A stretch of 64,000 nucleotides of DNA from Microbispora sp. H13382 (lineage in GTDB: Bacteria > Actinomycetota > Actinomycetes > Streptosporangiales > Streptosporangiaceae), in contig NZ_JABBXA010000003.1 of assembly GCF_014161445.1 (NCBI RefSeq), forward strand, positions 372,001 to 436,000. Reading direction: 5' to 3'. Both the position numbers and the translations under genes were made by a program. The notes under the pieces are model-generated. The model saw only the letters and a program-made list of their open reading frames with translations. It was not told the DNA's origin and made no database searches. This document shows, in pieces, positions 1 through 64,000 of the stretch. How positions within the stretch are numbered: position 1 is the stretch's first letter; every line of letters starts with the position of its first letter.

Positions 1-523
1 ACCGTGGTCGCGCACATGCGCCTCGGCAGATATGCCGGACTGACTGAGGTGGCCGCCGACCGGAGCCGGCGGCCCCCGCCTATGCCAGGAATCTACGGAA
101 CGACTCGTCGTGAGGCCCAGGGGAACCCGTAGGTCGCCGGCAGCGGCGGCGGGGTGGCGCGCACCAGGGTGATCCTGAGCCGGGACCGGGAAGGCCGGGC
201 CGAAGGTCCCACGCGGTGCGAGCCGTACGGCACTGCCGCCGCGGGCCGTCGTGCGGTGTCCTTGTGCCGTGGCAATGAACGGGCCTGTGGTCGTCCCCGG
301 ATCGGCAAAGCGGCGTACCGGCACGGTCGAGCTTCGCGGATACGCTGTTCTCGGGTGCGGCCCAGCCCCCCAAAAACATGGGCCTGTCCCTGCTGGGGCC
401 GGAGGTACAGGCGGGTTTCCTGGGTACAGGGATGCTCGTGGGCGGTGTCTTCTGACCGTTTCGCCGCGGCAACATCCTGTTAACCCTGGTCGGCGAGACT
501 GAGAGCGGAGAGCGAGGCGGAAC
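1..523. other. Gene-free left edge
   Basis: No convincing gene is seen in these 523 bases. Frame 1 is open from base 1 to a TAG at 130-132 and could be the tail of a truncated gene, but its codon use is unconvincing. Longer open frames on the minus strand lack the strong third-position GC bias of real genes here. The stretch holds one candidate regulatory 14-mer (197-210) and presumably the promoter of the stress gene that begins at 524. Confidence 0.5.
197..210 (-). promoter_or_regulatory. Candidate DevR/DosR-type box upstream of first stress gene
   Basis: Read on the minus strand the sequence is GGGACCTTCGGCCC. It matches 12 of 14 positions with GGGACTTTCCGCCC at 1027-1040, just upstream of the second universal stress protein gene. 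Universal stress genes are classic members of DosR/DevR/OsdR dormancy regulons in actinobacteria, and the GGGAC half resembles their box. No response regulator of this type is in the window, so the assignment is inference. Confidence 0.35.
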
Positions 524-994
524 GTGAACCAGCCGAAGATCGTGGTGGGCATCAACGGGTCGATGGCGTCGCAGGCCGCACTGCGGTGGGCCGCCGCCGA
601 GGGGGCGCTGCGCGGCGCGCGGGTCGAGGCGGTGTACGCCTGGGAGTGGACTGGCGGGCTGCACGCCCACTACGCGCCGATCGCGAGCCGCACCTCACGG
701 GAGGACGAGCGCAGGAGAGCGCTCGACGTCGCCGACCAGGCCGTCGCCGAACTCGGCGACCGCCACGTCGAGCCGGTGGTCGTCGAGGGGTCTCCGGCCC
801 AGGTCCTGCTGCGTGCGACCGAGGGCGCGGACCTGCTGGTGCTGGGGGCGCACGAGGCCGAGTCCGAGCCCTACCCCGTGCTCAACCCGGTCGTCTCCGC
901 CTGCCTGCTGCGCGCCAGGTGCCCGGTCGTCGTCGTGCTGCCCGGCATGGAGCACGACCGCCGTCCCGGGGTGCTCGCCGGCAGCAGATCCTGA
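524..994 (+). CDS. Universal stress protein, single domain
   Basis: A 156-residue UspA-fold protein, presumably cytoplasmic. The N-terminus (IVVGINGS at about residues 6-13) is the usual Usp strand with its phosphate-contacting segment, followed by ALRWAAAEGALRGARVEAVYAW. The C-terminal half has the expected strand (DLLVLGAHEAE), but the canonical ATP-binding signature G-x2-G-x9-G-S/T is degenerate: after LVLGAH the second glycine and the terminal GS are missing. It may therefore be a non-ATP-binding type. The start is GTG at 524 with an AGGCGG ribosome-binding site. A two-domain paralogue follows 82 bp downstream in the same orientation, each gene with its own GGGAC-type upstream motif, which suggests co-regulation as stress or dormancy genes. 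The family is certain; the specific role is unknown. Confidence 0.85.
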   Translation: MNQPKIVVGINGSMASQAALRWAAAEGALRGARVEAVYAWEWTGGLHAHYAPIASRTSREDERRRALDVADQAVAELGDRHVEPVVVEGSPAQVLLRATEGADLLVLGAHEAESEPYPVLNPVVSACLLRARCPVVVVLPGMEHDRRPGVLAGSRS

Positions 995-1026
995 TCCTCC
1001 CCGGGGCCGGATGTCCCGCCGGTCTC

Positions 1027-1040
1027 GGGACTTTCCGCCC
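1027..1040 (+). promoter_or_regulatory. Candidate DevR/DosR-type box upstream of second stress gene
   Basis: The sequence GGGACTTTCCGCCC lies 36 bp before the ATG at 1077. It is the partner of the inverted copy at 197-210 (12 of 14 identical). The position just upstream of a universal stress gene is suggestive of a dormancy-regulator site. Regulator identity is inference. Confidence 0.35.
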
Positions 1041-1076
1041 TGCCGGGCCGTGCGGCCCGCGGCGGAGCATGAGGAT

Positions 1077-1958
1077 ATGGAACCCAACAGCCCCGCCGGC
1101 GGCCCGGACGCCAACCCCGGGATCGTCGTCGGGTACGACGGCTCCGACTTCGCGATGCAGGCGCTCGACTGGGCGATGGACGAGGCGGAGTACCGGGACA
1201 CGCCCATCACGGTCTGCCACGCGTGGCAGACGCCGTACGGCGCGGGCGACGAGGAGGCGCGCAAGTCGCTGCAGCACGCGGCCGAGCACGTGCTGTGGCA
1301 CGGCGCCGAGTGCGCCCGGCAGTGCACGAGCGGCGTCCGCGTGCGGGAGGACCTGTTCGAGGGGCCGGCCTCCGACCGGCTCGTCGCGCTGTCGGAGACG
1401 GCCGACCTCATCGTCGTGGGATCGCGCGGGCTGAGCGGCGCGGCGCGCCGTGTGATGGGCTCGGTCGCGGGACACGTGGCGACGCACGCGCTCTGCCCGG
1501 TGATCGTGGTCCGCGGCGCGGGGTCGCTCCCGCACCGCAGGCACCCCGGTCCGATCGTCGTGGGAGTCGGCGGCGGCGACGACCACGTCCTCGCCTTCGC
1601 CTACCGCGAGGCCGTCCTGCGCGCGCTGCCGCTGATCGCGGTGCACGCCTGGCGCTACCCGGCGGCGGTGTGGAGCGCGGGCATGGCGCCCATGGTGATG
1701 TCCGATGTCCCGGGCCGGGAGGCCGTCGAGGCGCTGGAGGCCGCCGTGGAGCCCTGGCGCGCGCGGTACCCGGACGTGCACACGCTGCTCCAGCCGGTCG
1801 AGGGTCCCGTGCTCGACGTGCTGGCCGACACCTCTCCAGGCGCGACCATGCTGGTCGTCGGCGCGACCCGCGCCAGGGGCGTGCTCGGCAGGCTCGGGTC
1901 GGTCACCCGGCCGCTGATCGACGCGGTCACCTGTCCGGTGGCCGTCGTCCGGTCCTGA
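1077..1958 (+). CDS. Universal stress protein, tandem UspA domains
   Basis: A 293-residue protein with two UspA domains. Domain 1 (about residues 13-150) starts IVVGYDGSDFA and ends with GSRGLSGAARRVMGSVAGHV, a good match to the ATP-binding signature G-x2-G-x9-GS. Domain 2 (about 160-293) starts IVVGVGGGDD and ends GATRARGVLGRLGSVTRPL, also with the signature. Both halves therefore look nucleotide-binding, unlike the single-domain neighbour upstream. I chose ATG 1077 because it has a GGCGGAG site about 10 bp upstream and precedes the first conserved strand; extending the frame leftward would overlap the upstream gene. Tandem Usp proteins are typical of actinobacterial hypoxia or stationary-phase regulons. 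A candidate box sits at 1027-1040. Confidence 0.9.
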   Translation: MEPNSPAGGPDANPGIVVGYDGSDFAMQALDWAMDEAEYRDTPITVCHAWQTPYGAGDEEARKSLQHAAEHVLWHGAECARQCTSGVRVREDLFEGPASDRLVALSETADLIVVGSRGLSGAARRVMGSVAGHVATHALCPVIVVRGAGSLPHRRHPGPIVVGVGGGDDHVLAFAYREAVLRALPLIAVHAWRYPAAVWSAGMAPMVMSDVPGREAVEALEAAVEPWRARYPDVHTLLQPVEGPVLDVLADTSPGATMLVVGATRARGVLGRLGSVTRPLIDAVTCPVAVVRS

Positions 1959-2108
1959 CCGGCCGGGACCGATCCATGCCGAGGCGGGACGCGCAAGGGC
2001 AGCGCGCGTACGTTAGCGACGTCAGGTAATCGGCAAATTCATACAAGTTTGTGATAAAGACACTTATTGGTCCTGGTGTCGCGGTGGTCTACCCCTAAAG
2101 TCCGGGAC

Positions 2109-4511
2109 ATGCGTGCTCTATCCCGGGCCTGTCCCGATGACCGCTCCGGCGCCCGCGCGATCGCCGTGCTCGCGGCCGCCGGTCTCCTGGCCGCCGGCGT
2201 CGCGGTCATGTCGCCGTCGCCCGCCTCGGCCGAGCCGGGCGACGTCGTGATCAGCCAGGTGTACGGAGGCGGCGGCAACTCCGGCGCCCCGTACACCAAC
2301 GACTACGTCGAGCTCTTCAACCGCGGCACCGCCGCCATCTCGCTGGACGGCTGGTCCCTCCAGTACACGAGTGCCACCGGGACCGGCCTGTTCGGCTCCC
2401 AGAAGCAGAACCTGTCGGGCTCGCTCGCCCCGGGCCAGTACCACCTCGTCCAGCTGTCCGCCGGATCGACGCCGAGCGGCGCGCTCCCGGCCCCCGACAC
2501 CGTCGGCACCCTCAGCCTGAGCGGCACGGCCGGCAAGGTCGCCCTGGTCCGCTCGGCCACGGGCCTGGCCTGCAACGGCGGCTCCTCGCCCTGCACACCG
2601 GAGCAGACCGCGCAGATCGCCGACCTCGTCGGGTACGGCACGGCCAACTACTTCGAGGGCACGGCGGCGGCCCCGGGCCTGAGCAACGCCACGGCCGCGG
2701 TGCGCGCCGGCGGCGGCTGCGCGGACACCGACGACAACGCCGCCGACTTCGCCGCGGGCACGCCCGCGCCGCGCAACACGGCGACGCCCCCGGCTCCCTG
2801 CGGCGCCGTCTCCCCGTCGCCGTCCGCGACCCCCTCTGCCTCGCCGTCGCCGTCGCCGTCGCCGACGCCGACCGTCGACCCCTGCGAGGTGCCGGCGAAC
2901 CGGCAGATCGCCGAGGTCCAGGGCAGCGGAGACGCCTCCCCGCTCGTGGGGCAGACCGTCCGGGTCGAGGGAATCGTGACCGGCGACTTCCAGGAGAGCG
3001 GCCAGCAGAGCGGCTTCTACTTCCAGGACGCGACGCCCGACGCCGACCCGGCGACCTCCGACGGCCTGTTCGCGTTCGCCCGGGCGACCGTGAAGGACGT
3101 CAAGGCGGGCGACCGCGTGCTCGTCACCGGCCGGGTCACCGAGTTCAACGGGCTCACCGAGCTGTCCCCGGTCACGGCGGTGGACGTGTGCGGCACCGGC
3201 ACGATCACGCCCAAGGTCTACGACCTGCCGCGGGCCGCCGGCGCCACCTTCGAGCCGTACGAGAACGTGCTCGTGACCTTCCCCGAGCCGCTGACCGTGA
3301 CCGACCACTACAACCTCGGCCGTTTCGGCGAGGTGACGGTCGCCGCCGGCGGCAGGCGCTTCCAGCCGACCGACCGGCCCGGCGTGGACCCCGCGCTGGA
3401 CGCCCGCAGGTCGCTGCTGATCGATGACGGTTCGAACACCGAGAACCCGGCCACGATCCCGTACACGAGTCCGGAGGTCGTGCGGCTCGGGGACACCGCG
3501 AAGAACGTCACCGGCGTGCTGAGCTACGGCTTCGGGGCCTACCGGCTGGAGCCGACCAAGCCGATCACGTTCACGCGCACCAACCCGAGAAAGCCGGCGC
3601 CCGCGCCGGTGGGCGGCAACGTCCGCGTGGCGAGCCTCAACACGCTCAACTGGTTCACCACGCTCGACTCGCGCGGCGCCGACACGGCCGAGGAGCAGCA
3701 GCGGCAGCTCAGGAAGATCGTCGCCACGCTGAAGGGCCTCGACGCCGACGTCGTCGGGCTCATGGAGGTCGAGAACAACGGGCAGACCGCGCTCAACGCG
3801 CTGGTCGCCGCCCTGAACGCCGAGGTGGGCGCGGGCACGTACGCCGCCCTGACCCACCCCCACCCGGGCACCGACCTGATCCACGTCGCGGCGATCTACA
3901 AGCCGGCGCGGGTGCGCCCGGTGGGCGAGACGCTGTCGTCCACCGACCCCGTCTTCCGGCGTCCGCCGCTGATCCAGACCTTCCGCCGGACGGGCGGCGG
4001 GCAGCCGTTCACGCTGCTCGTCAACCACTTCAAGTCGAAGGGCTGCGACGAGGAGGCGACCGGCGGCGACACCGACCAGGGCAACGGCCAGGGCTGCTAC
4101 AACGCCGAGCGCGTACGGCAGGCCAAGGCGGTGCTCGGCCTCATCGGCTCGATGGACCTGCCGAACCCGCTGGTGATCGGCGACCTCAACGCGTACGGCG
4201 AGGAGGACCCGATCGACACGCTGGAGGAGGGCGGCCTCACCAGCCTGTCCAAGCGCTTCGTCCCCGCGGCCCAGCGCTACAGCTACCTGTTCGACGGGCT
4301 GTCCGGCGAGCTCGACCACGCCATGGCCGGCGAGCAGCTGGTCAAGCGGGTGACCGGGGCGACGATCTGGCACGTCAACGCCGACGAGCCGCGCATCCTC
4401 GACTACAACCTGGAGTACAACCCGCCGAGCCTGTACCGGCCCGACGCGTTCCGCTCCTCCGACCACGACCCGCTGCTGATCGGGCTCGACCTGCCCGGTG
4501 GTAAGCACTGA
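2109..4511 (+). CDS. Secreted endonuclease/exonuclease/phosphatase (ExeM/NucH type)
   Basis: An 800-residue extracellular nuclease. A signal peptide spans about residues 1-42 (hydrophobic AVLAAAGLLAAGVAV, ending PASA before EPGDVV). A lamin-tail domain follows (about 43-180, VVISQVYGGGGN...YVELFNRG), then a Pro/Ser-rich linker (about 237-256), an OB-fold-like region (about 265-390) and the C-terminal catalytic DNase I-like domain (about 500-797). Catalytic landmarks are NTLNWF, GLMEVENNG (metal-binding Glu), VNHFKSKG, VIGDLNAYGEEDP and the terminal SSDHDPLLIG. This order is that of ExeM/YhcR-type extracellular nucleases, which degrade external DNA for nutrient scavenging. I preferred ATG 2109 because it starts the signal peptide; a TTG at 2067 is in frame. 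A strong bidirectional hairpin follows the stop. Confidence 0.92.
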   Translation: MRALSRACPDDRSGARAIAVLAAAGLLAAGVAVMSPSPASAEPGDVVISQVYGGGGNSGAPYTNDYVELFNRGTAAISLDGWSLQYTSATGTGLFGSQKQNLSGSLAPGQYHLVQLSAGSTPSGALPAPDTVGTLSLSGTAGKVALVRSATGLACNGGSSPCTPEQTAQIADLVGYGTANYFEGTAAAPGLSNATAAVRAGGGCADTDDNAADFAAGTPAPRNTATPPAPCGAVSPSPSATPSASPSPSPSPTPTVDPCEVPANRQIAEVQGSGDASPLVGQTVRVEGIVTGDFQESGQQSGFYFQDATPDADPATSDGLFAFARATVKDVKAGDRVLVTGRVTEFNGLTELSPVTAVDVCGTGTITPKVYDLPRAAGATFEPYENVLVTFPEPLTVTDHYNLGRFGEVTVAAGGRRFQPTDRPGVDPALDARRSLLIDDGSNTENPATIPYTSPEVVRLGDTAKNVTGVLSYGFGAYRLEPTKPITFTRTNPRKPAPAPVGGNVRVASLNTLNWFTTLDSRGADTAEEQQRQLRKIVATLKGLDADVVGLMEVENNGQTALNALVAALNAEVGAGTYAALTHPHPGTDLIHVAAIYKPARVRPVGETLSSTDPVFRRPPLIQTFRRTGGGQPFTLLVNHFKSKGCDEEATGGDTDQGNGQGCYNAERVRQAKAVLGLIGSMDLPNPLVIGDLNAYGEEDPIDTLEEGGLTSLSKRFVPAAQRYSYLFDGLSGELDHAMAGEQLVKRVTGATIWHVNADEPRILDYNLEYNPPSLYRPDAFRSSDHDPLLIGLDLPGGKH

Positions 4512-4525
4512 CGACCCCGCACGCG

Positions 4526-4553
4526 AAGGGCCCCCGGCGACGGGGGCCCTTTT
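4526..4553. terminator. Bidirectional terminator between nuclease gene and ctaD
   Basis: Perfect 9-bp stem GGGCCCCCG / CGGGGGCCC with GCGA loop (4528-4549). It is flanked by AA on the left and TTTT on the right, so it works for both convergent genes. It lies 14 bp after the nuclease stop codon and 14 bp after the ctaD stop. Confidence 0.9.
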
Positions 4554-4566
4554 CTGTAAAACGGGT

Positions 4567-6255
<1,689 letters not shown>

Positions 6256-6377
6256 CCGGGTGCTCCTTCTACGTCAAGAAGGTCTCCTGCCCAACCACGC
6301 GATACGCATCGCGAAATGGAATGCTTGGATTGTCCGGCTGGTTATGCCCGCTGAAGACCGAGCGAAAGGAGTCGCCC

Positions 6378-6743
6378 GTGGCGACCATCGAGGTAACCGA
6401 GAAGAACTTCAACGACATCGCCGACAACGGCATCGTACTGCTCGATTTCTGGGCATCCTGGTGCGGCCCCTGCCGGTCCTTCGCTCCGATCTTCGAGAAG
6501 GCGTCCGAGGAGCACGCGGACATCACCTTCGGCAAGATCGACACTGAGGCTCAGCCGGCCCTGTCGGAGGGCTTCGAGATCACCGCGATTCCGACGATCA
6601 TGGCGATTCGTGACGGCATCGTGGTCTTCGCCCAGCCGGGCGCGTTGCCCGCGCCGGCGCTCGAGGACCTGATCCGGCAGCTGCGCGCGCTCGACATGGA
6701 CGCCATCCGCGCCCAGATCGAGGCGGAGGCCAAGAACAGCTGA
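6378..6743 (+). CDS. trxA: Thioredoxin
   Basis: A 121-residue cytoplasmic thioredoxin: disulfide reductase and electron donor recycled by thioredoxin reductase. It carries the active-site motif WCGPC in FWASWCGPCRSF (about residues 27-38) and the cis-proline loop AIPTIMAIRDG. The C-terminal helix is slightly extended compared with E. coli TrxA. GTG 6378 is preferred over upstream in-frame starts because GAAAGGAG lies 6-7 bp before it and homology begins there (ATIEVTEKNF). No thioredoxin reductase gene is adjacent. It is divergent from ctaD and convergent with the DAHP synthase gene, separated from the latter by a hairpin terminator. Confidence 0.93.
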   Translation: MATIEVTEKNFNDIADNGIVLLDFWASWCGPCRSFAPIFEKASEEHADITFGKIDTEAQPALSEGFEITAIPTIMAIRDGIVVFAQPGALPAPALEDLIRQLRALDMDAIRAQIEAEAKNS

Positions 6744-6763
6744 GGGGCCGCCCGGCAGACGAA

Positions 6764-6805
6764 ACCGCCGTCACCCGGTCCGAGTGATCGGAGGGCGACG
6801 GCGGT
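6764..6805. terminator. Long hairpin terminator between trxA and DAHP synthase gene
   Basis: Outer stem ACCGCCGTC (6764-6772) pairs with GACGGCGGT (6797-6805), and an inner stem TCCGA/TCGGA pairs near the apex. It lies between convergent genes and can serve both. Confidence 0.75.
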
Positions 6806-6836
6806 ATCAGACAGCCGGAGGTACGGAACGGTTCCG

Positions 6837-8195
6837 TCAGCTCGAGCGGTACAGCTCCGCGACGCGGAAGGCGAGGTCGAGCGACTGGCCGCGGTTGAGG
6901 CGGGGGTCGCAGGCGGTCTCGTAGCGCAGCGCCAGGTCCTCCTCCACGATCGCGTGCCCGCCGCCCACGCACTCGGTGACGTCGTCGCCGGTGAACTCGA
7001 TATGGATGCCGCCGGGGTGGGTGCCGAGCGCGTGGTGGACCTCGAAGAACCCCGCGACCTCGTCCAGCACGTCGTCCAGGCGGCGGGTCTTGTGCCCGCT
7101 CGGCGCCTCGAAGGTGTTGCCGTGCATCGGGTCGCACACCCAGGCCACGGTGGCGCCGCTGGCGGTGACCTTCTCCACCAGCGTCGGCAGCGCGTCGCGG
7201 ACCCTGCCCGCGCCCATCCGCGTGATGAAGGTGAGCCGCCCGGGCTCGTTGTCCGGGTTCAGCTTGTCGATCAGCGCGATGGCCTCTTCCGGCGTGGTCG
7301 TCGGGCCGAGCTTCACGCCGATCGGGTTGCGGATGCGGCTGAAGAACTCGACGTGGGCCCCGTCGAGCTGCCGGGTGCGCTCGCCGATCCACACCATGTG
7401 CGCCGACACGTCGTACGGCTGACCCGTACGGGAGTCGATCCGGGTGAGCGCCCGGTCGTAGTCGAGGATCAGGGCCTCGTGGGAGGAGTAGAACTCGACG
7501 GTGTGGAACTCCTCGGGGTGGGCCCCGCAGGCCCGCATGAACGCCAGCGCCTGGTCGATCTCCCGCGCCAGCTGCTCGTAGCGCCGCCCCGCCGGGGACT
7601 CCGCGACGAAGTCCTGGTTCCACGCGTGGACCTGGCGCAGGTCGGCGTAGCCGCCCTTGGTGAAGGCCCGCGCGAGGTTCAGCGTGCTCGCCGACGAGTG
7701 GTAGGCCCGCAGCAGCCGGTTCGGGTCGGGACGGCGGGCCTCGGCGGTGAAGTCGAACCCGTTGACCATGTCGCCCCGGTAGGCGGGCAGCTCGACGCCG
7801 TCGCGGACCTCGTTGGGCTTGGACCGCGGCTTGGCGAACTGCCCGGCGAGCCGGCCGATCTTGACGACCGGGACGCGGCCCGCGTAGGTCAGCACGATCG
7901 CCATCTGCAGCAGCGTCTTGAGCTTGTTGCGCACGTTCTCTGCCGTCGCGCCCGCGAAGGTCTCGGCGCAGTCGCCGCCCTGCAGGACGAACGCCTCGCC
8001 GCGCGCCACGGCGGCCATGCCCTCCTTGAGCTGGTCGCATTCGCCGGCGAACACCAGCGGGGGCAGGGACGCCAGCTCCGCGACGACCTTGTCCAGTTCG
8101 CCGCGGTCGGGCCAGTCCGGCTGCTGGGCCGCGGGCAGGTCACGCCAGGTGTCCAGGGCACGCGAGGTGTCGGGGTTCGATGCGCTCACGGTCAC
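6837..8195 (-). CDS. aroG: Class II 3-deoxy-7-phosphoheptulonate synthase
   Basis: A 452-residue cytoplasmic class II (plant/Mycobacterium type) DAHP synthase. It condenses phosphoenolpyruvate and erythrose 4-phosphate in the first step of the shikimate pathway. Family hallmarks are TWRDLPAAQQPDWPD near the start, PLVFAGECDQL with the metal-binding Cys, LQGGDCAETF, KPRSKPNEVRDGV, RIDSRTGQPYD, RNPIGVKLGP, WVCDPMHGNT and CDPRLNRGQSL. The start is most likely GTG 8195 (second GTG at 8189), because actinobacterial homologues begin with a similar short TV-leader. The upstream monooxygenase gene ends at 8201, so the two are probably translationally coupled. The symbol follows Mycobacterium tuberculosis AroG. 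Aromatic-precursor supply is its certain role; any link to the peptide cluster is speculation. Confidence 0.96.
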   Translation of the reverse strand: MTVSASNPDTSRALDTWRDLPAAQQPDWPDRGELDKVVAELASLPPLVFAGECDQLKEGMAAVARGEAFVLQGGDCAETFAGATAENVRNKLKTLLQMAIVLTYAGRVPVVKIGRLAGQFAKPRSKPNEVRDGVELPAYRGDMVNGFDFTAEARRPDPNRLLRAYHSSASTLNLARAFTKGGYADLRQVHAWNQDFVAESPAGRRYEQLAREIDQALAFMRACGAHPEEFHTVEFYSSHEALILDYDRALTRIDSRTGQPYDVSAHMVWIGERTRQLDGAHVEFFSRIRNPIGVKLGPTTTPEEAIALIDKLNPDNEPGRLTFITRMGAGRVRDALPTLVEKVTASGATVAWVCDPMHGNTFEAPSGHKTRRLDDVLDEVAGFFEVHHALGTHPGGIHIEFTGDDVTECVGGGHAIVEEDLALRYETACDPRLNRGQSLDLAFRVAELYRSS

Positions 8196-8200
8196 CAAGG

Positions 8201-9448
8201 TTATTGCACCCCGTCCTGTGCGGCCCCCTCCCTGTCCACTTGCTGAGATCTTTTTTCTTGCGCAGTAAGCCGCACGTGCTCGGGCAGCACACCGAGCCCG
8301 ATGAACCGGGGCAGCAGCGAGCGCACCACCGGCACGCGGGTGAGGTCGGGGATCCGCGCCACCGGACCGGCGAGGGCCGGCCGGATGATCCGTTCCTGCA
8401 CCACCCGCTGCGCGGCCTGGACGACGGCCGTGGGCGCCTTCCTGCGCCGCTCCACCTTCGCGAGCAGCCCGGCGGGGGCCCGGCCGCGCAGCAGGGCCGG
8501 CCCCACGATGTTGGCGGTCGCGACGGCGTCCTGCACCGCGAGGTTGATCCCGACGCCGAAGACCGGCGACATCGCGTGGGCCGCGTCGCCGATCAGCAGC
8601 AGCCCGGGTAGGTGCCAGCGCGTGAGCCGGTTCAGCTCGACGCTCAGCACGCCCACCTCGTCGAAGCCGTGCAGCTCGGACGTCCTGCCGCCGAGGAAGG
8701 GCAGCAGCCGTTCCACCTCGCGGCGCAGCCCGTCGACGCCCCCCGCCTCCAGCGCGGCGAAGCCGCCCTTCGGGATGACGTAGGCGAGCTGCCAGTACGT
8801 CTCCCTGTTGATCGCGACCATGAGCCGCCCGGCCGACGCCCGCAGGAACGGCTGCCCGGGGTCGCCCGCCGCCCGCGGCAGCCGGAACCAGACGACGTCC
8901 ATCGGCGCGCCGAACCGCTTCGGCGCGAGGCCGGCCGCCCGCCGCACGTCGGAGTGCCGGCCGTCCGCGGCGACCGTGAGGACCGCCCTGATCTCGTGCT
9001 CCTCGCCCCGCTCGTCGCGGTAGCGCACGCCCCGGATCGCGCCGTCGTGCCGTACGAGATCGGTGACCCTGGCGTTCATCAGGAGATGGAAGCCGGGGTA
9101 GGCGCGCGCCTCGCGAGTGAGCAGGTCGAGGAAATCCCACTGCGGGACGAAGGCGATGTACCGATACCTCCCCGGCAGACGCCGCAGGTCGGAGATGGGC
9201 ACCTCGCCGTCGTCGGTCCGCATCGACATGACGTACGCCTTGCGATGCGGCAGCCGGTGGAACGCCTCGGCCAGCCCGATCTCGTCCAGCACCTGGAGGG
9301 TCGAGGGATGGATGGTGTCACCGCGGAAGTCCCGCAGGAAGTCCGCGTGCTTCTCCAGCAGTGTGACGTCGACGCCCGCGCGGGCCAGGAGCAGCGCGAG
9401 CATGGCCCCCGCGGGCCCGCCGCCCGCGATCACGCATGTCGTCTCCAT
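8201..9448 (-). CDS. FAD-dependent monooxygenase (PHBH-fold)
   Basis: A 415-residue flavoprotein of the p-hydroxybenzoate hydroxylase fold. The N-terminal Rossmann motif GGGPAGAMLALLLARAG (about residues 8-24) ends in an acidic ribose-binding stretch (VTLLEKHADF). A mid-protein AADGRHSDVRRAAG corresponds to the DG motif, and GDAAHAMSPVFGVGINLAVQDA to the GD motif binding FAD. These enzymes usually hydroxylate aromatic or polyketide-like substrates with NAD(P)H and oxygen; the substrate here cannot be read. It ends 5 bp before the DAHP synthase start, so it is probably co-transcribed with it, which loosely suggests a role in aromatic metabolism. The start is ATG 9448. Confidence 0.88.
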   Translation of the reverse strand: METTCVIAGGGPAGAMLALLLARAGVDVTLLEKHADFLRDFRGDTIHPSTLQVLDEIGLAEAFHRLPHRKAYVMSMRTDDGEVPISDLRRLPGRYRYIAFVPQWDFLDLLTREARAYPGFHLLMNARVTDLVRHDGAIRGVRYRDERGEEHEIRAVLTVAADGRHSDVRRAAGLAPKRFGAPMDVVWFRLPRAAGDPGQPFLRASAGRLMVAINRETYWQLAYVIPKGGFAALEAGGVDGLRREVERLLPFLGGRTSELHGFDEVGVLSVELNRLTRWHLPGLLLIGDAAHAMSPVFGVGINLAVQDAVATANIVGPALLRGRAPAGLLAKVERRRKAPTAVVQAAQRVVQERIIRPALAGPVARIPDLTRVPVVRSLLPRFIGLGVLPEHVRLTAQEKRSQQVDREGAAQDGVQ

Positions 9449-9577
9449 AATTCATCACCCGCTGAAATCATCTCACGCGGAGGGCCGGGCCGCCAGGGCC
9501 GGCCCGAAGTGGGCCTACCGGAGCGCATGCGGGACCGCTATTTTGTGATCAAAGGAGTCGGCCTTCGGGAGTTCGCT

Positions 9578-9745
9578 GTGAGTGCTCGTGTCAGCCACCT
9601 GCCGCGTGTCGCGGCCGGGGCGATGGTCCTGTCCCTCGTGGCGTCGCTGACCGTCGGAGCGCCCGCGGCACTCGCCGCGACCGCCGACTCCGAGCCGCAC
9701 ACCGGCAACGGGTGCGGCTCGCAGTCCCTCACACTGGAGGCGTGA
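9578..9745 (+). CDS. Very small secreted peptide
   Basis: A 55-residue product of unknown function. It has a basic N-terminus, a hydrophobic stretch (AAGAMVLSLVASLTVGA) and an alanine-rich cleavage region (PAALAA), an excellent Sec-type signal peptide. After cleavage only about 20 residues would remain, including a single cysteine (HTGNGCGSQ). GTG 9578 has GGGAG 6 bp upstream; an in-frame ATG at 9527 would add 17 residues. It ends 2 bp before the convergent kinase gene. It may be a real small exported peptide or the remnant of a truncated secreted protein. No family is recognised. Confidence 0.55.
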   Translation: MSARVSHLPRVAAGAMVLSLVASLTVGAPAALAATADSEPHTGNGCGSQSLTLEA

Positions 9746-9747
9746 CC

Positions 9748-10752
9748 TCAGACGTGGGCGTGTTTCCGGGACCCCGCGCGCAGCAGGTCCAGGCACGCGG
9801 CCAGTGACCGGGTGGTGACGTCCCGGGTGGGGGCGTAGGCCTCCTCCGGATACTGCCGGGGGCCGTCCTCCACCAGCATGATCAGGTAGAGGTAGACCCG
9901 GTAGAGGGCGATCCGGACGCGGGCGGCGTGGTCCAGCCTCACCGGGCCGGCCTCCTCCCGGTAGCCCGCGAGCATCGGATCGTCCTCGCGCAGTTCGCCG
10001 AAGATGGTGGGGGTGACGAAGTCGGCGAGCGGGTCGCCCCAGAACGCCCTCTCGTGGTCGATGAGCGCCTGGACGCGCTTGTCGCCGTCCAGGAAGACGT
10101 TGCCCGGCCACAGGTCGAAGTGCACCAGCGACGGGGTGGTGACCTGGTCGAGGACGTGCGCGTTCATGTGGACGAGCCCGACGATCTCCACGATGGTCGC
10201 CGGGAGCCGGGTGTTGTAGTGGACGGCGTCGTCGAGCAGGGCGCCGATCATGACGAGGAAGGCCTCCCGCCACGTGCGGCCGGTCAGCCCGGCGTACGGG
10301 TAGCCGAAGGCGCCCGTGCCTGGGATCGCGTGCAGGCGGGCGAGGTGGCGGCCGAGTTCGAACCGCAGCGCGCCCTCCTCCGCGGGGCTGACCGTCGTCC
10401 GGTTCCACGGCACCCCGTCGAGGGCGGACAGGACGAGGTAGTCGCCGCCCAGCACCGGATCGTCGAACGACGCCCGGAGCAGGGCGGGCATCGGCAGCCC
10501 CACGGGCTGGGCGAGGTGGTAGACCATCGCCTCGGTGCGCAGCAGGTGCCGTTCGTAGGTCAGCAACCGCAGGTCGGGCGGCGGCCCGAGCTTGAGCACC
10601 ACCTCACGTCCGTCGTCGAGGCCGAGCCGCCAGACGGCGTTCGCGTAGCCGTCGGCGAGCTCTTCCGACGAGGCCAGCCCGCAGCCCAGCGCGTCGCGGG
10701 CGACCTCGTCGAGTTGTGCGGGGGACAACCGCCTCTTCGTCCTGCTGTCCAT
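9748..10752 (-). CDS. Aminoglycoside phosphotransferase family kinase
   Basis: A 334-residue APH/choline-kinase-fold phosphotransferase. An N-terminal lobe with REVVLKLGPP (ATP-positioning Lys) is followed by the catalytic loop LVHFDLWPGNVFLDG (Brenner HxDxxxxN motif; catalytic Asp) and the metal-binding IDHERAFWGDPLADF. Length and motifs are typical of the large, substrate-diverse APH family, which includes antibiotic kinases as well as sugar, amino-alcohol and macrolide kinases. The neighbouring gene in the same direction (upstream, ending at 10762) is an aldose epimerase with a CebR box. The 9-bp gap suggests that this kinase is co-transcribed with it and may phosphorylate a sugar or related metabolite. 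A resistance function is possible but not supported. Confidence 0.85.
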   Translation of the reverse strand: MDSRTKRRLSPAQLDEVARDALGCGLASSEELADGYANAVWRLGLDDGREVVLKLGPPPDLRLLTYERHLLRTEAMVYHLAQPVGLPMPALLRASFDDPVLGGDYLVLSALDGVPWNRTTVSPAEEGALRFELGRHLARLHAIPGTGAFGYPYAGLTGRTWREAFLVMIGALLDDAVHYNTRLPATIVEIVGLVHMNAHVLDQVTTPSLVHFDLWPGNVFLDGDKRVQALIDHERAFWGDPLADFVTPTIFGELREDDPMLAGYREEAGPVRLDHAARVRIALYRVYLYLIMLVEDGPRQYPEEAYAPTRDVTTRSLAACLDLLRAGSRKHAHV

Positions 10753-10761
10753 TCGGTCTTC

Positions 10762-11658
10762 TCAGTCTTCCCGGGTAGGAGTGGGGACCGCGATGGTCCA
10801 CGTGGCCTCGTGCTTGTCCCCCGGCTGCAAAACGATCAGGTCGGTGCCCGAGTTGAACGCGTCGGGCGGGCAGGTCATGGGCTCAACGGCCAGTCCCCTG
10901 TGGCCGAGCCCCGTGCCCGTGCAGATCTGGACCCACGGCATCACCGCCGGGTCCCAGGTGAGCTCCACCCCGCCCTCGGGCCCGAGCACGCGCACGCGCC
11001 CCTCCGTCACGCCGGCGAAGGCGTGGTCGACGGCGGTGTCCCCGATCACCCGCGGCGTCCGGAAGTCGTAGGGCGTTTCCGCGACCTCCACCAGGTCGGT
11101 GGGGGCGAGCAGGTCGTCGGTGAGCAGCACGCGCCCGGCCGGCAGGCCGAGCTCGTAGGCGGTGACGTCCGGCCCGGCCAGCAGCCACGGGTGCGGCCCG
11201 CAGCCGTACGGCGCCGCCGTCTCGCCCACGTTCTGCGCCGTCAGCGTGGTCGACAGGCCCTCCTCGGACACCGAGTGCCGCACCCCCAGGGCGACCCTGT
11301 GCGGGTAGCCCTCGGTGGGCTCCACGACGTGCGTCAGCCGTACGTGGCCGTGGTGGTCCTCCACCGACAACAGCTCCGCGCACTTCCAGTCGAGGCCGGC
11401 GACGAGACCGTGCAGGGCGTGGCCGCGGTCGGGCTCGTTGACCGGCAGGTGACGGCGCTGTCCGTCGAAGACGTACGTGCCGCCGACGACGCGGTTCGGC
11501 CAGGGAGCGAGGATGGTGCCGCTGTAGTACGGCACCGGCCCGCCCTCCGGCCAGCTCGTCACCAGATCACGGCCATCGTGGCGCAACACCCGGAGGGCGC
11601 CGCCCCGCTCGCTGATCGTGGCCTGGTAACCGCCGCCGGCAATCGTGTAATCGGGCAC
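10762..11658 (-). CDS. Aldose 1-epimerase family protein
   Basis: A 298-residue galactose-mutarotase-fold protein, predicted cytoplasmic, interconverting alpha and beta anomers of aldoses. Recognisable elements are an early strand ending GGGYQATISERGGALRVLRHDGRDL, WPNRVVGGTYVFDG (substrate Arg region), NEPDRGHALHGLV with the active-site histidine, YGCGPHPWLLAG with the second histidine, and VQICTGTGLGHRGLAVEPMTCPPDAFN near the end, where the catalytic Glu lies. GTG 11658 is chosen because GAGAGGA lies 7 bp upstream; ATG 11733 is in frame but poorly spaced. A promoter (11788-11816) with a perfect CebR palindrome at its predicted start puts it in the cellobiose regulon, consistent with mutarotation of glucose released by beta-glucosidases. 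Confidence 0.9.
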   Translation of the reverse strand: MPDYTIAGGGYQATISERGGALRVLRHDGRDLVTSWPEGGPVPYYSGTILAPWPNRVVGGTYVFDGQRRHLPVNEPDRGHALHGLVAGLDWKCAELLSVEDHHGHVRLTHVVEPTEGYPHRVALGVRHSVSEEGLSTTLTAQNVGETAAPYGCGPHPWLLAGPDVTAYELGLPAGRVLLTDDLLAPTDLVEVAETPYDFRTPRVIGDTAVDHAFAGVTEGRVRVLGPEGGVELTWDPAVMPWVQICTGTGLGHRGLAVEPMTCPPDAFNSGTDLIVLQPGDKHEATWTIAVPTPTRED

Positions 11659-11764
11659 GGGGGAGTCCTCTCGCTGACGCGTCGTCAAGAAGTGGGTCAT
11701 CTGACGGTATGCAGGGACCTTATCCCAGCTCATCGCCCTTGATCCAAGCGGGGTGCATCAGTTG

Positions 11765-11778
11765 TGGGAGCGCTCCCA
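11765..11778. promoter_or_regulatory. CebR box (perfect palindrome) at the epimerase promoter
   Basis: TGGGAGCGCTCCCA, a perfect 14-bp palindrome identical to the CebR operator of Streptomyces. It lies just downstream of the -10 element at 11788-11793, where a LacI-family repressor would block initiation. A CebR homologue is encoded at 34536-35555. Confidence 0.85.
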
Positions 11779-11787
11779 TAGACGGTA

Positions 11788-11816
11788 AAGCTAAGTCTTT
11801 TCGTCGGACGCGTCAA
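11788..11816 (-). promoter_or_regulatory. Predicted promoter of the epimerase-kinase genes
   Basis: On the minus strand: -35 TTGACG (11811-11816), 17-bp spacer, -10 TAGCTT (11788-11793). The predicted start falls about 11781, immediately before the CebR box. It shares its layout with the promoters near 16620, 16760 and 40445. Confidence 0.6.
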
Positions 11817-11952
11817 CTTAATCTCAGGATTATCGTGTAGATCGGTATAACGGCACCGATTTGCCGCAGACCGGATCTCGCGTGCACGTGCATGGGCGAA
11901 TGTCCACCGGTCCGTGCTGAAACTTTCAGCTCCTCCGCGCAGCCGTCACCCC

Positions 11953-12083
11953 CGTGATCTCGCAGTGCGAGATCACGGTAGGTGCCCGTGCGGGTCGCGT
12001 GGCGGGGGCGTCGAGATCGTGCAAGATCACGACAGGTATAGGTGCTGGTCAGCCCGTGGCGGCGCGGCAAACTGCACGATCAC
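11953..12083. repeat. Cluster of short GATC-centred inverted repeats
   Basis: A 25-bp perfect palindrome (11953-11977) has arms CGTGATCTCGCA and TGCGAGATCACG around a single G. Two diverged relatives follow: GAGATCGTGCAAGATCAC (12013-12030) and TGCACGATCACG (12072-12083). The cluster lies in the 443-bp gap between the beta-glucosidase stop (12102) and the epimerase start. It may be a REP-like element or help terminate the beta-glucosidase operon. Nothing else is seen in the gap apart from the CebR box and promoter. Confidence 0.6.
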
Positions 12084-12101
12084 GCGGGGGCTGCGTGGTT
12101 G

Positions 12102-13424
12102 TCAGCGCAGCTCGCCGCTCTTCACGACGTCGCGGTACCAGAGCGCGCTGTCCTTGGGCGTGCGCTTCTGCGTCGTGTAGTCGACGTGCACGATGCCGAA
12201 CCGCTGGCTGTATCCCTCGGCCCACTCGAAGTTGTCGAGCAGCGACCAGACGTGGTAGCCCTCGACCTGCGCGCCCGCCTCCATCGCGCGGTGCACGGCG
12301 CTCAGGTGGTCGCGCAGGTACGCGATCCGCCGATCGTCGCGGACGCGGCCGTCGGCGTCGACCCCGTCCACGACGGCCAGGCCGTTCTCGGTGACGACCA
12401 TCGGCACGCCGGGGTAGTCCCGCTGCACCCGGACGAGGATGTCGTGCAGGCCCTCGGGGTAGATCTCCAGCCACTCGGCCTGGGCCCGCTCGTGCAGGAA
12501 GACCCGCTCGCCCTTGCCGTCGACGAAGACCGGGGTGTAGTACTGCACGCCCAGGACGTCGATGGGCTCGCTGATGATCCCGAGGTCCCCGTCCAGGATG
12601 TGGTCGGCCATCGGGCCGCGCTCGGAGATCCAGCGCAGCGTGTCCTCGGGGTAGCGGCCCTTGAAGACGGGGTCGAGGTAGAGCCGGTTCTCCAGCCCGT
12701 CCTGGTGGCGGGCCGCCTCGCGCGCCTCCGGCGTGTCGTCGGCCGGGTAGGTGGGGTGCAGGTTGAGCGCGGGCCCGATGCGGCGGCCCGGGTGCCGCTC
12801 GTGCAGCACGCGGGAGGCGAGACCGTGCGCGAGCAGCAGGTGGTGGCAGGCGACGAACGCGCGCGCGTCGTCCTTGAAGCCCGGCGCGTGCTGGCCGAAC
12901 CGGTAGCCGCAGTCCACCACCGTCTTGGGCTCGTTGATCGTCAGCCAGTCCCTGATCTCCAGGGCGTCGAAGCAGATCCCGGCGTACTCGGCGAAGCGCT
13001 CGGCCGTGTCCCGGTTCTCCCAGCCCCCCCGGTCCTGCAGCTCCTGCGGCAGGTCCCAGTGGAAGAGCGTGGCCATCGGCCGGATGCCGCGCTCGGCCAG
13101 CCCGTCGACGAGCCGGCGATAGAAGTCGATGCCCTTCTGGTTGGGCTTGCCCGATCCGGTCGGCTGGATCCGCGGCCAGGCGATGGAGAAGCGGTAGCTG
13201 CCCAGGCCCAGATCGGCGATCAGGTCCAGGTCCTCGTCGTAACGGTGGTAGTGGTCGGCGGCGTGCTCACCGCTGTCGCCGTCGCGCACGTTGCCGGGGA
13301 CCGCGCAGAACGTGTCCCACACCGAGGGCCCGCGGCCGTCCTCCGTGGTCGCGCCCTCGATCTGGTACGCCGCGGTGGACGCGCCCCAGACGAAGTCGGC
13401 CGGAAACCGTGCGGGTGAGTTCAT
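12102..13424 (-). CDS. GH1 family beta-glucosidase (first copy, in E1/E2 operon)
   Basis: A 440-residue intracellular GH1 beta-glucosidase (no signal peptide). The acid/base Glu is E165 in TINEPKTVV and the nucleophile is E346 in VTENGLA. Other GH1 hallmarks are FVWGASTAAYQIEGA at the N-terminus, YRFSIAWPRI, FHWDLPQ, and WSLLDNFEWAEGY at the aglycone/glycone site. It would release glucose from cellobiose or other beta-glucosides. It is the last gene of the E1 alpha-E1 beta-E2-bgl operon; its likely start (ATG 13424) is 5 bp after the E2 stop, and ATG 13436 is also possible. A CebR box controls the operon promoter. A second GH1 gene lies at 35584. Its presence beside a peptide synthetase suggests either carbon-signal control or hydrolysis of a glucosylated precursor or product; the latter is inference. 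Confidence 0.93.
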   Translation of the reverse strand: MNSPARFPADFVWGASTAAYQIEGATTEDGRGPSVWDTFCAVPGNVRDGDSGEHAADHYHRYDEDLDLIADLGLGSYRFSIAWPRIQPTGSGKPNQKGIDFYRRLVDGLAERGIRPMATLFHWDLPQELQDRGGWENRDTAERFAEYAGICFDALEIRDWLTINEPKTVVDCGYRFGQHAPGFKDDARAFVACHHLLLAHGLASRVLHERHPGRRIGPALNLHPTYPADDTPEAREAARHQDGLENRLYLDPVFKGRYPEDTLRWISERGPMADHILDGDLGIISEPIDVLGVQYYTPVFVDGKGERVFLHERAQAEWLEIYPEGLHDILVRVQRDYPGVPMVVTENGLAVVDGVDADGRVRDDRRIAYLRDHLSAVHRAMEAGAQVEGYHVWSLLDNFEWAEGYSQRFGIVHVDYTTQKRTPKDSALWYRDVVKSGELR

Positions 13425-13428
13425 GGCT

Positions 13429-14613
13429 TCATCCATTCTCGGTGAGGAAACGCGCGGGTGTTTCGAGCGCCGTGCGGAGCTCACGGAGGAACTCCGCGGC
13501 ATCGCGACCGTTGATGTAACGGTGGTCGTATGCGAGGCCCAGTGTGGCGGTCTTGCGTACGGCGAAGCCTGAGCCGTCTTGCACGACCTCCGAGCGCGGC
13601 GCGGTCAGCGACAGCGCGCACGTCTGGCCGGGGAAGACGATCGGGACGGCGAACACGATGCCGTCGTGCGTGTGCAGGGTGAGCGTGATGGCGCCCCCCC
13701 GGAGATCGCGTTCCCGGAACGACCCGGTGAGCGCGGTCGTGCGGAAACCGGCCAGGTCGGCGGCGATCTCGGCGAGCGTCCGGTTGCCGGCGTCGCGGAC
13801 GACCGGGATGAACAGCCCCTGGCCCACGTCGACCGTCACGCCCACGTCCGCGGTGGCGGCTCTTCTGGCGCGCGGGCCGGGCCCGGGCTCCGCGAAGAAC
13901 ATCGGGAAGCGGTCGAGCAGCCCGCCGGCCGCCTTCACCACCATCTCGGGCAGGCCGACCAGGGCGCGCAGCCGGCGGGTGAGGTCGCGGGCGAGCGACA
14001 CGACCTCGGTCACGTCGACGTTCATCGCCGTGAAGGCCGCCGGGATCTCGCGCCGGGACCGCTCGACGACCTCGGCCGTCCGCTGCTGCGCCCGCGACAG
14101 CGTGATCCACCGCGCGTCGTCGTCCCCTGCCGGGGCGTCGTCCGCGACGGCGGCGGGGGAGGGCTCCTGCTCGCCGAGCAGTTCCTCGACGTCGCTCCGC
14201 CTGATCACCTTCCGGCCGAGGGCGTACACCCGCTCCATGGCGATGCCGTGCGCCTCGATCAGGTCGCGCGCGGGCGCGGTGACGACCACCCCGGTGGCGT
14301 CGCCGGGCGGCGCAGGAGTGTCCGGCCCGTGCGGGTTTCCGTCCGCGGTCTCCTCGGCGGCCTTCCGAACGGGCTCGTCCACGCTCCCGAGCAGGCGGGC
14401 GATCACCTGCCCCGGCTCGCACTCGGCCCCCTCGGCGACCAGTCGCCGCAGGACGCCGTCCGCCGGGGCCTCGACCTCCTCCGTCGCCTTGGACGTCTCC
14501 AGCAGCACGATCGGCTCGCCGTCCCGCACCGCCCGCCCGTCCTCGGCCAGCCACTCGACCAGGATGTACGACGTGTCGTTGTTGTTGAGCTTGGGTACGC
14601 GGAACTCGGTCAC
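13429..14613 (-). CDS. 2-oxo acid dehydrogenase E2 (lipoyl acyltransferase)
   Basis: A 394-residue dihydrolipoamide acyltransferase. An N-terminal lipoyl domain has the lipoylated lysine K42 in ETSKATEEV (SKA rather than the common DKA). A PSBD-like segment follows (about residues 115-150, APARDLIEAHGIAMERVY, fitting E1/E3 binding), then the catalytic domain (about 170-394). The active-site motif reads YDHRYINGRDAAEF: His364 is kept but the usual Asp of HxxxD is Asn368. The E2 transfers an acyl group from lipoyl to CoA. The gene overlaps E1 beta by 4 bp (ATGA) and precedes a beta-glucosidase. No E3 dihydrolipoamide dehydrogenase is nearby, so a shared E3 is assumed. The 2-oxo acid substrate is unknown; supply of an acyl-CoA for the divergent NRPS operon is a reasonable hypothesis. 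Confidence 0.9.
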   Translation of the reverse strand: MTEFRVPKLNNNDTSYILVEWLAEDGRAVRDGEPIVLLETSKATEEVEAPADGVLRRLVAEGAECEPGQVIARLLGSVDEPVRKAAEETADGNPHGPDTPAPPGDATGVVVTAPARDLIEAHGIAMERVYALGRKVIRRSDVEELLGEQEPSPAAVADDAPAGDDDARWITLSRAQQRTAEVVERSRREIPAAFTAMNVDVTEVVSLARDLTRRLRALVGLPEMVVKAAGGLLDRFPMFFAEPGPGPRARRAATADVGVTVDVGQGLFIPVVRDAGNRTLAEIAADLAGFRTTALTGSFRERDLRGGAITLTLHTHDGIVFAVPIVFPGQTCALSLTAPRSEVVQDGSGFAVRKTATLGLAYDHRYINGRDAAEFLRELRTALETPARFLTENG

Positions 14614-15587
14614 GACAGCGCCTCCTTCACCGCGGTCCGGATGCTGTCGGCCTGCACGAGCACCTCACGTTCCAGATGGGGGGCGGCGGGGATCACCCGG
14701 TCCGCCGAGTTGATCAGCGTGATCGGGCGGCGCAGGCGGTCCCACAGACGCGGGTAGAGCACCGTGGCCACCTCGGCCGCCCAGGTGCCGCCCTCGGTCC
14801 CGTCGTCGACGACGCAGACGTGCGGCGCGTCCTCCAGCCCCGGCAGCCGGGGTACGGGGTAGAGCTGGGCGGGCACCAGCAGTTCGCAGACCAGGTCGTC
14901 CTCCAGGAGCAGCGTCCGCATGGCGTCGAGCGTCCGGTGAACGAGCCCGCCGTGGGTGACCAGCGTGCAGTCGGGCCGGCCCGCGCCGTCGAGGTACACC
15001 CGCGCCACGTCGTCCACCAGCTCGTACCGGAACAGGTCGTCGACGCGGTGCATCTGCCGCGTGTACAGGACCTTGTCCTCGAAGAACAGGCAGGGCCGGC
15101 CGAGGCCGAACATCCGGGCGAACAGCCGGCCCGCGTCGTGGAACGGCGTCATCTCGAACAGGGACAGCCCCGGTACGCCGATGAAGTGCTTCTGCGGGTT
15201 CTGGCTGTGGGTCGGGCCGTAGCCGCGGTTGCCGCCCGTGGGGCAGCGCACCACGAGCGGCACCGGCACGGGCCTGCCGTACATCGAGGTGGACTTGGCG
15301 GCGAAGTTCGTGATCTGGTCGAACGCCAGTGCCACGAAGTCGGCGAACATGATCTCGACGATGGCCTTGTCGCCGGCCAGGGCCAGCCCGGCCCCGACCC
15401 CGGCGATCGCGCCCTCGCTGAGCGGCGTGGACCTCACCCGCGAGCCGAACCGGCCGGACAGTCCCCGGGTGACCTTGAACGCGCCGCCGTACGGGTCGCT
15501 GACGTCCTCGCCCAGCAGGTGGACCGAGGGGTCGGACTCCATGAGATCGTGCAGCGCCTGGTTGAGATGCTCGGAGACCCTGGTCAC
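14610..15587 (-). CDS. 2-oxo acid dehydrogenase E1 component, beta subunit
   Basis: A 325-residue transketolase-like beta subunit pairing with the alpha subunit encoded just upstream to form the thiamin-diphosphate E1 heterotetramer. Signatures are LNQALHDLMESDPSVHLLGEDVSDPYGGAF, TPLSEGAIAGVGAGLALAG (the SE(A/G)AI motif with the cofactor-activating Glu), IMFADFVALAFDQITNFAAK, and a C-terminal transketolase-C domain (CTLVTHGGLVHRTLDAM). It resembles pyruvate, acetoin and branched-chain E1 beta proteins, and substrate class cannot be decided by eye. The start is GTG 15587, overlapping the alpha-subunit stop by 4 bp; its own stop overlaps the E2 start by 4 bp, so the complex is made stoichiometrically from one transcript controlled by a CebR box. 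Confidence 0.93.
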   Translation of the reverse strand: MTRVSEHLNQALHDLMESDPSVHLLGEDVSDPYGGAFKVTRGLSGRFGSRVRSTPLSEGAIAGVGAGLALAGDKAIVEIMFADFVALAFDQITNFAAKSTSMYGRPVPVPLVVRCPTGGNRGYGPTHSQNPQKHFIGVPGLSLFEMTPFHDAGRLFARMFGLGRPCLFFEDKVLYTRQMHRVDDLFRYELVDDVARVYLDGAGRPDCTLVTHGGLVHRTLDAMRTLLLEDDLVCELLVPAQLYPVPRLPGLEDAPHVCVVDDGTEGGTWAAEVATVLYPRLWDRLRRPITLINSADRVIPAAPHLEREVLVQADSIRTAVKEALS

Positions 15588-16507
15588 GCCGCTCCTCCCG
15601 GCCTTGTGTGGGGCCGGGCGGAGACCTCGGCGACCACCCGCTCGACGAGCTCTCGCTGCTCCCGGTCGATCCGGGCGAACCGCTCGGGCTCGGCCGCGGC
15701 GTACCGGTCGTACCAGTCGGACTCCGCGGCCCGGCGGATCTCCTCCGGCGGCCGGGTGTCGTCGCCCTTGCTGTGGGGCCCGAGGCGGTGCGTGGCGAAC
15801 TCGACCACCAGCGGGGACGGCTCGGCCCTCACGGCGTCGATCAGCGGGGCGAGGACCTCCCTGATCTCACCGGCGTCGGTGGACGAGACGTGGTGATGGC
15901 GGACGCCGAAGGCCGCCGCCCGGGCGGCGATCGTGCCCGCCATCTGCGCGGACGTGGGGGTCGACTGGGCGATGCCGTTGTGCTCGACCACGACCAGCAG
16001 CGGCACCCTCCAGAGGGAGGCCATGTTCAGCGCCTCGTAGACGGCGCCCTCGCCCCAGGTGCCGTCCCCGATGTACGCGCAGGCCAGCGCACCCGTGCCG
16101 GCCAGTTTCAGGGCCACCCCGGTCGCCACGGGCAGGCTCTCGCCCTGGACGCCCGTGGACAGGAAACGCCGGTGGTAGATGTGCTGACTGCCGCCGACGC
16201 CTCCGCACAGCGCGCCCTCCCGCCCCATGATCTCGGCGAGCAGTCCGTGCGGGTCGGGATGGCGGGCGAGGAAGTGACCGTGCCCCCGGTGGTTGCTGAA
16301 CACGAAGTCGTCGTCGCGGAGCAGGGCCGACAGCGCGACCGGGATGTACTCCTGTCCGAGGCAGGTGTGGGTCGTGCCGCTCAGCACACCCTGCTCGAAC
16401 AGGTGGAGCAGGGCGCGTTCGAAGTGCCGGATGAGGAGGAGTGAGCGGAGATCCCCGTCGTTGAGGGTATGCCGCGAGCTCCGGGCCGGTGCAGCGGTGA
16501 CGATCAC
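15584..16507 (-). CDS. 2-oxo acid dehydrogenase E1 component, alpha subunit
   Basis: A 307-residue E1 alpha subunit. The ThDP/Mg motif is AYIGDGTWGEGAVYEALNMASLWRVPLLVVVEHN (about residues 140-173; GDG...N). Earlier segments include RHFERALLHLFEQG, HTCLGQEYIPVAL, NHRGHGHFLARHPD and GGVGGSQHI, as in acetoin/pyruvate-type E1 alpha proteins. GTG 16507 is chosen because AGGAG lies 10 bp upstream and because the alternative ATG at 16603 lies before the predicted transcription start and inside the operator region. It is the first gene of the E1 alpha-E1 beta-E2-beta-glucosidase operon, divergent from the NRPS operon across a 500-bp intergenic region. Confidence 0.92.
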   Translation of the reverse strand: MIVTAAPARSSRHTLNDGDLRSLLLIRHFERALLHLFEQGVLSGTTHTCLGQEYIPVALSALLRDDDFVFSNHRGHGHFLARHPDPHGLLAEIMGREGALCGGVGGSQHIYHRRFLSTGVQGESLPVATGVALKLAGTGALACAYIGDGTWGEGAVYEALNMASLWRVPLLVVVEHNGIAQSTPTSAQMAGTIAARAAAFGVRHHHVSSTDAGEIREVLAPLIDAVRAEPSPLVVEFATHRLGPHSKGDDTRPPEEIRRAAESDWYDRYAAAEPERFARIDREQRELVERVVAEVSARPHTRPGGAA

Positions 16508-16588
16508 AGGTGGTCGGCTCCTGGTGCGTCTCTGGTCGAGGGCGCGCTCGACGCCGGGCTTCGCTGCCAGGGACAGGAGCACCCATGT

Positions 16589-16602
16589 TGGGAGCGCTCC
16601 CA
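16589..16602. promoter_or_regulatory. CebR box at the E1/E2/beta-glucosidase operon promoter
   Basis: Perfect palindrome TGGGAGCGCTCCCA covering the predicted transcription start (about 16599) of the leftward operon. Same sequence as the boxes at 11765, 40415 and 40535. Confidence 0.87.
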
Positions 16603-16605
16603 CGG

Positions 16606-16634
16606 AGCGTAGGTCCGGTAAGAGGCCTTGTCAA
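16606..16634 (-). promoter_or_regulatory. Predicted promoter of the E1/E2/beta-glucosidase operon
   Basis: Consensus -35 TTGACA (16629-16634), 17-bp spacer, -10 TACGCT (16606-16611), minus strand. The CebR palindrome sits at +1. This is the strongest sigma-70/HrdB-like promoter I found in the window. Confidence 0.7.
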
Positions 16635-16747
16635 TGCCTGGCGATACGGACGATTTGGGAGAGTGTGACCACATTGTTCGTGATCTGCGGCAATATACTC
16701 ACATTCCCCGCCTTGGGGCTAATAACGGACAGAAACTTCCATGACAC

Positions 16748-16777
16748 TTGACGAATGAAAGTCCTGATCCCTAGCCT
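16748..16777 (+). promoter_or_regulatory. Predicted promoter of the NRPS operon
   Basis: -35 TTGACG (16748-16753), 18-bp spacer, -10 TAGCCT (16772-16777). The predicted start at about 16784 leaves a leader of some 225 bases before the GTG at 17009. The CebR-like box at 16786-16801 begins right at the start point. Apart from these elements and the leftward promoter, nothing else is seen in the 500-bp divergent region. Confidence 0.62.
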
Positions 16778-16785
16778 CCACTGCC

Positions 16786-16801
16786 GTGGGAGCGTTCCCA
16801 C
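16786..16801. promoter_or_regulatory. CebR box (one-base variant) at the NRPS operon promoter
   Basis: GTGGGAGCGTTCCCAC. The core differs from the consensus palindrome TGGGAGCGCTCCCA by a single T in the right half. Its centre is 198 bp from the centre of the box at 16589-16602, so one repressor could bridge both divergent promoters. Confidence 0.8.
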
Positions 16802-17008
16802 TCATGCGTCCGAAATGGGGGTACCGGCGCGAGCGGCAATGGGTTCCGTGCCGCGCCAGGCACCAGGCAGGAAGCTCACCGGCGGTGATTCCGCCGCCGG
16901 GTCGTTGGCCGCCCGCGTCTTCGCATCGATTCGCCGGCGTACCGGGGCGCAGAGCGCACAAAGGAATGCCATGTTCTTAATGCAAATTTCAACCGAGGTG
17001 CCGGCCTC

Positions 17009-20000
17009 GTGACCCGGACCGGCCTCTCACCGGCCAAACAGGCGCTGCTGGCGCAGCGGCTCAGGGCCGGGAAAGCCGCGAGGGTCACCGTGCCGCCGCG
17101 GCCGGTCGGCACCCACCCGCCGCTTTCGCACGCGCAGGAGCGCCTGTGGTTCCTGGAGCAGTACGCCCCGGGCACCACCGCCTACACCGTCGCCTTCGCC
17201 GTCCGGCTGGACGGCGGCGAGATCGACGACGCGGCCCTGGAGCGCGCCCTCGTCGAGGTGGCCAGACGCCACGAGAGCCTGCGCACCCGGTTCGTCACCA
17301 CCGACGACGGGACGCCGGAGATCGTGCTGGACGACGAGCCCCTGGTGGAGCTGCGGCTGGTCGAGCTGCGGCTGTCCGACGACGCCGCCACCGCGCGGGA
17401 GGCCGTGCAGGAGGAGCTGGCCCGGCCGTTCGACCTGGCGACCGGCCCGCTGCTGCGGCTGCTCCTGGTCCGGCTCGGCGCCCGCGAGCACGTGCTGCTC
17501 CTGACCATGCACCACGCCGTCACCGACGGCTGGTCGTGCGACATCGTGATGGAGGAGCTGCTCGCCCTGCACGAGGCGTACCGGACCGGGACCGACGCCG
17601 GTCTCGCCGACCCGCCCGTGCAGTACGGCGACTACGCGCTGTGGGAGCGCGGACGGACCCACGAGGACGACATCCGCTACTGGCGGGAGCGGCTGGCCGG
17701 CCTGCCGCCGCTGGAGCTGCCGACCGACCTGCCGCGCCCGCCGGAGCAGGGATCGGCGGGCGACGCCCACAACCTCGTGCTGGACCGCGAGCTGGTGGAC
17801 GCGCTCACGGAGCTGGGCGGGGCGAACGGCGCGACGCTGTACATGACGCTGCTCGCCGCCTTCCAGGTGCTCCTGGGCCGCTACTCCGGTCAGGACGACT
17901 TCGCGGTCGGGTCGCCCGTCTCGGGGCGCGACCTGCCGGAGCTGGAGCGGGTGGTCGGGCTCTTCATCAACTCGCTGCCGATGCGGGCCGACCTGTCCGG
18001 CGACCCGACCTTCACCGAGCTGCTCGGCCGGGTGCGCGAGACGGCGCTGGACGCCTACACGCACCAGGAGCTGCCCTTCGACCGGCTGGTCGGCGAGCTC
18101 GGCGTCGAGCGCGACGTGAGCAGGTCGCCGGTGTTCCAGGTGATGTTCGCGCTGCAGAACTACCGGTCGGCCCCGCTGCGGACCCAGGGCCTGACCATGT
18201 CGGCGTACCCGTTCGACGTGACCGCCAGCCGGTTCGACCTCGCGCTGTACCTGATGGACCAGGGCGACGGCCTGGTGGGGAACATCACCTACCGCACCGA
18301 GCTGTTCCGGCCGGCCACGATCGCGCGCCTGGCGGAGTGCTTCGAGAACCTGCTCAGGTCGATCGCCGCCGACCCCCACGCGCGGGTGTCGGACCTCGAA
18401 CTGCTCCCGGCGGCCGAGCGCGACCGCGTGCTCGGGTTCGCGGGAGCGGCGCCCGAGGCCGAGGCGCCCGCCGCGGACGCGTTCGGCGGGGCGTCGGCGC
18501 CGCACGAGGTCATCGCCGCGCAGGCGGCCCGCACCCCGTCCGCGACCGCCGTCGTCAGCGGGGACGACGCCCTCACGTACGCCGAGCTGGACGCCGCGGC
18601 CGACCGGCTCGCCCGGCGGCTGCGCGGGCTCGGCGTGCGGCGCGACGACCGCGTGGCGATCTGCCTGGAGCAGTCCACCGGGCTCGCGGTCGCGGTGCTC
18701 GGCGTGCTCAAGGCGGGCGCGGCCTACCTGCCGCTCGACCCTGAGCACCCGCGCGGCCGGCTCGAGTACGTGCTGGCCGACGCCGGGGCGTCGATCGTCG
18801 TGACCAGCCCGGACCTGCACGACCGGCTGCCGGACGAGATCACCGCCGTGCACCTCGACCACGACACGGACCACGACACGGACCACGACACGCCGGAGCC
18901 CGGCGACCCATGGGAACCCGCGGCGCCGGGCGACCTCGCGTACGTGATCTACACCTCCGGCACCACCGGGCGGCCCAAGGGCGTCGCAGTGCAGCACCAC
19001 GAGGTGATGGTCTACCTCGCCGGGGTGCGCGAACGGCTCGGAGTGGAGCCGGGCTCGTCCTTCGCCCTGCTCCAGTCACTCGCCTTCGACTTCGGCGTCA
19101 CGGTCTTCTACCTGTGCCTGATGACCGGCGGGACCCTGCACCTGGTGCCCTCGCGCACCGCCGGTCCCGAGCTGGCGGGGATCTTCCGGCGCACCGGGAT
19201 CGACTACCTCAAGATCACGCCGTCGCACCTCGCAGCGCTGCTCGCCGACGCCGGGCCGGACGACCTGCTGCCCAGGAAGCTGCTGCTCCTGGGCGGGGAG
19301 GCGGCCCCGCGCGGCTGGGCCGCCGAGCTCGCGGCGCTGGGCCGCTGCCGGGTCGTCAACCACTACGGGCCGACCGAGGCCACTGTGGGCGTGACCACCT
19401 ACGACGTCGCGCGGCTGCCCGCCCCCGACGGCCCGGCCGAGGCGAGCGTGAGCCTGCCGATCGGCTCGCCGCTGCCCCGGGCGCGGGCGTACGTGCTGGA
19501 CGAGCGGTTGCGGCCGGTGCCCGCCGGGGTGCCGGGGGAGATCTACCTCGGCGGCGAGCGGCTGGCCCGCGGCTACCTGAACCGTCCCGGCCTGACCGCC
19601 GACCGGTTCGTCCCCGACCCGTACGGCCCGCCCGGGTCGCGCATGTACCGCACGGGGGACCTCGGCCGGTGGTCCGGCTCCGGCGACCTGGAGTTCCTCG
19701 GCCGCCGCGACCTGCAGGTGAAGATCCGCGGCTACCGGGTCGAGCTCGGCGAGGTCGAGTCGGTGCTGGCCGACCATCCGGACGTCGCCCAGGCCGTGGT
19801 CGAGCCGCGCGGCGAGCAGCTCGTCGCCTACCTCGTCCCCGCCCCCGCCGCCGGGAACGCCGAGAACGCCGGGAACGCCGCGGACGGCGCACGACCGGAG
19901 ACCGCGGAGGTCCGCGCGTGGCTGGCCGACCGGCTGCCCGCGTACATGGTCCCCTCGCGGTACGCCTGGCTCGACGAGCTGCCGCTCAAGTCGCACGGCA

Positions 20001-22681
20001 AGGTGGACCGCTCGCGGCTGCCCGAGCCGGAGGCCGACGTGGCGGCGGCCGAGTACGTCGCCCCGGCGCCCGGCGCCGAGGAGGACGTGGCACGCGTCTG
20101 GGCGGAGGTGCTGGAAGTCGAGCGCGTGGGGGCGCTCGACGACTTCTTCGCCCTGGGCGGCCACTCGCTGCTGGCGATGCGGGTCATCGCCCGGCTGCGC
20201 AAGGCGCATCCGGACCGGCAGATCACGGTGCTCGACGTCTTCAAGCACCGCACCGTCCGCGAGCTGGCCCGGCTGCTCACGGCCGAGGGGGACGTGCCGC
20301 GCTCGCTGTTGCACCGGCTCACCCCCGCCGGGCCGGCCACCACCACCCTGGTGTGCGTGCCGTACGGCGGGGGCAGCGCGGTCGTCTACCAGCCGCTCGC
20401 GGACGCGCTGCCGGACGACTGGGCGCTCTACTCGGTCGCCGTGCCCGGCCACGAGCTGGGCGAACAGGCCCGGCCGTTCGACGAGGTCGTCGTCGACTGC
20501 GTGGCCGAGATCTCCGAGATCATGGACAGGAACGGCGGCTCGCTGGTGCTGTACGGCCACTGCGGCCTCGGCGTCATGCTGTCCGCCGAGATCGCCCGGA
20601 GGCTGGAGGCGGACGGCCGAACCGTGGACGCGCTGTATCTCGGCGGCGTGTTCCCCTTCGCCCGCCCGGGTCGCGGCCTGAACTGGCTCGGGACCTTCTT
20701 CGACCGCCTCACCAGCGACCAGCAGCGGGTCAACGCCCTGACCGCGGCCGGGCTCGACGTGGAGGATCTCGGCCGGGAGCAGGTCAAACTCATCGTGCGC
20801 AACCGCCGTGAAGGCACCCGCGCCGCCGAGCGGTACTTCACGCGGATCTTCGAGGAGGGCGGCGGTCCGGCGCTGCGCGCGCCGGTGATCTCCGTGGTCG
20901 GCGAACGCGACCCGGCGGCCGAGTTCTACCAGGAACGTTACAAGGAGTGGCACTGCCTGTCGGATGACGCGGCGTGCGTCGTCCTCGACGAGGCCGGGCA
21001 CTTCTTCCTTCGGTACCGCAGCGACGAGCTGGCCGAGATCGTCACCGGCACCCACGCCGCCGTCGCCTCCGGGCGTACGGAGGGGATGGAACGGGACGAG
21101 GCCCGCACCTGGTGGCTGCAGGGCGTCTCGAGCCGGTCCGCCGAGACCGGAACCGAAACCGGAACCGGGGCGGGCACGGCCCAGGACGGCCCGGACGGCC
21201 CGGACGGCCCGGACGGCCCGGACGGCGCCGCGGGCACACAGGTGCGCGTCGGCCCGCCGCCCAGCATGCGGCGCTTCCTCCTCGTCGCGGCCGGCCAGCT
21301 CGTCTCGATCACCGGCTCCGCGCTGACCGAGTTCGCCATCCCGCTGTGGATCTACCTCACCACCGGCTCGCTCGCCCGGTTCGCGCTGTTCTCCGTGCTC
21401 GGACTGCTGCCCGGCATGCTCGTCGCCCCGCTGGCCGGCGCCATCGTCGACCGGTTCGACCGGCGCAAGGTCATGATCGCCGGAGACGCGGCCGCCGGCG
21501 GCACCCAGCTCATGCTGGGACTGCTGCTGTGGACCGGCAACCTAGAGGTCTGGCACATCTATCCGCTGCTGGTCTGCCTGTCCGTCGCGCTCACCTTCCA
21601 ACGGCTGGCGTACACCTCGGCGATCCCGCAGCTCGTACCGAAACGGTTCCTCGGGCACGCCAACGGCGTCGTCCAGATGGCCACCGGCACCGCGCAGCTC
21701 ATCGTGCCGCTGATCGCGGTCGGGCTGATGGCGACGATCGGGCTGGAGGGCATCCTCATCATCGACGTGGTCAGCTACGTCGTCGCCACGCTCACCATCG
21801 TGCTGATCCGCTTCCCGGCGACGATGGCCTGGAAGCGACGGGAGAGCGTGCTCGCCGAGATGCTGGGCGGCATCCGCCACTCCTGGGGCAACCGGGGCTT
21901 CCGCGCGATGCTGTTCTACTTCGCGGTGCTGAACATCTTCCTGTCCCCGCTGTTCATGATGATCTCGCCGCTGGTGCTGTCGTTCGCGTCGCTGGCCGAG
22001 GTCGGCCGGGTGTCGTTCGCGGGCGGGCTCGGCGCCTTCCTCGGCGGTCTGGCGATGGCGGCCTGGGGCGGCCCGCGGCGCCGGCGGTTGTACGGCGTGC
22101 TGCTGTCCACGCTCGCCCTGTCGGTGTTCTGCCTGCTGACCGGGCTGTACCAGGACCTGTTCCTCATCGCCGTCGGCGCGTTCGGCATGTCGCTGTGCCT
22201 CACCCTGCTGAACGGCGTCTACGCCACGATCATCCAGGTCAAGGTGCCGCAGCGGTTCCACGGCCGCGTCATCGCGCTGAACACGCTGGTCGCCTGGTCC
22301 ACGCTGCCCATCGGGTTCGGCCTGGTCGCGCCGTACGGCGCGCAGGTCTTCGAGCCGCTGCTCGCCCCGGACGGGCCGCTCGCCGGCACCGTGGGCGTGG
22401 TGCTCGGCACCGGCCCGGGCCGCGGGATCGGCTTCATGTACGCCTGCTTCGCGCTGGCGATCGCCGTCATCGCACTGGTCGGCATGCGGGTGCGGGTGCT
22501 GCGCCGGTTCGACGCCGACGTGCCCGACGCCCTGCCCGACGACGTCGTCGGCTATCAGGCCCTGACCGAACGTGTCGCGGCCGCCCGTAAGGACACACGG
22601 ACAGGCACACGGACAGGCACGCGGGCGGACACAGGGGTGGGCACACGGGCGGCTCGCGAACCCGAGAAGGAGCACGCATGA
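17009..22681 (+). CDS. NRPS C-A-T-TE module fused to an MFS exporter
   Basis: An 1890-residue fusion. A short N-terminal segment (LSPAKQALLAQRLRAG) precedes the condensation domain, with intact H168-H169-AVT-D173-G. The adenylation domain (about 500-1010, YTSGTTGRPKG) has an eye-aligned pocket code D-F-T-K-L-G-H-V-G-K, close to Asp codes. The carrier-protein serine is S1053 in LGGHSLL. The thioesterase domain (about 1110-1365) has YGHCGLG with Cys1185 at the nucleophile position, a candidate Asp1301 and His1331 (EAGHFF). After a GPD-repeat linker (about 1390-1418) comes a complete MFS transporter of about 12 helices (about 1420-1835), followed by a hydrophilic tail. Being the only TE, this should be the last module, releasing and perhaps exporting the product. 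GTG 17009 has GAGGTG 8 bp upstream. It is the first gene of a nine-gene operon; its stop overlaps the next start by ATGA. Confidence 0.93.
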   Translation: MTRTGLSPAKQALLAQRLRAGKAARVTVPPRPVGTHPPLSHAQERLWFLEQYAPGTTAYTVAFAVRLDGGEIDDAALERALVEVARRHESLRTRFVTTDDGTPEIVLDDEPLVELRLVELRLSDDAATAREAVQEELARPFDLATGPLLRLLLVRLGAREHVLLLTMHHAVTDGWSCDIVMEELLALHEAYRTGTDAGLADPPVQYGDYALWERGRTHEDDIRYWRERLAGLPPLELPTDLPRPPEQGSAGDAHNLVLDRELVDALTELGGANGATLYMTLLAAFQVLLGRYSGQDDFAVGSPVSGRDLPELERVVGLFINSLPMRADLSGDPTFTELLGRVRETALDAYTHQELPFDRLVGELGVERDVSRSPVFQVMFALQNYRSAPLRTQGLTMSAYPFDVTASRFDLALYLMDQGDGLVGNITYRTELFRPATIARLAECFENLLRSIAADPHARVSDLELLPAAERDRVLGFAGAAPEAEAPAADAFGGASAPHEVIAAQAARTPSATAVVSGDDALTYAELDAAADRLARRLRGLGVRRDDRVAICLEQSTGLAVAVLGVLKAGAAYLPLDPEHPRGRLEYVLADAGASIVVTSPDLHDRLPDEITAVHLDHDTDHDTDHDTPEPGDPWEPAAPGDLAYVIYTSGTTGRPKGVAVQHHEVMVYLAGVRERLGVEPGSSFALLQSLAFDFGVTVFYLCLMTGGTLHLVPSRTAGPELAGIFRRTGIDYLKITPSHLAALLADAGPDDLLPRKLLLLGGEAAPRGWAAELAALGRCRVVNHYGPTEATVGVTTYDVARLPAPDGPAEASVSLPIGSPLPRARAYVLDERLRPVPAGVPGEIYLGGERLARGYLNRPGLTADRFVPDPYGPPGSRMYRTGDLGRWSGSGDLEFLGRRDLQVKIRGYRVELGEVESVLADHPDVAQAVVEPRGEQLVAYLVPAPAAGNAENAGNAADGARPETAEVRAWLADRLPAYMVPSRYAWLDELPLKSHGKVDRSRLPEPEADVAAAEYVAPAPGAEEDVARVWAEVLEVERVGALDDFFALGGHSLLAMRVIARLRKAHPDRQITVLDVFKHRTVRELARLLTAEGDVPRSLLHRLTPAGPATTTLVCVPYGGGSAVVYQPLADALPDDWALYSVAVPGHELGEQARPFDEVVVDCVAEISEIMDRNGGSLVLYGHCGLGVMLSAEIARRLEADGRTVDALYLGGVFPFARPGRGLNWLGTFFDRLTSDQQRVNALTAAGLDVEDLGREQVKLIVRNRREGTRAAERYFTRIFEEGGGPALRAPVISVVGERDPAAEFYQERYKEWHCLSDDAACVVLDEAGHFFLRYRSDELAEIVTGTHAAVASGRTEGMERDEARTWWLQGVSSRSAETGTETGTGAGTAQDGPDGPDGPDGPDGAAGTQVRVGPPPSMRRFLLVAAGQLVSITGSALTEFAIPLWIYLTTGSLARFALFSVLGLLPGMLVAPLAGAIVDRFDRRKVMIAGDAAAGGTQLMLGLLLWTGNLEVWHIYPLLVCLSVALTFQRLAYTSAIPQLVPKRFLGHANGVVQMATGTAQLIVPLIAVGLMATIGLEGILIIDVVSYVVATLTIVLIRFPATMAWKRRESVLAEMLGGIRHSWGNRGFRAMLFYFAVLNIFLSPLFMMISPLVLSFASLAEVGRVSFAGGLGAFLGGLAMAAWGGPRRRRLYGVLLSTLALSVFCLLTGLYQDLFLIAVGAFGMSLCLTLLNGVYATIIQVKVPQRFHGRVIALNTLVAWSTLPIGFGLVAPYGAQVFEPLLAPDGPLAGTVGVVLGTGPGRGIGFMYACFALAIAVIALVGMRVRVLRRFDADVPDALPDDVVGYQALTERVAAARKDTRTGTRTGTRADTGVGTRAAREPEKEHA
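21184..21226 (+). repeat. 9-bp tandem repeat encoding the GPD linker
   Basis: Unit GGACGGCCC repeated about four and a half times, encoding a (D-G-P)n linker between the thioesterase and transporter parts of the fusion protein. It is a likely site of copy-number variation and a flexible tether, and it marks the junction of the fusion. Confidence 0.8.
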
Positions 22682-24204
22682 CGGGGGCGACGAGGACGCG
22701 GGGCGTGCCCGCGCTCACCCTGCCGGAGCTGCTGCGGCTGCGCGCGGGGCAGGAGCCGGACGGCGTGGCGATGATCGTGGAGGGGCACGGGACGCTCACC
22801 TTCGCGGAGTGGGAGCGCAGGTCGGCGGTGCTCGCCGCCGGGCTGACGGGCCGCGGGGTCATCCCGGGCGACCGGGTGGCGCTGCACTTCGGCAGCCGCG
22901 ACTGGATCGACTTCGCCGTGGCGTTCTTCGGGGTGCTGAAGGCGGGCGCGGTGGCCGTGCCGATGTCGGACCGGCTGGCGCCGGCCGAGCTGCGTTACAT
23001 GATCGAGCACTGCTCGGCGACGGCGGTGCTGCTCGGCCGGGACCTCGCGGCGCCGGCGGGAGAGCCGTGGACCGCGACCCCGGCGGAGCTGGAAGCCGGC
23101 CTCGGGCCGGACCCGGCGCCGGAAGGGCCGCGGGTGCGGCCCGGGGACCTGGCGCAGATCCTCTACACCTCCGGCACGACCGGGCGGCCCAAGGGGGTCG
23201 GTGCGAGCCACGCCAACCTGGCCTACGGGTGCGTCACGCAGCCCAAGCACCGCAGGTTCGCCCACTCGCGGCACCTGCTGCACGCCTTCCCGATCGGCAC
23301 CAACGCCGGCCAGACCATGCTGGTCAACGCGCTGGACGCCCGGCCGGCCGTGCTGACCCCGGCGAGGTTCACGCCCGGCCGGTTCGCCCGGCTGATCGAG
23401 ACCTACCGCCCCGGCACCGTGTTCCTGGTGCCCTCCATGGCGATCGAGCTGCTCGACGCCGGGCTGCACGAGCGGCACGACATGTCCAGCGTGGTGCTGC
23501 TGGGGTCGGCGGCGGCCGCGCTTCCTCCCGCCGTGTCGGAACGTCTGTCGGCGGCCTTCCCGAACGCGACCGTGACGAACTACTACACGTCCACCGAGGC
23601 CGCCCCCGCTCAGACGATCATGATTTACGACCGTACGCGGCCGGCCGCGCTGGGCCGGCCCGCGTTCGGCGGCTCGCTGCGCATCACCGACGAGGAGGGC
23701 ACCCCGCTCCCGCCCGGGGAGACGGGCGAGGTGTGGATGCGCTCGCCCACCGCCACCCGGTCCTACTACGGCGACGCCGAGGCCAGCGCCAGGTCGTTCC
23801 GCGACGGCTGGGTGCGCATGGGCGACGTCGGATACGTGGACGCCGACGGCTACCTCTACCTGGTCGACCGGGAGAGCGACGTGGTCAAGACCGGGGCGTT
23901 CAAGGTGTCCACCCTCCAGGTGGAGGCCGCGCTGCACGAGCACCCGCTGGTCGCCGAGGCGGCCGTGTTCGGGCTCCCGCACCCGGTGCTGGGCTCCGTG
24001 CTGGGCGCCGCGGTGGTGCCCAGGTCGCCGGGGCTCGTCGCGAGTGAGGTGCGCTCCTTCCTGATGGACCGGCTGGCCTGGCACGAGCTCCCCGAACGGG
24101 TCCTCGTGGTCGACAGCCTGCCCAGGAACCAGTCAGGAAAGGTCATCAAGAAGGAGCTGCCCGCGCTGCTGGGCGACTCCGTGATCAGCACGGAAGGCGA
24201 ATGA
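22678..24204 (+). CDS. Stand-alone acyl-AMP ligase / acyl-CoA synthetase
   Basis: A 508-residue ANL-superfamily adenylating enzyme without a carrier domain. The P-loop-like A3 motif is ILYTSGTTGRPKG (about residues 161-173). The A5 region reads NYYTSTEAAPAQ, A7 is MGDVGYVDADGYLYLVDRESDVVKTGAFKVS, and the catalytic A10 lysine is in NQSGKVIKKEL near the end. The sequence resembles carboxylic acid-CoA ligases more than amino-acid A domains. It most likely activates an acyl or aryl acid and loads it on the free carrier protein (25774) or the C-T protein (24206). It overlaps the preceding NRPS stop by 4 bp, and the C-T gene begins 1 bp after its stop. Substrate unknown; a product of the divergent 2-oxo acid dehydrogenase is one possibility. 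Confidence 0.88.
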   Translation: MTGATRTRGVPALTLPELLRLRAGQEPDGVAMIVEGHGTLTFAEWERRSAVLAAGLTGRGVIPGDRVALHFGSRDWIDFAVAFFGVLKAGAVAVPMSDRLAPAELRYMIEHCSATAVLLGRDLAAPAGEPWTATPAELEAGLGPDPAPEGPRVRPGDLAQILYTSGTTGRPKGVGASHANLAYGCVTQPKHRRFAHSRHLLHAFPIGTNAGQTMLVNALDARPAVLTPARFTPGRFARLIETYRPGTVFLVPSMAIELLDAGLHERHDMSSVVLLGSAAAALPPAVSERLSAAFPNATVTNYYTSTEAAPAQTIMIYDRTRPAALGRPAFGGSLRITDEEGTPLPPGETGEVWMRSPTATRSYYGDAEASARSFRDGWVRMGDVGYVDADGYLYLVDRESDVVKTGAFKVSTLQVEAALHEHPLVAEAAVFGLPHPVLGSVLGAAVVPRSPGLVASEVRSFLMDRLAWHELPERVLVVDSLPRNQSGKVIKKELPALLGDSVISTEGE

Positions 24205-24205
24205 G

Positions 24206-25780
24206 ATGTCACCGACGCTCGTAGACGAGGGGGAGCAGGCGTCCCTCGCTCAGCACGGCATGTGGATAACGGAGCAGATGGGCTGCGGGGGCCGCGTGTA
24301 CCACATGCCGCTGGCCATCCGGCTCGACGGCCCCGTGGACGTGGACCGGCTGCTGGCCGCCTGCCACGACGTGATCCGCGCGCATCCCCAGCTGGGCGCG
24401 GCCCTGACCGAGCGGGAGGGCGTGCTGCGCCGGGTGCCGGCCGCCGTGCCGCCGCCCGTCGGGTTCGAGGACGCCTCCGGCCGTGAGCCCCGCGAACTGG
24501 TCGAGCGCGAGGCGTCCCTCGCCCTGGACCTGCGGACCGGGCCGACGGCCCGGTTCACGGTCTTCCGGCTCGCGCCGGAGCGGCACCTGCTCGTCGTCGT
24601 CGCCCATCACGCCGTCTTCGACGGCATGTCGAAGGACATCCTGGTTCGGGGTCTGGCCCGCGCCTACGCCGGGCTGCCGACGCCGGCCCTTCCTACGACC
24701 TACGGCGAGGCCGTCGAGCGGGAGAACGCCCGGGTGGCCGAGTTGCTCGGCGACGCCGCCGAGTTCTGGCGCGACCGCTGGCGGGACCGGCAGGACCTGC
24801 GCCTCCCCGGGCTGTCCGGGGTCTCGACCCGCGCCGCGGCCGGCGAGGCCGTCGACTTCGCGCTTCCCGCCGACCTCGCCGTCGCCGCGGACAAGATGGG
24901 CGTCACCCGGTTCGAGCTCGTGCTCGCCGCGGTGCACACCCTGCTCGCGGCGTACGGCAACGAGGGCACGGCGGTGGCCGTCGACCTGTCGACCAGGACC
25001 GAGGAGACACGGGGCCACATCGGCCCCTTCGTGAACGAGCTGCCGGTGCCGGCCCCGGCCCCGGGCGGGACGTTCGCCGATTTCGCCCGGTCCCTGCGTG
25101 AGGAGTTGCGGGCCGTCTACCGGTTCCGGCAGGTGCCGCTCGCGCGTGCCGTCGGCGGCGTGAGCCCCCGCACCGCGCTGACGCCGGTGTCGGTCAGCTA
25201 CCGCAGGCGTGACGGAGGCGCGCCGGAGTTCCCCGGCCTGGAGGCGTCGGTGGACTGGATGTCCTTCAACGGCGCGGTGCGCGGCACGCTGCACCTCCAG
25301 GTGGTGGACGCGCCGGACGGCGCCGCCGCCCGGCTGCAGTTCAACCCGCTCGTCCTGAGCCGCTCCGGCTGCGAGGCCGTCGCCGGGCACCTGCTCTCCC
25401 TGCTGCGTGCGGTGGCCGCCGCACCCGACGCCGACCTGGCCGGCCTGCCGCTGCCGTCCCCGGTGGCCGACGGCGCGGTCGAGCAGTCCTTCGCCCGGAC
25501 CGGGGAGGGGCCGGCCTCGGCCGGAGCGACCGGCGAGGCGGACGCGGGGCCGTTCCTGGCGGAGGTGGGGGAGATCTGGCGCGAGGTGCTCGGCATGCCG
25601 GAGATCGGCCTGGACGAGGACCTTTTCGACCTCGGCGGGCACTCGCTGTCGATCACCCAGATCATCGCGAAGGTGCGCGAGCGGATGGACGTGGAGCTGT
25701 CCTTCGACGTGTTCTTCGACGAGCCGACGATCACCGGGATCGCGGCTGAGGTCGCCCGCCTGCGGGAGGAGGCATGCTGA
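24206..25780 (+). CDS. NRPS condensation-carrier (C-T) protein without A domain
   Basis: A 524-residue didomain protein. The condensation domain (about residues 10-430) has intact H134-H135-AVF-D139-G. After a Ser/Gly/Ala-rich linker, a C-terminal carrier domain (about 445-520) has phosphopantetheine serine S480 in FDLGGHSLSITQ. No adenylation domain is present, so the carrier must be charged in trans, probably by the adjacent acyl-AMP ligase or by one of the two A-domain proteins. It starts 1 bp after the ligase stop; its stop overlaps the next gene, whose ATG (25774) lies inside its last codons. Starter-unit acylation is a likely role, but the substrate pairing cannot be read from sequence. 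Confidence 0.88.
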   Translation: MSPTLVDEGEQASLAQHGMWITEQMGCGGRVYHMPLAIRLDGPVDVDRLLAACHDVIRAHPQLGAALTEREGVLRRVPAAVPPPVGFEDASGREPRELVEREASLALDLRTGPTARFTVFRLAPERHLLVVVAHHAVFDGMSKDILVRGLARAYAGLPTPALPTTYGEAVERENARVAELLGDAAEFWRDRWRDRQDLRLPGLSGVSTRAAAGEAVDFALPADLAVAADKMGVTRFELVLAAVHTLLAAYGNEGTAVAVDLSTRTEETRGHIGPFVNELPVPAPAPGGTFADFARSLREELRAVYRFRQVPLARAVGGVSPRTALTPVSVSYRRRDGGAPEFPGLEASVDWMSFNGAVRGTLHLQVVDAPDGAAARLQFNPLVLSRSGCEAVAGHLLSLLRAVAAAPDADLAGLPLPSPVADGAVEQSFARTGEGPASAGATGEADAGPFLAEVGEIWREVLGMPEIGLDEDLFDLGGHSLSITQIIAKVRERMDVELSFDVFFDEPTITGIAAEVARLREEAC

Positions 25781-26007
25781 GGGAGCGCGTGGCCGAGCTG
25801 GTGTCGAAGGCGAGCGGCGGCGACCTGGCCGCCGCCGACATCCTGGCGGCGGACTGCAGCCTGCCCGCGCTCGGCCTCACCTCGATCGCCTACCTCCGGC
25901 TGATCGACCTGCTGGAGACCGAGTTCGACTGCGACGTCGACCTGGACGGCGGCCACCTCAACACGCTCGACGGCCTGGTCGAGCACATCGCGGGGCAGCG
26001 GAAGTGA
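25774..26007 (+). CDS. Free-standing acyl/peptidyl carrier protein
   Basis: A 77-residue carrier protein. The predicted phosphopantetheine attachment serine is S37 in LGLTSIAYLRLID. An acidic helix follows (LLETEFDCDVDLDGG), and the length is typical of a discrete ACP/PCP. It sits between the C-T gene and the second C-type gene with overlaps at both ends (7 bp upstream, GTGA downstream), so it is translated in step with them. A free carrier beside a free acyl-AMP ligase is the usual arrangement for loading a starter acid. No phosphopantetheinyl transferase gene is in the window, so a housekeeping enzyme must activate it. Confidence 0.87.
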   Translation: MLRERVAELVSKASGGDLAAADILAADCSLPALGLTSIAYLRLIDLLETEFDCDVDLDGGHLNTLDGLVEHIAGQRK

Positions 26008-27770
26008 CCGCGGGTCCGCCGGCGGTGGAGGCCCCCGGCCTCACGGCGCTGCCGCCGCGCACCGTGGAGTTCCGCGGCGCCCGGGACGGGCAGGCCGCGC
26101 TGACCTGGGGCCAGCAGGGGATCTGGCGCTCCACCCAGTGGCTGGACGACGGCGACCCCTACTTCAACCTGCCCTGGACCCTGCCGGTGACCGGCGCGGC
26201 CGACGTGGACGCCGTGCTGCGCGCCGTGGGCCGCCTCGTCGAGCGGCACGAGACGCTGCGCACGGCGTTCGTCCGGGACGGGGACAGCACCAGCCAGCGG
26301 GTGAGCCGGGAGGGCCGGCTCACGGTCGGCGTGTACGAGGCGGCGGCCAAGCCGATGAGCGCGGCCAAGGCGCTGGCCGCCGAGTTGGCCGCGACCGGGT
26401 TCGACTACGCGGCCGAGCTGCCGATCCGGTGCGCGGTCGTCTGCCAGCGGGGCCGGCCGCGCGCGCTCGCGCTCGCGCTGTCCCATCTCGCGCTCGACGG
26501 CTGGTCGCTGAACACGGTGGCCGCGGAATGGCCGCGGCTGGTCGCCGGGGAGGACCTGCCCGGCCCGGACTGGCAGCCGCTCGACCAGGCGGCCTTCGAG
26601 AGGTCGGACCCGCCGCCCGGGGGCCAGGCGCTGCGGCACTGGCGGACCGGCCTGACATCCGCGCCGCGTTCGATGTTCGACTTCCCGGCGCGGGAACCCG
26701 AGGAGCCGCGCTTCGTCCGGCACGGGATGGACTCCCCGGCGGCGGCCGTCGCCGCCGAGGCGCTCGCCGCCCGGCACGGCGTGACGACCTCCAGCGTGCT
26801 CACGGTCGCCAGTGCCGCCCTGCTCGGCGCCGTGACCGGGCATCGTACGGCTGCGCTGCAGCTCATCGTGTCGAACCGGCACCACCCGGGGATGGAGGCG
26901 ATGGCCGGGCCCGCCGCCCAGGACGGGCTGTGCGTCATCGACCTCGGGGACGGCACGTTCGCCGGCGCGCTGCGGCACGGACATCGCAGGACCATGGCGA
27001 CGTACCGGAACGGGCACTACGACCCCGCGCTCGTGCTGGCCGCGTGGGAGGCCGAGGCGTGGCGGCGCGGCGCCGACATCGACCTGGACGCGTTCTTCAA
27101 CGACGTCAGGCAGGCGGGCCGCTGGCAGGGCCTGCCGCAGGTCGATCCGGGAGACGCCGCGGCGCTCGCCACACTCCGGGGCAGGACCAGGACGTTCTTC
27201 GTCGGCGCCTACCCCGCGGTCAAGGCGAGGATCTTCTTCGCCACCGGTCCCGCCCCGTCCACCTGCGAGTTCTACGTGCTGGTGGACACCGCCTTCCTGC
27301 CCGGAGACGTCGCCGAGCGGATGCTCACCGGCCTGGAGGAGCTGCTGGTCCGGGCCGTCTCGGAGGAGGTGCTGCTGGACCAGGTCGCGAAGATCGCGGG
27401 CCTGGACCCGGTGCCGCGCCCCGCCGGATGGACGGCGATCGGCCACGACTGGGTGAGCCTGCCGGAGACCGAGGCGCTGCTGCGCCGGGTGTGCGGGACC
27501 GGCGTGGCCGCGGTCGCGCTGGAGGACGGCGACGACGGGGCGCCCCTGCTGACGGGGTACCTCGTCGCGCGCCCCGGGCTGGACACGCCCGAGGCCGTCC
27601 ACACCGCCTTCATGCGCGCCGCGACCGGCCGGACCGACGTGCTCGCCCCTCACCACTACGTCCTGTGCGCGGCGCCCCCGGCCGATTCCGCCGGCTGGCC
27701 CGGCTGTCCCCGCCTGGCCGAGGGCGGGGGCCGGGAGCCGTCCCCCTCAACGAACCCCTGGGAAAGATGA
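26004..27770 (+). CDS. Atypical stand-alone condensation-like protein with C-terminal extension
   Basis: A 588-residue C-domain-fold protein. It opens with LTWGQQGIWRSTQWLDDGDPYFN, the usual C1 region. The active-site motif reads S160-H161-LAL-D165-G: the first His of HHxxxDG is Ser while the catalytic second His and the DG remain. It is about 130 residues longer than a plain C domain. The tail (about 475-575, ETEALLRRVCG...LLTGYLVARPG) loosely resembles the small C-terminal subdomain of an A domain without its main part. GTG 26004 overlaps the carrier stop by 4 bp and supersedes a longer open frame inside the upstream gene. It may acylate an unusual nucleophile or act as a structural/tailoring C-like domain. 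Function is inferred only. Confidence 0.8.
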   Translation: MTAGPPAVEAPGLTALPPRTVEFRGARDGQAALTWGQQGIWRSTQWLDDGDPYFNLPWTLPVTGAADVDAVLRAVGRLVERHETLRTAFVRDGDSTSQRVSREGRLTVGVYEAAAKPMSAAKALAAELAATGFDYAAELPIRCAVVCQRGRPRALALALSHLALDGWSLNTVAAEWPRLVAGEDLPGPDWQPLDQAAFERSDPPPGGQALRHWRTGLTSAPRSMFDFPAREPEEPRFVRHGMDSPAAAVAAEALAARHGVTTSSVLTVASAALLGAVTGHRTAALQLIVSNRHHPGMEAMAGPAAQDGLCVIDLGDGTFAGALRHGHRRTMATYRNGHYDPALVLAAWEAEAWRRGADIDLDAFFNDVRQAGRWQGLPQVDPGDAAALATLRGRTRTFFVGAYPAVKARIFFATGPAPSTCEFYVLVDTAFLPGDVAERMLTGLEELLVRAVSEEVLLDQVAKIAGLDPVPRPAGWTAIGHDWVSLPETEALLRRVCGTGVAAVALEDGDDGAPLLTGYLVARPGLDTPEAVHTAFMRAATGRTDVLAPHHYVLCAAPPADSAGWPGCPRLAEGGGREPSPSTNPWER

Positions 27771-27771
27771 C

Positions 27772-27960
27772 ATGACCGATTCTCCGATGCTCGTGGTCGT
27801 CAACGACGAGGAGCAGTTCTCCGTATGGTGGAGCGACCGCGAGCCGCCCGCCGGGTGGCGGCCCACCGGCTTCGCGGGCACCCGCCAGGAATGCCTGGAC
27901 CACATCGAGACGGTGTGGACCGACATGCGGCCGCTGAGCGTACGCGACCTGGGCAGATGA
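27772..27960 (+). CDS. MbtH-like NRPS accessory protein
   Basis: A 62-residue MbtH-family protein, required as a chaperone/activator by many actinobacterial adenylation domains. The family pattern is clear: NDEEQFSVWW, EPPAGW, and ETVWTDMRPLS near the end. It starts 1 bp after the preceding stop and overlaps the next gene by ATGA. It probably assists the A domains at 17009, 29392 and 31320. Confidence 0.95.
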   Translation: MTDSPMLVVVNDEEQFSVWWSDREPPAGWRPTGFAGTRQECLDHIETVWTDMRPLSVRDLGR

Positions 27961-29384
27961 CCGCCGCCGAGCGCCGCGCCGCGCTGATCGAGAAGCTGGC
28001 CGGCCTGCCCCCCGAGCGCCGGGCGGCGCTGCTGCGCTCCCTCGGGGGCGCGCCCCGGGACACCGGCGGGCAGGAGTGGCCGCTGTCGCCCGGGCAGGAG
28101 CGCCTGTGGTTCCTCAGCCGCTTCGACCCGGCCGACACCACCTACAACACGCCCTGGTGCATGCGGCTGCGCGGTCCGCTCGACGTGGGCGCGCTGTCCG
28201 CCGCGTTCACCCGGATCGTGGAGCGGCACGAGGTGCTGCGGACCCGCTTCCGGCTGCGCGGGGACGCCCCCGTGCAGGTCGTGCTGCCGCCCGGACCGGT
28301 GCCGCTGGAGAAGATCGCGTTCTCCGGGGAGGCGGACCTCGAACGGGCGTTGAAGGAGTTCGTCGACCGCCCGTTCGACCTGGAGAACGCGCCTCCCCTG
28401 CGGGCCGGCCTGGCCGGGCTGGGGGAGGGCGACGCGGTCGTGTGCATCGTCCTGCACCACATAGTGATGGACGGCTGGTCGCTCGACGTGCTCCTGCGTG
28501 AGCTCACGGAGTGCTACGCCGCCGCACGCGAGGGACGTGAGCCCGAACTGCCGGAGCTGCCCACGCAGTACCCCCGCTTCGCGGTGCAGGAGAGACAGCG
28601 GGACCACACCGAGGGCGTGGAGTTCTGGGCGCGCCGCCTGGCCGGCGCCCCGGCGCTGGACCTTCCGGCCGACCACCCCCGGCTGTCCCGGTGGTCCGGG
28701 CGCGGCGGACGCGAGCAGCTGCTGCTGCCGCCGGAGGTGATCACGCCGCTGGAGAAGGTGGCCAGGAAGCGGCGCTGCACGTCGTTCATGGCCCTGATCG
28801 CCGCCTACCAGGCGACCCTCGCCCTGGCGTCGGGCCAGACCGACTTCTGCGTCGGCGTGCCGGTGGCCGGCCGGAGCCGCAGCGAGCTCGCGCCGTTGAT
28901 CGGCTACTTCGGCAACACGATGGTGGTGCGCGCCGACCTGTCCGGCGATCCGTCGTTCCACGAGCTGCTGGACCGCGTGCGGGAGACGACCCTGGCCGGG
29001 ATGCGGCACGCGGAGGTGCCGTACGAGCACGTCCTGGCCGCGCTGCGCGTCCCCCGCGACATCAGCAGGCCGCCGCTGTGCCAGGTCATGTTCAACCTGC
29101 ACAACCTGCCCAAGGAAGATCTGCTGGGGACCCGGTTCGCCGACCTCGACCGGGAGATTCACGTGGTCCCGCCCAGCCACACCAAGTCCGAGGTCTCGAT
29201 GGACCTGTGGCGGGGACCGGAGGGGCTGGGCGGCGTCCTCGACTACAGCAGCGACCTGTTCACGCCCGCGACCGCGCGCCGCCTCATCGGCGGTTTCGCC
29301 GAGGTCGTACGGCGGGCCGGGGCCGACCCCGACATCCCGCTGTCCGCGCTGAGCGGCCCGTTCGCGCGCGTGTTCTCGAAGTGA
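27957..29384 (+). CDS. Stand-alone NRPS condensation domain
   Basis: A 475-residue protein consisting of a short N-terminal helical segment (MTAAERRAALIEKLAGLPPE), likely a docking element, and one condensation domain starting PLSPGQERLWFLSRFDP. The active-site motif H167-H168-IVM-D172-G is intact, and later C motifs (VGVPVAGRSRSELAPLIGYFGNT) are normal. No A or T domain is attached. The next gene encodes an A-T protein, so the two probably work together as a split C-A-T glycine module. ATG 27957 overlaps the mbtH stop by 4 bp. Confidence 0.9.
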   Translation: MTAAERRAALIEKLAGLPPERRAALLRSLGGAPRDTGGQEWPLSPGQERLWFLSRFDPADTTYNTPWCMRLRGPLDVGALSAAFTRIVERHEVLRTRFRLRGDAPVQVVLPPGPVPLEKIAFSGEADLERALKEFVDRPFDLENAPPLRAGLAGLGEGDAVVCIVLHHIVMDGWSLDVLLRELTECYAAAREGREPELPELPTQYPRFAVQERQRDHTEGVEFWARRLAGAPALDLPADHPRLSRWSGRGGREQLLLPPEVITPLEKVARKRRCTSFMALIAAYQATLALASGQTDFCVGVPVAGRSRSELAPLIGYFGNTMVVRADLSGDPSFHELLDRVRETTLAGMRHAEVPYEHVLAALRVPRDISRPPLCQVMFNLHNLPKEDLLGTRFADLDREIHVVPPSHTKSEVSMDLWRGPEGLGGVLDYSSDLFTPATARRLIGGFAEVVRRAGADPDIPLSALSGPFARVFSK

Positions 29385-29391
29385 AAGGTGC

Positions 29392-31323
29392 ATGGAAGTG
29401 AGTGACGCGGTGAGCGGCCTGACGGCGCCTCCGGGCGCCGGGCGGCCGGGGACGGGAACGGACGCCGCGACGGCGCTCGCGCTGATCCGCCGGTGGCGTG
29501 ACACGAGCCCCGACGCGGTCGCGGTGAGCGGCGCCGGGGGCCTGCTGACCTACCGGGAGCTGCACGACAGGGTCGACCGGCTCGCGGCGCTGCTGCGCGC
29601 CCGCGGAGTCGGCCAGGAGGTTCCGGTGGGGCTGTGCCTGGAGCGCTGCCCCGGCATGGTCGTCGCCCTGCTCGCCGTGTGGCGGGCCGGCGGCGCCTAC
29701 GTGCCGCTCGACCCGGGATTCCCGGAGGACCGGCTCCGGTTCATGCGGGAGGACGCGGGCATCCGGCTGGTCCTGGCCGGCCAGGGCGTCGAGTCCCGGC
29801 TGCTCGACGGCGTCGAGGACGTCGTCGAGCTGGCGTGGGACGGCGTTCCCGTCTCCGCCGGGGTGCCCGGCGACGTGCCGGCCGACGGCCCGGCGGGGGA
29901 CCTGGCCTACCTCATGTACACCTCCGGCTCCACCGGCAGGCCCAAGGGAGTCGCCGTGCCGCACGGCGCGGTGGTCCACCTGCTGGAGTCCTTCGCCTCC
30001 CTGCTGGAGCTCACCCCGCGCGACGCCTGGCTGGCGGTCACCACGCTGTCGTTCGACATCTCGGTGCTCGAACTCCTCCTGCCGCTGGCCTGCGGGGCGC
30101 GGGTCGTGGTCGCCTCCGGGCACGAGACGGCGGACGGCCGGGCCCTGCGGTCGCGCGCCGTGACCGAGGCCGTCACGATCATGCAGGCGACCCCGGCGAG
30201 CTGGCGCATCCTGCTCGAATCCGGCGGCGTGCCCGAGAACGTCGCGACCCGGCTGTGCGGGGGCGAGGCACTGCCCCGCGACCTCGCCGACGCCCTCCTC
30301 GGCGGCGGCGCCCGGCTCTGGAACGTGTACGGCCCGACCGAGACGACGGTCTGGTCGACGGCCGGGCGGGTGGCCCCGTCTCCTGGCCCTGTGGACCTGG
30401 GCGAGCCCATCGGCGACACGACGGTGCACATCCTCGGCCCCGACGGGCGTCCGGTGCCGCCCGGCGAGGCCGGCGAGCTGCACATCGGCGGCTCCGGCCT
30501 GGCCAGGGGATACCGCGGCATGCCGGGTCAGACGGCCGCCAGGTTCCTGCCCGACCCGTTCTCCGGAACGCCGGGCGCCCGCCTGTACGCCACGGGCGAC
30601 CTGGCCGCGATCGAGGACGGCAGGCTCCGCTACCTGGGCCGGGCCGACCAGCAGGTGAAGGTGCGCGGCTTCCGCATCGAGCTCGGTGAGATCGAGAGCG
30701 TGCTGCGCGCCGCGCCCGAGGTGGCCGACGCCGCCGTCGGCGTCTGCGAGGGCCCCGACGGGCTGCCGCGCCTGGTCGCCTACGTCGTGCGCGCGGCCGG
30801 GGAGCCCGAGGGGGCCGACCTGTGGCCGTCCCTGCGGGACCGGCTGCGCCGCAGCGTGCCCGAGTACATGGTGCCCGCGCACCTCGTGGTGCTGGACGCC
30901 CTGCCGCTCACCCCCAACGGCAAGCTCGACCGCAAGGCCCTGCCCGTGCCCGAGTGGACCCGGGCCCGCAGCCGGCCGTACCGGCCTGCGGCCACGCCGC
31001 TGGAGGAGGACCTCGCGGCGATGTGGGGCGAGGTGCTGGGCATCGCGGAGCCGGTGGGCGTCGACGACGACTTCTTCGAGCTGGGCGGGCACTCGCTGAC
31101 CGCCACCCAGATCATCGCCAGGATCCAGGCGCGCTTCGCGACCAACGTGCCGATCGTGGTGCTGTTCGAGAACCCGACCGTGGCCGGCCTGGCGGCGGCG
31201 ATGGACCGGCTCGACGACGACGACCTGGACCTCGCCGACATCGCCGCGCTCCGCGACGAGCTCGACGGCCTCAGCGCCGAGGACCTGGCGGCCGTGCTCG
31301 ACGAGATGGCGTCCGAATCATGA
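29392..31323 (+). CDS. NRPS A-T protein, glycine-type adenylation domain
   Basis: A 643-residue adenylation-carrier protein. The A domain (about residues 25-520) has A3 LMYTSGSTGRPKG, A5 NVYGPTETT and A8 VKVRGFRIELGEIE. The pocket code aligned by eye to GrsA is D-I-L-Q-L-G-V-V-W-K, nearly identical to known glycine codes (DILQLGLIWK, DILQLGMVWK). The carrier serine is S568 in FELGGHSLTATQ. An acidic C-terminal tail of about 40 residues (DDDDLDLADIAALRDELDG) looks like a docking helix for the next protein. It follows the stand-alone C gene by 7 bp and overlaps the next NRPS gene by ATGA. Together with that C domain it would form a glycine-incorporating module. Confidence 0.92.
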   Translation: MEVSDAVSGLTAPPGAGRPGTGTDAATALALIRRWRDTSPDAVAVSGAGGLLTYRELHDRVDRLAALLRARGVGQEVPVGLCLERCPGMVVALLAVWRAGGAYVPLDPGFPEDRLRFMREDAGIRLVLAGQGVESRLLDGVEDVVELAWDGVPVSAGVPGDVPADGPAGDLAYLMYTSGSTGRPKGVAVPHGAVVHLLESFASLLELTPRDAWLAVTTLSFDISVLELLLPLACGARVVVASGHETADGRALRSRAVTEAVTIMQATPASWRILLESGGVPENVATRLCGGEALPRDLADALLGGGARLWNVYGPTETTVWSTAGRVAPSPGPVDLGEPIGDTTVHILGPDGRPVPPGEAGELHIGGSGLARGYRGMPGQTAARFLPDPFSGTPGARLYATGDLAAIEDGRLRYLGRADQQVKVRGFRIELGEIESVLRAAPEVADAAVGVCEGPDGLPRLVAYVVRAAGEPEGADLWPSLRDRLRRSVPEYMVPAHLVVLDALPLTPNGKLDRKALPVPEWTRARSRPYRPAATPLEEDLAAMWGEVLGIAEPVGVDDDFFELGGHSLTATQIIARIQARFATNVPIVVLFENPTVAGLAAAMDRLDDDDLDLADIAALRDELDGLSAEDLAAVLDEMASES

Positions 31324-34300
31324 GGGCGCCCCTGTCGCCGGGCCAGGAACGGCTGTGGCTCCTGCAGAAGCTGAGCCCCCACGACGCCTCGTACACCATG
31401 TACCTCGTCCACCGGCTGCGCGGGCCCCTCGATCCGGACGCCCTCGATTGGGCGTTCGCCGACCTCGCGGCCCGGCACGAGGGCCTGCGCACCCGGTTCG
31501 AGGAGGAGGACGGCGTCCCCTGGGCGGTCGCCGAGCCGGCGGGGGCGCCGGGATCCCTCCCGCCGGTCGAACGGATCCAGGCCGATGACGAGGAGCACGC
31601 CCGGCGGCTCGTCGCCGAGCGGGTGAACGCGCCGTTCGACCTCGCGGAAGGCGTGCCGCTGCGCGTCGCCCTCATCGCGATCGGGCCGCTGGACCACGTC
31701 CTGTGCGTCACGATGCACCACATCATCGGCGACGGCTGGTCGCTGGGGATCCTCCTGGACGACCTGGCGGAGTACTACACCGCACGCCTGCACGGCCGCG
31801 CGCCGAACCTGGCGCCGCTGCCGGTGCAGCCGTCCGACTACGCCCGCTGGCAGCGCCGCCGCGCCGAGCGCGCGGTGCCGTACTGGCAGGAGCGGCTGGC
31901 CGATCCGCCGCCGCCCGACCTGCCGTGCGGCATCGGCAGCGAGAGCCCCGGGGGCGCCGGCGACGATGATCGCGTGGCGTACCAGTTCGTCCGAGCCGGC
32001 CGGAAGGTCGCCGACGAGCTGGACCGGCTCGCCCGTGAGCACAGGACCACGCTGTTCACCGTGCTCATGACGGCCTACCAGGTGCTCCTGCACCGGCACA
32101 CCGGCCACACCGACGTCCTCGTCGGCACGGCCGTCGCCGGACGCGACCGGGTCGAGCTGGAGTCGATGATCGGCTACCTCTCGCAGACCGTCGTGCTGCG
32201 CGGCGATCTGGACGGGGACCCGTCGTTCGTCGAACTGCTGGGGCGCATCAGGCAGGAGGCGCTGACGGCGATGAGCCGCCCGTCGGTGCCGTTCGAGCGG
32301 ATCGGGCATCCCGTCGAGGCGCTGATGCCGACCATGTTCATCCTGCACACGCAGGCCGGGGGACCCACCCGGCCGTTCGGCGACCTGTCCGTCGGTGCCT
32401 TCCCCCACGGATACCGCCAGGTCAAGCTCGGCCTGTACGTCGAGGCATGGCTGGAGGACGGCGAGCTCGCCATGTCGTTCGGCCACGACGGGTCCAGCGG
32501 CTCCCCGCACGAGGCGGAGGCCGTCCGCCGGCTCGCCGACCGCTTCGTGCTCCTGCTCGAGTCGGTCGCGGCCGAGTCGCGTCGCCGGATCTCCGAGCTG
32601 CGCGTGTGGACCGCCGACGACGAGGCCGACATGAGGTCCATGGCCGGGGACGGCGCCGGCACCCTCGGACCGGCGGTCCCCGAGATGATCGCGGAGACCG
32701 TCCGGCGCACGCCCGCCGCCGTCGCGGTGGCCTGCGGGGAGACCGAGGTCACCTACGCGGAACTGGACCGGCGGGCGGCACGGCTCGCCGCGGTGCTGCG
32801 AGAGCGGGGCGTGCGCCCCGGCGACGTGGTCGGCGTCTGCCTGCCCCGTTCGGTCGAGGCGATCACCGCCCTGCTCGCGGTCTGGCGGGCGGGCGCGGCC
32901 TACCTGCCGTTCGAGCCGGACGAGCCGGAGGAGAGGCTGGCCTTCGCGCTCGCGGACGCCGGGGCGACGCGTGTGATCACGAACCGGGCGCTGCCCGCCG
33001 GGTTCACCGCCGTCGACCCGCTGGACGATGAGGACGGGGCGGCATCCGGCGAGCCGGGACAGACACGCCCGGGCGACGTGGCCTACGTGATCTTCACCTC
33101 CGGCTCCACCGGCCGGCCCAAGGGCGTCGCCGTCGAGCACCGCGCCATCGCGGCCCGGATCCGGTGGATGCGCGAGGAGTACGGCCTGGCGCCCGGCGAC
33201 CGCGTCGTCCAGTTCGCGTCGCTGAGCTTCGACACCCACCTCGAAGAGGTCTTTCCCGCGCTAGCCGCGGGGGCGACCCTGGTGCTGCTGCCCGGCGGGG
33301 CGGCGACGCTGCCCGACCTGCTGGCCGCCCCGGGCGGGGAACGGGTCACGGTGCTCGATCTGCCCACGGCGTACTGGCACCACCTGGTCGAGGAGATCGA
33401 CCAGATCGCCTGGCCGCCCGCGCTCCGTCTGGTCGTCATCGGCGGCGAGCAGGCGTCCGGCGGCGCGGTGGCGCGCTGGCGCGGCCGGTTCGGCGACGGC
33501 GTCCGCCTGATGAACACCTACGGCCCGACCGAGGCCGCGGTCATCGCGACCGCGGCCGACCTCGGCGCGACGCCGTACGGCAGGCCGCCCATCGGCAGGC
33601 CCATCGGCGCGACGACGGTCCACCTGCTCGACGCCGCCGGGGCGCCGGTTCCGAAGGGCGCGATCGGCGAGCTGGTCATCGGCGGTGCCGGGGTGGCACG
33701 CGGCTACCTGCGCCGCCCGGCGCTCACGGCCGCCGCGTTCGTCCCCGACCCGCTGGGACCGCCCGGGTCGCGGAGATACCGCACCGGGGACCGGGCACGC
33801 TGGAACCAGGGCGGCGCGCTGGAGTTCCTCGGACGGATCGACGGGCAGCTCAAGGTCCGCGGCTTCCGGATCGAGCCGGGCGAGGTCGAGGCGCGGCTGC
33901 TCGACCATCCGGGCGTCGGCCAGGCGTTCGTGACGGTCCACGCCGAGGAACTGGTGGCGTACGTGACCGGAACCGCGACGGGGGAGGAGCTCGCCGCGCA
34001 CCTCGCGCGGACTCTGCCGCGCCATCTCGTCCCGACCGCGTGGGTCGTGCTCGACTCCCTGCCGTTGACCAGCCGCGGCAAGGTGGACCGTACGGCGTTG
34101 CCCGCGCCGGTCCGGGCGTCGTCGGCAGGGCACGTCCCGCCGGACTCGGACGCGGAGCTCCTGGTGGCCGAGATCTGGGCGGAACTGCTCGGCGTCGCCT
34201 CCATCGGCGTGAACGACGACTTCTTCACCCTGGGCGGGCACTCGCTGCTCGCGACGAGGATCGCGGCCAGGCTGCGCCGGGCGACCGGGGTGGAGGTCCC

Positions 34301-34430
34301 GGTGCGGACGATCTTCGAACGGCGCACCGTGGCCGAGCTGGCGGTCGCGCTGGAGGACCTGCTGGTGGCCGAGCTGGAGGACATTTCGGAGGAGGAGGCC
34401 GAGCGCCTGCTCTCGTCCGCCGGCGGCTGA
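31320..34430 (+). CDS. NRPS C-A-T module, basic-amino-acid-type pocket
   Basis: A 1036-residue module. The condensation domain starts APLSPGQERLWLLQKL, with intact H133-H134-IIG-D138-G. The adenylation domain (about 450-940) has VIFTSGSTGRPKG, NTYGPTEAA and LKVRGFRIEPGEVE. The carrier serine is S975 in FTLGGHSLLATR. The eye-aligned pocket code is D-T-E-D-V-G-T-V-I-K. Acidic residues at pocket positions 239 and 278 resemble codes for lysine-like or other diamino acids, so a basic side chain is the best guess. No TE is present. The tail (AELEDISEEEAERLLSS) is a probable docking helix, perhaps to the C-A-T-TE-MFS protein. ATG 31320 was preferred over upstream starts lying inside the previous gene. 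It is the last gene of the operon; a strong hairpin follows. Confidence 0.91.
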   Translation: MRAPLSPGQERLWLLQKLSPHDASYTMYLVHRLRGPLDPDALDWAFADLAARHEGLRTRFEEEDGVPWAVAEPAGAPGSLPPVERIQADDEEHARRLVAERVNAPFDLAEGVPLRVALIAIGPLDHVLCVTMHHIIGDGWSLGILLDDLAEYYTARLHGRAPNLAPLPVQPSDYARWQRRRAERAVPYWQERLADPPPPDLPCGIGSESPGGAGDDDRVAYQFVRAGRKVADELDRLAREHRTTLFTVLMTAYQVLLHRHTGHTDVLVGTAVAGRDRVELESMIGYLSQTVVLRGDLDGDPSFVELLGRIRQEALTAMSRPSVPFERIGHPVEALMPTMFILHTQAGGPTRPFGDLSVGAFPHGYRQVKLGLYVEAWLEDGELAMSFGHDGSSGSPHEAEAVRRLADRFVLLLESVAAESRRRISELRVWTADDEADMRSMAGDGAGTLGPAVPEMIAETVRRTPAAVAVACGETEVTYAELDRRAARLAAVLRERGVRPGDVVGVCLPRSVEAITALLAVWRAGAAYLPFEPDEPEERLAFALADAGATRVITNRALPAGFTAVDPLDDEDGAASGEPGQTRPGDVAYVIFTSGSTGRPKGVAVEHRAIAARIRWMREEYGLAPGDRVVQFASLSFDTHLEEVFPALAAGATLVLLPGGAATLPDLLAAPGGERVTVLDLPTAYWHHLVEEIDQIAWPPALRLVVIGGEQASGGAVARWRGRFGDGVRLMNTYGPTEAAVIATAADLGATPYGRPPIGRPIGATTVHLLDAAGAPVPKGAIGELVIGGAGVARGYLRRPALTAAAFVPDPLGPPGSRRYRTGDRARWNQGGALEFLGRIDGQLKVRGFRIEPGEVEARLLDHPGVGQAFVTVHAEELVAYVTGTATGEELAAHLARTLPRHLVPTAWVVLDSLPLTSRGKVDRTALPAPVRASSAGHVPPDSDAELLVAEIWAELLGVASIGVNDDFFTLGGHSLLATRIAARLRRATGVEVPVRTIFERRTVAELAVALEDLLVAELEDISEEEAERLLSSAGG

Positions 34431-34479
34431 TCCCGTTCCGCCTAAACACGGGCCGCCGAAACACGGCCCGCCGCAACGC

Positions 34480-34515
34480 GAGACCGCCGCGCACCCTCGG
34501 GTGCGCGGCGGTCTC
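34480..34515. terminator. Bidirectional terminator between NRPS and ceb operons
   Basis: Perfect 16-bp stem GAGACCGCCGCGCACC / GGTGCGCGGCGGTCTC with CTCG loop. It lies 50 bp after the NRPS operon stop and 21 bp after the cebR stop on the other strand. There is no U-tract, as is common in actinobacteria. Confidence 0.88.
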
Positions 34516-34535
34516 GTCGTATGCGTGGCCTCGTG

Positions 34536-35555
34536 TCAGGCGGAGGCGCGGATCACCAGATGGGTGTCGAGGATGACGACCGGCTGCTCCAGCGGCTCGC
34601 CGTTGATCCGGGCGATCAGGAGCTGGACCATCTGCCGGCCCATGGCCTCGGTCGGCTGGTGCACGCTCGTCAGCTGCGGATCGGTGTGCAGCGCCACTTT
34701 GGAATCCTCAAAGCCGATCACCGCGACGTCGTCGGGCACCACCATGCCCTGGTCCTTCAGCACGCGCAGCGCCCCGAGCGCCATCGGATCGGAGGCCGTG
34801 AACACGGCGTCCAGATCGGGATGGCGGGCGAGCAGTTCGCGCATGGCGGCCGAGCCGCTCTCCTCGGAGAAGTCGCCGTACGCCACGCGCTCGCTCATGC
34901 CGGTGGCGAGCAGCGCGTCGCGGTATCCGGCGAGACGGTCGACACCCACGCCCATGTCCTGCGGACCGGCGATGGTGGCGATCTTCGTCCGGCCCTTGGA
35001 GAGCAGGTACTTGACCGCCTGCCGGGCGCCGGCCCGGTTGTCCATGTCGACGAAGCTGTAGGGGTTGAGCCCGACGGGACGGCCACCGAGCACGGTCGGC
35101 ACGCCCATCTCCTCCAGCCGCCCCGGCAGCGGGTCGGCGCCGTGCACCGAGGTGAGCAGCACGCCGTCGACGTGCTGTCCGGTCAGGTAGTGCTCCAGCC
35201 GGTCGTGCTCGGCACGGTTCTGCGCCATCGTGAGGATGAGCTGAAGGCCGGTCTCCGACAGCGCCGAGCCGATACCGCGGATCAGCCCGGCGAAGTACGG
35301 CTCGTCGAAGACGCGCTGCTCCGACTCCGACACCACCAGCGCGATGGTGTCGGTCCGGTTGGTCACGAGGGTGCGCGCCGCCCGGTTGGGCACGTAGCCG
35401 AGCTCCTGGATCGCCAGTAACACCGCGTCGCGGGCCCGGTCGCTCACCTTCGGCGAGCCGTTGATGACCCGCGACACGGTGCCGCGGCCGACTCCGGCGC
35501 GCGCGGCGACCGCTTCCAGAGTCGGCCGGCCTCCGGAACGGCGGTCCCCGTTCAT
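34536..35555 (-). CDS. cebR: CebR-like LacI-family cellobiose repressor
   Basis: A 339-residue LacI/GalR regulator. The N-terminal helix-turn-helix PTLEAVAARAGVGRGTVSRVINGS (about residues 11-34) and hinge (NRAARTLVTN) match the CebR type, followed by a periplasmic-binding-like effector domain (DTIALVVSESEQRVFDEPYFAGLIRGI...). In Streptomyces, CebR binds TGGGAGCGCTCCCA and is released by cellobiose/cellotriose. That exact palindrome occurs four times in this window plus one near copy, at promoters for sugar uptake, the epimerase, the E1/E2/beta-glucosidase operon and the NRPS operon. It is the last gene of cebEFG-bglC-cebR, 28 bp after bglC, so it should repress its own synthesis. The effector is inferred from neighbours and family. 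Confidence 0.92.
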   Translation of the reverse strand: MNGDRRSGGRPTLEAVAARAGVGRGTVSRVINGSPKVSDRARDAVLLAIQELGYVPNRAARTLVTNRTDTIALVVSESEQRVFDEPYFAGLIRGIGSALSETGLQLILTMAQNRAEHDRLEHYLTGQHVDGVLLTSVHGADPLPGRLEEMGVPTVLGGRPVGLNPYSFVDMDNRAGARQAVKYLLSKGRTKIATIAGPQDMGVGVDRLAGYRDALLATGMSERVAYGDFSEESGSAAMRELLARHPDLDAVFTASDPMALGALRVLKDQGMVVPDDVAVIGFEDSKVALHTDPQLTSVHQPTEAMGRQMVQLLIARINGEPLEQPVVILDTHLVIRASA

Positions 35556-35583
35556 TTATACTGCCCCCTTATCGCGTCTGCGC

Positions 35584-37020
35584 TTATTGTGCCCGACTCA
35601 GCAGTCCGCCGTGTCTGATGGTGTCGGCATACCACAAAGCGCTCGATTTCATGGTGCGGGCCTGGGTCTCGTAGTCGACGTAGACGAGGCCGAACCGCTT
35701 GCCGTACCCCCACGCCCACTCGAAGTTGTCCATGAGCGACCAGGCGAAGTAGCCCTGGAGCGGGATGCCCGACTCGATGGCCGAGTGACAGATCCGCAGG
35801 TGGGCATCGATGTAGGAGACCCGCTCGGGGTCGTGCACGGTGCCGTCCTCGCCGATCAGGTCGTCGTAGGCCGCGCCGTTCTCCGAGATGTAGAGCGGGA
35901 CGCGCGGGTACTCGTCGGCGATACGCCGCAGCATCTCGTACAGGCCGCTGCCGTCGACCTCCCAGCCCATGGAGGTGACCGGGCGGCCGCCGTTGACGAA
36001 GCCGACGTGCTCGCTGCCGATCCACGGCGAGCCGCTGTCCGTCGGCGCGGCGGCGGCCGAGGCGGCGCCGCCCGGCGCGCCCGACACGGTGAAGCGGCTG
36101 TAGTAGTTGATCAGCAGCATGTCGAGCGGCGCGGCGATCGTGGCCAGGTCGCCGTCCTGGATGAACTCCATGTCGGACAGGTGGCTGAGGTCGGCCAGCA
36201 CGTCCTCGGGGTAGGCGCCCTTGAGCAGCGCGTCCAGGAAGAAGCGGTTCTGCAGCCCGTCGATGCGGCGGGCGGCGTCCTGGTCGGCCTCGCTGCCCGT
36301 GGCGGGCGTGACCGGGTAGACGTTGACGCACCCGCCGATCTGCGAGTCGGCGTTCTGCGCCCGCATCGCCTGGACCGCCAGGCCGTGCGCGAGGTTGAGG
36401 TGGTGCGCGGCGCGCAGCGCGGCGGCCGGCTCACGCCGCCCCGGGGCGTGCTCGCCGGAGGCGTAGCCGAGGAACGCCGAGCACCAGGGCTCGTTCACCG
36501 TGCTCCAGTGCCTGACCCGGTCGCCGAGCTCGGCGTGCACGGTCGCGGCGAAGTCGGCGAAGCGCTTCGACGTGTCGCGCGAAGGCCACCCGCCGGCTTC
36601 TTCCAGAGCCTGGGGGAGGTCCCAGTGGTAGAGCGTCAGCCACGGGTCGATGCCGTAGCTGAGCAGCTCGTCCACGAGCCTCTTGTAGAAGTCGAGGCCC
36701 TTGGCGTTGTACGCGCCCGAGCCGTCGGGCTGGATCCGCGGCCAGGAGACGGAGAACCGGTAGGCGGTGAGGCCGAGGTCCGCCATGAGCTTGACGTCGT
36801 CGCGGTACCGGTTGTAGTGGTCGATCGCGGTCTCGGCGTTGTCGCCGCCCACGATCCGCCCGTCCTGGCTGCAGAAGGTGTCCCAGATGGAGCGGCCCCG
36901 CCCGTCCGCGGTGAGCGCGCCCTCGATCTGGTACGCGGAGGTGGCGGCGCCCCAGACGAACCCGGTGGGGAACATCAGGCTGGGGGCTTCTGCCTCGGGT
37001 CGTGTGTCTTGCGTTGTCAC
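35584..37020 (-). CDS. bglC: GH1 family beta-glucosidase (ceb operon)
   Basis: A 478-residue GH1 enzyme without signal peptide, so cytoplasmic. The acid/base is E177 in TVNEPWCSAF, the nucleophile E380 in ISENGAAY, and the glycone-binding motif is WSLMDNFEWAWGY. It would hydrolyse imported cellobiose or cello-oligosaccharides to glucose, thereby also removing the CebR inducer. GTG 37020 overlaps the cebG stop by 4 bp. Gene order cebE-F-G-bglC matches Streptomyces ceb loci, hence the symbol. Compared with the other GH1 at 12102 it has a mid-protein Ala/Gly/Ser-rich insertion (about residues 317-331, SGAPGGAASAAAAPT). Confidence 0.94.
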   Translation of the reverse strand: MTTQDTRPEAEAPSLMFPTGFVWGAATSAYQIEGALTADGRGRSIWDTFCSQDGRIVGGDNAETAIDHYNRYRDDVKLMADLGLTAYRFSVSWPRIQPDGSGAYNAKGLDFYKRLVDELLSYGIDPWLTLYHWDLPQALEEAGGWPSRDTSKRFADFAATVHAELGDRVRHWSTVNEPWCSAFLGYASGEHAPGRREPAAALRAAHHLNLAHGLAVQAMRAQNADSQIGGCVNVYPVTPATGSEADQDAARRIDGLQNRFFLDALLKGAYPEDVLADLSHLSDMEFIQDGDLATIAAPLDMLLINYYSRFTVSGAPGGAASAAAAPTDSGSPWIGSEHVGFVNGGRPVTSMGWEVDGSGLYEMLRRIADEYPRVPLYISENGAAYDDLIGEDGTVHDPERVSYIDAHLRICHSAIESGIPLQGYFAWSLMDNFEWAWGYGKRFGLVYVDYETQARTMKSSALWYADTIRHGGLLSRAQ

Positions 37021-37907
37021 GCCTTGACCGCACCTTCCATGAGTCCGCCGATGATCTGTCGGCCGAACGCGATGAAAACGACGATGAGCGGGAGGATCGA
37101 CATGAGCGTGCCGCTGAAGATCAGCACGTAGTCCGTCCCGTACTTCGCGTTGAGCGAGTTGATGGCGACCTGGACCGTCGGGTTGTCCGGCGTCAGCACG
37201 ATCAGCGGCCACATGAAGTCGTTCCAGATCAGCATGAACGTGTTGATGCCCAGCACTCCCATGCCCGGCCGTACGGCGGGCAGGACGACGTTCCACCAGA
37301 TCCGCAGGGTGGAGGCGCCGTCGACGCGGGCGGCCTCGACCAGCTCGTTGGGCACCGCCTGCTGGGTGTACTGCGTCATGAGGAAGACGCCGAAGCCGTT
37401 GAGCAGGAAGGGCAGGATCACGGCCTTGATCGAGCCGACCCATTCGAGGCTGACCATGAGGCGGTAGAGGGGGACGATGCCCATCTGCTGCAGCGGGACC
37501 ATCATCGTCAGCAGCACCAGCAGGAGCAGCACCTTGCCGCCCTTGAACTGCAGCCGGGCGAACGCGAAGCCGGCGAACGTCGAGATCAGCACCACCGAGA
37601 CCGTCACCGTGCAGGCGATGATCAGCGAGTTGGTGAGACCGGTCAGGTAGTGCGCGTCGGGGTTGGACAGCACGCGCTGGACGTTCTCCCCGAGGTTGCC
37701 GCCGGGCAGGAACGGCGGCGGCATGTCGGTCGCCTCGGTGTTGGTGCGCGAGGCGATGACGATCATGTAGTACAGCGGGAACGCCGAGATGATGATCGTG
37801 ACCGCGAGGACGAGCCTCGTCATCGGCGTGGGGGTCCAGAGGCTGGTGGCGCCGCTCGACGCCTTGGTGCGGCGCCGCGTGCCGGCGGGCGCGGAGATCG
37901 TGGTCAC
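37017..37907 (-). CDS. cebG: Sugar ABC transporter permease CebG-like
   Basis: A 296-residue inner-membrane permease of the MalG/CebG type with about six helices (first about residues 31-51). The cytoplasmic EAA loop, which contacts the ATPase, reads ELVEAARVDGASTLRIWWNVVLPAVRPG (about 192-219). It forms the channel with CebF. GTG 37907 overlaps the cebF stop by GTGA, and its stop overlaps bglC likewise. No ATPase is in this operon, as in Streptomyces where MsiK serves; the MsiK/MalK-type gene at 61205 is a candidate. Confidence 0.93.
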   Translation of the reverse strand: MTTISAPAGTRRRTKASSGATSLWTPTPMTRLVLAVTIIISAFPLYYMIVIASRTNTEATDMPPPFLPGGNLGENVQRVLSNPDAHYLTGLTNSLIIACTVTVSVVLISTFAGFAFARLQFKGGKVLLLLVLLTMMVPLQQMGIVPLYRLMVSLEWVGSIKAVILPFLLNGFGVFLMTQYTQQAVPNELVEAARVDGASTLRIWWNVVLPAVRPGMGVLGINTFMLIWNDFMWPLIVLTPDNPTVQVAINSLNAKYGTDYVLIFSGTLMSILPLIVVFIAFGRQIIGGLMEGAVKA

Positions 37908-38857
37908 CTGTTGCCCCCGATCCGGCGGATGAGCAGGAAGTTGATGGCCGATCCGATGAGGATGAGCAGGAACAGCAGCCAGGCGGCCGCGGAGGCGTAG
38001 CCGTAGTCGAACTCGCGGAAGCCCTGCTCGAAGATGAACATCGAGACGGTCTGGAACTGGCTGGTCGTGCCGCCGTGGACGTTGCCGTTGTAGAACGTGG
38101 TCGGCTCGGCGAACAGCGTGAGACCGCCGATGGTCGAGTTCAGCACGACGAAGATCATCGTCGGCCGGAGCATCGGAACGGTGATCTGCCAGAACTGGCG
38201 CCGCCGGGACGCGCCGTCGATCGAGGCCGCCTCGTAGAGGTCCTTGGGGATCGTCTGCATGCCGGCCAGGAAGATGATCGCGTTGTAGCCGGTCCAGCGC
38301 CAGTCGACCATGGTCGCGATGGCGAGCCAGGAGGGGAGACGCTCGGCCTTCCAGTCGATGGGATCGGCCCCGAACCAGCCGAGCACCCAGTTGACCACGC
38401 CCCAGTCGCGGCCGTACAGCTGGGTGAAGACCACCGCCACCGCGACGACCGAGGTGACGAGGGGGAGCAGGACGCCCAGCCGGACGAACAGCTGGAACTT
38501 CATCCGCTTGTTCAGCGCGTTGGCCAGCAGCAGCGCCAGCAGCATCTGCGGGACCGTCGCGATGAGGAACATCGCGAGGGTGTTGACGACCGCCCTCCAG
38601 AAGGCGGAGTCGCCGAGCATGGCGGCGTAGTTGCCGAGGCCCGTCCACTCGACCGTGCCGGTGAGGTCGTAGTCGAAGAACGAGTAGTAGAGGGTGAAGG
38701 CGAGCGGGAAGAGCCCGAAGACCAGGAAGAGGATGTAGTACGGGGAGACCAGGAGGTATGGCGCGGCCTTGAGGTCCAGCCAGGTCAGGAAGGACCGGCC
38801 CGAGCTCGACTTGGCGCGCCGCCTGCTGGGCGGCAGGGCGTCGACGTGCAGGCTCAT
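37904..38857 (-). CDS. cebF: Sugar ABC transporter permease CebF-like
   Basis: A 317-residue permease of the MalF/CebF type. After a hydrophilic N-terminus (PPSRRRAKSSSGRS) come about six membrane helices, and the EAA motif reads DLYEAASIDGASRRRQFWQITVPMLRP. It pairs with CebG and receives substrate from CebE. ATG 38857 has GAAAGG about 8 bp upstream and lies 84 bp after the cebE stop. Membership in the cebEFG-bglC-cebR operon and the CebR boxes upstream of cebE point to cellobiose or cello-oligosaccharide import. Confidence 0.93.
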   Translation of the reverse strand: MSLHVDALPPSRRRAKSSSGRSFLTWLDLKAAPYLLVSPYYILFLVFGLFPLAFTLYYSFFDYDLTGTVEWTGLGNYAAMLGDSAFWRAVVNTLAMFLIATVPQMLLALLLANALNKRMKFQLFVRLGVLLPLVTSVVAVAVVFTQLYGRDWGVVNWVLGWFGADPIDWKAERLPSWLAIATMVDWRWTGYNAIIFLAGMQTIPKDLYEAASIDGASRRRQFWQITVPMLRPTMIFVVLNSTIGGLTLFAEPTTFYNGNVHGGTTSQFQTVSMFIFEQGFREFDYGYASAAAWLLFLLILIGSAINFLLIRRIGGNR

Positions 38858-38941
38858 GAGTTACCTTTCGGGTGAAAGCAGGCGACCGGCCCGCCGGCGG
38901 GGTGCCGCTGCGGCGGACCGGTGCTCACCTGGCGGGCAGGA

Positions 38942-40291
38942 TCAGCCCGCGGCCTTCACGGCGTCGTCGACGAGCTTCTTCCAGCCGTTCGCGTACGGCA
39001 CGGAACCGTCGTCGATGGCGGAGACGACCGACTCGATGGCGTTCTTGACCTGGGCGTGCTTCACGCCGAGGAAGACCGGCTGGAGCGCGGCGGCCGACTT
39101 GGCGAAGATCTCACCGACGGGGGCGTCGTTGAAGTACTCGTTCTTCGCGCCCTGGACGGCCGGGTCCTGCTGGGCCTGGACGTTGCTCGGCATGTTGCCG
39201 GCGAAGTTGAAGACGCTGACCTCGGCGTCCTTACCGGTCAGGTAGTCGAGGACCTGCGCCGCCTCCTTGGGGTGCTTCGACTGCTTCGGCACGGCGAGCC
39301 AGGAGCCGCCCCAGTTGCCGCCGTCGCCGGGCACCGCCGCGACGTCCCACTTGCCCTTGAAGTCCGGTCCGGCGCCGCCGTCGCCGCTGACCGCGCCGAG
39401 CATCCACGACGGGCAGCCGAGGGTGGCGAACTGCGACTTCTTCATGCCGGTGTTCCACTCGGGCGTGAAGTTGCGCAGCTTGGCCGTGAGGCCCTCCTGG
39501 CTGATCTTCTGGGCGAAGTCGTAGGCCGTCTTGACCGCCGGGTTCTTGTCGACGATCAGGTTGTTGTCCTTGTCGAAGTAGGAGACGTTGCCGTTCTTGG
39601 CGGCCTCCTGCACCAGGACCACGTTGTAGAGCGTGTTGGTGCCGTCGACGAACTTGGTGTCCTTGACCTTGTCCTGGAACTTCTTGCCCACGGCGACGAA
39701 GTCGTCCCAGGTGGGCCAGAGCTTGCTGACCTCGTCGCGGTCGCCGGGCAGGCCGGCCTTCTCGAACAGGTCACGGCGGTAGCACAGGCTCATGCCGCCG
39801 ACGTCGGTGCCGAGGCCGAACAGCTTGCCGTCGGCGGTGACGCCGTTCTCCCACTTCCAGGCGGCGAAGTCGTTCTTGCGGTTCTGCAGACCGAACTCGC
39901 CCAGGTCGGCCCACCACTCGGGGTGCGCCTTGGCGAGGCCCATGCCGCCCTCGTCGATGCCGACGACGTCGCCGGCGCCCGCGCCGGACTGCAGCCACTG
40001 GATCATCTGGGGCCAGTAGACCTGCTCGAACTGGTCGGTCAGGTTGTCATACTTGATCTGGATGTCCTTGTGCTCGGCGTTCCACTTGTCGACGGCTTCC
40101 TTGTAGCCGAAGTTCTTGCCGCCGCCGAACGTCTGGAGCGTGACCGTGACGGGGCCGGCCGCCGCCGAGGACCCGCCACCGGACGCGGTGTCCGTCCCCT
40201 TGTCGTCGGTCTGGCAGGCGGTGGCGCCGAGAGCCAGCGCCGCCACCGCGGCGACCGCGAGCAGCCTGCCGCGGCGCGAGTTGCTAATCAT
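38942..40291 (-). CDS. cebE: Cellobiose-type sugar-binding lipoprotein CebE-like
   Basis: A 449-residue extracellular solute-binding lipoprotein. The signal peptide ends in a lipobox, LGATAC, with the lipidated Cys at about residue 26, followed by a Ser/Gly/Ala linker and a family 1 binding-protein fold (VTVTLQTFGGGKNFGYKEAVDKWN...). Many aromatic residues (PEWWADLG, GNWGGSWLAV, CPSWML) suit stacking on sugars. The start is ATG 40291 with GAGAGGGG upstream. It is the first gene of the operon, preceded by a promoter at 40432-40461 and two CebR boxes. It captures the sugar for CebFG. Cello-oligosaccharide specificity is inferred from the operon, not from the binding residues. Confidence 0.93.
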   Translation of the reverse strand: MISNSRRGRLLAVAAVAALALGATACQTDDKGTDTASGGGSSAAAGPVTVTLQTFGGGKNFGYKEAVDKWNAEHKDIQIKYDNLTDQFEQVYWPQMIQWLQSGAGAGDVVGIDEGGMGLAKAHPEWWADLGEFGLQNRKNDFAAWKWENGVTADGKLFGLGTDVGGMSLCYRRDLFEKAGLPGDRDEVSKLWPTWDDFVAVGKKFQDKVKDTKFVDGTNTLYNVVLVQEAAKNGNVSYFDKDNNLIVDKNPAVKTAYDFAQKISQEGLTAKLRNFTPEWNTGMKKSQFATLGCPSWMLGAVSGDGGAGPDFKGKWDVAAVPGDGGNWGGSWLAVPKQSKHPKEAAQVLDYLTGKDAEVSVFNFAGNMPSNVQAQQDPAVQGAKNEYFNDAPVGEIFAKSAAALQPVFLGVKHAQVKNAIESVVSAIDDGSVPYANGWKKLVDDAVKAAG

Positions 40292-40414
40292 TCCGGACCC
40301 CTCTCAGGTGATATCCCGAATCGTTCATGGGAGGTGCATCCCAGGCCGGTCCCCGATCTCACGGCCCGCGATCAGAGGTTGTGCTCGTGCTGAGCACCGT
40401 GTTGGTGAACACGT

Positions 40415-40428
40415 TGGGAGCGCTCCCA
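40415..40428. promoter_or_regulatory. CebR box proximal to cebE
   Basis: Perfect palindrome TGGGAGCGCTCCCA covering the predicted transcription start (about 40425) of the cebEFG-bglC-cebR operon, 124 bp before the cebE ATG. Confidence 0.88.
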
Positions 40429-40431
40429 CGA

Positions 40432-40461
40432 AGGGTCCTCTATGAGCAACGCGGGCGTCAA
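40432..40461 (-). promoter_or_regulatory. Predicted promoter of the ceb operon
   Basis: On the minus strand: -35 TTGACG (40456-40461), 18-bp spacer, weak -10 GACCCT (40432-40437, keeping only the key A2 and T6). The CebR box follows immediately. The layout is the same as at the other three CebR promoters. Confidence 0.5.
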
Positions 40462-40510
40462 TATGCCGAAACCTAACTGTTACTCCCTGGGTGGTTAGGG
40501 CCACTCAACC

Positions 40511-40530
40511 GGACATAGTAGGACATACTA
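40511..40530. repeat. Pair of 10-bp direct repeats between CebR boxes
   Basis: GGACATAGTA and GGACATACTA stand head to tail, one base different, right beside the distal CebR box. They are AT-rich for this genome and could be a second promoter region or a site for another regulator. No assignment is possible. Confidence 0.4.
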
Positions 40531-40534
40531 CGCT

Positions 40535-40548
40535 TGGGAGCGCTCCCA
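40535..40548. promoter_or_regulatory. Distal CebR box upstream of cebE
   Basis: A second perfect TGGGAGCGCTCCCA. Its centre is 120 bp from the centre of the proximal box, close to an integral number of helical turns. A LacI-family tetramer or interacting dimers could loop between them. It may be an auxiliary operator, because no clear promoter overlaps it. Confidence 0.85.
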
Positions 40549-40573
40549 TTCCGATATGGGCAGAAATGATTAG

Positions 40574-40602
40574 CGGGCACCCCGAATCCGCCGGGGTGCC
40601 CG
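40574..40602. terminator. Terminator after sulfatase gene
   Basis: Perfect 11-bp stem CGGGCACCCCG / CGGGGTGCCCG with a 7-base loop, 20 bp beyond the sulfatase stop codon. It separates that gene from the ceb operon promoter on the same strand. Confidence 0.82.
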
Positions 40603-40622
40603 TCCTATTGCCCTCCGTCACC

Positions 40623-42137
40623 TCATCCGGCGCCGCTCGAAGCCGTCCCCAGGGACACGCCGCCGCCCACGGACACCCCGGTGCCCGCGGCGTCCGCCAG
40701 CCGGCAGCCGGGCCCGGAGCACGCGCGCAGCAGCGCCAGCCGGGCCGAGAGAACGGCGGTCAGGCCGGGGCCGGCCGACGCCGCGAGGTTGCGCGTCTCC
40801 GCCGGGTCGTCCCACAGGTCGTAGAGCTGCCGCTCCCCGGTCTCGTACTCCACGTACGCGTACCGCCCGGTCCGCAGCACGGCGTACGTGGGAGGCGAGT
40901 GCGGGGAGTAGGAGGGGTGGTAGAACTCCACGAGGACGGCGTCGCGCCAGGCGACGTCGTGCCCCCGCAGGAGCGGGACCAGCGAGCGGCCCTCGGCCGT
41001 GGGCGGCACCGCGGCCCCGCCCAGCTCGGCGAACGTGGGCGCGAGGTCGACCGTCGACGCGAGCGCGTCGGCGACGCCCCCGGCCGGCACGCCCGGCCCG
41101 CGCACCACCATCGGCACCCGGATGTCCTCCTCGAACGGCGTCGTCTTGCCCGGCCGCAACCGGTGCTGGCCGAGGTGGAAGCCGTTGTCGGAGGTGAAGA
41201 AGATGTAGGTGTCGTCCAGTTCGCCGGCCCGGGTCAGCGCGTCGACCAGGGCGCCGACCATGTCGTCCACCCCGAGCATCGCGCGCAGCCGGTCGCGGTG
41301 GACGCGGTCGATCCTGCGTGTGTCGGCGGCCGACAGCGGCGTGCGTTCGCTCAGCCAGCGGGGCTCGGCGGACAGGTCCGTCTGGTCGAACGACGGGGTT
41401 CGCGGCGCCGGCTCACCGGCGAAGGCGGCGGCGTGGCGCGGTGCGTGGTGCGCGGGCAGGTGCGGCGCGACCGGGGCGAGATAGAGGAAGAACGGGGCGT
41501 CCCCCCGGGCGGTGGAATCGGTGGCGAACGCCGCGGCCTTGGCGCTCAGCACGTCCTCCAGGTAGTCCTCCGGGGCGTCGCCGTACCGCCGGAGCGCGCC
41601 GTTCTCGTTGAGCGTGTAGCCGTACTCCTGGTACAGGCGGGTGACGGGGACATGCCACTCGTCCCAGCCCGGCGGCACGTACGTGCGTGGCGCCCCCTCG
41701 GGATAGTTGTTGAGATACTTGCCCATGAGCGCGGTGCGGTAGCCCGCGTCGTGCATCCACGTCCCGAGGGTGGACGCCTCCAGCGGCCGGAACTTCGGGA
41801 ACCCGCCGGTCGGCGACCGGTTGCTCTCCACCTGGTGGCTGTGCATGTACTGCGAGCGGAGGATGGACGAGCGGGAGGGGCAGCACCAGGGATTGGTCAC
41901 GAAGAACCGGGACAGCGTGGTGCCCTGGCGCACCAGGAGATCGGTGATGTTGGGGAACCGGCTCAGATCCCCGGCGTCCAGGTCGTCGGTGAGGATCAGC
42001 ACGATGTTGGGCCGATGGGCCGCGGGGGCGGGCTCGACGCGGGCGGCCCCGGTGAGCCCGAGACACAGCAGGAGTGCCGCGGCGAGCCCGGCCCACAGCT
42101 TTCTCGATCGTCGTGGTTGGGGCACGGCAGCAATCAT
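40623..42137 (-). CDS. Secreted sulfatase (formylglycine-dependent)
   Basis: A 504-residue exported sulfatase. A signal peptide spans about residues 1-36 (RRSRKLWAGLAAALLLCLGLTGAA). The alkaline-phosphatase-fold start RPNIVLILTDDLDAGD carries the metal-binding Asp pair. The formylglycine signature C-x-P-S-R is at C85-CPSR, with C85 the residue to be oxidised. Later metal and sulfate residues are in GKYLNNYP, HLPAHHAP and FFTSDNGFHLGQHRL. It would cleave sulfate esters outside the cell; the native ester (carbohydrate, aryl or other) is unknown. ATG 42137 is preferred; the much longer open frame upstream runs through the neighbouring reductase gene. No sulfatase-maturase gene is seen nearby. 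Confidence 0.92.
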   Translation of the reverse strand: MIAAVPQPRRSRKLWAGLAAALLLCLGLTGAARVEPAPAAHRPNIVLILTDDLDAGDLSRFPNITDLLVRQGTTLSRFFVTNPWCCPSRSSILRSQYMHSHQVESNRSPTGGFPKFRPLEASTLGTWMHDAGYRTALMGKYLNNYPEGAPRTYVPPGWDEWHVPVTRLYQEYGYTLNENGALRRYGDAPEDYLEDVLSAKAAAFATDSTARGDAPFFLYLAPVAPHLPAHHAPRHAAAFAGEPAPRTPSFDQTDLSAEPRWLSERTPLSAADTRRIDRVHRDRLRAMLGVDDMVGALVDALTRAGELDDTYIFFTSDNGFHLGQHRLRPGKTTPFEEDIRVPMVVRGPGVPAGGVADALASTVDLAPTFAELGGAAVPPTAEGRSLVPLLRGHDVAWRDAVLVEFYHPSYSPHSPPTYAVLRTGRYAYVEYETGERQLYDLWDDPAETRNLAASAGPGLTAVLSARLALLRACSGPGCRLADAAGTGVSVGGGVSLGTASSGAG

Positions 42138-42271
42138 TGCCACGCGTTCGCCAGGGGAAACGTACGCAGCGTGACCGCGTGACCGCGCGGCGCCGGTTAT
42201 GTGCGGGGCTGCGGTGAATGCCGCCGCCCGGCGGTCCCCGTCCTCGGTCCTGCCGCGACCTTCGCCGCCGG

Positions 42272-43099
42272 TCAGCCGAAGACGACCGGGTCGGGCCCGA
42301 GCCGGCGGCCCTCGTCGAGACCGTTGATCGCCGCCATGTCCTCCGGGCTCAGCGCGAAGTCGAAGACCTCGATGTTCTCCTTGATGCGCGAGGGCGTCAC
42401 CGACTTCGGGATCACGATGTTGCCGAGCTGGATGTGCCAGCGCAGCACCACCTGGGCGGCCGTCTTGCCGTACTTCGCGCCGATCTCGGCCAGGACGGGC
42501 AGGTCGAGCAGCCCCTTGCCCTGCCCGAGCGGGCTCCAGGCCTCGGTGGCGATGCCGCGGTGCGCGTGGAAGCCGCGCAGCTCCCGCTGGGCGAGCTGCG
42601 GGTGCAGCTCGATCTGGTTCAGCGCCGGGATCACCTCGGTCTCGGCGAGCAGATGCTCCAGGTTGGCGACGGTGAAGTTCGACACGCCGATCGCCGCCAC
42701 CCGCTTGTCGACGTACAGCATCTCCAGGGCCTTCCACGTCTCGACGTACTTGCCCTGCCGGGGAGCCGGCCAGTGGATCAGGTACAGATCGAGGGTCTCC
42801 AGGCCGAGGCGCCGCATGCCGGCGTCGAAGGCGCGCATCGCCTTGTCGTAGCCGTGATCGTCGTTCCAGAGCTTGGTGGTGACGAACAGCTCCTCGCGGG
42901 GAATGCCGGAGGCGCGCAGGGCGCGGCCGACGCCCTTCTCGTTGCGGTACAGCTTCGCGGTGTCGATGCTGCGGTACCCGCACTCCAGGGCCGTCGTGAC
43001 GGCCTTCTCGGCCTCGTCGTCGGCGACCTGCCAGACGCCGAAGCCGAGCTGGGGCATCCGCACGTTGTTGTTCAAAGTGATGACGTTCATGCCTTCCAT
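42272..43099 (-). CDS. Aldo/keto reductase
   Basis: A 275-residue NADPH-dependent aldo/keto reductase, TIM-barrel, cytoplasmic. The catalytic tetrad is visible: Asp and Tyr in SIDTAKLYRNEKGVG, Lys in FVTTKLWNDDHG, His in DLYLIHWPAP. The cofactor-binding IPKSVTPSRIKENIEVFDF near the C-terminus is typical of the family, close to 2,5-diketo-gluconate reductases and prostaglandin F synthase-like enzymes. ATG 43099 or the in-frame ATG 43090 may be used. It is transcribed divergently from the glycan genes that begin at 43190. Substrate cannot be told. Confidence 0.93.
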   Translation of the reverse strand: MEGMNVITLNNNVRMPQLGFGVWQVADDEAEKAVTTALECGYRSIDTAKLYRNEKGVGRALRASGIPREELFVTTKLWNDDHGYDKAMRAFDAGMRRLGLETLDLYLIHWPAPRQGKYVETWKALEMLYVDKRVAAIGVSNFTVANLEHLLAETEVIPALNQIELHPQLAQRELRGFHAHRGIATEAWSPLGQGKGLLDLPVLAEIGAKYGKTAAQVVLRWHIQLGNIVIPKSVTPSRIKENIEVFDFALSPEDMAAINGLDEGRRLGPDPVVFG

Positions 43100-43189
43100 G
43101 CTGCCGTAACGTCCCGCGAAGATCCCTTCCAGGTCTGTTCACCGGGCGTTCCCGCCGCCGTCGTGTTGGACGGTTAGGGTGAGCGCGTC

Positions 43190-44254
43190 GTGAACGTTTC
43201 ATTACGGGGCGTGGAGAACGAGGGACGGCGCCACGCCGCCGGGCAGGGGCAGGCCGTCGCGTGGGTGGAGTCCCCCCTGCAGCTGCTGTGCGTCGTCGAG
43301 GCGCACCACGCGGGGCTCCTCGGTTCCGCCACCAGGGTGGTGCCGCGGGCCGGGCTGCCCGCGCTGCGGCTGACCCGTCGCGAGCTCGAGCGCCTCGGGC
43401 CGCCCGAGGGGCTGGAGTTCGCCGAGCCGTCCCAGCGGGCTCCCCGTCCGGGCCGGACGTGGGCGGTCGGCGACGCCTTCTCCGGGCGCGTCCAGCTCGC
43501 CCTCCTCACGGCCGTCCCCGGCCGTACGGTGCTCGTGGACGACGGGCTGGCCACGATCCGCCTGCTGGAGCTGCTGGTCGCGCGGCGCCCGCTGCTGCGC
43601 GCCCGGGGGACGCCCGGCGTCGGCCGCAGGGTGCTGGGCGCCGCCGCCGGGCTCCGTCTGCGCACCCGCGGGCCCATGGTGTTCACCGCGCTCCCGGTGC
43701 CCGCCGGCCTCGCCGAGGATGTGGAGGGCGCGGGCGTCCGGCTCGTCCGGCACGACTTCGCCTGGCTGCGCGCCCAGCCGGCCGATCCGCCGCCGCAGGA
43801 GGGCACGGTCGTGCTCGGCACCTCGCTCGTACGCAACGGGCTCATCCACCGCGACCGCTACCTGCGCTGGCTGGAGCGGCTCGACGAGCCGGTCGCCTAC
43901 TTCCCGCACCGCCGGGAGGACCCCCGCGACCTCGATCGGGTGCGCCGGATCGCCGGGCTGACCGTGTACGACGCCGGGGCGCCCGCCGAGATGACGCTGC
44001 GCGACCTGCGGCCGGACCAGCGGGTGCTGAGCCTGCCGTCCACCGCGGTGACCTCGCTGCGCGTCCTGCTGTCGGCGCGGGGCGTGCCGGTGGAGACCGT
44101 GGACGTGCCGGAGGACTGGTGGACGGCCTCGGCCGCCCCCTCGCTGCGCTCCCACCTCCAGCTGTTCGCCCATCAGCCCCACGAGCCCCTGCCTCACCAG
44201 CCCCACCAGCCCCACCCGCCCCACCAGCACGATCCCGGAAAGGTCGCTCCTTGA
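43190..44254 (+). CDS. Polysialyltransferase/GT52-like glycosyltransferase, putative
   Basis: A 354-residue protein. The N-terminal WVESPLQLLCVVEA resembles the SPLQLL strand of GT52 and bacterial polysialyltransferase-type enzymes. VLVDDGLATIRLLELL fits the acidic (E/D)DG acceptor-base motif, and VLSLPSTAVTSL resembles the C-terminal Ser/Thr nucleotide-sugar motif. The last 30 residues are His/Pro-rich (HQPHQPHPPHQH). It is therefore a likely CMP-sugar transferase, consistent with the NeuA/NeuB fusion nearby. GTG 43190 gives a leader containing a rare TTA codon (43202); GTG 43211 would avoid it. Its stop overlaps the next gene (TTGA). Assignment is by motif only, so moderate. Confidence 0.7.
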   Translation: MNVSLRGVENEGRRHAAGQGQAVAWVESPLQLLCVVEAHHAGLLGSATRVVPRAGLPALRLTRRELERLGPPEGLEFAEPSQRAPRPGRTWAVGDAFSGRVQLALLTAVPGRTVLVDDGLATIRLLELLVARRPLLRARGTPGVGRRVLGAAAGLRLRTRGPMVFTALPVPAGLAEDVEGAGVRLVRHDFAWLRAQPADPPPQEGTVVLGTSLVRNGLIHRDRYLRWLERLDEPVAYFPHRREDPRDLDRVRRIAGLTVYDAGAPAEMTLRDLRPDQRVLSLPSTAVTSLRVLLSARGVPVETVDVPEDWWTASAAPSLRSHLQLFAHQPHEPLPHQPHQPHPPHQHDPGKVAP

Positions 44255-45471
44255 CCCGCCTGCTCGCCGTGGCCGACTCCGACTCCTATCTGAAGTGGGC
44301 CGCGGGCCTGCTCGACGCGACCCCGCAGGACTGGGTCACGGAGCTGGCCGTCGTCCGTACGCCCATCGCCCCATCGGAGGCGCAGATCGCCGCCGCGGTG
44401 AGCGGCACCCGCGCGCGAGGGCTTCCCCAGGTGCTGCCGGCCCGGCAGGTGCGGCGGGCCGCCGAACGGTTCCGGCCGGACGTCGTGCTGCTGGCCTGCA
44501 CCGGCCCCGTGGTGGACGCGCTGGCGGCGGAGACGCTGGCCGGGCTGCGCCCCCGGCCGGTGCTCGTGTCGGGCCTGCCCGGCATCTCGGTGCCCGCGAC
44601 GGAGAAGGCGTGGCTGTTCCGCAGCGGCTGCGACCTGTTCGTCGTGCACAGCGGCCGGGAGGTCGCCGAGTTCTCCGAGATCGGCGCGCGTCTCGGCGGG
44701 GGAGGGGCGGTCGCGCTGGCCCGGCTGCCCTACCTCGACCTCCTGTCCCGCGAACCGGGCGCCCGCGACACCGGGGGCGTACGCGACCGGGTCGTGTTCG
44801 CCACCCAGGCCAAGGTGCCCCGCCGGCGCGAGGAGCGGGAGCGCATCCTGCTCGCCCTGGCCGAGCTCGGGCGGGCCAGGCCCGACCTGGACGTGGTGGT
44901 CAAGCTGCGGGCCCGCGACGACGAGCGGCAGACGCACAACGAGCGTCACCACTACGAGCGGCTGTGGACCGCGCTGGAGGCCGAGGGCCGCGTGCCCGCG
45001 GGCGCCGTGCGCTTCGCCGCCGGCCCGATGCACGAGCACCTGAGCCGCGCCGCCGGGTTCGTCACCGTCAGCTCCACGGCCGCGCTGGAGGCGATCGCCG
45101 CGAACGTGCCGCTGCTCGTGCTGTCCGACTTCGGGGTCAGCGCGGAGATGATCAACCTGGTGTTCGAGGGCAGCGGTTGCCTGGGCACGCTCGACGACCT
45201 CGCGAAGGCGGACTTCCGGGTTCCGGCCGAGGAGTGGTGCGCGGCCAACTACTTCCACGACCCCTCGGCAAGCGACTGGACCGGCCGGATCGCCGCACTG
45301 GTCGCCGCGGCCCGCGCGGGGGCGCTGGAGCCGGCGCGCTCGCTCCTCGACGGCCCCGAGCACGCGGCGGCCCGGCGCCGCGCCCGGCTGCGTCTGGAGG
45401 TGCCGCCCCGGATGCTGCGGTACGGCTACCGCGCCAAGCGCCGGATGCGCCGCTACCTCAAGGCGCTGTAG
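44251..45471 (+). CDS. DUF6716-type putative glycosyltransferase
   Basis: A 406-residue protein starting TRLLAVADSDSYLKWAAGLLD, the characteristic opening of the DUF6716 putative glycosyltransferase family found next to sialic-acid-type loci in actinomycetes. A GT-B-like C-terminal half has VVFATQAKVPRRREERERI, VVKLRARDDERQTH and FVTVSSTAALEAIAANVPLLVLSDFG, where the SSTA segment resembles a nucleotide-sugar-binding loop. The C-terminus is strongly basic (RYGYRAKRRMRRYLKAL), which could favour membrane association. The start is TTG 44251 with GGAAAGG 7 bp upstream, overlapping the previous stop by 4 bp. It probably acts in building or capping a nonulosonic-acid-containing surface polymer. Confidence 0.8.
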   Translation: MTRLLAVADSDSYLKWAAGLLDATPQDWVTELAVVRTPIAPSEAQIAAAVSGTRARGLPQVLPARQVRRAAERFRPDVVLLACTGPVVDALAAETLAGLRPRPVLVSGLPGISVPATEKAWLFRSGCDLFVVHSGREVAEFSEIGARLGGGGAVALARLPYLDLLSREPGARDTGGVRDRVVFATQAKVPRRREERERILLALAELGRARPDLDVVVKLRARDDERQTHNERHHYERLWTALEAEGRVPAGAVRFAAGPMHEHLSRAAGFVTVSSTAALEAIAANVPLLVLSDFGVSAEMINLVFEGSGCLGTLDDLAKADFRVPAEEWCAANYFHDPSASDWTGRIAALVAAARAGALEPARSLLDGPEHAAARRRARLRLEVPPRMLRYGYRAKRRMRRYLKAL

Positions 45472-45516
45472 TCCCCGCCCGAGACGGCACGATGCCCCCA
45501 GTTAGACACGATGCCC

Positions 45517-46500
45517 TCAGTTCGGCGCATGCCCGGCCGCAGCCAGATTCCGGTGATCGCGTGGTGACATGCCGTAGGCGGCGCGGAAGGCACGGCTGAA
45601 GGTCGCGGCGTCGGTGAAGCCCCAGCGGGCGGCGATGGACTGGATGGGAAGGGAGCGCTGCCGGGGGTCGGCGAGATCGCGGTGGCACTGTTCCAGCCGG
45701 CTTCGGCGGATCCAGGCCGCCACGGTGAGGCCCTGCTCCTGGAAGAGCTTGTACAGGTGCCGTACGGAGATCTGGTGCGCCGCGGCGATCGTTTCGGGGG
45801 TCAGGTCCGGGTCGCCGAGCCGTTGCCGGACGAAGTCGTGGATCAGCGACAGCAGCGCCTGGCGTCGCGCTTCGGGTGTCAGCGAGTCACCGGCCTCGAG
45901 CTGGTCGGCGTAGGCGGCCGCGATCAGGTCGAGGGTGACGGTGGCCACCGCCCGAGCGCTGTGCGGGGTGAGGCTTTCGGCGTTGTCCGCCAGGTGCTTG
46001 AGATGCCCGGCCAGCACGCCGGTGATGCCGGGCCGGACGGGAAACGGCGCCGCGGCGAGCCGCCCGACCACGTCGGACCGCAGGCCGAGAGCATCCCGCG
46101 GGAACTGGACGAGCAGGGCCTCGGCCGGATCGCCGTCAGGTCCTCGCCACCCCTGGTACGGCCGGGAGGAATCGATGGTGAGGAACTGTCCGGCACGGAA
46201 GGTCACCTCACGCCCGGCCTGCCTCAGGCCGCCGGCGCCACCGAGGAGGAGGTGCAGCTGGAAGACCTCGGGATCCGACCGCCGGATGAGCTTGGCGGGC
46301 CGGTTCACCCGCAGCGTGTGGTGGCTCATCATCGACAACTGCACCGTGCCGAGATCGAACACCCGCGCCGACGCGTGGAACCGGGCGGGGTCGTCGGTGG
46401 CCAGCCACGCGTGCAGGTGCGCCTGCGACATCGTGTCGTACCAGTAGGGAAATCGATCCCGAACGGCCAGGTTCCTGGTGCTCCACTCCAGAATCTTCAT
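45517..46500 (-). CDS. AraC/XylS-family transcriptional regulator
   Basis: A 327-residue regulator. The N-terminal ligand-binding half (AraC-binding-like; RLPYW-type opening FPYWYDTMSQAHLHAW) is followed by a C-terminal double HTH of about 100 residues: LTPETIAAAHQISVRHLYKLFQEQGLTV, then IQSIAARWGFTDAATFSRAFRAAYGMSPRDHR, the classic second helix. The start is ATG 46500. It sits inside the surface-glycan region, convergent with the DUF6716 gene, and faces a 634-bp region with no firm gene. The target and ligand are unknown; control of its own divergent region is likely for this family. Two near-identical 16-bp repeats (CACGATGCCCCCAGTT-type, 45488-45503 and 45507-45522) lie across its stop codon. 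Confidence 0.92.
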   Translation of the reverse strand: MKILEWSTRNLAVRDRFPYWYDTMSQAHLHAWLATDDPARFHASARVFDLGTVQLSMMSHHTLRVNRPAKLIRRSDPEVFQLHLLLGGAGGLRQAGREVTFRAGQFLTIDSSRPYQGWRGPDGDPAEALLVQFPRDALGLRSDVVGRLAAAPFPVRPGITGVLAGHLKHLADNAESLTPHSARAVATVTLDLIAAAYADQLEAGDSLTPEARRQALLSLIHDFVRQRLGDPDLTPETIAAAHQISVRHLYKLFQEQGLTVAAWIRRSRLEQCHRDLADPRQRSLPIQSIAARWGFTDAATFSRAFRAAYGMSPRDHRNLAAAGHAPN

Positions 46501-47134
46501 GACATGTCCTCGGCGAGTGGTCGTTACGGAAAAGGGTGTTCCTCAGCCGTGGATTACTCTCCGGTCAGGCGTTGTGAGCGCGCCGGGAGCGACGGGGGCA
46601 AGCCCCGCCTGCCCCGGGCGGGCGCGAGGCGTGAAGCCACGCCGGGGTGATCGCATCGGCTGCGTGCACGAATGGCCATCAACCGTGCAGATGGCGTCAA
46701 GACATCCGCGACGGATCCCGGCACCCTGATTCCAGGGAGCGATTCCGCGCCGCAACGACCCTGATCACGCCTCGGAGGAAGCCCTATGGCCACACCGCGC
46801 GAGAGCACTCTCCCGCATCGAGCGCCGGTGGTCCCGTCCGGCGAAGCACGGCAGCAGCCACGGGCGCCGTGCCCCATGCTGGCCGGCGCCGACACGGGAT
46901 CCCGGCCGCTTCCATGCCTGCTCATCGCCCCCGAGCCTTCCGTGGCCGGCCGCGGCGTCCGCACACCGCGGTGTGGCCGGACGGCGTCACCACCGCAGCC
47001 CTCGGCAGCGGATGTCCCGACCGTGGTCGCCATGTGCTGCTGATGGCCGCGGAAGATCGACTCAGCACGGCGCACAGCCTAGGACATCACGATCGATGTG
47101 TCCCATCCCGTTCTGTCATGTGCGGAGCGAGGGC
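46501..47134. other. Long intergenic region with no firm gene
   Basis: The 634 bp between the AraC regulator start and the end of the leftward glycan genes hold no recognised gene. Open frames on both strands lack family resemblance and normal codon bias. One + strand frame (46786-47043) has a good ribosome-binding site and is listed separately. The upstream part must contain the regulator's promoter. The low coding density suggests a decayed gene or accessory insertion. Confidence 0.5.
46786..47043 (+). CDS. Doubtful small ORF with strong ribosome-binding site
   Basis: An 85-residue frame with GGAGGAA 6 bp before its ATG. It is rich in Pro, Arg and Ala and ends in Met-Cys-Cys; no family is recognised. 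Third-position GC is only about 80 percent, well below the firm genes of this window, which argues against an established gene. It could be a small accessory protein or a decayed reading frame. Confidence 0.25.
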   Translation: MATPRESTLPHRAPVVPSGEARQQPRAPCPMLAGADTGSRPLPCLLIAPEPSVAGRGVRTPRCGRTASPPQPSAADVPTVVAMCC

Positions 47135-48397
47135 TCAGCGGGACAGCAGGCGGCGTAGCCGCGACTGCGGGACGGCCGGAGCGGGGGCGGGCGGCTCGAT
47201 CAGGCCCAGCGACTCCAGCCTGCGCTTCTTGAAGTAACGCGCCGGCCCGTGGGCGCGCACGTAGGCCGCGGCGGTCTCGCGCAGGCCGGGGTGGGCCGTG
47301 CTCTGCATGCAGTAGCCCACGGCCGCGACCAGGGCGGGCAGGTCGGCGGCGGGCGGTTCGGTGATCGTGCCGTCGGCCTCCAGCCGGGGCAGCGTCGCGT
47401 CCACGATCGTCGCCGGGATCCGGTTGCTGTTCTCGTACGGCGTGAGCCGTTCGAGCACCAGATCGGTGCCGGTTGCCGCGACGGGCAGGCCGAACAGCCG
47501 CCGTGCGGTCACCAGCGCCGTGGAGAAGCATCCGGCGACCAGTTCGGGGCGGTGCGCGGCGAAACACGCCTCGGCGGGCGTCTCCGCGGGGGCCACGAGG
47601 AGCTCGACGCCCAGCTCCGCGGCGACCGGCCGCAGCTCGCGGGCGTGCCGCCGCCCGGCGGCGGGGTGCGGCTTGAACAGCACGGTCCGGTGGCCCCGCG
47701 CCGCCACGCCGCGCAGCACGCGCTCGTGCAGCGCGGCCTCCTCGGCCGCCGTGACCAGGCCGAGCGCGGACAGGTACTGGCCGAGGATGACCGCCTCGGC
47801 GCGCGGCGCCTCCTCGGCCGCCTCCGCGACCCGGCCCGTCACCGAGGTGAACGACGCGTCCGCCAGGGCCTCGGCCGGCACGCCGTGCTCGGCCAGGAGC
47901 AGGGGCGCCAGGCCCGGGGCGAGGTCGAGGTGGAGCAGCCGGGTGATCCGGCCGGCGATCTCCTGCGGGAGCGGGTCGCGGGTCGGCCCGTAGCTCATCA
48001 GGCCGTCGGAGTAGACGGTGATCGGGCAGTCCTTGACCAGGCCCGCGAGCGTACGCGACGGGGGCACCGCGACCGACTCCAGCACCAGCTCGCCCGGCTC
48101 GCCGGTCAGGTCGCCCAGCAGGCGGCCGAGCATGGGCGTCTCGATCGAGCGCGGCTTCCAGTCCGACGGGTGCAGCGGCGCGATGATCTCGTTCCAGGAC
48201 AGGACGCGGTCGAACCTGTCACGCAGCGCGGTGAACCCCGGCGCCTCGTCCAGCGCCGGGGTTACCTCGGGGATCGCCGCGTTGTTCGACACGAGGAGGA
48301 TTCGGCCGCCGTCGCGGAACCGCCCCTCGTCGATCGCCGCCGCGAGCGTCATCGCGCCGAACAGCGTGGAGGCGTAGAACAGCGTGGAGTCAGGCAC
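47135..48397 (-). CDS. Polysialyltransferase-family glycosyltransferase
   Basis: A 420-residue GT-B protein resembling bacterial alpha-2,8-polysialyltransferases. Family-type motifs are the acidic acceptor-side motif VYSDGLMSYGP, the HP motif VLFKPHPAAGRRHA, and a Ser/Thr pair in VAGCFSTALVTARRLFG; the latter two contact the CMP-sugar donor in this family. It begins FYASTLFGAMTLAAAID instead of a SPLQ-type strand. It would polymerise or transfer CMP-activated nonulosonic acid on a surface glycan. ATG 48397 overlaps the GT2 stop by 8 bp. It is the last of a three-gene operon led by the NeuA-HAD-NeuB fusion. Confidence 0.8.
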   Translation of the reverse strand: MPDSTLFYASTLFGAMTLAAAIDEGRFRDGGRILLVSNNAAIPEVTPALDEAPGFTALRDRFDRVLSWNEIIAPLHPSDWKPRSIETPMLGRLLGDLTGEPGELVLESVAVPPSRTLAGLVKDCPITVYSDGLMSYGPTRDPLPQEIAGRITRLLHLDLAPGLAPLLLAEHGVPAEALADASFTSVTGRVAEAAEEAPRAEAVILGQYLSALGLVTAAEEAALHERVLRGVAARGHRTVLFKPHPAAGRRHARELRPVAAELGVELLVAPAETPAEACFAAHRPELVAGCFSTALVTARRLFGLPVAATGTDLVLERLTPYENSNRIPATIVDATLPRLEADGTITEPPAADLPALVAAVGYCMQSTAHPGLRETAAAYVRAHGPARYFKKRRLESLGLIEPPAPAPAVPQSRLRRLLSR

Positions 48398-49340
48398 GCG
48401 GCCCTCCCGGCAGATAGGGACCCAGCAGAGCGGCCCGCCCGGGCTCCAGGCCGCCGACGGCCTCGGCGCGCGTCTCGCGCGGCAGCCGGGCGAGCGCCGC
48501 CCGCGCCCGCTCGTCGAACCGGGCGCGTACGGCGGGAGTGAACCGGTCGGCCAGTTCGACGTGGTGGGCGAGCAGCGCGCACAGGTTGCGGGCGGCCTTG
48601 GGCAGGTAGCGCGGCTCGGCCTCGTCGAGCACGATGTCGTAGGCGTCGAAGAAGTGGAGCTGCCGTTCGTCGCCGATCCGGGTGAGCGAGGCCGCGAGCC
48701 CCCGCCGGTAGAACACCCCGGCGAGGGAGACCACGGCGTACGACCGGGCCAGGCGGTGCAGCCGCCAGATCCACGGGCGGTCCTCGGCGGTGTGCAGCCC
48801 GGCGGGGAAGGTCAGCAGGTCGTCCAGCTCGCGCCGGTAGATCCCGGCCCACGCGTAGGGGTAGTCGACCATGGTCTTGTGATCCGCCGGCAGGATGCCG
48901 TCGCGCGGGTCGAGCACGACGCCGCGGCGTGGCTGCGGCGCCCGGTGCGTCTCCCGTCTGCGGCCCTCGACCTGCACGTGGTCCACCCGGACGAAGTCGC
49001 ACCCGAGCCCGTCGATGGCGGCGACGAGCCGGGGCAGGTAACCGGGCGCGAGCCAGTCGTCGGCGTCGAGGAAGGTGACGTAGCGGCCCGCGGCCAGTTT
49101 CAGCCCGGTGTTGCGGGCACCGGCCAGCCCCAGCGGCACCGGGTTGCGGACGACGCTGAGCCCCGGCAGGTCGCGCCGGAAGTCCTCGACGACCTCCGGC
49201 GTCGCGTCCGCGGACCCGTCGTCCACGACGACGACCTCGGTCTCGAACTCGCGCGTCCGGTTGCGCACGAGCGAGGTGAGCGCGTCGCCGAGGTACTCCT
49301 CGCCGTCCCGGACCGGCACCACCACCGAAAGTGTGATCAT
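48390..49340 (-). CDS. Family 2 glycosyltransferase
   Basis: A 316-residue GT-A glycosyltransferase. It opens MITLSVVVPVRDGEEYLGDALTSL, has VVVVDDGSADATPEV for nucleotide binding, GLAGARNTGLKLAAGRYVTFLDADDW with the DxD metal site (DADD), and a C-terminal part around TAEDRPWIWRLHRLA that fits the ED-type catalytic base region. No membrane segments, so it acts at the inner face of the membrane. ATG 49340 overlaps the NeuB fusion stop by ATGA. It probably adds a hexose or similar residue to the polymer built with the adjacent polysialyltransferase-like protein. Confidence 0.9.
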   Translation of the reverse strand: MITLSVVVPVRDGEEYLGDALTSLVRNRTREFETEVVVVDDGSADATPEVVEDFRRDLPGLSVVRNPVPLGLAGARNTGLKLAAGRYVTFLDADDWLAPGYLPRLVAAIDGLGCDFVRVDHVQVEGRRRETHRAPQPRRGVVLDPRDGILPADHKTMVDYPYAWAGIYRRELDDLLTFPAGLHTAEDRPWIWRLHRLARSYAVVSLAGVFYRRGLAASLTRIGDERQLHFFDAYDIVLDEAEPRYLPKAARNLCALLAHHVELADRFTPAVRARFDERARAALARLPRETRAEAVGGLEPGRAALLGPYLPGGPRA

Positions 49341-51421
49341 GCCGTGGCGCGGCGCAGGCGGGCCCGCGGGGCCTCCTCGCCCGGGTAGACGCGCTTCACG
49401 CCGTCGCCGAGGGCGGTCTCGATGATGCGGATGTCGCGGACCAGGTGCTCCAGACCCGTGGGCTCCAGCGAGGCGGCGTGGTCGGAGCCCCACATCGCCC
49501 GGTCGAGGGTGATGTGCCGCTCGACGGTCACCGCGCCCAGCGTCACGGCGGCCAGCGAGATCTGCAGCCCGCGCTCGTGTCCCGAGTAGCCGACCGGCAC
49601 GCCGTACCGCTGCCGGAGGGTGGTGATCATGCGGAGGTTGGCCTCCTCGGGCGGGAGCGGATAGGTGGAGGTGGCGTGCATCATCACCAGGCGCTCGGTG
49701 CCGAGGATCTCCACCGCCGCGTCGATCTCCTCGATCGTCGACATGCCGGTGGACAGGATGACCGGCTTGCGGGTGGCGGCCAGCGCGCGCAGCAGCTCGT
49801 GGTCGGTCACCGACGCCGAGGCGACCTTGTGCGCGACGACGTCCATCCCCTCCAGGAACTCCACCGACGGCACATCCCAGGGCGAGGCGAACCAGTCGAT
49901 GCCGCGCTCCTCGCAGTACTTGGCGATGTGGGCGTACTCGTCCGCGCCGAACTCGGTCCGGATCTTGTACTCCATGTAGGTCATCTCGCCCCACGGCGTC
50001 TGCCGGATCTGGTCGCGCTGCTCCAGCGGCACGCAGATCTCCGGGGTGCGCTTCTGGAACTTGACCGCTTGGCAGCCGGCGTCGGCGGCCACGTCGATCA
50101 GCTTGCGGGCGATGTCGACGTCGCCGTTGTGGTTGATGCCGATCTCGCCGATGACGTACACGGGCTGCCCCGGACCGACCAGCGACCTGCCGATCCGCAC
50201 CGGCCGCGGCTGCCCGAGGTGGCGGGCGGCGGTGACGGGCGCGGGGGCCGGCACCGTCTCCAGCGCGGTGGCCGGGCGGGCCGCGAGCACCCGGTCGGAC
50301 AGCTCGCGCACGGCCCCGGCGCCTCCGGGGGCCGACAGCACGACGCGGGCGGCGGCCCGCACCCGGGGATGGGCGTCGGGCACCGCGACCGGCCAGCCGA
50401 CGATCGCCATGCAGGACAGGTCGTTGACGTCGTTGCCCACGTACGCCACCCGCTCGGGGGTCAGGCCCTCGGCGGCCAGCCACTCGCGCAGCGCGGCGTC
50501 CTTGGCGGCGAGGCCCTGCACCACCGGCACGCCGAGCTTGGCGGCGCGGGCGGCGACGACGGGGTTGCGCTCGGTCGACAGCACGAGCACCCGCACGCCC
50601 GCCCGGCGCAGCAGCGAGATCCCCATCCCGTCGGAGCGGCTGACCGCGACCATCTCCCGGCCGTCGGAGTCGACGAACGCGCGGTCGTCGGTGTGCACGC
50701 CGTCGAAGTCGGTGACGACCGCGTCCACGTCGATCGGCAGCGGCTCGTCCACGAACGGGGCGAGCGCCCGGGCGATCTCCAGATCCTCGGGGGTGTCGAT
50801 CTCGACCGCGTGCCGGGCGGGCACCGGCTGGACCGCGACCCTGCCGGAGAAACGGTGGCCGCGCTCGCGCAGGCCCTCCGTACGCATGACGTAGAACGCG
50901 CCGGTCTCACGGTAGTGGGGCTCGCGGTCCTGGCGGCGCGGGCGCACGGCCGGGTCGTGGTTCACCCCGTGGCCGGCGCCGGTCCAGACGAACTCGTAGG
51001 TCTCGGTGGCGGAGAAGACCGAGTCGGCCTCGCCGTCCAGCACCTTCGCGACGGCGGCGTCGAGGTCGCGGGGGTCGAGGAACGCGCTGGTGCACTGGAC
51101 GAGCACGACGATCTCCGGCTCCTCGCCGGACAGCTCGGACAGCCCGGACAGCTCGGACAGGGCGTGGAGCACGGCGCTCTCGCTGGAGGCGGTCGAACCG
51201 CTGAGCTCATCGGGCCGGCGTACGACGCGGGCGCCGGCGGCAGCGGCCGCCTCGGCGATCCGGTCGTGGTCGGTGCTGACGATCACCTCGTCCACCAGCT
51301 CGGCGCGCAGACAGGCGTCCACGGCACGGGCGACGAGCGGGACGCCGCCCACCTTCTCCAGGTTCTTCAGTGGGACGCCCACCGAGCCTCCACGGGCGGG
51401 GACGACGGCCAGCACTCGCAC
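49337..51421 (-). CDS. neuB: NeuA-HAD phosphatase-NeuB triple fusion
   Basis: A 694-residue fusion of three nonulosonic-acid enzymes. Residues about 1-225 are a CMP-sialic-acid synthetase (VLAVVPARGGSVGVPLKNL, the CTP-binding motif, and HYRETGAFYVM). Residues about 230-390 are a KdsC-type HAD phosphatase (VVTDFDGVHTDD nucleophile loop; YVGNDVNDLSCM). Residues about 410-685 are a NeuB-type PEP condensing synthase (YVIGEIGINHNGD, AVKFQKRTPEICVP, STGMSTIEEI, HATSTYPLPPEE, GYSGHERG). The usual C-terminal antifreeze-like domain of NeuB is absent. It could make, dephosphorylate and CMP-activate a sialic acid or Kdn. GTG 51421 has GAGGAG 6 bp upstream; ATG 51445 is also in frame. It is the first gene of the operon leading to the GT2 and polysialyltransferase-like genes. 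Confidence 0.92.
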   Translation of the reverse strand: MRVLAVVPARGGSVGVPLKNLEKVGGVPLVARAVDACLRAELVDEVIVSTDHDRIAEAAAAAGARVVRRPDELSGSTASSESAVLHALSELSGLSELSGEEPEIVVLVQCTSAFLDPRDLDAAVAKVLDGEADSVFSATETYEFVWTGAGHGVNHDPAVRPRRQDREPHYRETGAFYVMRTEGLRERGHRFSGRVAVQPVPARHAVEIDTPEDLEIARALAPFVDEPLPIDVDAVVTDFDGVHTDDRAFVDSDGREMVAVSRSDGMGISLLRRAGVRVLVLSTERNPVVAARAAKLGVPVVQGLAAKDAALREWLAAEGLTPERVAYVGNDVNDLSCMAIVGWPVAVPDAHPRVRAAARVVLSAPGGAGAVRELSDRVLAARPATALETVPAPAPVTAARHLGQPRPVRIGRSLVGPGQPVYVIGEIGINHNGDVDIARKLIDVAADAGCQAVKFQKRTPEICVPLEQRDQIRQTPWGEMTYMEYKIRTEFGADEYAHIAKYCEERGIDWFASPWDVPSVEFLEGMDVVAHKVASASVTDHELLRALAATRKPVILSTGMSTIEEIDAAVEILGTERLVMMHATSTYPLPPEEANLRMITTLRQRYGVPVGYSGHERGLQISLAAVTLGAVTVERHITLDRAMWGSDHAASLEPTGLEHLVRDIRIIETALGDGVKRVYPGEEAPRARLRRATA

Positions 51422-51544
51422 GAGTGACTCCTCTACCTGCGACATCGGGAACCCGTGTGGCCCAAGGGGGCCGGGTGTCCCGAAAACTAGCCAGCAGGTC
51501 CTTTCGTTCGGGGTTACTCGGCTGAACGACCAGGGGCGCCGTTC

Positions 51545-52915
51545 TTAACTTTGGGTGTCGCCGCACGCCGGGGCCAGCGGCAGCGTGATCACGAACCGCA
51601 CGCCGGGCTCGCCGTCCGTGACGTCCTCGACGCGGATGGACCCGCCGTGGGCCTCCACGACCTCGCGGGCGATGGCCAGGCCCAGGCCCGTGCCGCCCCG
51701 GGCGCGGCTGCGCGCCGCGTCGGTGCGGTAGAACCGCTCGAAGATCCGCTCGCGGTCTCTCTCGGGGATCGGCCGGCCGTCGTTGCGCACGTACAGGACG
51801 GCCTCGTCCTCGGTGCGCTCGACGCGTACGCACACCAGCGTGAGCGCGTGCCGCTCGGCGTTGTCGAGCAGGTTCGCCACCACCCGGGTGAGGTGCCGGC
51901 GCAGGCCCCTGACGATCACGCCGGGGGTGTTGTGGAGGTGGGTCGGCAGCCCCTCCCGCCGCTGCTCGACCTCGCAGACGACCAGGTGGGACAGGTCGAC
52001 CTCCTCCCGGGCGGTCTCGGGGACCGTGGGGATCCGGGCGAGCAGGAGCAGGTCGGCGACGATCGCCTCCAGCCGCTCGGTGTCGCGCAGCGCGGCGCAG
52101 ACGGCCTCGTCGGTGTCCTCGGGATGCAGCCGCGCGCTCTCCAGCTGGGCGCGGATCCCGGCGATGGGGGTGAGCAGCTCGTGCGAGGCGTCGGCGGCGA
52201 ACTGCCGCTGCCGCTGGATCGACATGTCCAGCCGGGACAGCGCGTCGTTGGCCGCCTGGGCCAGCCGGGAGAACTCGTCGTCGCCGGGCGGCTCGGGCAC
52301 GCGGCCGCCGGGGTTCCTCTCGGTGATCTCGGCGAGCTCCGAGCGGATCGCCTCCACCGGCCGCAGCGCGCGGCCCGTGAACTTGTAGGCCGTCCAGCCC
52401 GCCAGTGCGGTGAGCAGCAGGGCCGCAAGGAGCAGCGCCGGCAGTGTGAAGGGGGTGTCGAGGATCGGCGGGGCCGCCCGGCCCGCGTAGACGATGTCCG
52501 ATTCGGCGCCGGGAGACACCCGCAGCACGGTCACGTACAGGCAGTCGTGCCCGGTGGGCGAGCAGGCCGTCGTCTGGGTGATCTCGCGGCCGGGGGCCGT
52601 GCGTAACGGGCTCAGGCGCGGCAGCTTCCGGGCTCCGGCGCTCTCGGCGACGATCCGGCCGTCCGGCCTCGTCACCTCGATCAGGTCGATGCCGTTCTCG
52701 CCGGCCGGAATGGGGTCGCTCAGGTGTCCGTCGCGGATCTGCGAGGCGATGTGGGTGGCGGTGTCCAGGCTCCGGTCCCAGATGCGGTCCGCGACCGCGT
52801 CGCGGACGAGCACGTGCACCACGATCGCGAGCGGGATCAGCAGGATCGCCGCGGTCCCGGTGGCGATGAGTGCCAGCCGGGCTCGCAGCGACGGAGAGCG
52901 CCTGGGGAGGAGCAT
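51545..52915 (-). CDS. Sensor histidine kinase (orphan)
   Basis: A 456-residue two-component sensor in the cytoplasmic membrane. TM1 spans about residues 14-38. An extracellular sensing region of about 110 residues contains two cysteines (ACSPTGHDC). TM2 is rich in leucine (about 156-177), followed by a HAMP domain (RALRPVEAIRSEL), the H-box ASHELLTPIAGIRAQLE (LL in place of the usual LR), N-box VVANLLDNAERH and G-box GGTGLGLAIAREVVEAHGG. No response regulator gene adjoins it: downstream is the NeuA fusion and upstream a serine hydrolase, so it is an orphan here. Start ATG 52915. Confidence 0.92.
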   Translation of the reverse strand: MLLPRRSPSLRARLALIATGTAAILLIPLAIVVHVLVRDAVADRIWDRSLDTATHIASQIRDGHLSDPIPAGENGIDLIEVTRPDGRIVAESAGARKLPRLSPLRTAPGREITQTTACSPTGHDCLYVTVLRVSPGAESDIVYAGRAAPPILDTPFTLPALLLAALLLTALAGWTAYKFTGRALRPVEAIRSELAEITERNPGGRVPEPPGDDEFSRLAQAANDALSRLDMSIQRQRQFAADASHELLTPIAGIRAQLESARLHPEDTDEAVCAALRDTERLEAIVADLLLLARIPTVPETAREEVDLSHLVVCEVEQRREGLPTHLHNTPGVIVRGLRRHLTRVVANLLDNAERHALTLVCVRVERTEDEAVLYVRNDGRPIPERDRERIFERFYRTDAARSRARGGTGLGLAIAREVVEAHGGSIRVEDVTDGEPGVRFVITLPLAPACGDTQS

Positions 52916-53078
52916 TACCCGAGGCTACTGATGGTCATCTTTAGGGAAACTCGCGACAGCGAAAAGCTCGTCCCAAAGTTGCTCAAAGTCTCCCATATTC
53001 CAGTCGCAGGTTATGCGGCCGGGCGAGTGCGGGCACTCGGCGAAGCGTACGCGTCCCTCACGGGCCGGGATGCGTCAC

Positions 53079-54578
53079 CTACGCGACGTCGGGCCGTGTC
53101 ATCAGCGGCGACCGCAGATGCAACGCCAGATCGGGGCCGGTCAGGGGCACGATGTTCCACGTCGCCACCGCTGTGCCCGCGTCGGCGTCGACCACCAGCC
53201 GGACCCGGTGCGGTGTGGTGATGACGTAGAGGTCGGCGACGAACGTGTCGCCCTGCCAGGCGCCGGCCGCGACGACGGGGCGGCCGAGCGGTGAGCTCTC
53301 CCGCCATTCGCCGTGGCCGGCCTCGACGTCCAGGGAGGACCCGAGTCGCAGGAGCCAGCCGCCCTCCACGGGGTCGACGGCCACCGTGGTTCCGCCGGGC
53401 AGAGCCGAATCCTCGGCGGAGGCGTCGAGTCTCGCCTTGACGGCACGCTCCGGGGCGGCCGAACCCGGCACCCGCGCGAACGACAGCCGCCGCAGCCGTT
53501 CGGCGAGGATCTCGTCGTCCCCGGTGCTTCCCGCGAGCTCAGTGCTTCCCGCGAGCTCAGTGCTTCCCGCGAGCTCAGTGCTTCCCGCGAGGTCAGTGCT
53601 CCCCGCCTGGTCCACGCCGGGCAGCAGGCACTCCCATATCGCGTCGAGCACCGCCTGTGCCCGCGTATGCGCGCCGGTCACGGCGACCACGAGATCGTGC
53701 GACGGGACGACCACGCACTGCTGCCCGAAGGAGCCGTCACCGTGGTAACCGTGACGCGACACCCAGAACTGGTAACCGTAACCGCACAGGTAGTCGGCGT
53801 CCTCCGATCCGTCCTCGGACGGCAGGGTGTCGATGTGCCGTCGGGTCGCGAGCTCCACCCACTCGCGCGGGACGAGCCGCCGGCCGCCCCAGAGGCCTCC
53901 CCGGAGCAGCAGTTCACCGAAGGCGGCGACGGCCTCGGTCGTGAGGTGCAGTCCGTGGAATCCGAAGGCGGCGCCGCTCGCCACCCGGTCCCACTCGGCG
54001 TGGTCGACGCCCATCGGCCAGAAGAGCCGCTCGTCGAGCAGTTCCGGCAGGCCGCGCCCGGTGACCCGTTCCACCATCCGGGCCAGGACGAAGGTGGTCG
54101 CGTTGTCGTAGGCGTGCCGCGTCCCCTCGGCCTCGGGAAACGGTACGCGCAGGAAGCCCTTCACCAGGTCGCCCGGTTCCAGGCGCCAGGCCTCGTCGAG
54201 GCTGTCCGTACGGTGTCCGGTTGTCATGGACAGCAGGTGGTGGACGGTGAGGCGGCGTCCCTGCTCGGAGATGCGGGCCGGGACGTGCTCGGGCAGCACG
54301 TCCACCACGCGGTCGTCCAGCGAGAGCAGCCCGTCGGCGATCGTGAGCCCCACGGCGATCGAGGTGAACGACTTGGTCAGCGAGTAGAGAAGATGCGGGC
54401 GTCCGGCCGAGTACGGCGCCCACCAGCCTTCGGCGACGACGTGACCGTGGCGTACGACCATCAGGGAGTGACACTCGACGGATCCCGCTTCGAGCCGGTC
54501 CAGCAACGTGGCGATCGAACGGGACGACATCCCCGAGGCGGCCGGTGTCGAGCGCGGCAGGAGGCGCTGGGAAGGCAT
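53079..54578 (-). CDS. Serine hydrolase of the beta-lactamase/DD-peptidase fold
   Basis: A 499-residue class C beta-lactamase-like hydrolase. The catalytic SxxK motif is S66-LTK69 in LLYSLTKSFTSIA. The second motif Y157-DN159 is in HAYDNATTF, and HGDGSFGQQCVV is the likely third (KTG-equivalent HxG) segment. No clear signal peptide, so a cytoplasmic esterase or peptidase is likely. A hydrophilic repeat (ELAGST)n at about residues 322-352 joins the catalytic domain to a C-terminal beta-rich region. It lies downstream of the amylopullulanase on the same strand but past a terminator. Substrate unknown; the family includes esterases, D-peptidases and lactonases. Confidence 0.87.
   Translation of the reverse strand: MPSQRLLPRSTPAASGMSSRSIATLLDRLEAGSVECHSLMVVRHGHVVAEGWWAPYSAGRPHLLYSLTKSFTSIAVGLTIADGLLSLDDRVVDVLPEHVPARISEQGRRLTVHHLLSMTTGHRTDSLDEAWRLEPGDLVKGFLRVPFPEAEGTRHAYDNATTFVLARMVERVTGRGLPELLDERLFWPMGVDHAEWDRVASGAAFGFHGLHLTTEAVAAFGELLLRGGLWGGRRLVPREWVELATRRHIDTLPSEDGSEDADYLCGYGYQFWVSRHGYHGDGSFGQQCVVVPSHDLVVAVTGAHTRAQAVLDAIWECLLPGVDQAGSTDLAGSTELAGSTELAGSTELAGSTGDDEILAERLRRLSFARVPGSAAPERAVKARLDASAEDSALPGGTTVAVDPVEGGWLLRLGSSLDVEAGHGEWRESSPLGRPVVAAGAWQGDTFVADLYVITTPHRVRLVVDADAGTAVATWNIVPLTGPDLALHLRSPLMTRPDVA
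53524..53613. repeat. 18-bp tandem repeat inside the serine hydrolase gene
   Basis: Unit GTGCTTCCCGCGAGCTCA on the + strand: three perfect copies (53524-53577), a fourth with one mismatch (53578-53595) and a degenerate fifth (53596-53613). It is in frame, encoding about four copies of E-L-A-G-S-T. A candidate variable-number repeat that would change linker length without breaking the frame. Confidence 0.92.
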
Positions 54579-54651
54579 CCGGACACGCTAACGAAACCGC
54601 ACAAGCCCGCTCAATCAGTTTCGAGACGTGGCGTGGAGCCGCCGTGTCACT

Positions 54652-54674
54652 GGGCGCGGGAGAGCCCCGCGCCC
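54652..54674. terminator. Terminator after amylopullulanase gene
   Basis: Perfect 9-bp stem GGGCGCGGG / CCCGCGCCC with a 5-base loop, 10 bp beyond the TAG stop of the pullulanase gene on the minus strand. Confidence 0.75.
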
Positions 54675-54684
54675 GGTGCCACTC

Positions 54685-57600
54685 CTACCGCTGCTGGGTG
54701 AAAACCGCGACCGTGCGGGCGGGCACGGTCAGCGTCCCGGTCGCCGGGTCCGCCGCCGCCTGCCGGACCACGGGGTCGTCCGACGCCGCCTGCACGGGGT
54801 GCAGCGCGGCCCCGGCGCCCTTCAGTGCGGGCACGGCCGGTGCGGCGGTCCTCCCGGTGGCGTTGAACACCACGTAGATCGCCGTGCTCGCGGGATCGAC
54901 ACCGGCGGCGTCGATCCGCATGACGATGACGCCGGGGGTGCCGGACGGCGGGAAGGAGACCCGCCTGCCGATCTCCGCGGCCGAGCCCAGCGAGAAGGCG
55001 GGGGAGGAGTACCTGATCCGCAGGAACTCGCCGAACCGCGCCCGCGCCGCCCCGATCGCCGCGCAGTCCGGCCGCAGGGCCGGGTCGGCCAGCAGGGGCC
55101 GCGCGTACGGCCAGCGCGCCTCGTTGTCCTTCGCGGGCGGCAGGCCGCCGCCGAAGCCGTTCCCCTGGCGGCAGTCCCACAACAGGCGGTTGAACCAGTC
55201 GCCGGAGTCGTAGGAGTTGCGGTCGAGCGACTTGGACCGCAGCCGCTCGCTGCCGGCGTGGACGAACGCCGTGCCCTGGCCGAGCAGGACCGTCGCCAGC
55301 GACAGCGACTGCATCCTGACCCGGTCGGCCATCGGGGTGTCTTCGGGCAGCTTGTAGGCGAGCGCGTCGAACAGCGTCTCGTTGTCGTGCGCGTCCACGT
55401 ACGTCACCGTGTCTGCGGGGGCGGTGGCGTACCCGGCGGGGCTGCCGTTGTAGTCGACCTCCGACCCCTTGACCGGAGTTCCGGCCGACCCGGTGAACGT
55501 GAAGTCGCGCAGGTTGCCCGCGAGCCCGAGCTTGACCAGGTCCTCGTAGTGCGCGAGCCGGTCCCCGGGTGCGTCGGCCAGGCCGGAGCCGAGGCCCCGG
55601 ACGCCCGGGTCCGCGTCGAACGGCGTGCCGCCGCGGACGGCGTCGCGCAGCCGGTCGCTGAACGTGCCGACCCCGGTGCCCGCCATGTTGGCCTGGGTGG
55701 CCTGCTCGAACCTGGCGTCGCCGGCCACCTCGCCGAAGTTCCAGCCCTCGCCGTACAGGATGATCGACTTTCCGTCCACGCCGTCCTTGCCGGGCGTGAG
55801 CGCGTCGAGGGCCCTGCGCACGGCGAGGATGTTGGCCTTGGGGTGGTGGCCCATCAGGTCGAACCGGAAGCCGTCGACCTTGTACTGCTTCGCCCAGGTG
55901 ACGAGCGAGTCGACCACGAGCCGGCCCATCATGGCGTGCTCGGGGGCGGTGTTGGCGCAGCAGGTGGAGGTGGCCACCGTGCCGTCGTCCATGAGCCGGT
56001 GGTAGTAGCCGGGGACGACGCGGTCGAGCACGCTGCCGGGGTCCTGCCCCGAGGCGTGGGTGTGGTTGTAGACCACGTCCATGACCACCCGCAGGCCCGC
56101 GCCGTTGAGCCCCGCGACCATCTCGCGGAACTCCTTGATCCGGCGGTCCGGGTCGGTCGCGTACGACCCCTCGGGCACGGTGTAGTGCAGCGGGTCGTAG
56201 CCCCAGTTGAAGGAGTCCTTCGCGGCCGTCTCCGCGACGCACGCCTGCTGCCGGTCGGAGTCCGGCGGCAGCGCGGCCAGGTCGCAGCCCGGCTCGGTGC
56301 GGTCCGCCTTCCGGTCGGGCACGGTCGCGAAGTCGAAGGCCGGCAGCAGGTGGACGTGCGTGAGCCCGTCCTTCGCCAGGCTCCGCAGCTCGGTCATCCC
56401 GGCGCTGCCGCCCTCGGTGAACGCCTTGAACGTGCCCCGCTCGGCCTCGGGGACCGTGCTGTCGGAGGCGGAGAAGTCGCGGACGTGCAACTCGTAGATC
56501 GACGCCCGGTCCTGGCGCACCGCCGGGGGCTTGTTCAGCCCTGTCCACCCCTCGGGCCGCAGCGACCGGTCGTCGAGGTCGACGATCTGGCTGCGCCCCG
56601 AGCCCGCCGAGACCGACAGGCTGTAGGGGTCGGTCACCTCGTTGGTGACGATCTTTCCGGCGGCCGGGGCGTAGACGGTGACGAGGTAGGTGTAGTACCT
56701 GCCCCGCCACGACGTCGGGCCGTCGAGCGACCACACACCGGTCGCGTCGTCCCTGCGCATCCGGTGGACCGTCCTGCGATCGGTGGCCGGGCCGTCGTAG
56801 AGGGCCAGCTCGACCTTCTGCGCGGTGGGCGCCCACACCGCCAGCCGTCCGTTCCCCGTGGGGCCGAGCGGGACCTTCGCCGCCCCGCCGTACAGGTCGT
56901 CGAGCACGCCGGGGATCTGCACGCCGGTGGCGGTCAGCAGCGCGCCGGAGGGCCCGCGCTCGATCGCGACGACCTGGCCGCGCAGCGCGTCGCGCGCGAG
57001 GTCCGCGTCGCGCGGGTCCACCTTCAGCGCGCCGTACGCCGCGCCGGGAGACGCCAGATGGGGCCAGGCGGCCTTCTGCGCGTCGCTGAGCGTGCCCGGC
57101 GTCAGGCGGATGAGATGGACGTCCCCGGTCAGGCCGCCCGTGTCGTACGCGATGTCGCCCTTGGGGGAGTAGGCCAGCGCGTAGTGGTTCGCCTCGGCGG
57201 CCCTGCCCTTCCAGGCGACCGTGTCCCGGTCGATCCACTGGGCCGTGGCCTTGGACAGGTCGGCGTCCGCTCCGGTGGCCGCGGGCTGCGGCAGCAGGTA
57301 TCCGTCCACACCTGACAGTTTCCACACCTCGTGGCCGGTCACGCCGAGGTCCAGCGACTGGTCGGCCTGCTGGTCCTTCTGGTCGCCCTTGTGAATGATC
57401 CATCCGAGCGTCTTCGCGCCCTCCTTGAGCGGCACCTCGAAGTACACGCCGAAGCGGTCGGTCCCGGCCGGCCGCAGCGGGTCGCCCCACTCGGCCGAGC
57501 CGGACGCGTCGCCCCAGAAGTGCAGGCCCCAGCCGTCGTAGTCGCCGTCCTCGCGGTGGTAGTGCAGCACCGCGACGTTCCGGGCCGCCGCCGCGCTGTC

Positions 57601-60420
57601 GTGGACCGCGTTCTCGCCCGAGCTCACGTACGCCTCCGGTTGCCGGGCCGGGACGAACGACTGGTCGGGCCCGGGGTCCTTCGTGTCGCCCTTGTGGACG
57701 ATGTAGTTCAGCGGGGCGTCGGCGTTCTTCAGCGGCACCCGCCAGAAGGCGCCGAAGGCGTCGGTCCCGTCCGGCGGGCGCGGCGCGCCCCAGTCGGTGC
57801 CCGCGCCGTCGGCGATCGCGTCGCCCCACAGGTGCAGGCCCCAGCCGTCGTAGGCGCCGTCGGTGCGGCGGTAGTGGATCGTGGCGTACCCCTCGGCGGC
57901 GGCCCGGGAGGCGTACACGCCGGGCTTGCCCTCCACGAGCCACACCTCGCCCGTACGCGTGGGATTCACCATCCGGTCGCCCTGGTCCTTGGTGTCGCCC
58001 CTGTGGGTGATCAGGCCGACCTCGGTGGCGCCGGGCTTCAGCTTCAGCCAGGCGAAGCGGCCGAACCCGTCCTCGCCCGCGAAGCCGACGGGTGAGCCCC
58101 ACTCGACCGTCTGGTCGATGTCGCCCCAGGCGTGCAGGCCCCAGCCGTCGTAGTCGCCGCCGTCGCGCCTGTAGTGGACCACCAGGTGGTCGCGCCTGAC
58201 CGCGCCCGGCTGCTCCTGCTCGGGCTCCGGCCCGGCGGTCGCGCTCGCCGTAGCGCCCGCGTACCGGCCCGCCGCGTCCTTGACGACCGCCTTGTACGCG
58301 AGAGGGGTGCCCGCGGGCACGCCGGTCAGATCATGAAAGACCCGGTAGGTGTGCCCGTTGGGGGCGTCGTCGGTGCCGAGCACCCGCCACGGCGCGTTCC
58401 CCGCCTTTACGGCGAACGTGACCTGCGCGAACCCGGCGCCGGGCACCTCGGCGGCGATCGGCACGCGGCCGTCCGCCGCGGTCCCGCGCAGCGTCGTGCC
58501 GGGCAGTGTGAGGGAGATCTCCGGCGCCGTGGCCGGGGTGGCCAGGGGCTTGTCCGCGCGGTAGACGACGGCCGACAGCGGCGGCACGGTCACCGACAGC
58601 TTCCCGTCGGCCGTGCCGGTGAGCCTGCCCGTCCCGCCGTAGATCTGGGTGAAGGACGCGCTGGGGGAGTACGTCGGGATCTGTACGGTCTGCGCGGCGG
58701 CGCCGTTGTTGAGCGCCACCACGAACTCCACCCGCTCCTTCGCGCCGATCCGGGAGAAGGCGTAAACCCCTCCGCTCGCCAGCCGCTCGATCTGCGCGCC
58801 GTCCGCCAGCGCCGGGTAGCGGTCGCGCAGCCGGGCCAGTTCGGCGATCGAGGTGTAGAGGGGATGGGTGGTGACGAAGTTGTCGGTCGCGTGGGTGGCG
58901 GTGGTGCCGATGAGGTCGTCGTCGAGGTAGTCGGCCGTCCTGGAGGCGAACATCGGCTGCCGCGCGTCCTTGTCGCCGCCCGCGCCGGTGAAGCCCTGCT
59001 CGTCGCCGTAGTACACGACCGGCTGGCCGCGCGTCAGGTACATGAGCTGGTGAGCCAGGCGGTCGCGGGCGAGCAGCGTGGCGTCGCCGGCCGACGGGTC
59101 GTCCTGCCTGAGGAAGTAGCCGATCCGGCCCATGTCGTGGTTGCCGAGGAACGTCGGCAGCGACGTGGCGTTGGAGTCTGCGTCGGTGAAGTAGTCGTCG
59201 CCGGCGTACAGCCTGCTCAGGCTCGCGGCGTCACCGCCGCTCGCGTACGACCGAGCCGCCTCCTGGAAGCCGAAGTCCAGCGTCGCGTCGAGGGCGCCGG
59301 TGGTGGTGTAGCGGCTCTCGAACGCCGGGTCGGAGCTGTAGACCTCGCCGAACATGAAGAACCTGTCGTTGCCGAGCTTGGCGGCGTAGCCGTGCAGCGC
59401 GGGCGCGAAGCGCTGCCAGAACTCCATGTTGACGTGCTTGGCGGTGTCGATCCGGAAGCCGTCGATGCCGGTCTCCCTGACCCACGTCGTGTAGATGTCG
59501 GTCATGCCCCTGACGACCTCGGGCCGCTCGGTCCACAGGTCGTCGAGCCCGTCGAAGTCGCCGTACTCGGAGCTCTCGCCGGAGAAGGTCGAGTTGCCCC
59601 GGTTGTGGTACATGGTCGGATCGTTCAGCCAGGACGGCACCTTCGACTTCGCCGTCACCACCGGCGTGTACGGGAACGACTCGGCGGTGACCTTCGGGAA
59701 GTCGTCCCGCAGGGCGTGGTCGCGGTCGTCGAAGGCCCGCCCGGAGGCGTCCACGTAGGGGTAGGCCGCCTTGCCGCGATAGCCGTACGTCTTCTCGGCG
59801 TAGTCGATGAGGTCGGCCGTGTGGTTGGTGATGATGTCGAAGAACACCTTCATGCCGCGCTTGTGCGCCTCCTTGACGAGGCTCTTCATCTGCGCGTTGG
59901 TGCCGAGGTGGGGGTCGATCCTGGTGAAGTCGGTGATCCAGTAGCCGTGGTAGCCGGCGCTGGCGCCCGCCCCCGTGCCCTGCACGGGCCGGTTCTTGAA
60001 CGACGGCGTGAGCCAGATGGCCGTGCTGCCCAGGCCCTTGATGTAGTCGAGTCTCCCGATCAGCCCGGCGAGGTCGCCGCCCTGGTAGAAGCCTTTGTCG
60101 GCCGGGTCGAAGCCGGTCGTCAGCCGGTCGCCGGACAGCCCGCCCCGGTCGTTGGCGGGGTCGCCGTTGGCGAACCGGTCGGTCATCGCAAAGTACAGCC
60201 GCTCGCGGGACAGGTCCGTACGGAGGGCGTCACGGGCGAGTTCGGCGTCGGACGGCGCGCCGGCCGGTGCCGACGGGACCGGTGCCGCCGGGACCGGTGC
60301 GACCAGGGCGGACGCCGCCGGGGGAGACGTCAGACAGGGGGCGATGAGCGCGGCGGCGAGTGCCACGACGGTGGACAGCGCTATGGGCATGCGCGTACGC
60401 CGGTGCTGGGGGGTCACCAT
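54685..60420 (-). CDS. Secreted bifunctional alpha-amylase/pullulanase
   Basis: A 1911-residue exported enzyme with two complete GH13 domains. A signal peptide spans about residues 1-38. The alpha-amylase domain (about 60-480) has triad D325 (GFRIDTAK), E359 (FGEVYS) and D429 (GNHDMG). An Ig/CBM-like region follows, then three tandem starch-binding PUD/CBM41-like modules, each with YDGWGLH-x-WGD. Then come pullulanase N and CBM48-type domains and the pullulanase domain, with YNWGYDP-type entry (reads FNWGYDPLHY), D1521 (GFRFDLMGHH), E1558 (GEGWNFG), D1679 (AHDNETL), plus a C-terminal beta domain. It would cut alpha-1,4 and alpha-1,6 links of starch or glycogen outside the cell. ATG 60420 or 60390 may be the start. 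A motif shared with the transporter genes lies 41 bp upstream. Confidence 0.94.
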   Translation of the reverse strand: MVTPQHRRTRMPIALSTVVALAAALIAPCLTSPPAASALVAPVPAAPVPSAPAGAPSDAELARDALRTDLSRERLYFAMTDRFANGDPANDRGGLSGDRLTTGFDPADKGFYQGGDLAGLIGRLDYIKGLGSTAIWLTPSFKNRPVQGTGAGASAGYHGYWITDFTRIDPHLGTNAQMKSLVKEAHKRGMKVFFDIITNHTADLIDYAEKTYGYRGKAAYPYVDASGRAFDDRDHALRDDFPKVTAESFPYTPVVTAKSKVPSWLNDPTMYHNRGNSTFSGESSEYGDFDGLDDLWTERPEVVRGMTDIYTTWVRETGIDGFRIDTAKHVNMEFWQRFAPALHGYAAKLGNDRFFMFGEVYSSDPAFESRYTTTGALDATLDFGFQEAARSYASGGDAASLSRLYAGDDYFTDADSNATSLPTFLGNHDMGRIGYFLRQDDPSAGDATLLARDRLAHQLMYLTRGQPVVYYGDEQGFTGAGGDKDARQPMFASRTADYLDDDLIGTTATHATDNFVTTHPLYTSIAELARLRDRYPALADGAQIERLASGGVYAFSRIGAKERVEFVVALNNGAAAQTVQIPTYSPSASFTQIYGGTGRLTGTADGKLSVTVPPLSAVVYRADKPLATPATAPEISLTLPGTTLRGTAADGRVPIAAEVPGAGFAQVTFAVKAGNAPWRVLGTDDAPNGHTYRVFHDLTGVPAGTPLAYKAVVKDAAGRYAGATASATAGPEPEQEQPGAVRRDHLVVHYRRDGGDYDGWGLHAWGDIDQTVEWGSPVGFAGEDGFGRFAWLKLKPGATEVGLITHRGDTKDQGDRMVNPTRTGEVWLVEGKPGVYASRAAAEGYATIHYRRTDGAYDGWGLHLWGDAIADGAGTDWGAPRPPDGTDAFGAFWRVPLKNADAPLNYIVHKGDTKDPGPDQSFVPARQPEAYVSSGENAVHDSAAAARNVAVLHYHREDGDYDGWGLHFWGDASGSAEWGDPLRPAGTDRFGVYFEVPLKEGAKTLGWIIHKGDQKDQQADQSLDLGVTGHEVWKLSGVDGYLLPQPAATGADADLSKATAQWIDRDTVAWKGRAAEANHYALAYSPKGDIAYDTGGLTGDVHLIRLTPGTLSDAQKAAWPHLASPGAAYGALKVDPRDADLARDALRGQVVAIERGPSGALLTATGVQIPGVLDDLYGGAAKVPLGPTGNGRLAVWAPTAQKVELALYDGPATDRRTVHRMRRDDATGVWSLDGPTSWRGRYYTYLVTVYAPAAGKIVTNEVTDPYSLSVSAGSGRSQIVDLDDRSLRPEGWTGLNKPPAVRQDRASIYELHVRDFSASDSTVPEAERGTFKAFTEGGSAGMTELRSLAKDGLTHVHLLPAFDFATVPDRKADRTEPGCDLAALPPDSDRQQACVAETAAKDSFNWGYDPLHYTVPEGSYATDPDRRIKEFREMVAGLNGAGLRVVMDVVYNHTHASGQDPGSVLDRVVPGYYHRLMDDGTVATSTCCANTAPEHAMMGRLVVDSLVTWAKQYKVDGFRFDLMGHHPKANILAVRRALDALTPGKDGVDGKSIILYGEGWNFGEVAGDARFEQATQANMAGTGVGTFSDRLRDAVRGGTPFDADPGVRGLGSGLADAPGDRLAHYEDLVKLGLAGNLRDFTFTGSAGTPVKGSEVDYNGSPAGYATAPADTVTYVDAHDNETLFDALAYKLPEDTPMADRVRMQSLSLATVLLGQGTAFVHAGSERLRSKSLDRNSYDSGDWFNRLLWDCRQGNGFGGGLPPAKDNEARWPYARPLLADPALRPDCAAIGAARARFGEFLRIRYSSPAFSLGSAAEIGRRVSFPPSGTPGVIVMRIDAAGVDPASTAIYVVFNATGRTAAPAVPALKGAGAALHPVQAASDDPVVRQAAADPATGTLTVPARTVAVFTQQR

Positions 60421-60460
60421 GGCCCGGAAGCTAGTGTCGCGTCCTGGTTCATGCAAGGCT

Positions 60461-60488
60461 TTGCTGCAACTTCCAGAAACATTGCAGC
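60461..60488. promoter_or_regulatory. Candidate maltose-regulator (MalR-type) operator
   Basis: TTGCTGCAACTTCC (60461-60474) and TTGCAGC (60482-60488) form a GCTGCAA/TTGCAGC inverted repeat, with TTGC-starting halves 21 bp (two helical turns) apart. The first part matches 11 of 14 bases at 62702-62715 and shares the 10-mer CTGCAACTTC with 62598-62607. All lie beside alpha-glucan genes. The name is by analogy with LacI-family maltose regulators of Streptomyces; no such regulator is in the window. Confidence 0.45.
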
Positions 60489-60568
60489 CATTCCGTGACC
60501 CACCGCCGTAACGGCGGCGAAACGTGTGTCCGACACTGTTGGTGTCGCAAGAGAAGGAGGTGGTGGGG

Positions 60569-61186
60569 ATGTTGCTGCGGCTGCGGGTCTCGCTCCCCGA
60601 CCGGCCCGGGGTGCTCGGCCAGGTGGCACGCGCTTTCGGGGTGCTGGGAGCCGACATCCTGCAGGTCACCGTGCTGGAGCGGCAGGCGGGCCGCGCGGTG
60701 GACGACTTCACCGTCTCCTGGTCGGGCGTGTTCGAGCCCGGAGAGCTGCGCGAGCGGATCGGTGTGGTCCCCGGCACGCGGGTGGAGGCCGTGTGGCCGA
60801 CCAGGGAGGTGCCCGGGTCGACCCCCGACTACGACCTGCTCGGCCACGTCGCCGCGGAGCCGCACCGGGCGTACGTCACCCTCGTCGACGCGGTGCCCGA
60901 CCTCGTCAGCGCCGAGTGGGCGGTGGCGGTCGACTCGGCCGACGGCACGATCGTCCACGGAAGCTGGCAGGCGCCGGAGGTCGTGCCCGCGGCCGACCTC
61001 ACCCCGCTGCGCGCCTCGGCGTTCGAGGAGGGCGGGCTGCACCTGGTGAGCGTGCCGATGGACGGCGTCCACCTGGTGGTGGCGCGCTCCCAGGGCCCGG
61101 CGTTCCACCGGGCGGAGCTGGACAAGATCGTCCGTTTGGTGGGGATCGTCTCCGTGCTGGCCGGCGGCGTCAGCCGTCCCGTGTGA
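60569..61186 (+). CDS. ACT-domain amino-acid-binding protein
   Basis: A 205-residue protein. An N-terminal ACT domain starts LLRLRVSLPDRPGVLGQVARAFGVLGADILQ (about residues 2-32), followed by about 130 residues without a recognised domain that may hold a second, diverged ligand-binding fold (LHLVSVPMDGVHLVVARSQ). ACT domains usually sense amino acids and regulate enzymes. ATG 60569 has a near-perfect AAGGAGGTG site 6 bp upstream, the best ribosome-binding site in the region. It is divergent from the pullulanase gene and convergent with the ABC ATPase gene (18 bp gap). Function unknown beyond ligand sensing. Confidence 0.85.
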   Translation: MLLRLRVSLPDRPGVLGQVARAFGVLGADILQVTVLERQAGRAVDDFTVSWSGVFEPGELRERIGVVPGTRVEAVWPTREVPGSTPDYDLLGHVAAEPHRAYVTLVDAVPDLVSAEWAVAVDSADGTIVHGSWQAPEVVPAADLTPLRASAFEEGGLHLVSVPMDGVHLVVARSQGPAFHRAELDKIVRLVGIVSVLAGGVSRPV

Positions 61187-61204
61187 GGGGAGGTGCGAGG
61201 GGTG

Positions 61205-62476
61205 TCAGCGGCGGGGCGGGTCGATGCGGGTGCCGTCCATCGTGAACAGCATGAGCCGGGAGACGTCGACGGCGACCCGGCCGTGCTCGCCCGCGCGCCA
61301 CACGGGGCGGTTGCCGAGCCTGACGATCAGGTCCGCGCGGCGGTGCGTGCCCGACTGCGAGATCGGCGGCGGCGGTTCCTCCTCCGGGGGCGTGGAACCG
61401 TTCAGCAGCCGGCGCATCATCGACCGCGCCCTGCCGCCGCTCGCCGCGCCGTTGAGCTGCCGGCGGTCCGGCGGCTCGGGCACCTCGACGCCCGGGATCC
61501 CGGCCTCCAGGTAGGCGAGCCACTCGTGACCGTGATACTCCAGCGTCCGCACCCGCCCGAAGAAGGTCGGGCCCTCGGTCTTCTCCGGCACGGGGACCAG
61601 CCCGTCGGGGCGGATCCCCACGATGATCTGCATGCCGGTGTGCTGGGACACGGCGTACGCCCGTGGATCGGTCCAGGGCATGGTCAGTTGATGTGGCCCG
61701 AAATCGAGCATTATGTACTGATTTTGAGGCGTGCGGACCGTGGCGGCGAGCAGGTTGAGCTGCTGGGAGTTGAGGAACGCGGCGGTGAACGCGGTCGCGG
61801 GATCGTTGTAGACCTGCGCCGGGGTGCCGATGTCCTGCAGCACGCCCCGGTTCATGATGGCGATGCGGTCGGCCAGGGTGAGGGCCTCGACCTGGTCGTG
61901 CGTCACGTAGATGGTGGTCACCCCGAGGGCGCGCACCAGTGACGAGATCTCCATGCGCAACTCGGTGCGCATGCCGGCGTCCAGGTTGGACAACGGCTCG
62001 TCCATCAGGAACAGCGAGGGCTGGCGCACGATCGCGCGGCCCATCGCCACGCGCTGACGCTGGCCGCCGGACAGCGTGCCCGGCCGCCGGTCCAGCGTCT
62101 CGTCGATGTGCAGCGCGCGGGAAAGCTCCACCACCCGCTGCTTGACCATCGTGGGGTCCGCCTTGGCGATCTCCAGTGGGAAGGACAGGTTGCCGCGCAC
62201 CGTCTTGTGGGGATACAGGGCGCCGTTCTGGAAGACCATCGCCACGTCCCGGTCCCGGGGAGCGAGGTGGTTGGCGAGCTGCCCGCCCAGCCACAGGTCG
62301 CCGGAGGTGATCTCCTCCAGTCCCGCGATCATGCGCAGCAGCGTGGACTTCCCGCAGCCCGACGGTCCGAGCAGGACGAGGAGTTCACCCTCGCCCGCGC
62401 GGAGGCTCATGCGGTCGACCGCGAGGTACCCCCCCGGGTAGATCTTCGACACGTTGTCGAGGACGACGGTGCTCAT
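61205..62476 (-). CDS. Sugar ABC transporter ATPase, MsiK/MalK/UgpC family
   Basis: A 423-residue ATPase. The N-terminal ABC domain has Walker A GPSGCGKST, Q-loop MVFQNGALYPH, signature LSGGQRQRVAMGRA, Walker B SLFLMDEPLSNLD and H-loop YVTHDQ. The C-terminal regulatory beta-domain (TOBE-like, VGIRPDGLVPVP) identifies the MalK/MsiK class. It carries an extra, probably disordered insertion of about 50 residues (from VEVPEPPDRRQLNG to EEEPPPPISQSG) within the regulatory domain. ATG 62476 has GGAGGAA upstream. It diverges from a maltose-type binding protein gene. Because MsiK energises several sugar importers in Streptomyces and the ceb operon here lacks an ATPase, it may serve both. Confidence 0.92.
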   Translation of the reverse strand: MSTVVLDNVSKIYPGGYLAVDRMSLRAGEGELLVLLGPSGCGKSTLLRMIAGLEEITSGDLWLGGQLANHLAPRDRDVAMVFQNGALYPHKTVRGNLSFPLEIAKADPTMVKQRVVELSRALHIDETLDRRPGTLSGGQRQRVAMGRAIVRQPSLFLMDEPLSNLDAGMRTELRMEISSLVRALGVTTIYVTHDQVEALTLADRIAIMNRGVLQDIGTPAQVYNDPATAFTAAFLNSQQLNLLAATVRTPQNQYIMLDFGPHQLTMPWTDPRAYAVSQHTGMQIIVGIRPDGLVPVPEKTEGPTFFGRVRTLEYHGHEWLAYLEAGIPGVEVPEPPDRRQLNGAASGGRARSMMRRLLNGSTPPEEEPPPPISQSGTHRRADLIVRLGNRPVWRAGEHGRVAVDVSRLMLFTMDGTRIDPPRR

Positions 62477-62597
62477 GCCAGCTCGTTCCTCCCGGGCAGG
62501 CAGGCCCGGATCCCCAGCCTTCGGTGTGAATGATGAGGTAGTACATCGCGTCGCGGGTACCCGTGTCCATACGTGTCGTGAAAGATCCGGCATCTAC

Positions 62598-62607
62598 CTG
62601 CAACTTC
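62598..62607. promoter_or_regulatory. Partial copy of the alpha-glucan motif upstream of the ATPase gene
   Basis: CTGCAACTTC, an exact 10-mer match to 60464-60473 in the pullulanase upstream region, lies 122 bp before the ATPase start. It could be half an operator of the same regulator. Weak on its own. Confidence 0.3.
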
Positions 62608-62701
62608 TCGTTACTCCAGACTTTCCCCAAGTTAAAGACGGCTGTCAGGGGGATGTCGTGACCTCCCGCGCCCCCCTGTGGGAGCGTCAAATGTAACGAA
62701 A

Positions 62702-62720
62702 TTGCTGAAAGTTTCTGTAA
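62702..62720. promoter_or_regulatory. Inverted-repeat operator candidate upstream of maltose-type transporter gene
   Basis: TTGCTGAAA-G-TTTCTGTAA is an imperfect palindrome (7 of 9 pairs) 71 bp before the binding-protein ATG, in the 314-bp divergent region shared with the ATPase gene. It shares TTGCTGxAAxTTxC with the pullulanase upstream site. Nothing else definite is seen in this gap. Confidence 0.45.
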
Positions 62721-62790
62721 GGCCTTTCATCCCCGTTCGTGCTCCTGTTACGTTCCGCTCAAATCCCCCTGAGCAAGGAGTGCGACGCAG

Positions 62791-64000
62791 ATGAGGCGAG
62801 TCCTCACGTCCGCGGCGGTGGCCGCGGCGCTCGCTTTGGCGGTCACCGCCTGTGGCGACGGTTCCGGCGACGCCGGCTCGGCCCCGGCCAAGAATGCCGC
62901 TCCCGCCGAGGTGTCCGGCACGGTCACCTGGTGGGACACCTCGGACGCCACGACCGAGGGACCGGTTTTCCAGGAGATCATCAAGGGCTTCGAGGCCAAG
63001 TACCCGAAGATCAAGGTCAACTACGTCAACGTGCCGTTCGCGGACGCGCGGGACAAGTTCAAGACCGCCGCGCAGTCCGGGTCGGGCGCCCCCGACGTGC
63101 TGCGCACCGACGTGGGGTGGGTCGCGGAGTTCGCCTCGCTCGGCTACCTCGCGCCGCTGGACGGCACTCCGGCCGTCGACAAGCCCGAGGAGCTCCTGCC
63201 GGTCCCGGCGGCCAGCGGCAAGTTCAACGGCAAGACGTACGGCGTGCCGCAGGTGACGGACACCCTCGGCCTGCTGTACAACAAGGAACTACTGAAGAAG
63301 GCGGGCTACGACGAGCCTCCGGCCACGATGGCCGACCTCAAGAAGGTGGCGCTCGACGTCAAGTCGAAGACCGGAGCCGGCGGCATCGCCCTGAACGTGG
63401 ACGCCTACTTCCTGCTTCCGTTCATCTACGGCGAGGGCGGCGACTTCGTCGACGTCCAGAACAAGAAGATCACGATCTCGTCCCCGCAGAGCGTGGCGGG
63501 GGTGAAGATCGTCGAGGACCTCATCACGTCCGGCGCCGCGGTCAAGCCCGCGCTGCAGGACAGCTACACGAACGCCGAGACCGCGTTCAAGGACGGCAAG
63601 GTCGCGATGATCTTCAACGGGCCGTGGTCGAACGCCGACAACCTCGGTGGCAAGGTGTTCAAGGACAACCCGGACAACTTCGGCGTCGCCCCGGTCCCGG
63701 CCGGCTCGGCGAAGGCGGGCTCGCCGCTGGGCGGCCACGACTACACCGTGTACGCCGGCTCGCAGAACCTCGACGCGTCCTACCTGTTCGTCCAGTACAT
63801 GGCGAGCGCGGAGAGCCAGGCGAAGATCGCCGGCAAGCTCGGCCTGCTGCCGACCCGCACGCCCGCCTACAGCGCCTCCGAGGCCACCGCGAACCCGAAG
63901 ATCGCGCAGTGGCAGAAGCCGATGGAGACGGCCGTCGAGCGTCCCTGGATCCCCGAGGCGGCCTCGCTGTTCCAGCCGCTGGTCGAGGGCTACCAGAAGC
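62791..64000 (+). CDS. malE: Maltose-type sugar-binding lipoprotein (truncated by window end)
   Basis: The first 403 codons of an extracellular solute-binding protein that continues past the window. My translation begins MRRVLTSAAVAAALALAVTACGDG: a short signal peptide with lipobox AVTAC (lipidated Cys at residue 21), then VSGTVTWWDTSDATTEGPVFQEIIKGFEAKYP, the family 1 binding-protein opening. Later segments are GAPDVLRTDVGWVAEFASLGYLAPLD, TYGVPQVTDTLGLLYNKELL and AMIFNGPWS, as in MalE-type proteins. ATG 62791 has AAGGAG 10 bp upstream. Beside a secreted amylopullulanase and a divergent MalK/MsiK-type ATPase, maltodextrin uptake is the likely job; permease genes probably follow beyond the window. 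Confidence 0.9.
   Translation, partial: MRRVLTSAAVAAALALAVTACGDGSGDAGSAPAKNAAPAEVSGTVTWWDTSDATTEGPVFQEIIKGFEAKYPKIKVNYVNVPFADARDKFKTAAQSGSGAPDVLRTDVGWVAEFASLGYLAPLDGTPAVDKPEELLPVPAASGKFNGKTYGVPQVTDTLGLLYNKELLKKAGYDEPPATMADLKKVALDVKSKTGAGGIALNVDAYFLLPFIYGEGGDFVDVQNKKITISSPQSVAGVKIVEDLITSGAAVKPALQDSYTNAETAFKDGKVAMIFNGPWSNADNLGGKVFKDNPDNFGVAPVPAGSAKAGSPLGGHDYTVYAGSQNLDASYLFVQYMASAESQAKIAGKLGLLPTRTPAYSASEATANPKIAQWQKPMETAVERPWIPEAASLFQPLVEGYQK

Follow-up and report, generated by a model that had tools for sequence, protein, structure and literature searches.

Gene content of the locus

The window, that is, the whole 64-kb stretch of Microbispora DNA that was analyzed, contains a nonribosomal peptide synthetase (NRPS) operon of nine genes, a divergent operon for E1 alpha, E1 beta, an E2-like acyltransferase and a GH1 beta-glucosidase, and, convergent to the NRPS genes, a LacI-family gene that adjoins a cebEFG-bglC operon with boxes in front (Table 1). 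Pfam confirmed these operons as proposed in the first-pass annotation and added a carrier protein, a separate condensation-domain protein and an MbtH-like protein to the NRPS operon. C, A, T and TE domains are present, and all five C domains carry HxxxDG. The claim that the operon lacks its own regulator held: none was detected in the Pfam scans of its nine genes, and a TxtR-like AraC activator was likewise absent among them. Some 11 kb past the NRPS operon, at 45517-46500, there is a gene of the AraC family.

Table 1. Coordinates of genes, boxes and other features in the window
Feature	Position	Strand	Remarks
Aldose 1-epimerase	10762..11733	-	PF01263
Perfect CebR/CelR-type box	11765..11778		5' of epimerase/APH genes; box here in many relatives too
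GH1 beta-glucosidase, last gene of E1/E2 operon	12102..13502	-	PF00232, TIGR03356
E2-like lipoyl acyltransferase	13429..14613	-	PF00198, PF00364; ETSKA lipoyl motif, C-terminal DHRYING (motifs read by eye)
E1 beta	14610..15587	-	PF02779, PF02780
E1 alpha	15584..16507	-	PF00676; probable start 16507, GTG after GGAG
Perfect box, E1 promoter	16589..16602		directly after TACGCT -10-like element
One-mismatch box TGGGAGCGTTCCCA, NRPS promoter	16787..16800		few bases past TAGCCT -10-like element; TTGACG upstream
Gene 1, NRPS C-A-T-TE fused to MFS exporter	17009..22681	+	A code DFTKLGHVGK
Gene 2, free-standing A (acyl-ligase-like)	22678..24204	+	
Gene 3, C-T	24206..25780	+	
Gene 4, free-standing carrier protein	25774..26007	+	PF00550
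Gene 5, condensation-domain protein	26004..27770	+	PF00668; also in relatives
Gene 6, MbtH-like protein	27772..27960	+	PF03621
Gene 7, condensation domain	27957..29384	+	start 27957 inferred
Gene 8, A-T	29392..31323	+	A code DILQLGVVWK
Gene 9, C-A-T	31320..34430	+	A code DTEDVGTVIK; start 31320 inferred
Strong hairpin where the NRPS and LacI genes converge, probable terminator	34470..34529		z -8.05
LacI-family repressor, CebR/CelR-like	34536..35555	-	PF00356 (HTH), PF13377 (sugar-binding domain)
GH1 beta-glucosidase, bglC-like	35584..37020	-	PF00232; GTG start 37020 inferred
cebG-like permease	37017..37907	-	BPD_transp_1; GTG start 37907 inferred
cebF-like permease	37904..38857	-	BPD_transp_1
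cebE-like cello-oligosaccharide binding protein	38942..40291	-	best PDB match 8bfy
Perfect box	40415..40428		5' of cebE
Perfect box	40535..40548		5' of cebE

After mapping of the A-domain codes to what we take to be the GrsA positions, we take those of genes 1, 8 and 9 to be Asp-like, Gly-like and Lys/beta-Lys-like, respectively; none of six A-domain code strings was found in the literature, and the substrate readings thus follow general specificity tables. The product of cebE retains the equivalents of D173 and W303 of S. scabiei CebE.

E1 alpha, E1 beta and a lipoyl E2 are encoded together with a free carrier protein, and the E1/E2 genes adjoin NRPS genes in several genera. By analogy, their predicted role is probably the priming of a carrier domain, as in the E1/E2-primed NRPS pathways named in the available text of PMC5384830 (pepteridine and, as cited there, naphthyridinomycin and pristinamycin IIa). 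Unlike in the pathways described in that text, the E2 encoded here carries no T-C fusion. No E3 gene and, unlike for pepteridine, no pteridine gene was detected among the genes scanned.

Boxes, promoters and proposed control

The first-pass annotation had placed CebR boxes at both divergent promoters and two more past the cluster. All four were recovered, the one on the NRPS side with one mismatch (GTGGGAGCGTTCCCAC in a 16-nt frame at 16786-16801), and a fifth box was added; the perfect boxes (TGGGAGCGCTCCCA) begin at 11765, 16589, 40415 and 40535. Because E1 alpha probably starts at 16507, the 16589 box would lie outside the gene. Among 34 promoter sequences, from which G051 was excluded because its boxes differ in arrangement, both boxes mostly stand 3' of conserved -35/-10-like elements, which on the NRPS side are TTGAC (33/34) and TAGCCT (28/34). 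A strict sigma-70 scan of 16450-17050 returned no promoter at either box, which counts against control by CebR, and the promoter call rests on conservation. An Rfam scan of 8000-44000 gave no match; thus, no known RNA family was recognized in the leader of the NRPS operon, which measures about 215 nt.

The box in the NRPS promoter, by which the operon would belong to the CebR/CelR regulon, is conserved in relatives. In loci found by protein, the box pair was present 5' of the NRPS genes in all 19 for which the upstream region was covered. Boxes were also found in 14 of 20 further relative loci; the remaining six, which count against the proposal, had a gene-5 homolog, in one case with a carrier domain, and no other cluster gene in the stretches fetched. 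Each of 15 Microbispora genomes contained 11 to 16 perfect boxes (reversed-pattern controls, 0), and the variant TGGGAGCGTTCCCA was found in 18 copies in 13 of them (controls, 0), each time 5' of a condensation-domain gene or a close homolog, with Pfam applied to the own-genome copies only. Two Microbispora strains among the matches listed are of plant origin. The Microbispora genome G216 kept the box pair with a different NRPS gene set. In 16 of 18 genomes with boxed NRPS genes, the CebR ortholog lies elsewhere, on another contig or more than 150 kb away, and the boxes are therefore not accounted for by proximity to sugar genes. The enclosure of the cluster by the ceb regulon, emphasized in the first-pass annotation, was seen in Microbispora and Microtetraspora and is not a defining feature of the system.

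When the box-pair pattern alone was scanned over the genome collection, 107 stretches were obtained and all were classed. Those with an asymmetric second box (38/107) stood at similar NRPS genes in 28 cases by script and one by eye (L207), at ceb/LacI genes in 5 and elsewhere in 4; those with a symmetric second box (69/107) were distributed as 1, 20 and 48, respectively, where "elsewhere" may include other NRPS kinds. Upstream regions of paralogous TE-MFS synthetases contained a box in 6 of 38 cases, which counts against control by CebR. Classed by eye, 26 of the boxless regions follow E1/E2 or NRPS genes read in the same direction, and a TE-MFS gene seemingly first in its operon was preceded by a box in only 6 of 12 cases.

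We consider it likely that the NRPS and E1a-E1b-E2-GH1 operons form one biosynthetic unit under repression by the CebR/CelR-type LacI protein encoded next to them, with derepression by cello-oligosaccharides. The earlier suggestion of direct control is supported by boxes that are kept across genera, also where the CebR gene is distant and where the NRPS set differs, and that mostly stand 3' of -10-like elements. The sequence supplies the positions, conservation and co-occurrence of the boxes, the promoter-like elements, the genes and the CebR ortholog, from which we infer repressor binding, the sugar as inducer and the direction of control. Each operon would possess one promoter and one operator just 3' of the -10-like element, and repressor sitting on the operator would block the start of transcription. 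Once CebEFG has imported cello-oligosaccharides, the repressor would be released, turning on the peptide genes together with those for sugar uptake and beta-glucosidase. E1/E2 would then load the free carrier protein with an acyl unit derived from a keto acid or a ketose (precedents in the available text of PMC5384830), the A domains would contribute Gly-, Lys- and Asp-like residues, and TE release followed by MFS export would be the last steps.

Choice of regulator and function of the NRPS-side box

Judged by tree, recognition helix and neighborhood, the window LacI is CebR-like, in agreement with the CebR-like gene that had been annotated past the cluster. It groups with five Streptomyces-type LacI genes (support 90/85), four of which were seen beside cebEFG-bglC, and its helix GVGRGTVSRV is also that of LacI genes adjoining ceb operons in Streptomyces. 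Its best PDB chain was 5ysz, presumably CelR of T. fusca; no paper naming 5YSZ was found in the literature. The boxes might also be true LacI operators with another paralog (e.g., C17, C44 or C5) as the main NRPS regulator, which may respond to another sugar or compete with CebR. Against the assignment to CebR stand the 38 LacI-family matches of the genome, the window LacI among them. For the C17 paralog (L111; 44% identical), a perfect box lies 24 bp from the gene start and a second box about 2.5 kb off; Actinomadura LacI genes grouping with this paralog stand beside box pairs, and the recognition helix of the C5 paralog (L108) opens with the same R-G residues. The CebR/CelR box is thus not diagnostic and does not by itself name the regulator, since other LacI genes bear it. 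However, among the 30 of 38 own-genome loci compared, GVGRGTVSRV was found only in the window LacI, whose ortholog adjoins the cluster in Microbispora and Microtetraspora and was present (79-96% identity) in all 19 genomes asked, which makes a different main regulator unlikely.

A much less probable reading is that the NRPS-side box serves as an auxiliary looping operator for the E1/GH1 promoter, leaving the NRPS operon uncontrolled. The spacing between paired boxes, 195-200 in 26 of 34 promoter sequences with departures near whole helical turns (R 0.65, p 0.003; exploratory, on 13 hand-picked lineage values), would fit such a loop. Against it stand the conserved elements that the NRPS-side box has of its own, the retention of this box in six loci with no E1/E2 match in the fetched stretch (G133, G095, G058, G044, G015 and G216) and, in four Microbispora genomes, a lone variant box 35-41 bp 5' of a further condensation gene.

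With up to three mismatches allowed, the number of boxes in the window was at chance level (10 versus a shuffle mean of 7.9; at least 10 in 27 of 100 shuffles). With zero or one mismatch, 21 sites were counted in the 8.7-Mb genome versus 2 for the reversed pattern, and 5 of the 21 lie in the window (0.15 expected; binomial 4e-7). Other boxes of the genome stand at GH6, GH9, GH81 and PL8 genes, which speaks for the CebR reading; several further boxes adjoin genes for which a link to cellulose is not evident, which counts against it. Invariant columns made up 26 of 28 inside the boxes versus 41 of 305 elsewhere in 24 of the 34 promoter sequences (loci found by protein; ten with other spacing or arrangement were dropped), an alignment that was anchored on the boxes and therefore has part of their invariance built in. 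That the boxes are chance occurrences in GC-rich DNA or hitch-hikers on nearby sugar genes would agree with the three-mismatch count and can practically be dismissed, as chance is contradicted by the exact-match counts versus controls and the boxes are conserved across genera, far from the CebR gene and in their invariant columns.

Comparison with known systems and biological meaning

To our knowledge, CebR control of a peptide cluster is limited to scab-causing Streptomyces, and in the literature searched no title or abstract start named a CebR-controlled NRPS outside Streptomyces. The CebR sites of the thaxtomin cluster of S. scabies are CGGGAGCGCTCCCA and GGGGAGCGCTCCCA in the available text of PMC12527672; the two systems share a LacI-family cello-oligosaccharide repressor and a near-identical 14-bp palindrome within an NRPS cluster. 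According to the same text, the thaxtomin sites lie at -786/-900 of txtR/txtA and inside txtB, whereas the boxes described here lie just past -10-like elements. The activator TxtR participates in thaxtomin control (PMC8552735, available text), whereas a gene for an activator was not detected in the present operon. The rotihibin NRPS of S. scabies likewise responds to cellobiose but is reported there as not dependent on cebR; co-induction thus need not imply control by CebR. The CelR regulon of Thermobifida fusca and relatives resembles the present one in palindrome type and in its cellulase, beta-glucosidase and ABC-transporter targets (PMC3377646). In the available text of that survey, S. roseum has 8 perfect and 7 one-mismatch CelR-type sites, and sites lie near pyruvate dehydrogenase-related genes; "peptide synthetase" occurs 0 times in the main text, and the single "secondary metabol" passage concerns a polyketide synthase gene of A. 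mirum that contains a site.

We regard it as evenly balanced whether the promoter pair with CebR operators acts as a portable switch for the class of C-A-T-TE-MFS synthetases in the Streptosporangium family, retained while the NRPS genes behind it are swapped and coupled to several NRPS loci within one genome (C23, C26 and C55 in the window's genome), with cellulose as a general on-signal for peptides. As judged from the DNA, Microbispora and many of its relatives probably begin making a peptide on meeting cellulose. If so, cellulose sensing would drive peptide synthesis in many rare-actinomycete genera, silent clusters could be awakened simply by feeding cellobiose or cellotriose or by removing one repressor gene, and the clusters that respond would be predictable from DNA alone.

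CebR-type boxes at the NRPS locus and in the source genome

The first-pass annotation had proposed that the peptide-synthetase (NRPS) cluster is gated, possibly directly, by the cellobiose repressor CebR. All four boxes on which it relied were recovered as copies of the 14-bp palindrome TGGGAGCGCTCCCA, the NRPS-side copy with one mismatch, and a further perfect copy was located at 11765 (see the table). The CebR-like gene and the cebEFG-beta-glucosidase set that it had placed past the cluster were confirmed as well; a strong hairpin lies between them and the NRPS operon.

Features of the window and box-bearing loci elsewhere in the source genome (contigs C17, C26 and C55)
Feature	Position	Strand	Content
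Box	11765		perfect
Box, E1 side	16589		perfect
Box, NRPS side	16787		one mismatch
NRPS operon	17009-34430	+	nine closely spaced genes: C-A-T-TE with fused MFS exporter (gene 1); free A; C-T; free carrier protein; C (gene 5); MbtH; C; A-T; C-A-T
Divergent operon		-	E1 alpha, E1 beta, E2, GH1 beta-glucosidase
LacI gene	34536-35555	-	CebR-like; convergent to NRPS operon
ceb genes			GH1-cebG-cebF-cebE; convergent to NRPS operon
Boxes, ceb region	40415, 40535		both perfect
LacI paralog locus (L246)	C17:118665 and 121189		perfect box 24 bp from paralog start
Box pair (L244, L259)	C26:63529 and 63757		one mismatch each, 228 apart
GGDEF-EAL locus (L252)	C55:111475		perfect box about 150 bp before gene
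Second C-A-T-TE-MFS synthetase (L256/L257)	C55:349058		perfect box at L257:4059

The 8.71-Mb genome contained 14 perfect and 7 one-mismatch boxes, compared to 2 hits for the reversed pattern, and 5 of these 21 boxes fell in the window, where 0.15 would be expected. Further copies stood at GH6-CBM2, GH9-CBM2 and GH81 enzymes, a PL8 lyase and sugar-binding proteins, which is the company expected of a cellulose regulator; less fitting neighbors include genes for a GGDEF-EAL protein and a holin-like protein, along with some others. For the GGDEF-EAL gene, a link between cellulose sensing and cyclic di-GMP is possible.

Conservation of the box pair

The gene-5 protein was searched against 297 genomes of the family (cutoff, E 1e-30), which yielded matches in 113 genomes, all distances included, and both flanks were read in 20 of them. 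The box pair preceded the NRPS genes in 19 of 19 loci whose upstream region was covered (the G221 sequence ends before it); in G208, which lacks gene 1 there, the pair stood directly before gene 5. Boxes were present in 14 of 20 further loci, with one flank read each. No box was found in the other six (L089, L098, L099, L100, L103 and L105); apart from a gene-5 homolog and, in one of them, a carrier domain, these showed no cluster gene.

Scanning genome contigs with the box pair by itself gave 107 stretches, many of them from genomes already found by the gene-5 search, and each was assigned to a class according to which of the window's proteins had similar sequences within 2.5 kb of it. Among the 38 stretches with an asymmetric second box, 28 (by script) plus L207 (by eye) lay at NRPS genes like those of the window; ceb or LacI genes accounted for 5 and other sites for 4. 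For the 69 with a symmetric second box, the corresponding numbers were 1, 20 and 48. The variant TGGGAGCGTTCCCA occurred 18 times in 15 Microbispora genomes (controls, 0): 12 copies at the window-type cluster, 1 at a different cluster in G216 and 5 before a separate condensation gene. Similar box pairs at LacI genes of Chloroflexota (L160, L204 and L209) indicate that this operator type extends past Actinomycetota. In a Treponema metagenome-assembled genome (L183), the palindrome recurred many times with a period of about 41 bp, or multiples of it, which looks like a repeat array rather than operators.

Within 24 of 34 promoter sequences, 26 of 28 box columns were invariant, compared to 41 of 305 outside. 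Of the 34 loci, 33 had TTGAC and 28 had TAGCCT upstream of the NRPS-side box; on the E1 side, TTGAC lay upstream in 32, with TACGCT or TACCCT at most 14 bases away in 26. Different -10-like sequences were seen on both sides in G133, G095, G058, G044 and G015, while G028 lacked the NRPS-side elements, G263 the E1-side -10 form, and G208 and G196 both E1-side forms. A strict consensus promoter scan found none. The boxes were 195 to 200 bp apart in 26 loci, 206 to 208 in 5, 176 in 2 and 229 in 1. The spacings of 176, 207 and 229 deviate from 198 by nearly whole helical turns, and the two cebE boxes are separated by 120 bp in Microbispora and by 130 bp in Microtetraspora; looping is possible.

The candidate repressor and possible swapping of the cluster

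The window's LacI protein was closest among solved chains to 5ysz (E 4e-123), which we take to be CelR of T. fusca. One CebR ortholog per genome was found in 19 of 19 genomes (E 1e-110; identity, 79 to 96%). Together with the window's protein they shared a clade (support, 90/85) with five LacI genes, four from Streptomyces and one from another actinobacterium, and four of the five adjoin cebEFG-bglC within their stretches. The helix GVGRGTVSRV was common to this CebR-type clade and occurred in no other LacI paralog of the source genome compared (30 loci of 38 matches). For the window's CebE, the nearest structure was that of S. scabiei CebE with bound cellotriose (8bfy), whose D173 and W303 have equivalents in the window's protein (offset of 28 residues, worked out by hand). 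The perfect box at the C17 LacI paralog means that a box alone is no proof of which protein binds. This paralog adjoins a gene that is kinase-like by eye; kinase and LacI gene pairs have been described in S. roseum and T. bispora (PMC3377646).

The ceb operon adjoins the NRPS cluster in Microbispora and Microtetraspora. Among 18 NRPS-bearing genomes of other genera, 12 had the CebR ortholog on a separate contig. In 4 (G123, G208, G095 and G058) it shared the contig of the cluster at a distance of over 150 kb, and 2 (G263 and G051) had it no more than about 20 kb away, the distances being inexact as some contigs are short. Thus, neighboring sugar genes do not account for the box at the NRPS promoter. 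G028 has, besides the cluster on C15, a second gene-5 homolog (50%) at a distance of about 10 kb from its CebR ortholog (C3:476862 and 487899).

G216 (C23; L279 and L280) has the same flanks, with GH1, epimerase, APH and FMO genes on one side and LacI and ceb genes on the other, but the NRPS genes between them are of another set and no E1/E2 match was seen; the two boxes are 176 bp apart, and this site is possibly a cluster-swapping locus. The flanks also occur in G178, with a box beside GH1, and the gap of about 6 kb there had no match to NRPS or E1/E2 genes. On C55 of the source genome, the perfect box between the second synthetase and a TauD-type dioxygenase gene suggests, from sequence, that this is probably another box-controlled cluster. 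Its neighbors encode a protein with an FkbH-like start (by eye) and a carrier domain, a glycosyltransferase and an SDR. The C26 pair stands before a free-standing condensation-domain gene near the contig end, and four other Microbispora genomes carry the variant box 35 to 41 bp before its homolog.

The TE-MFS part had a match in 125 of 297 genomes (E 1e-60). Boxes occurred in 6 of 38 upstream regions of these paralogs (reversed-pattern control, 0 in 249,786 bases). The operon promoter was out of view for 26 paralogs, since they stand behind codirectional genes (by eye, E1/E2 in 10 and NRPS in 16); of the 12 apparently first in their operon, 6 had a box and 6 did not (by eye). The box is therefore common, though not general, among C-A-T-TE-MFS synthetases.

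Product, precedents and a possible switch

The A-domain codes were nearly constant across 16 to 18 relatives, and we presume that those of the window are Asp-, Gly- and Lys- or beta-Lys-like. E1/E2 genes accompany these synthetases in several genera, in ten paralog loci codirectionally and directly before gene 1, and this favors a role in biosynthesis. E1/E2 has been proposed to prime a carrier domain, with further cases cited (PMC5384830). A 2012 study of S. roseum noted CelR sites close to "pyruvate dehydrogenase" genes, which may be the E1/E2 genes of the NRPS-E1/E2 unit; the term peptide synthetase is absent from the main text of that paper (PMC3377646). In a literature search, no title or abstract opening dealt with this box-bearing NRPS family. 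The known CebR-gated NRPS cluster is that of thaxtomin (PMC12527672).

In the mechanism that we consider probable, a CebR-type repressor would occupy both boxes and block both start points, the asymmetric NRPS-side box perhaps acting as the weaker operator. Import of a cello-oligosaccharide by CebEFG would release the repressor, and the peptide, E1/E2, beta-glucosidase and uptake genes would be switched on jointly.
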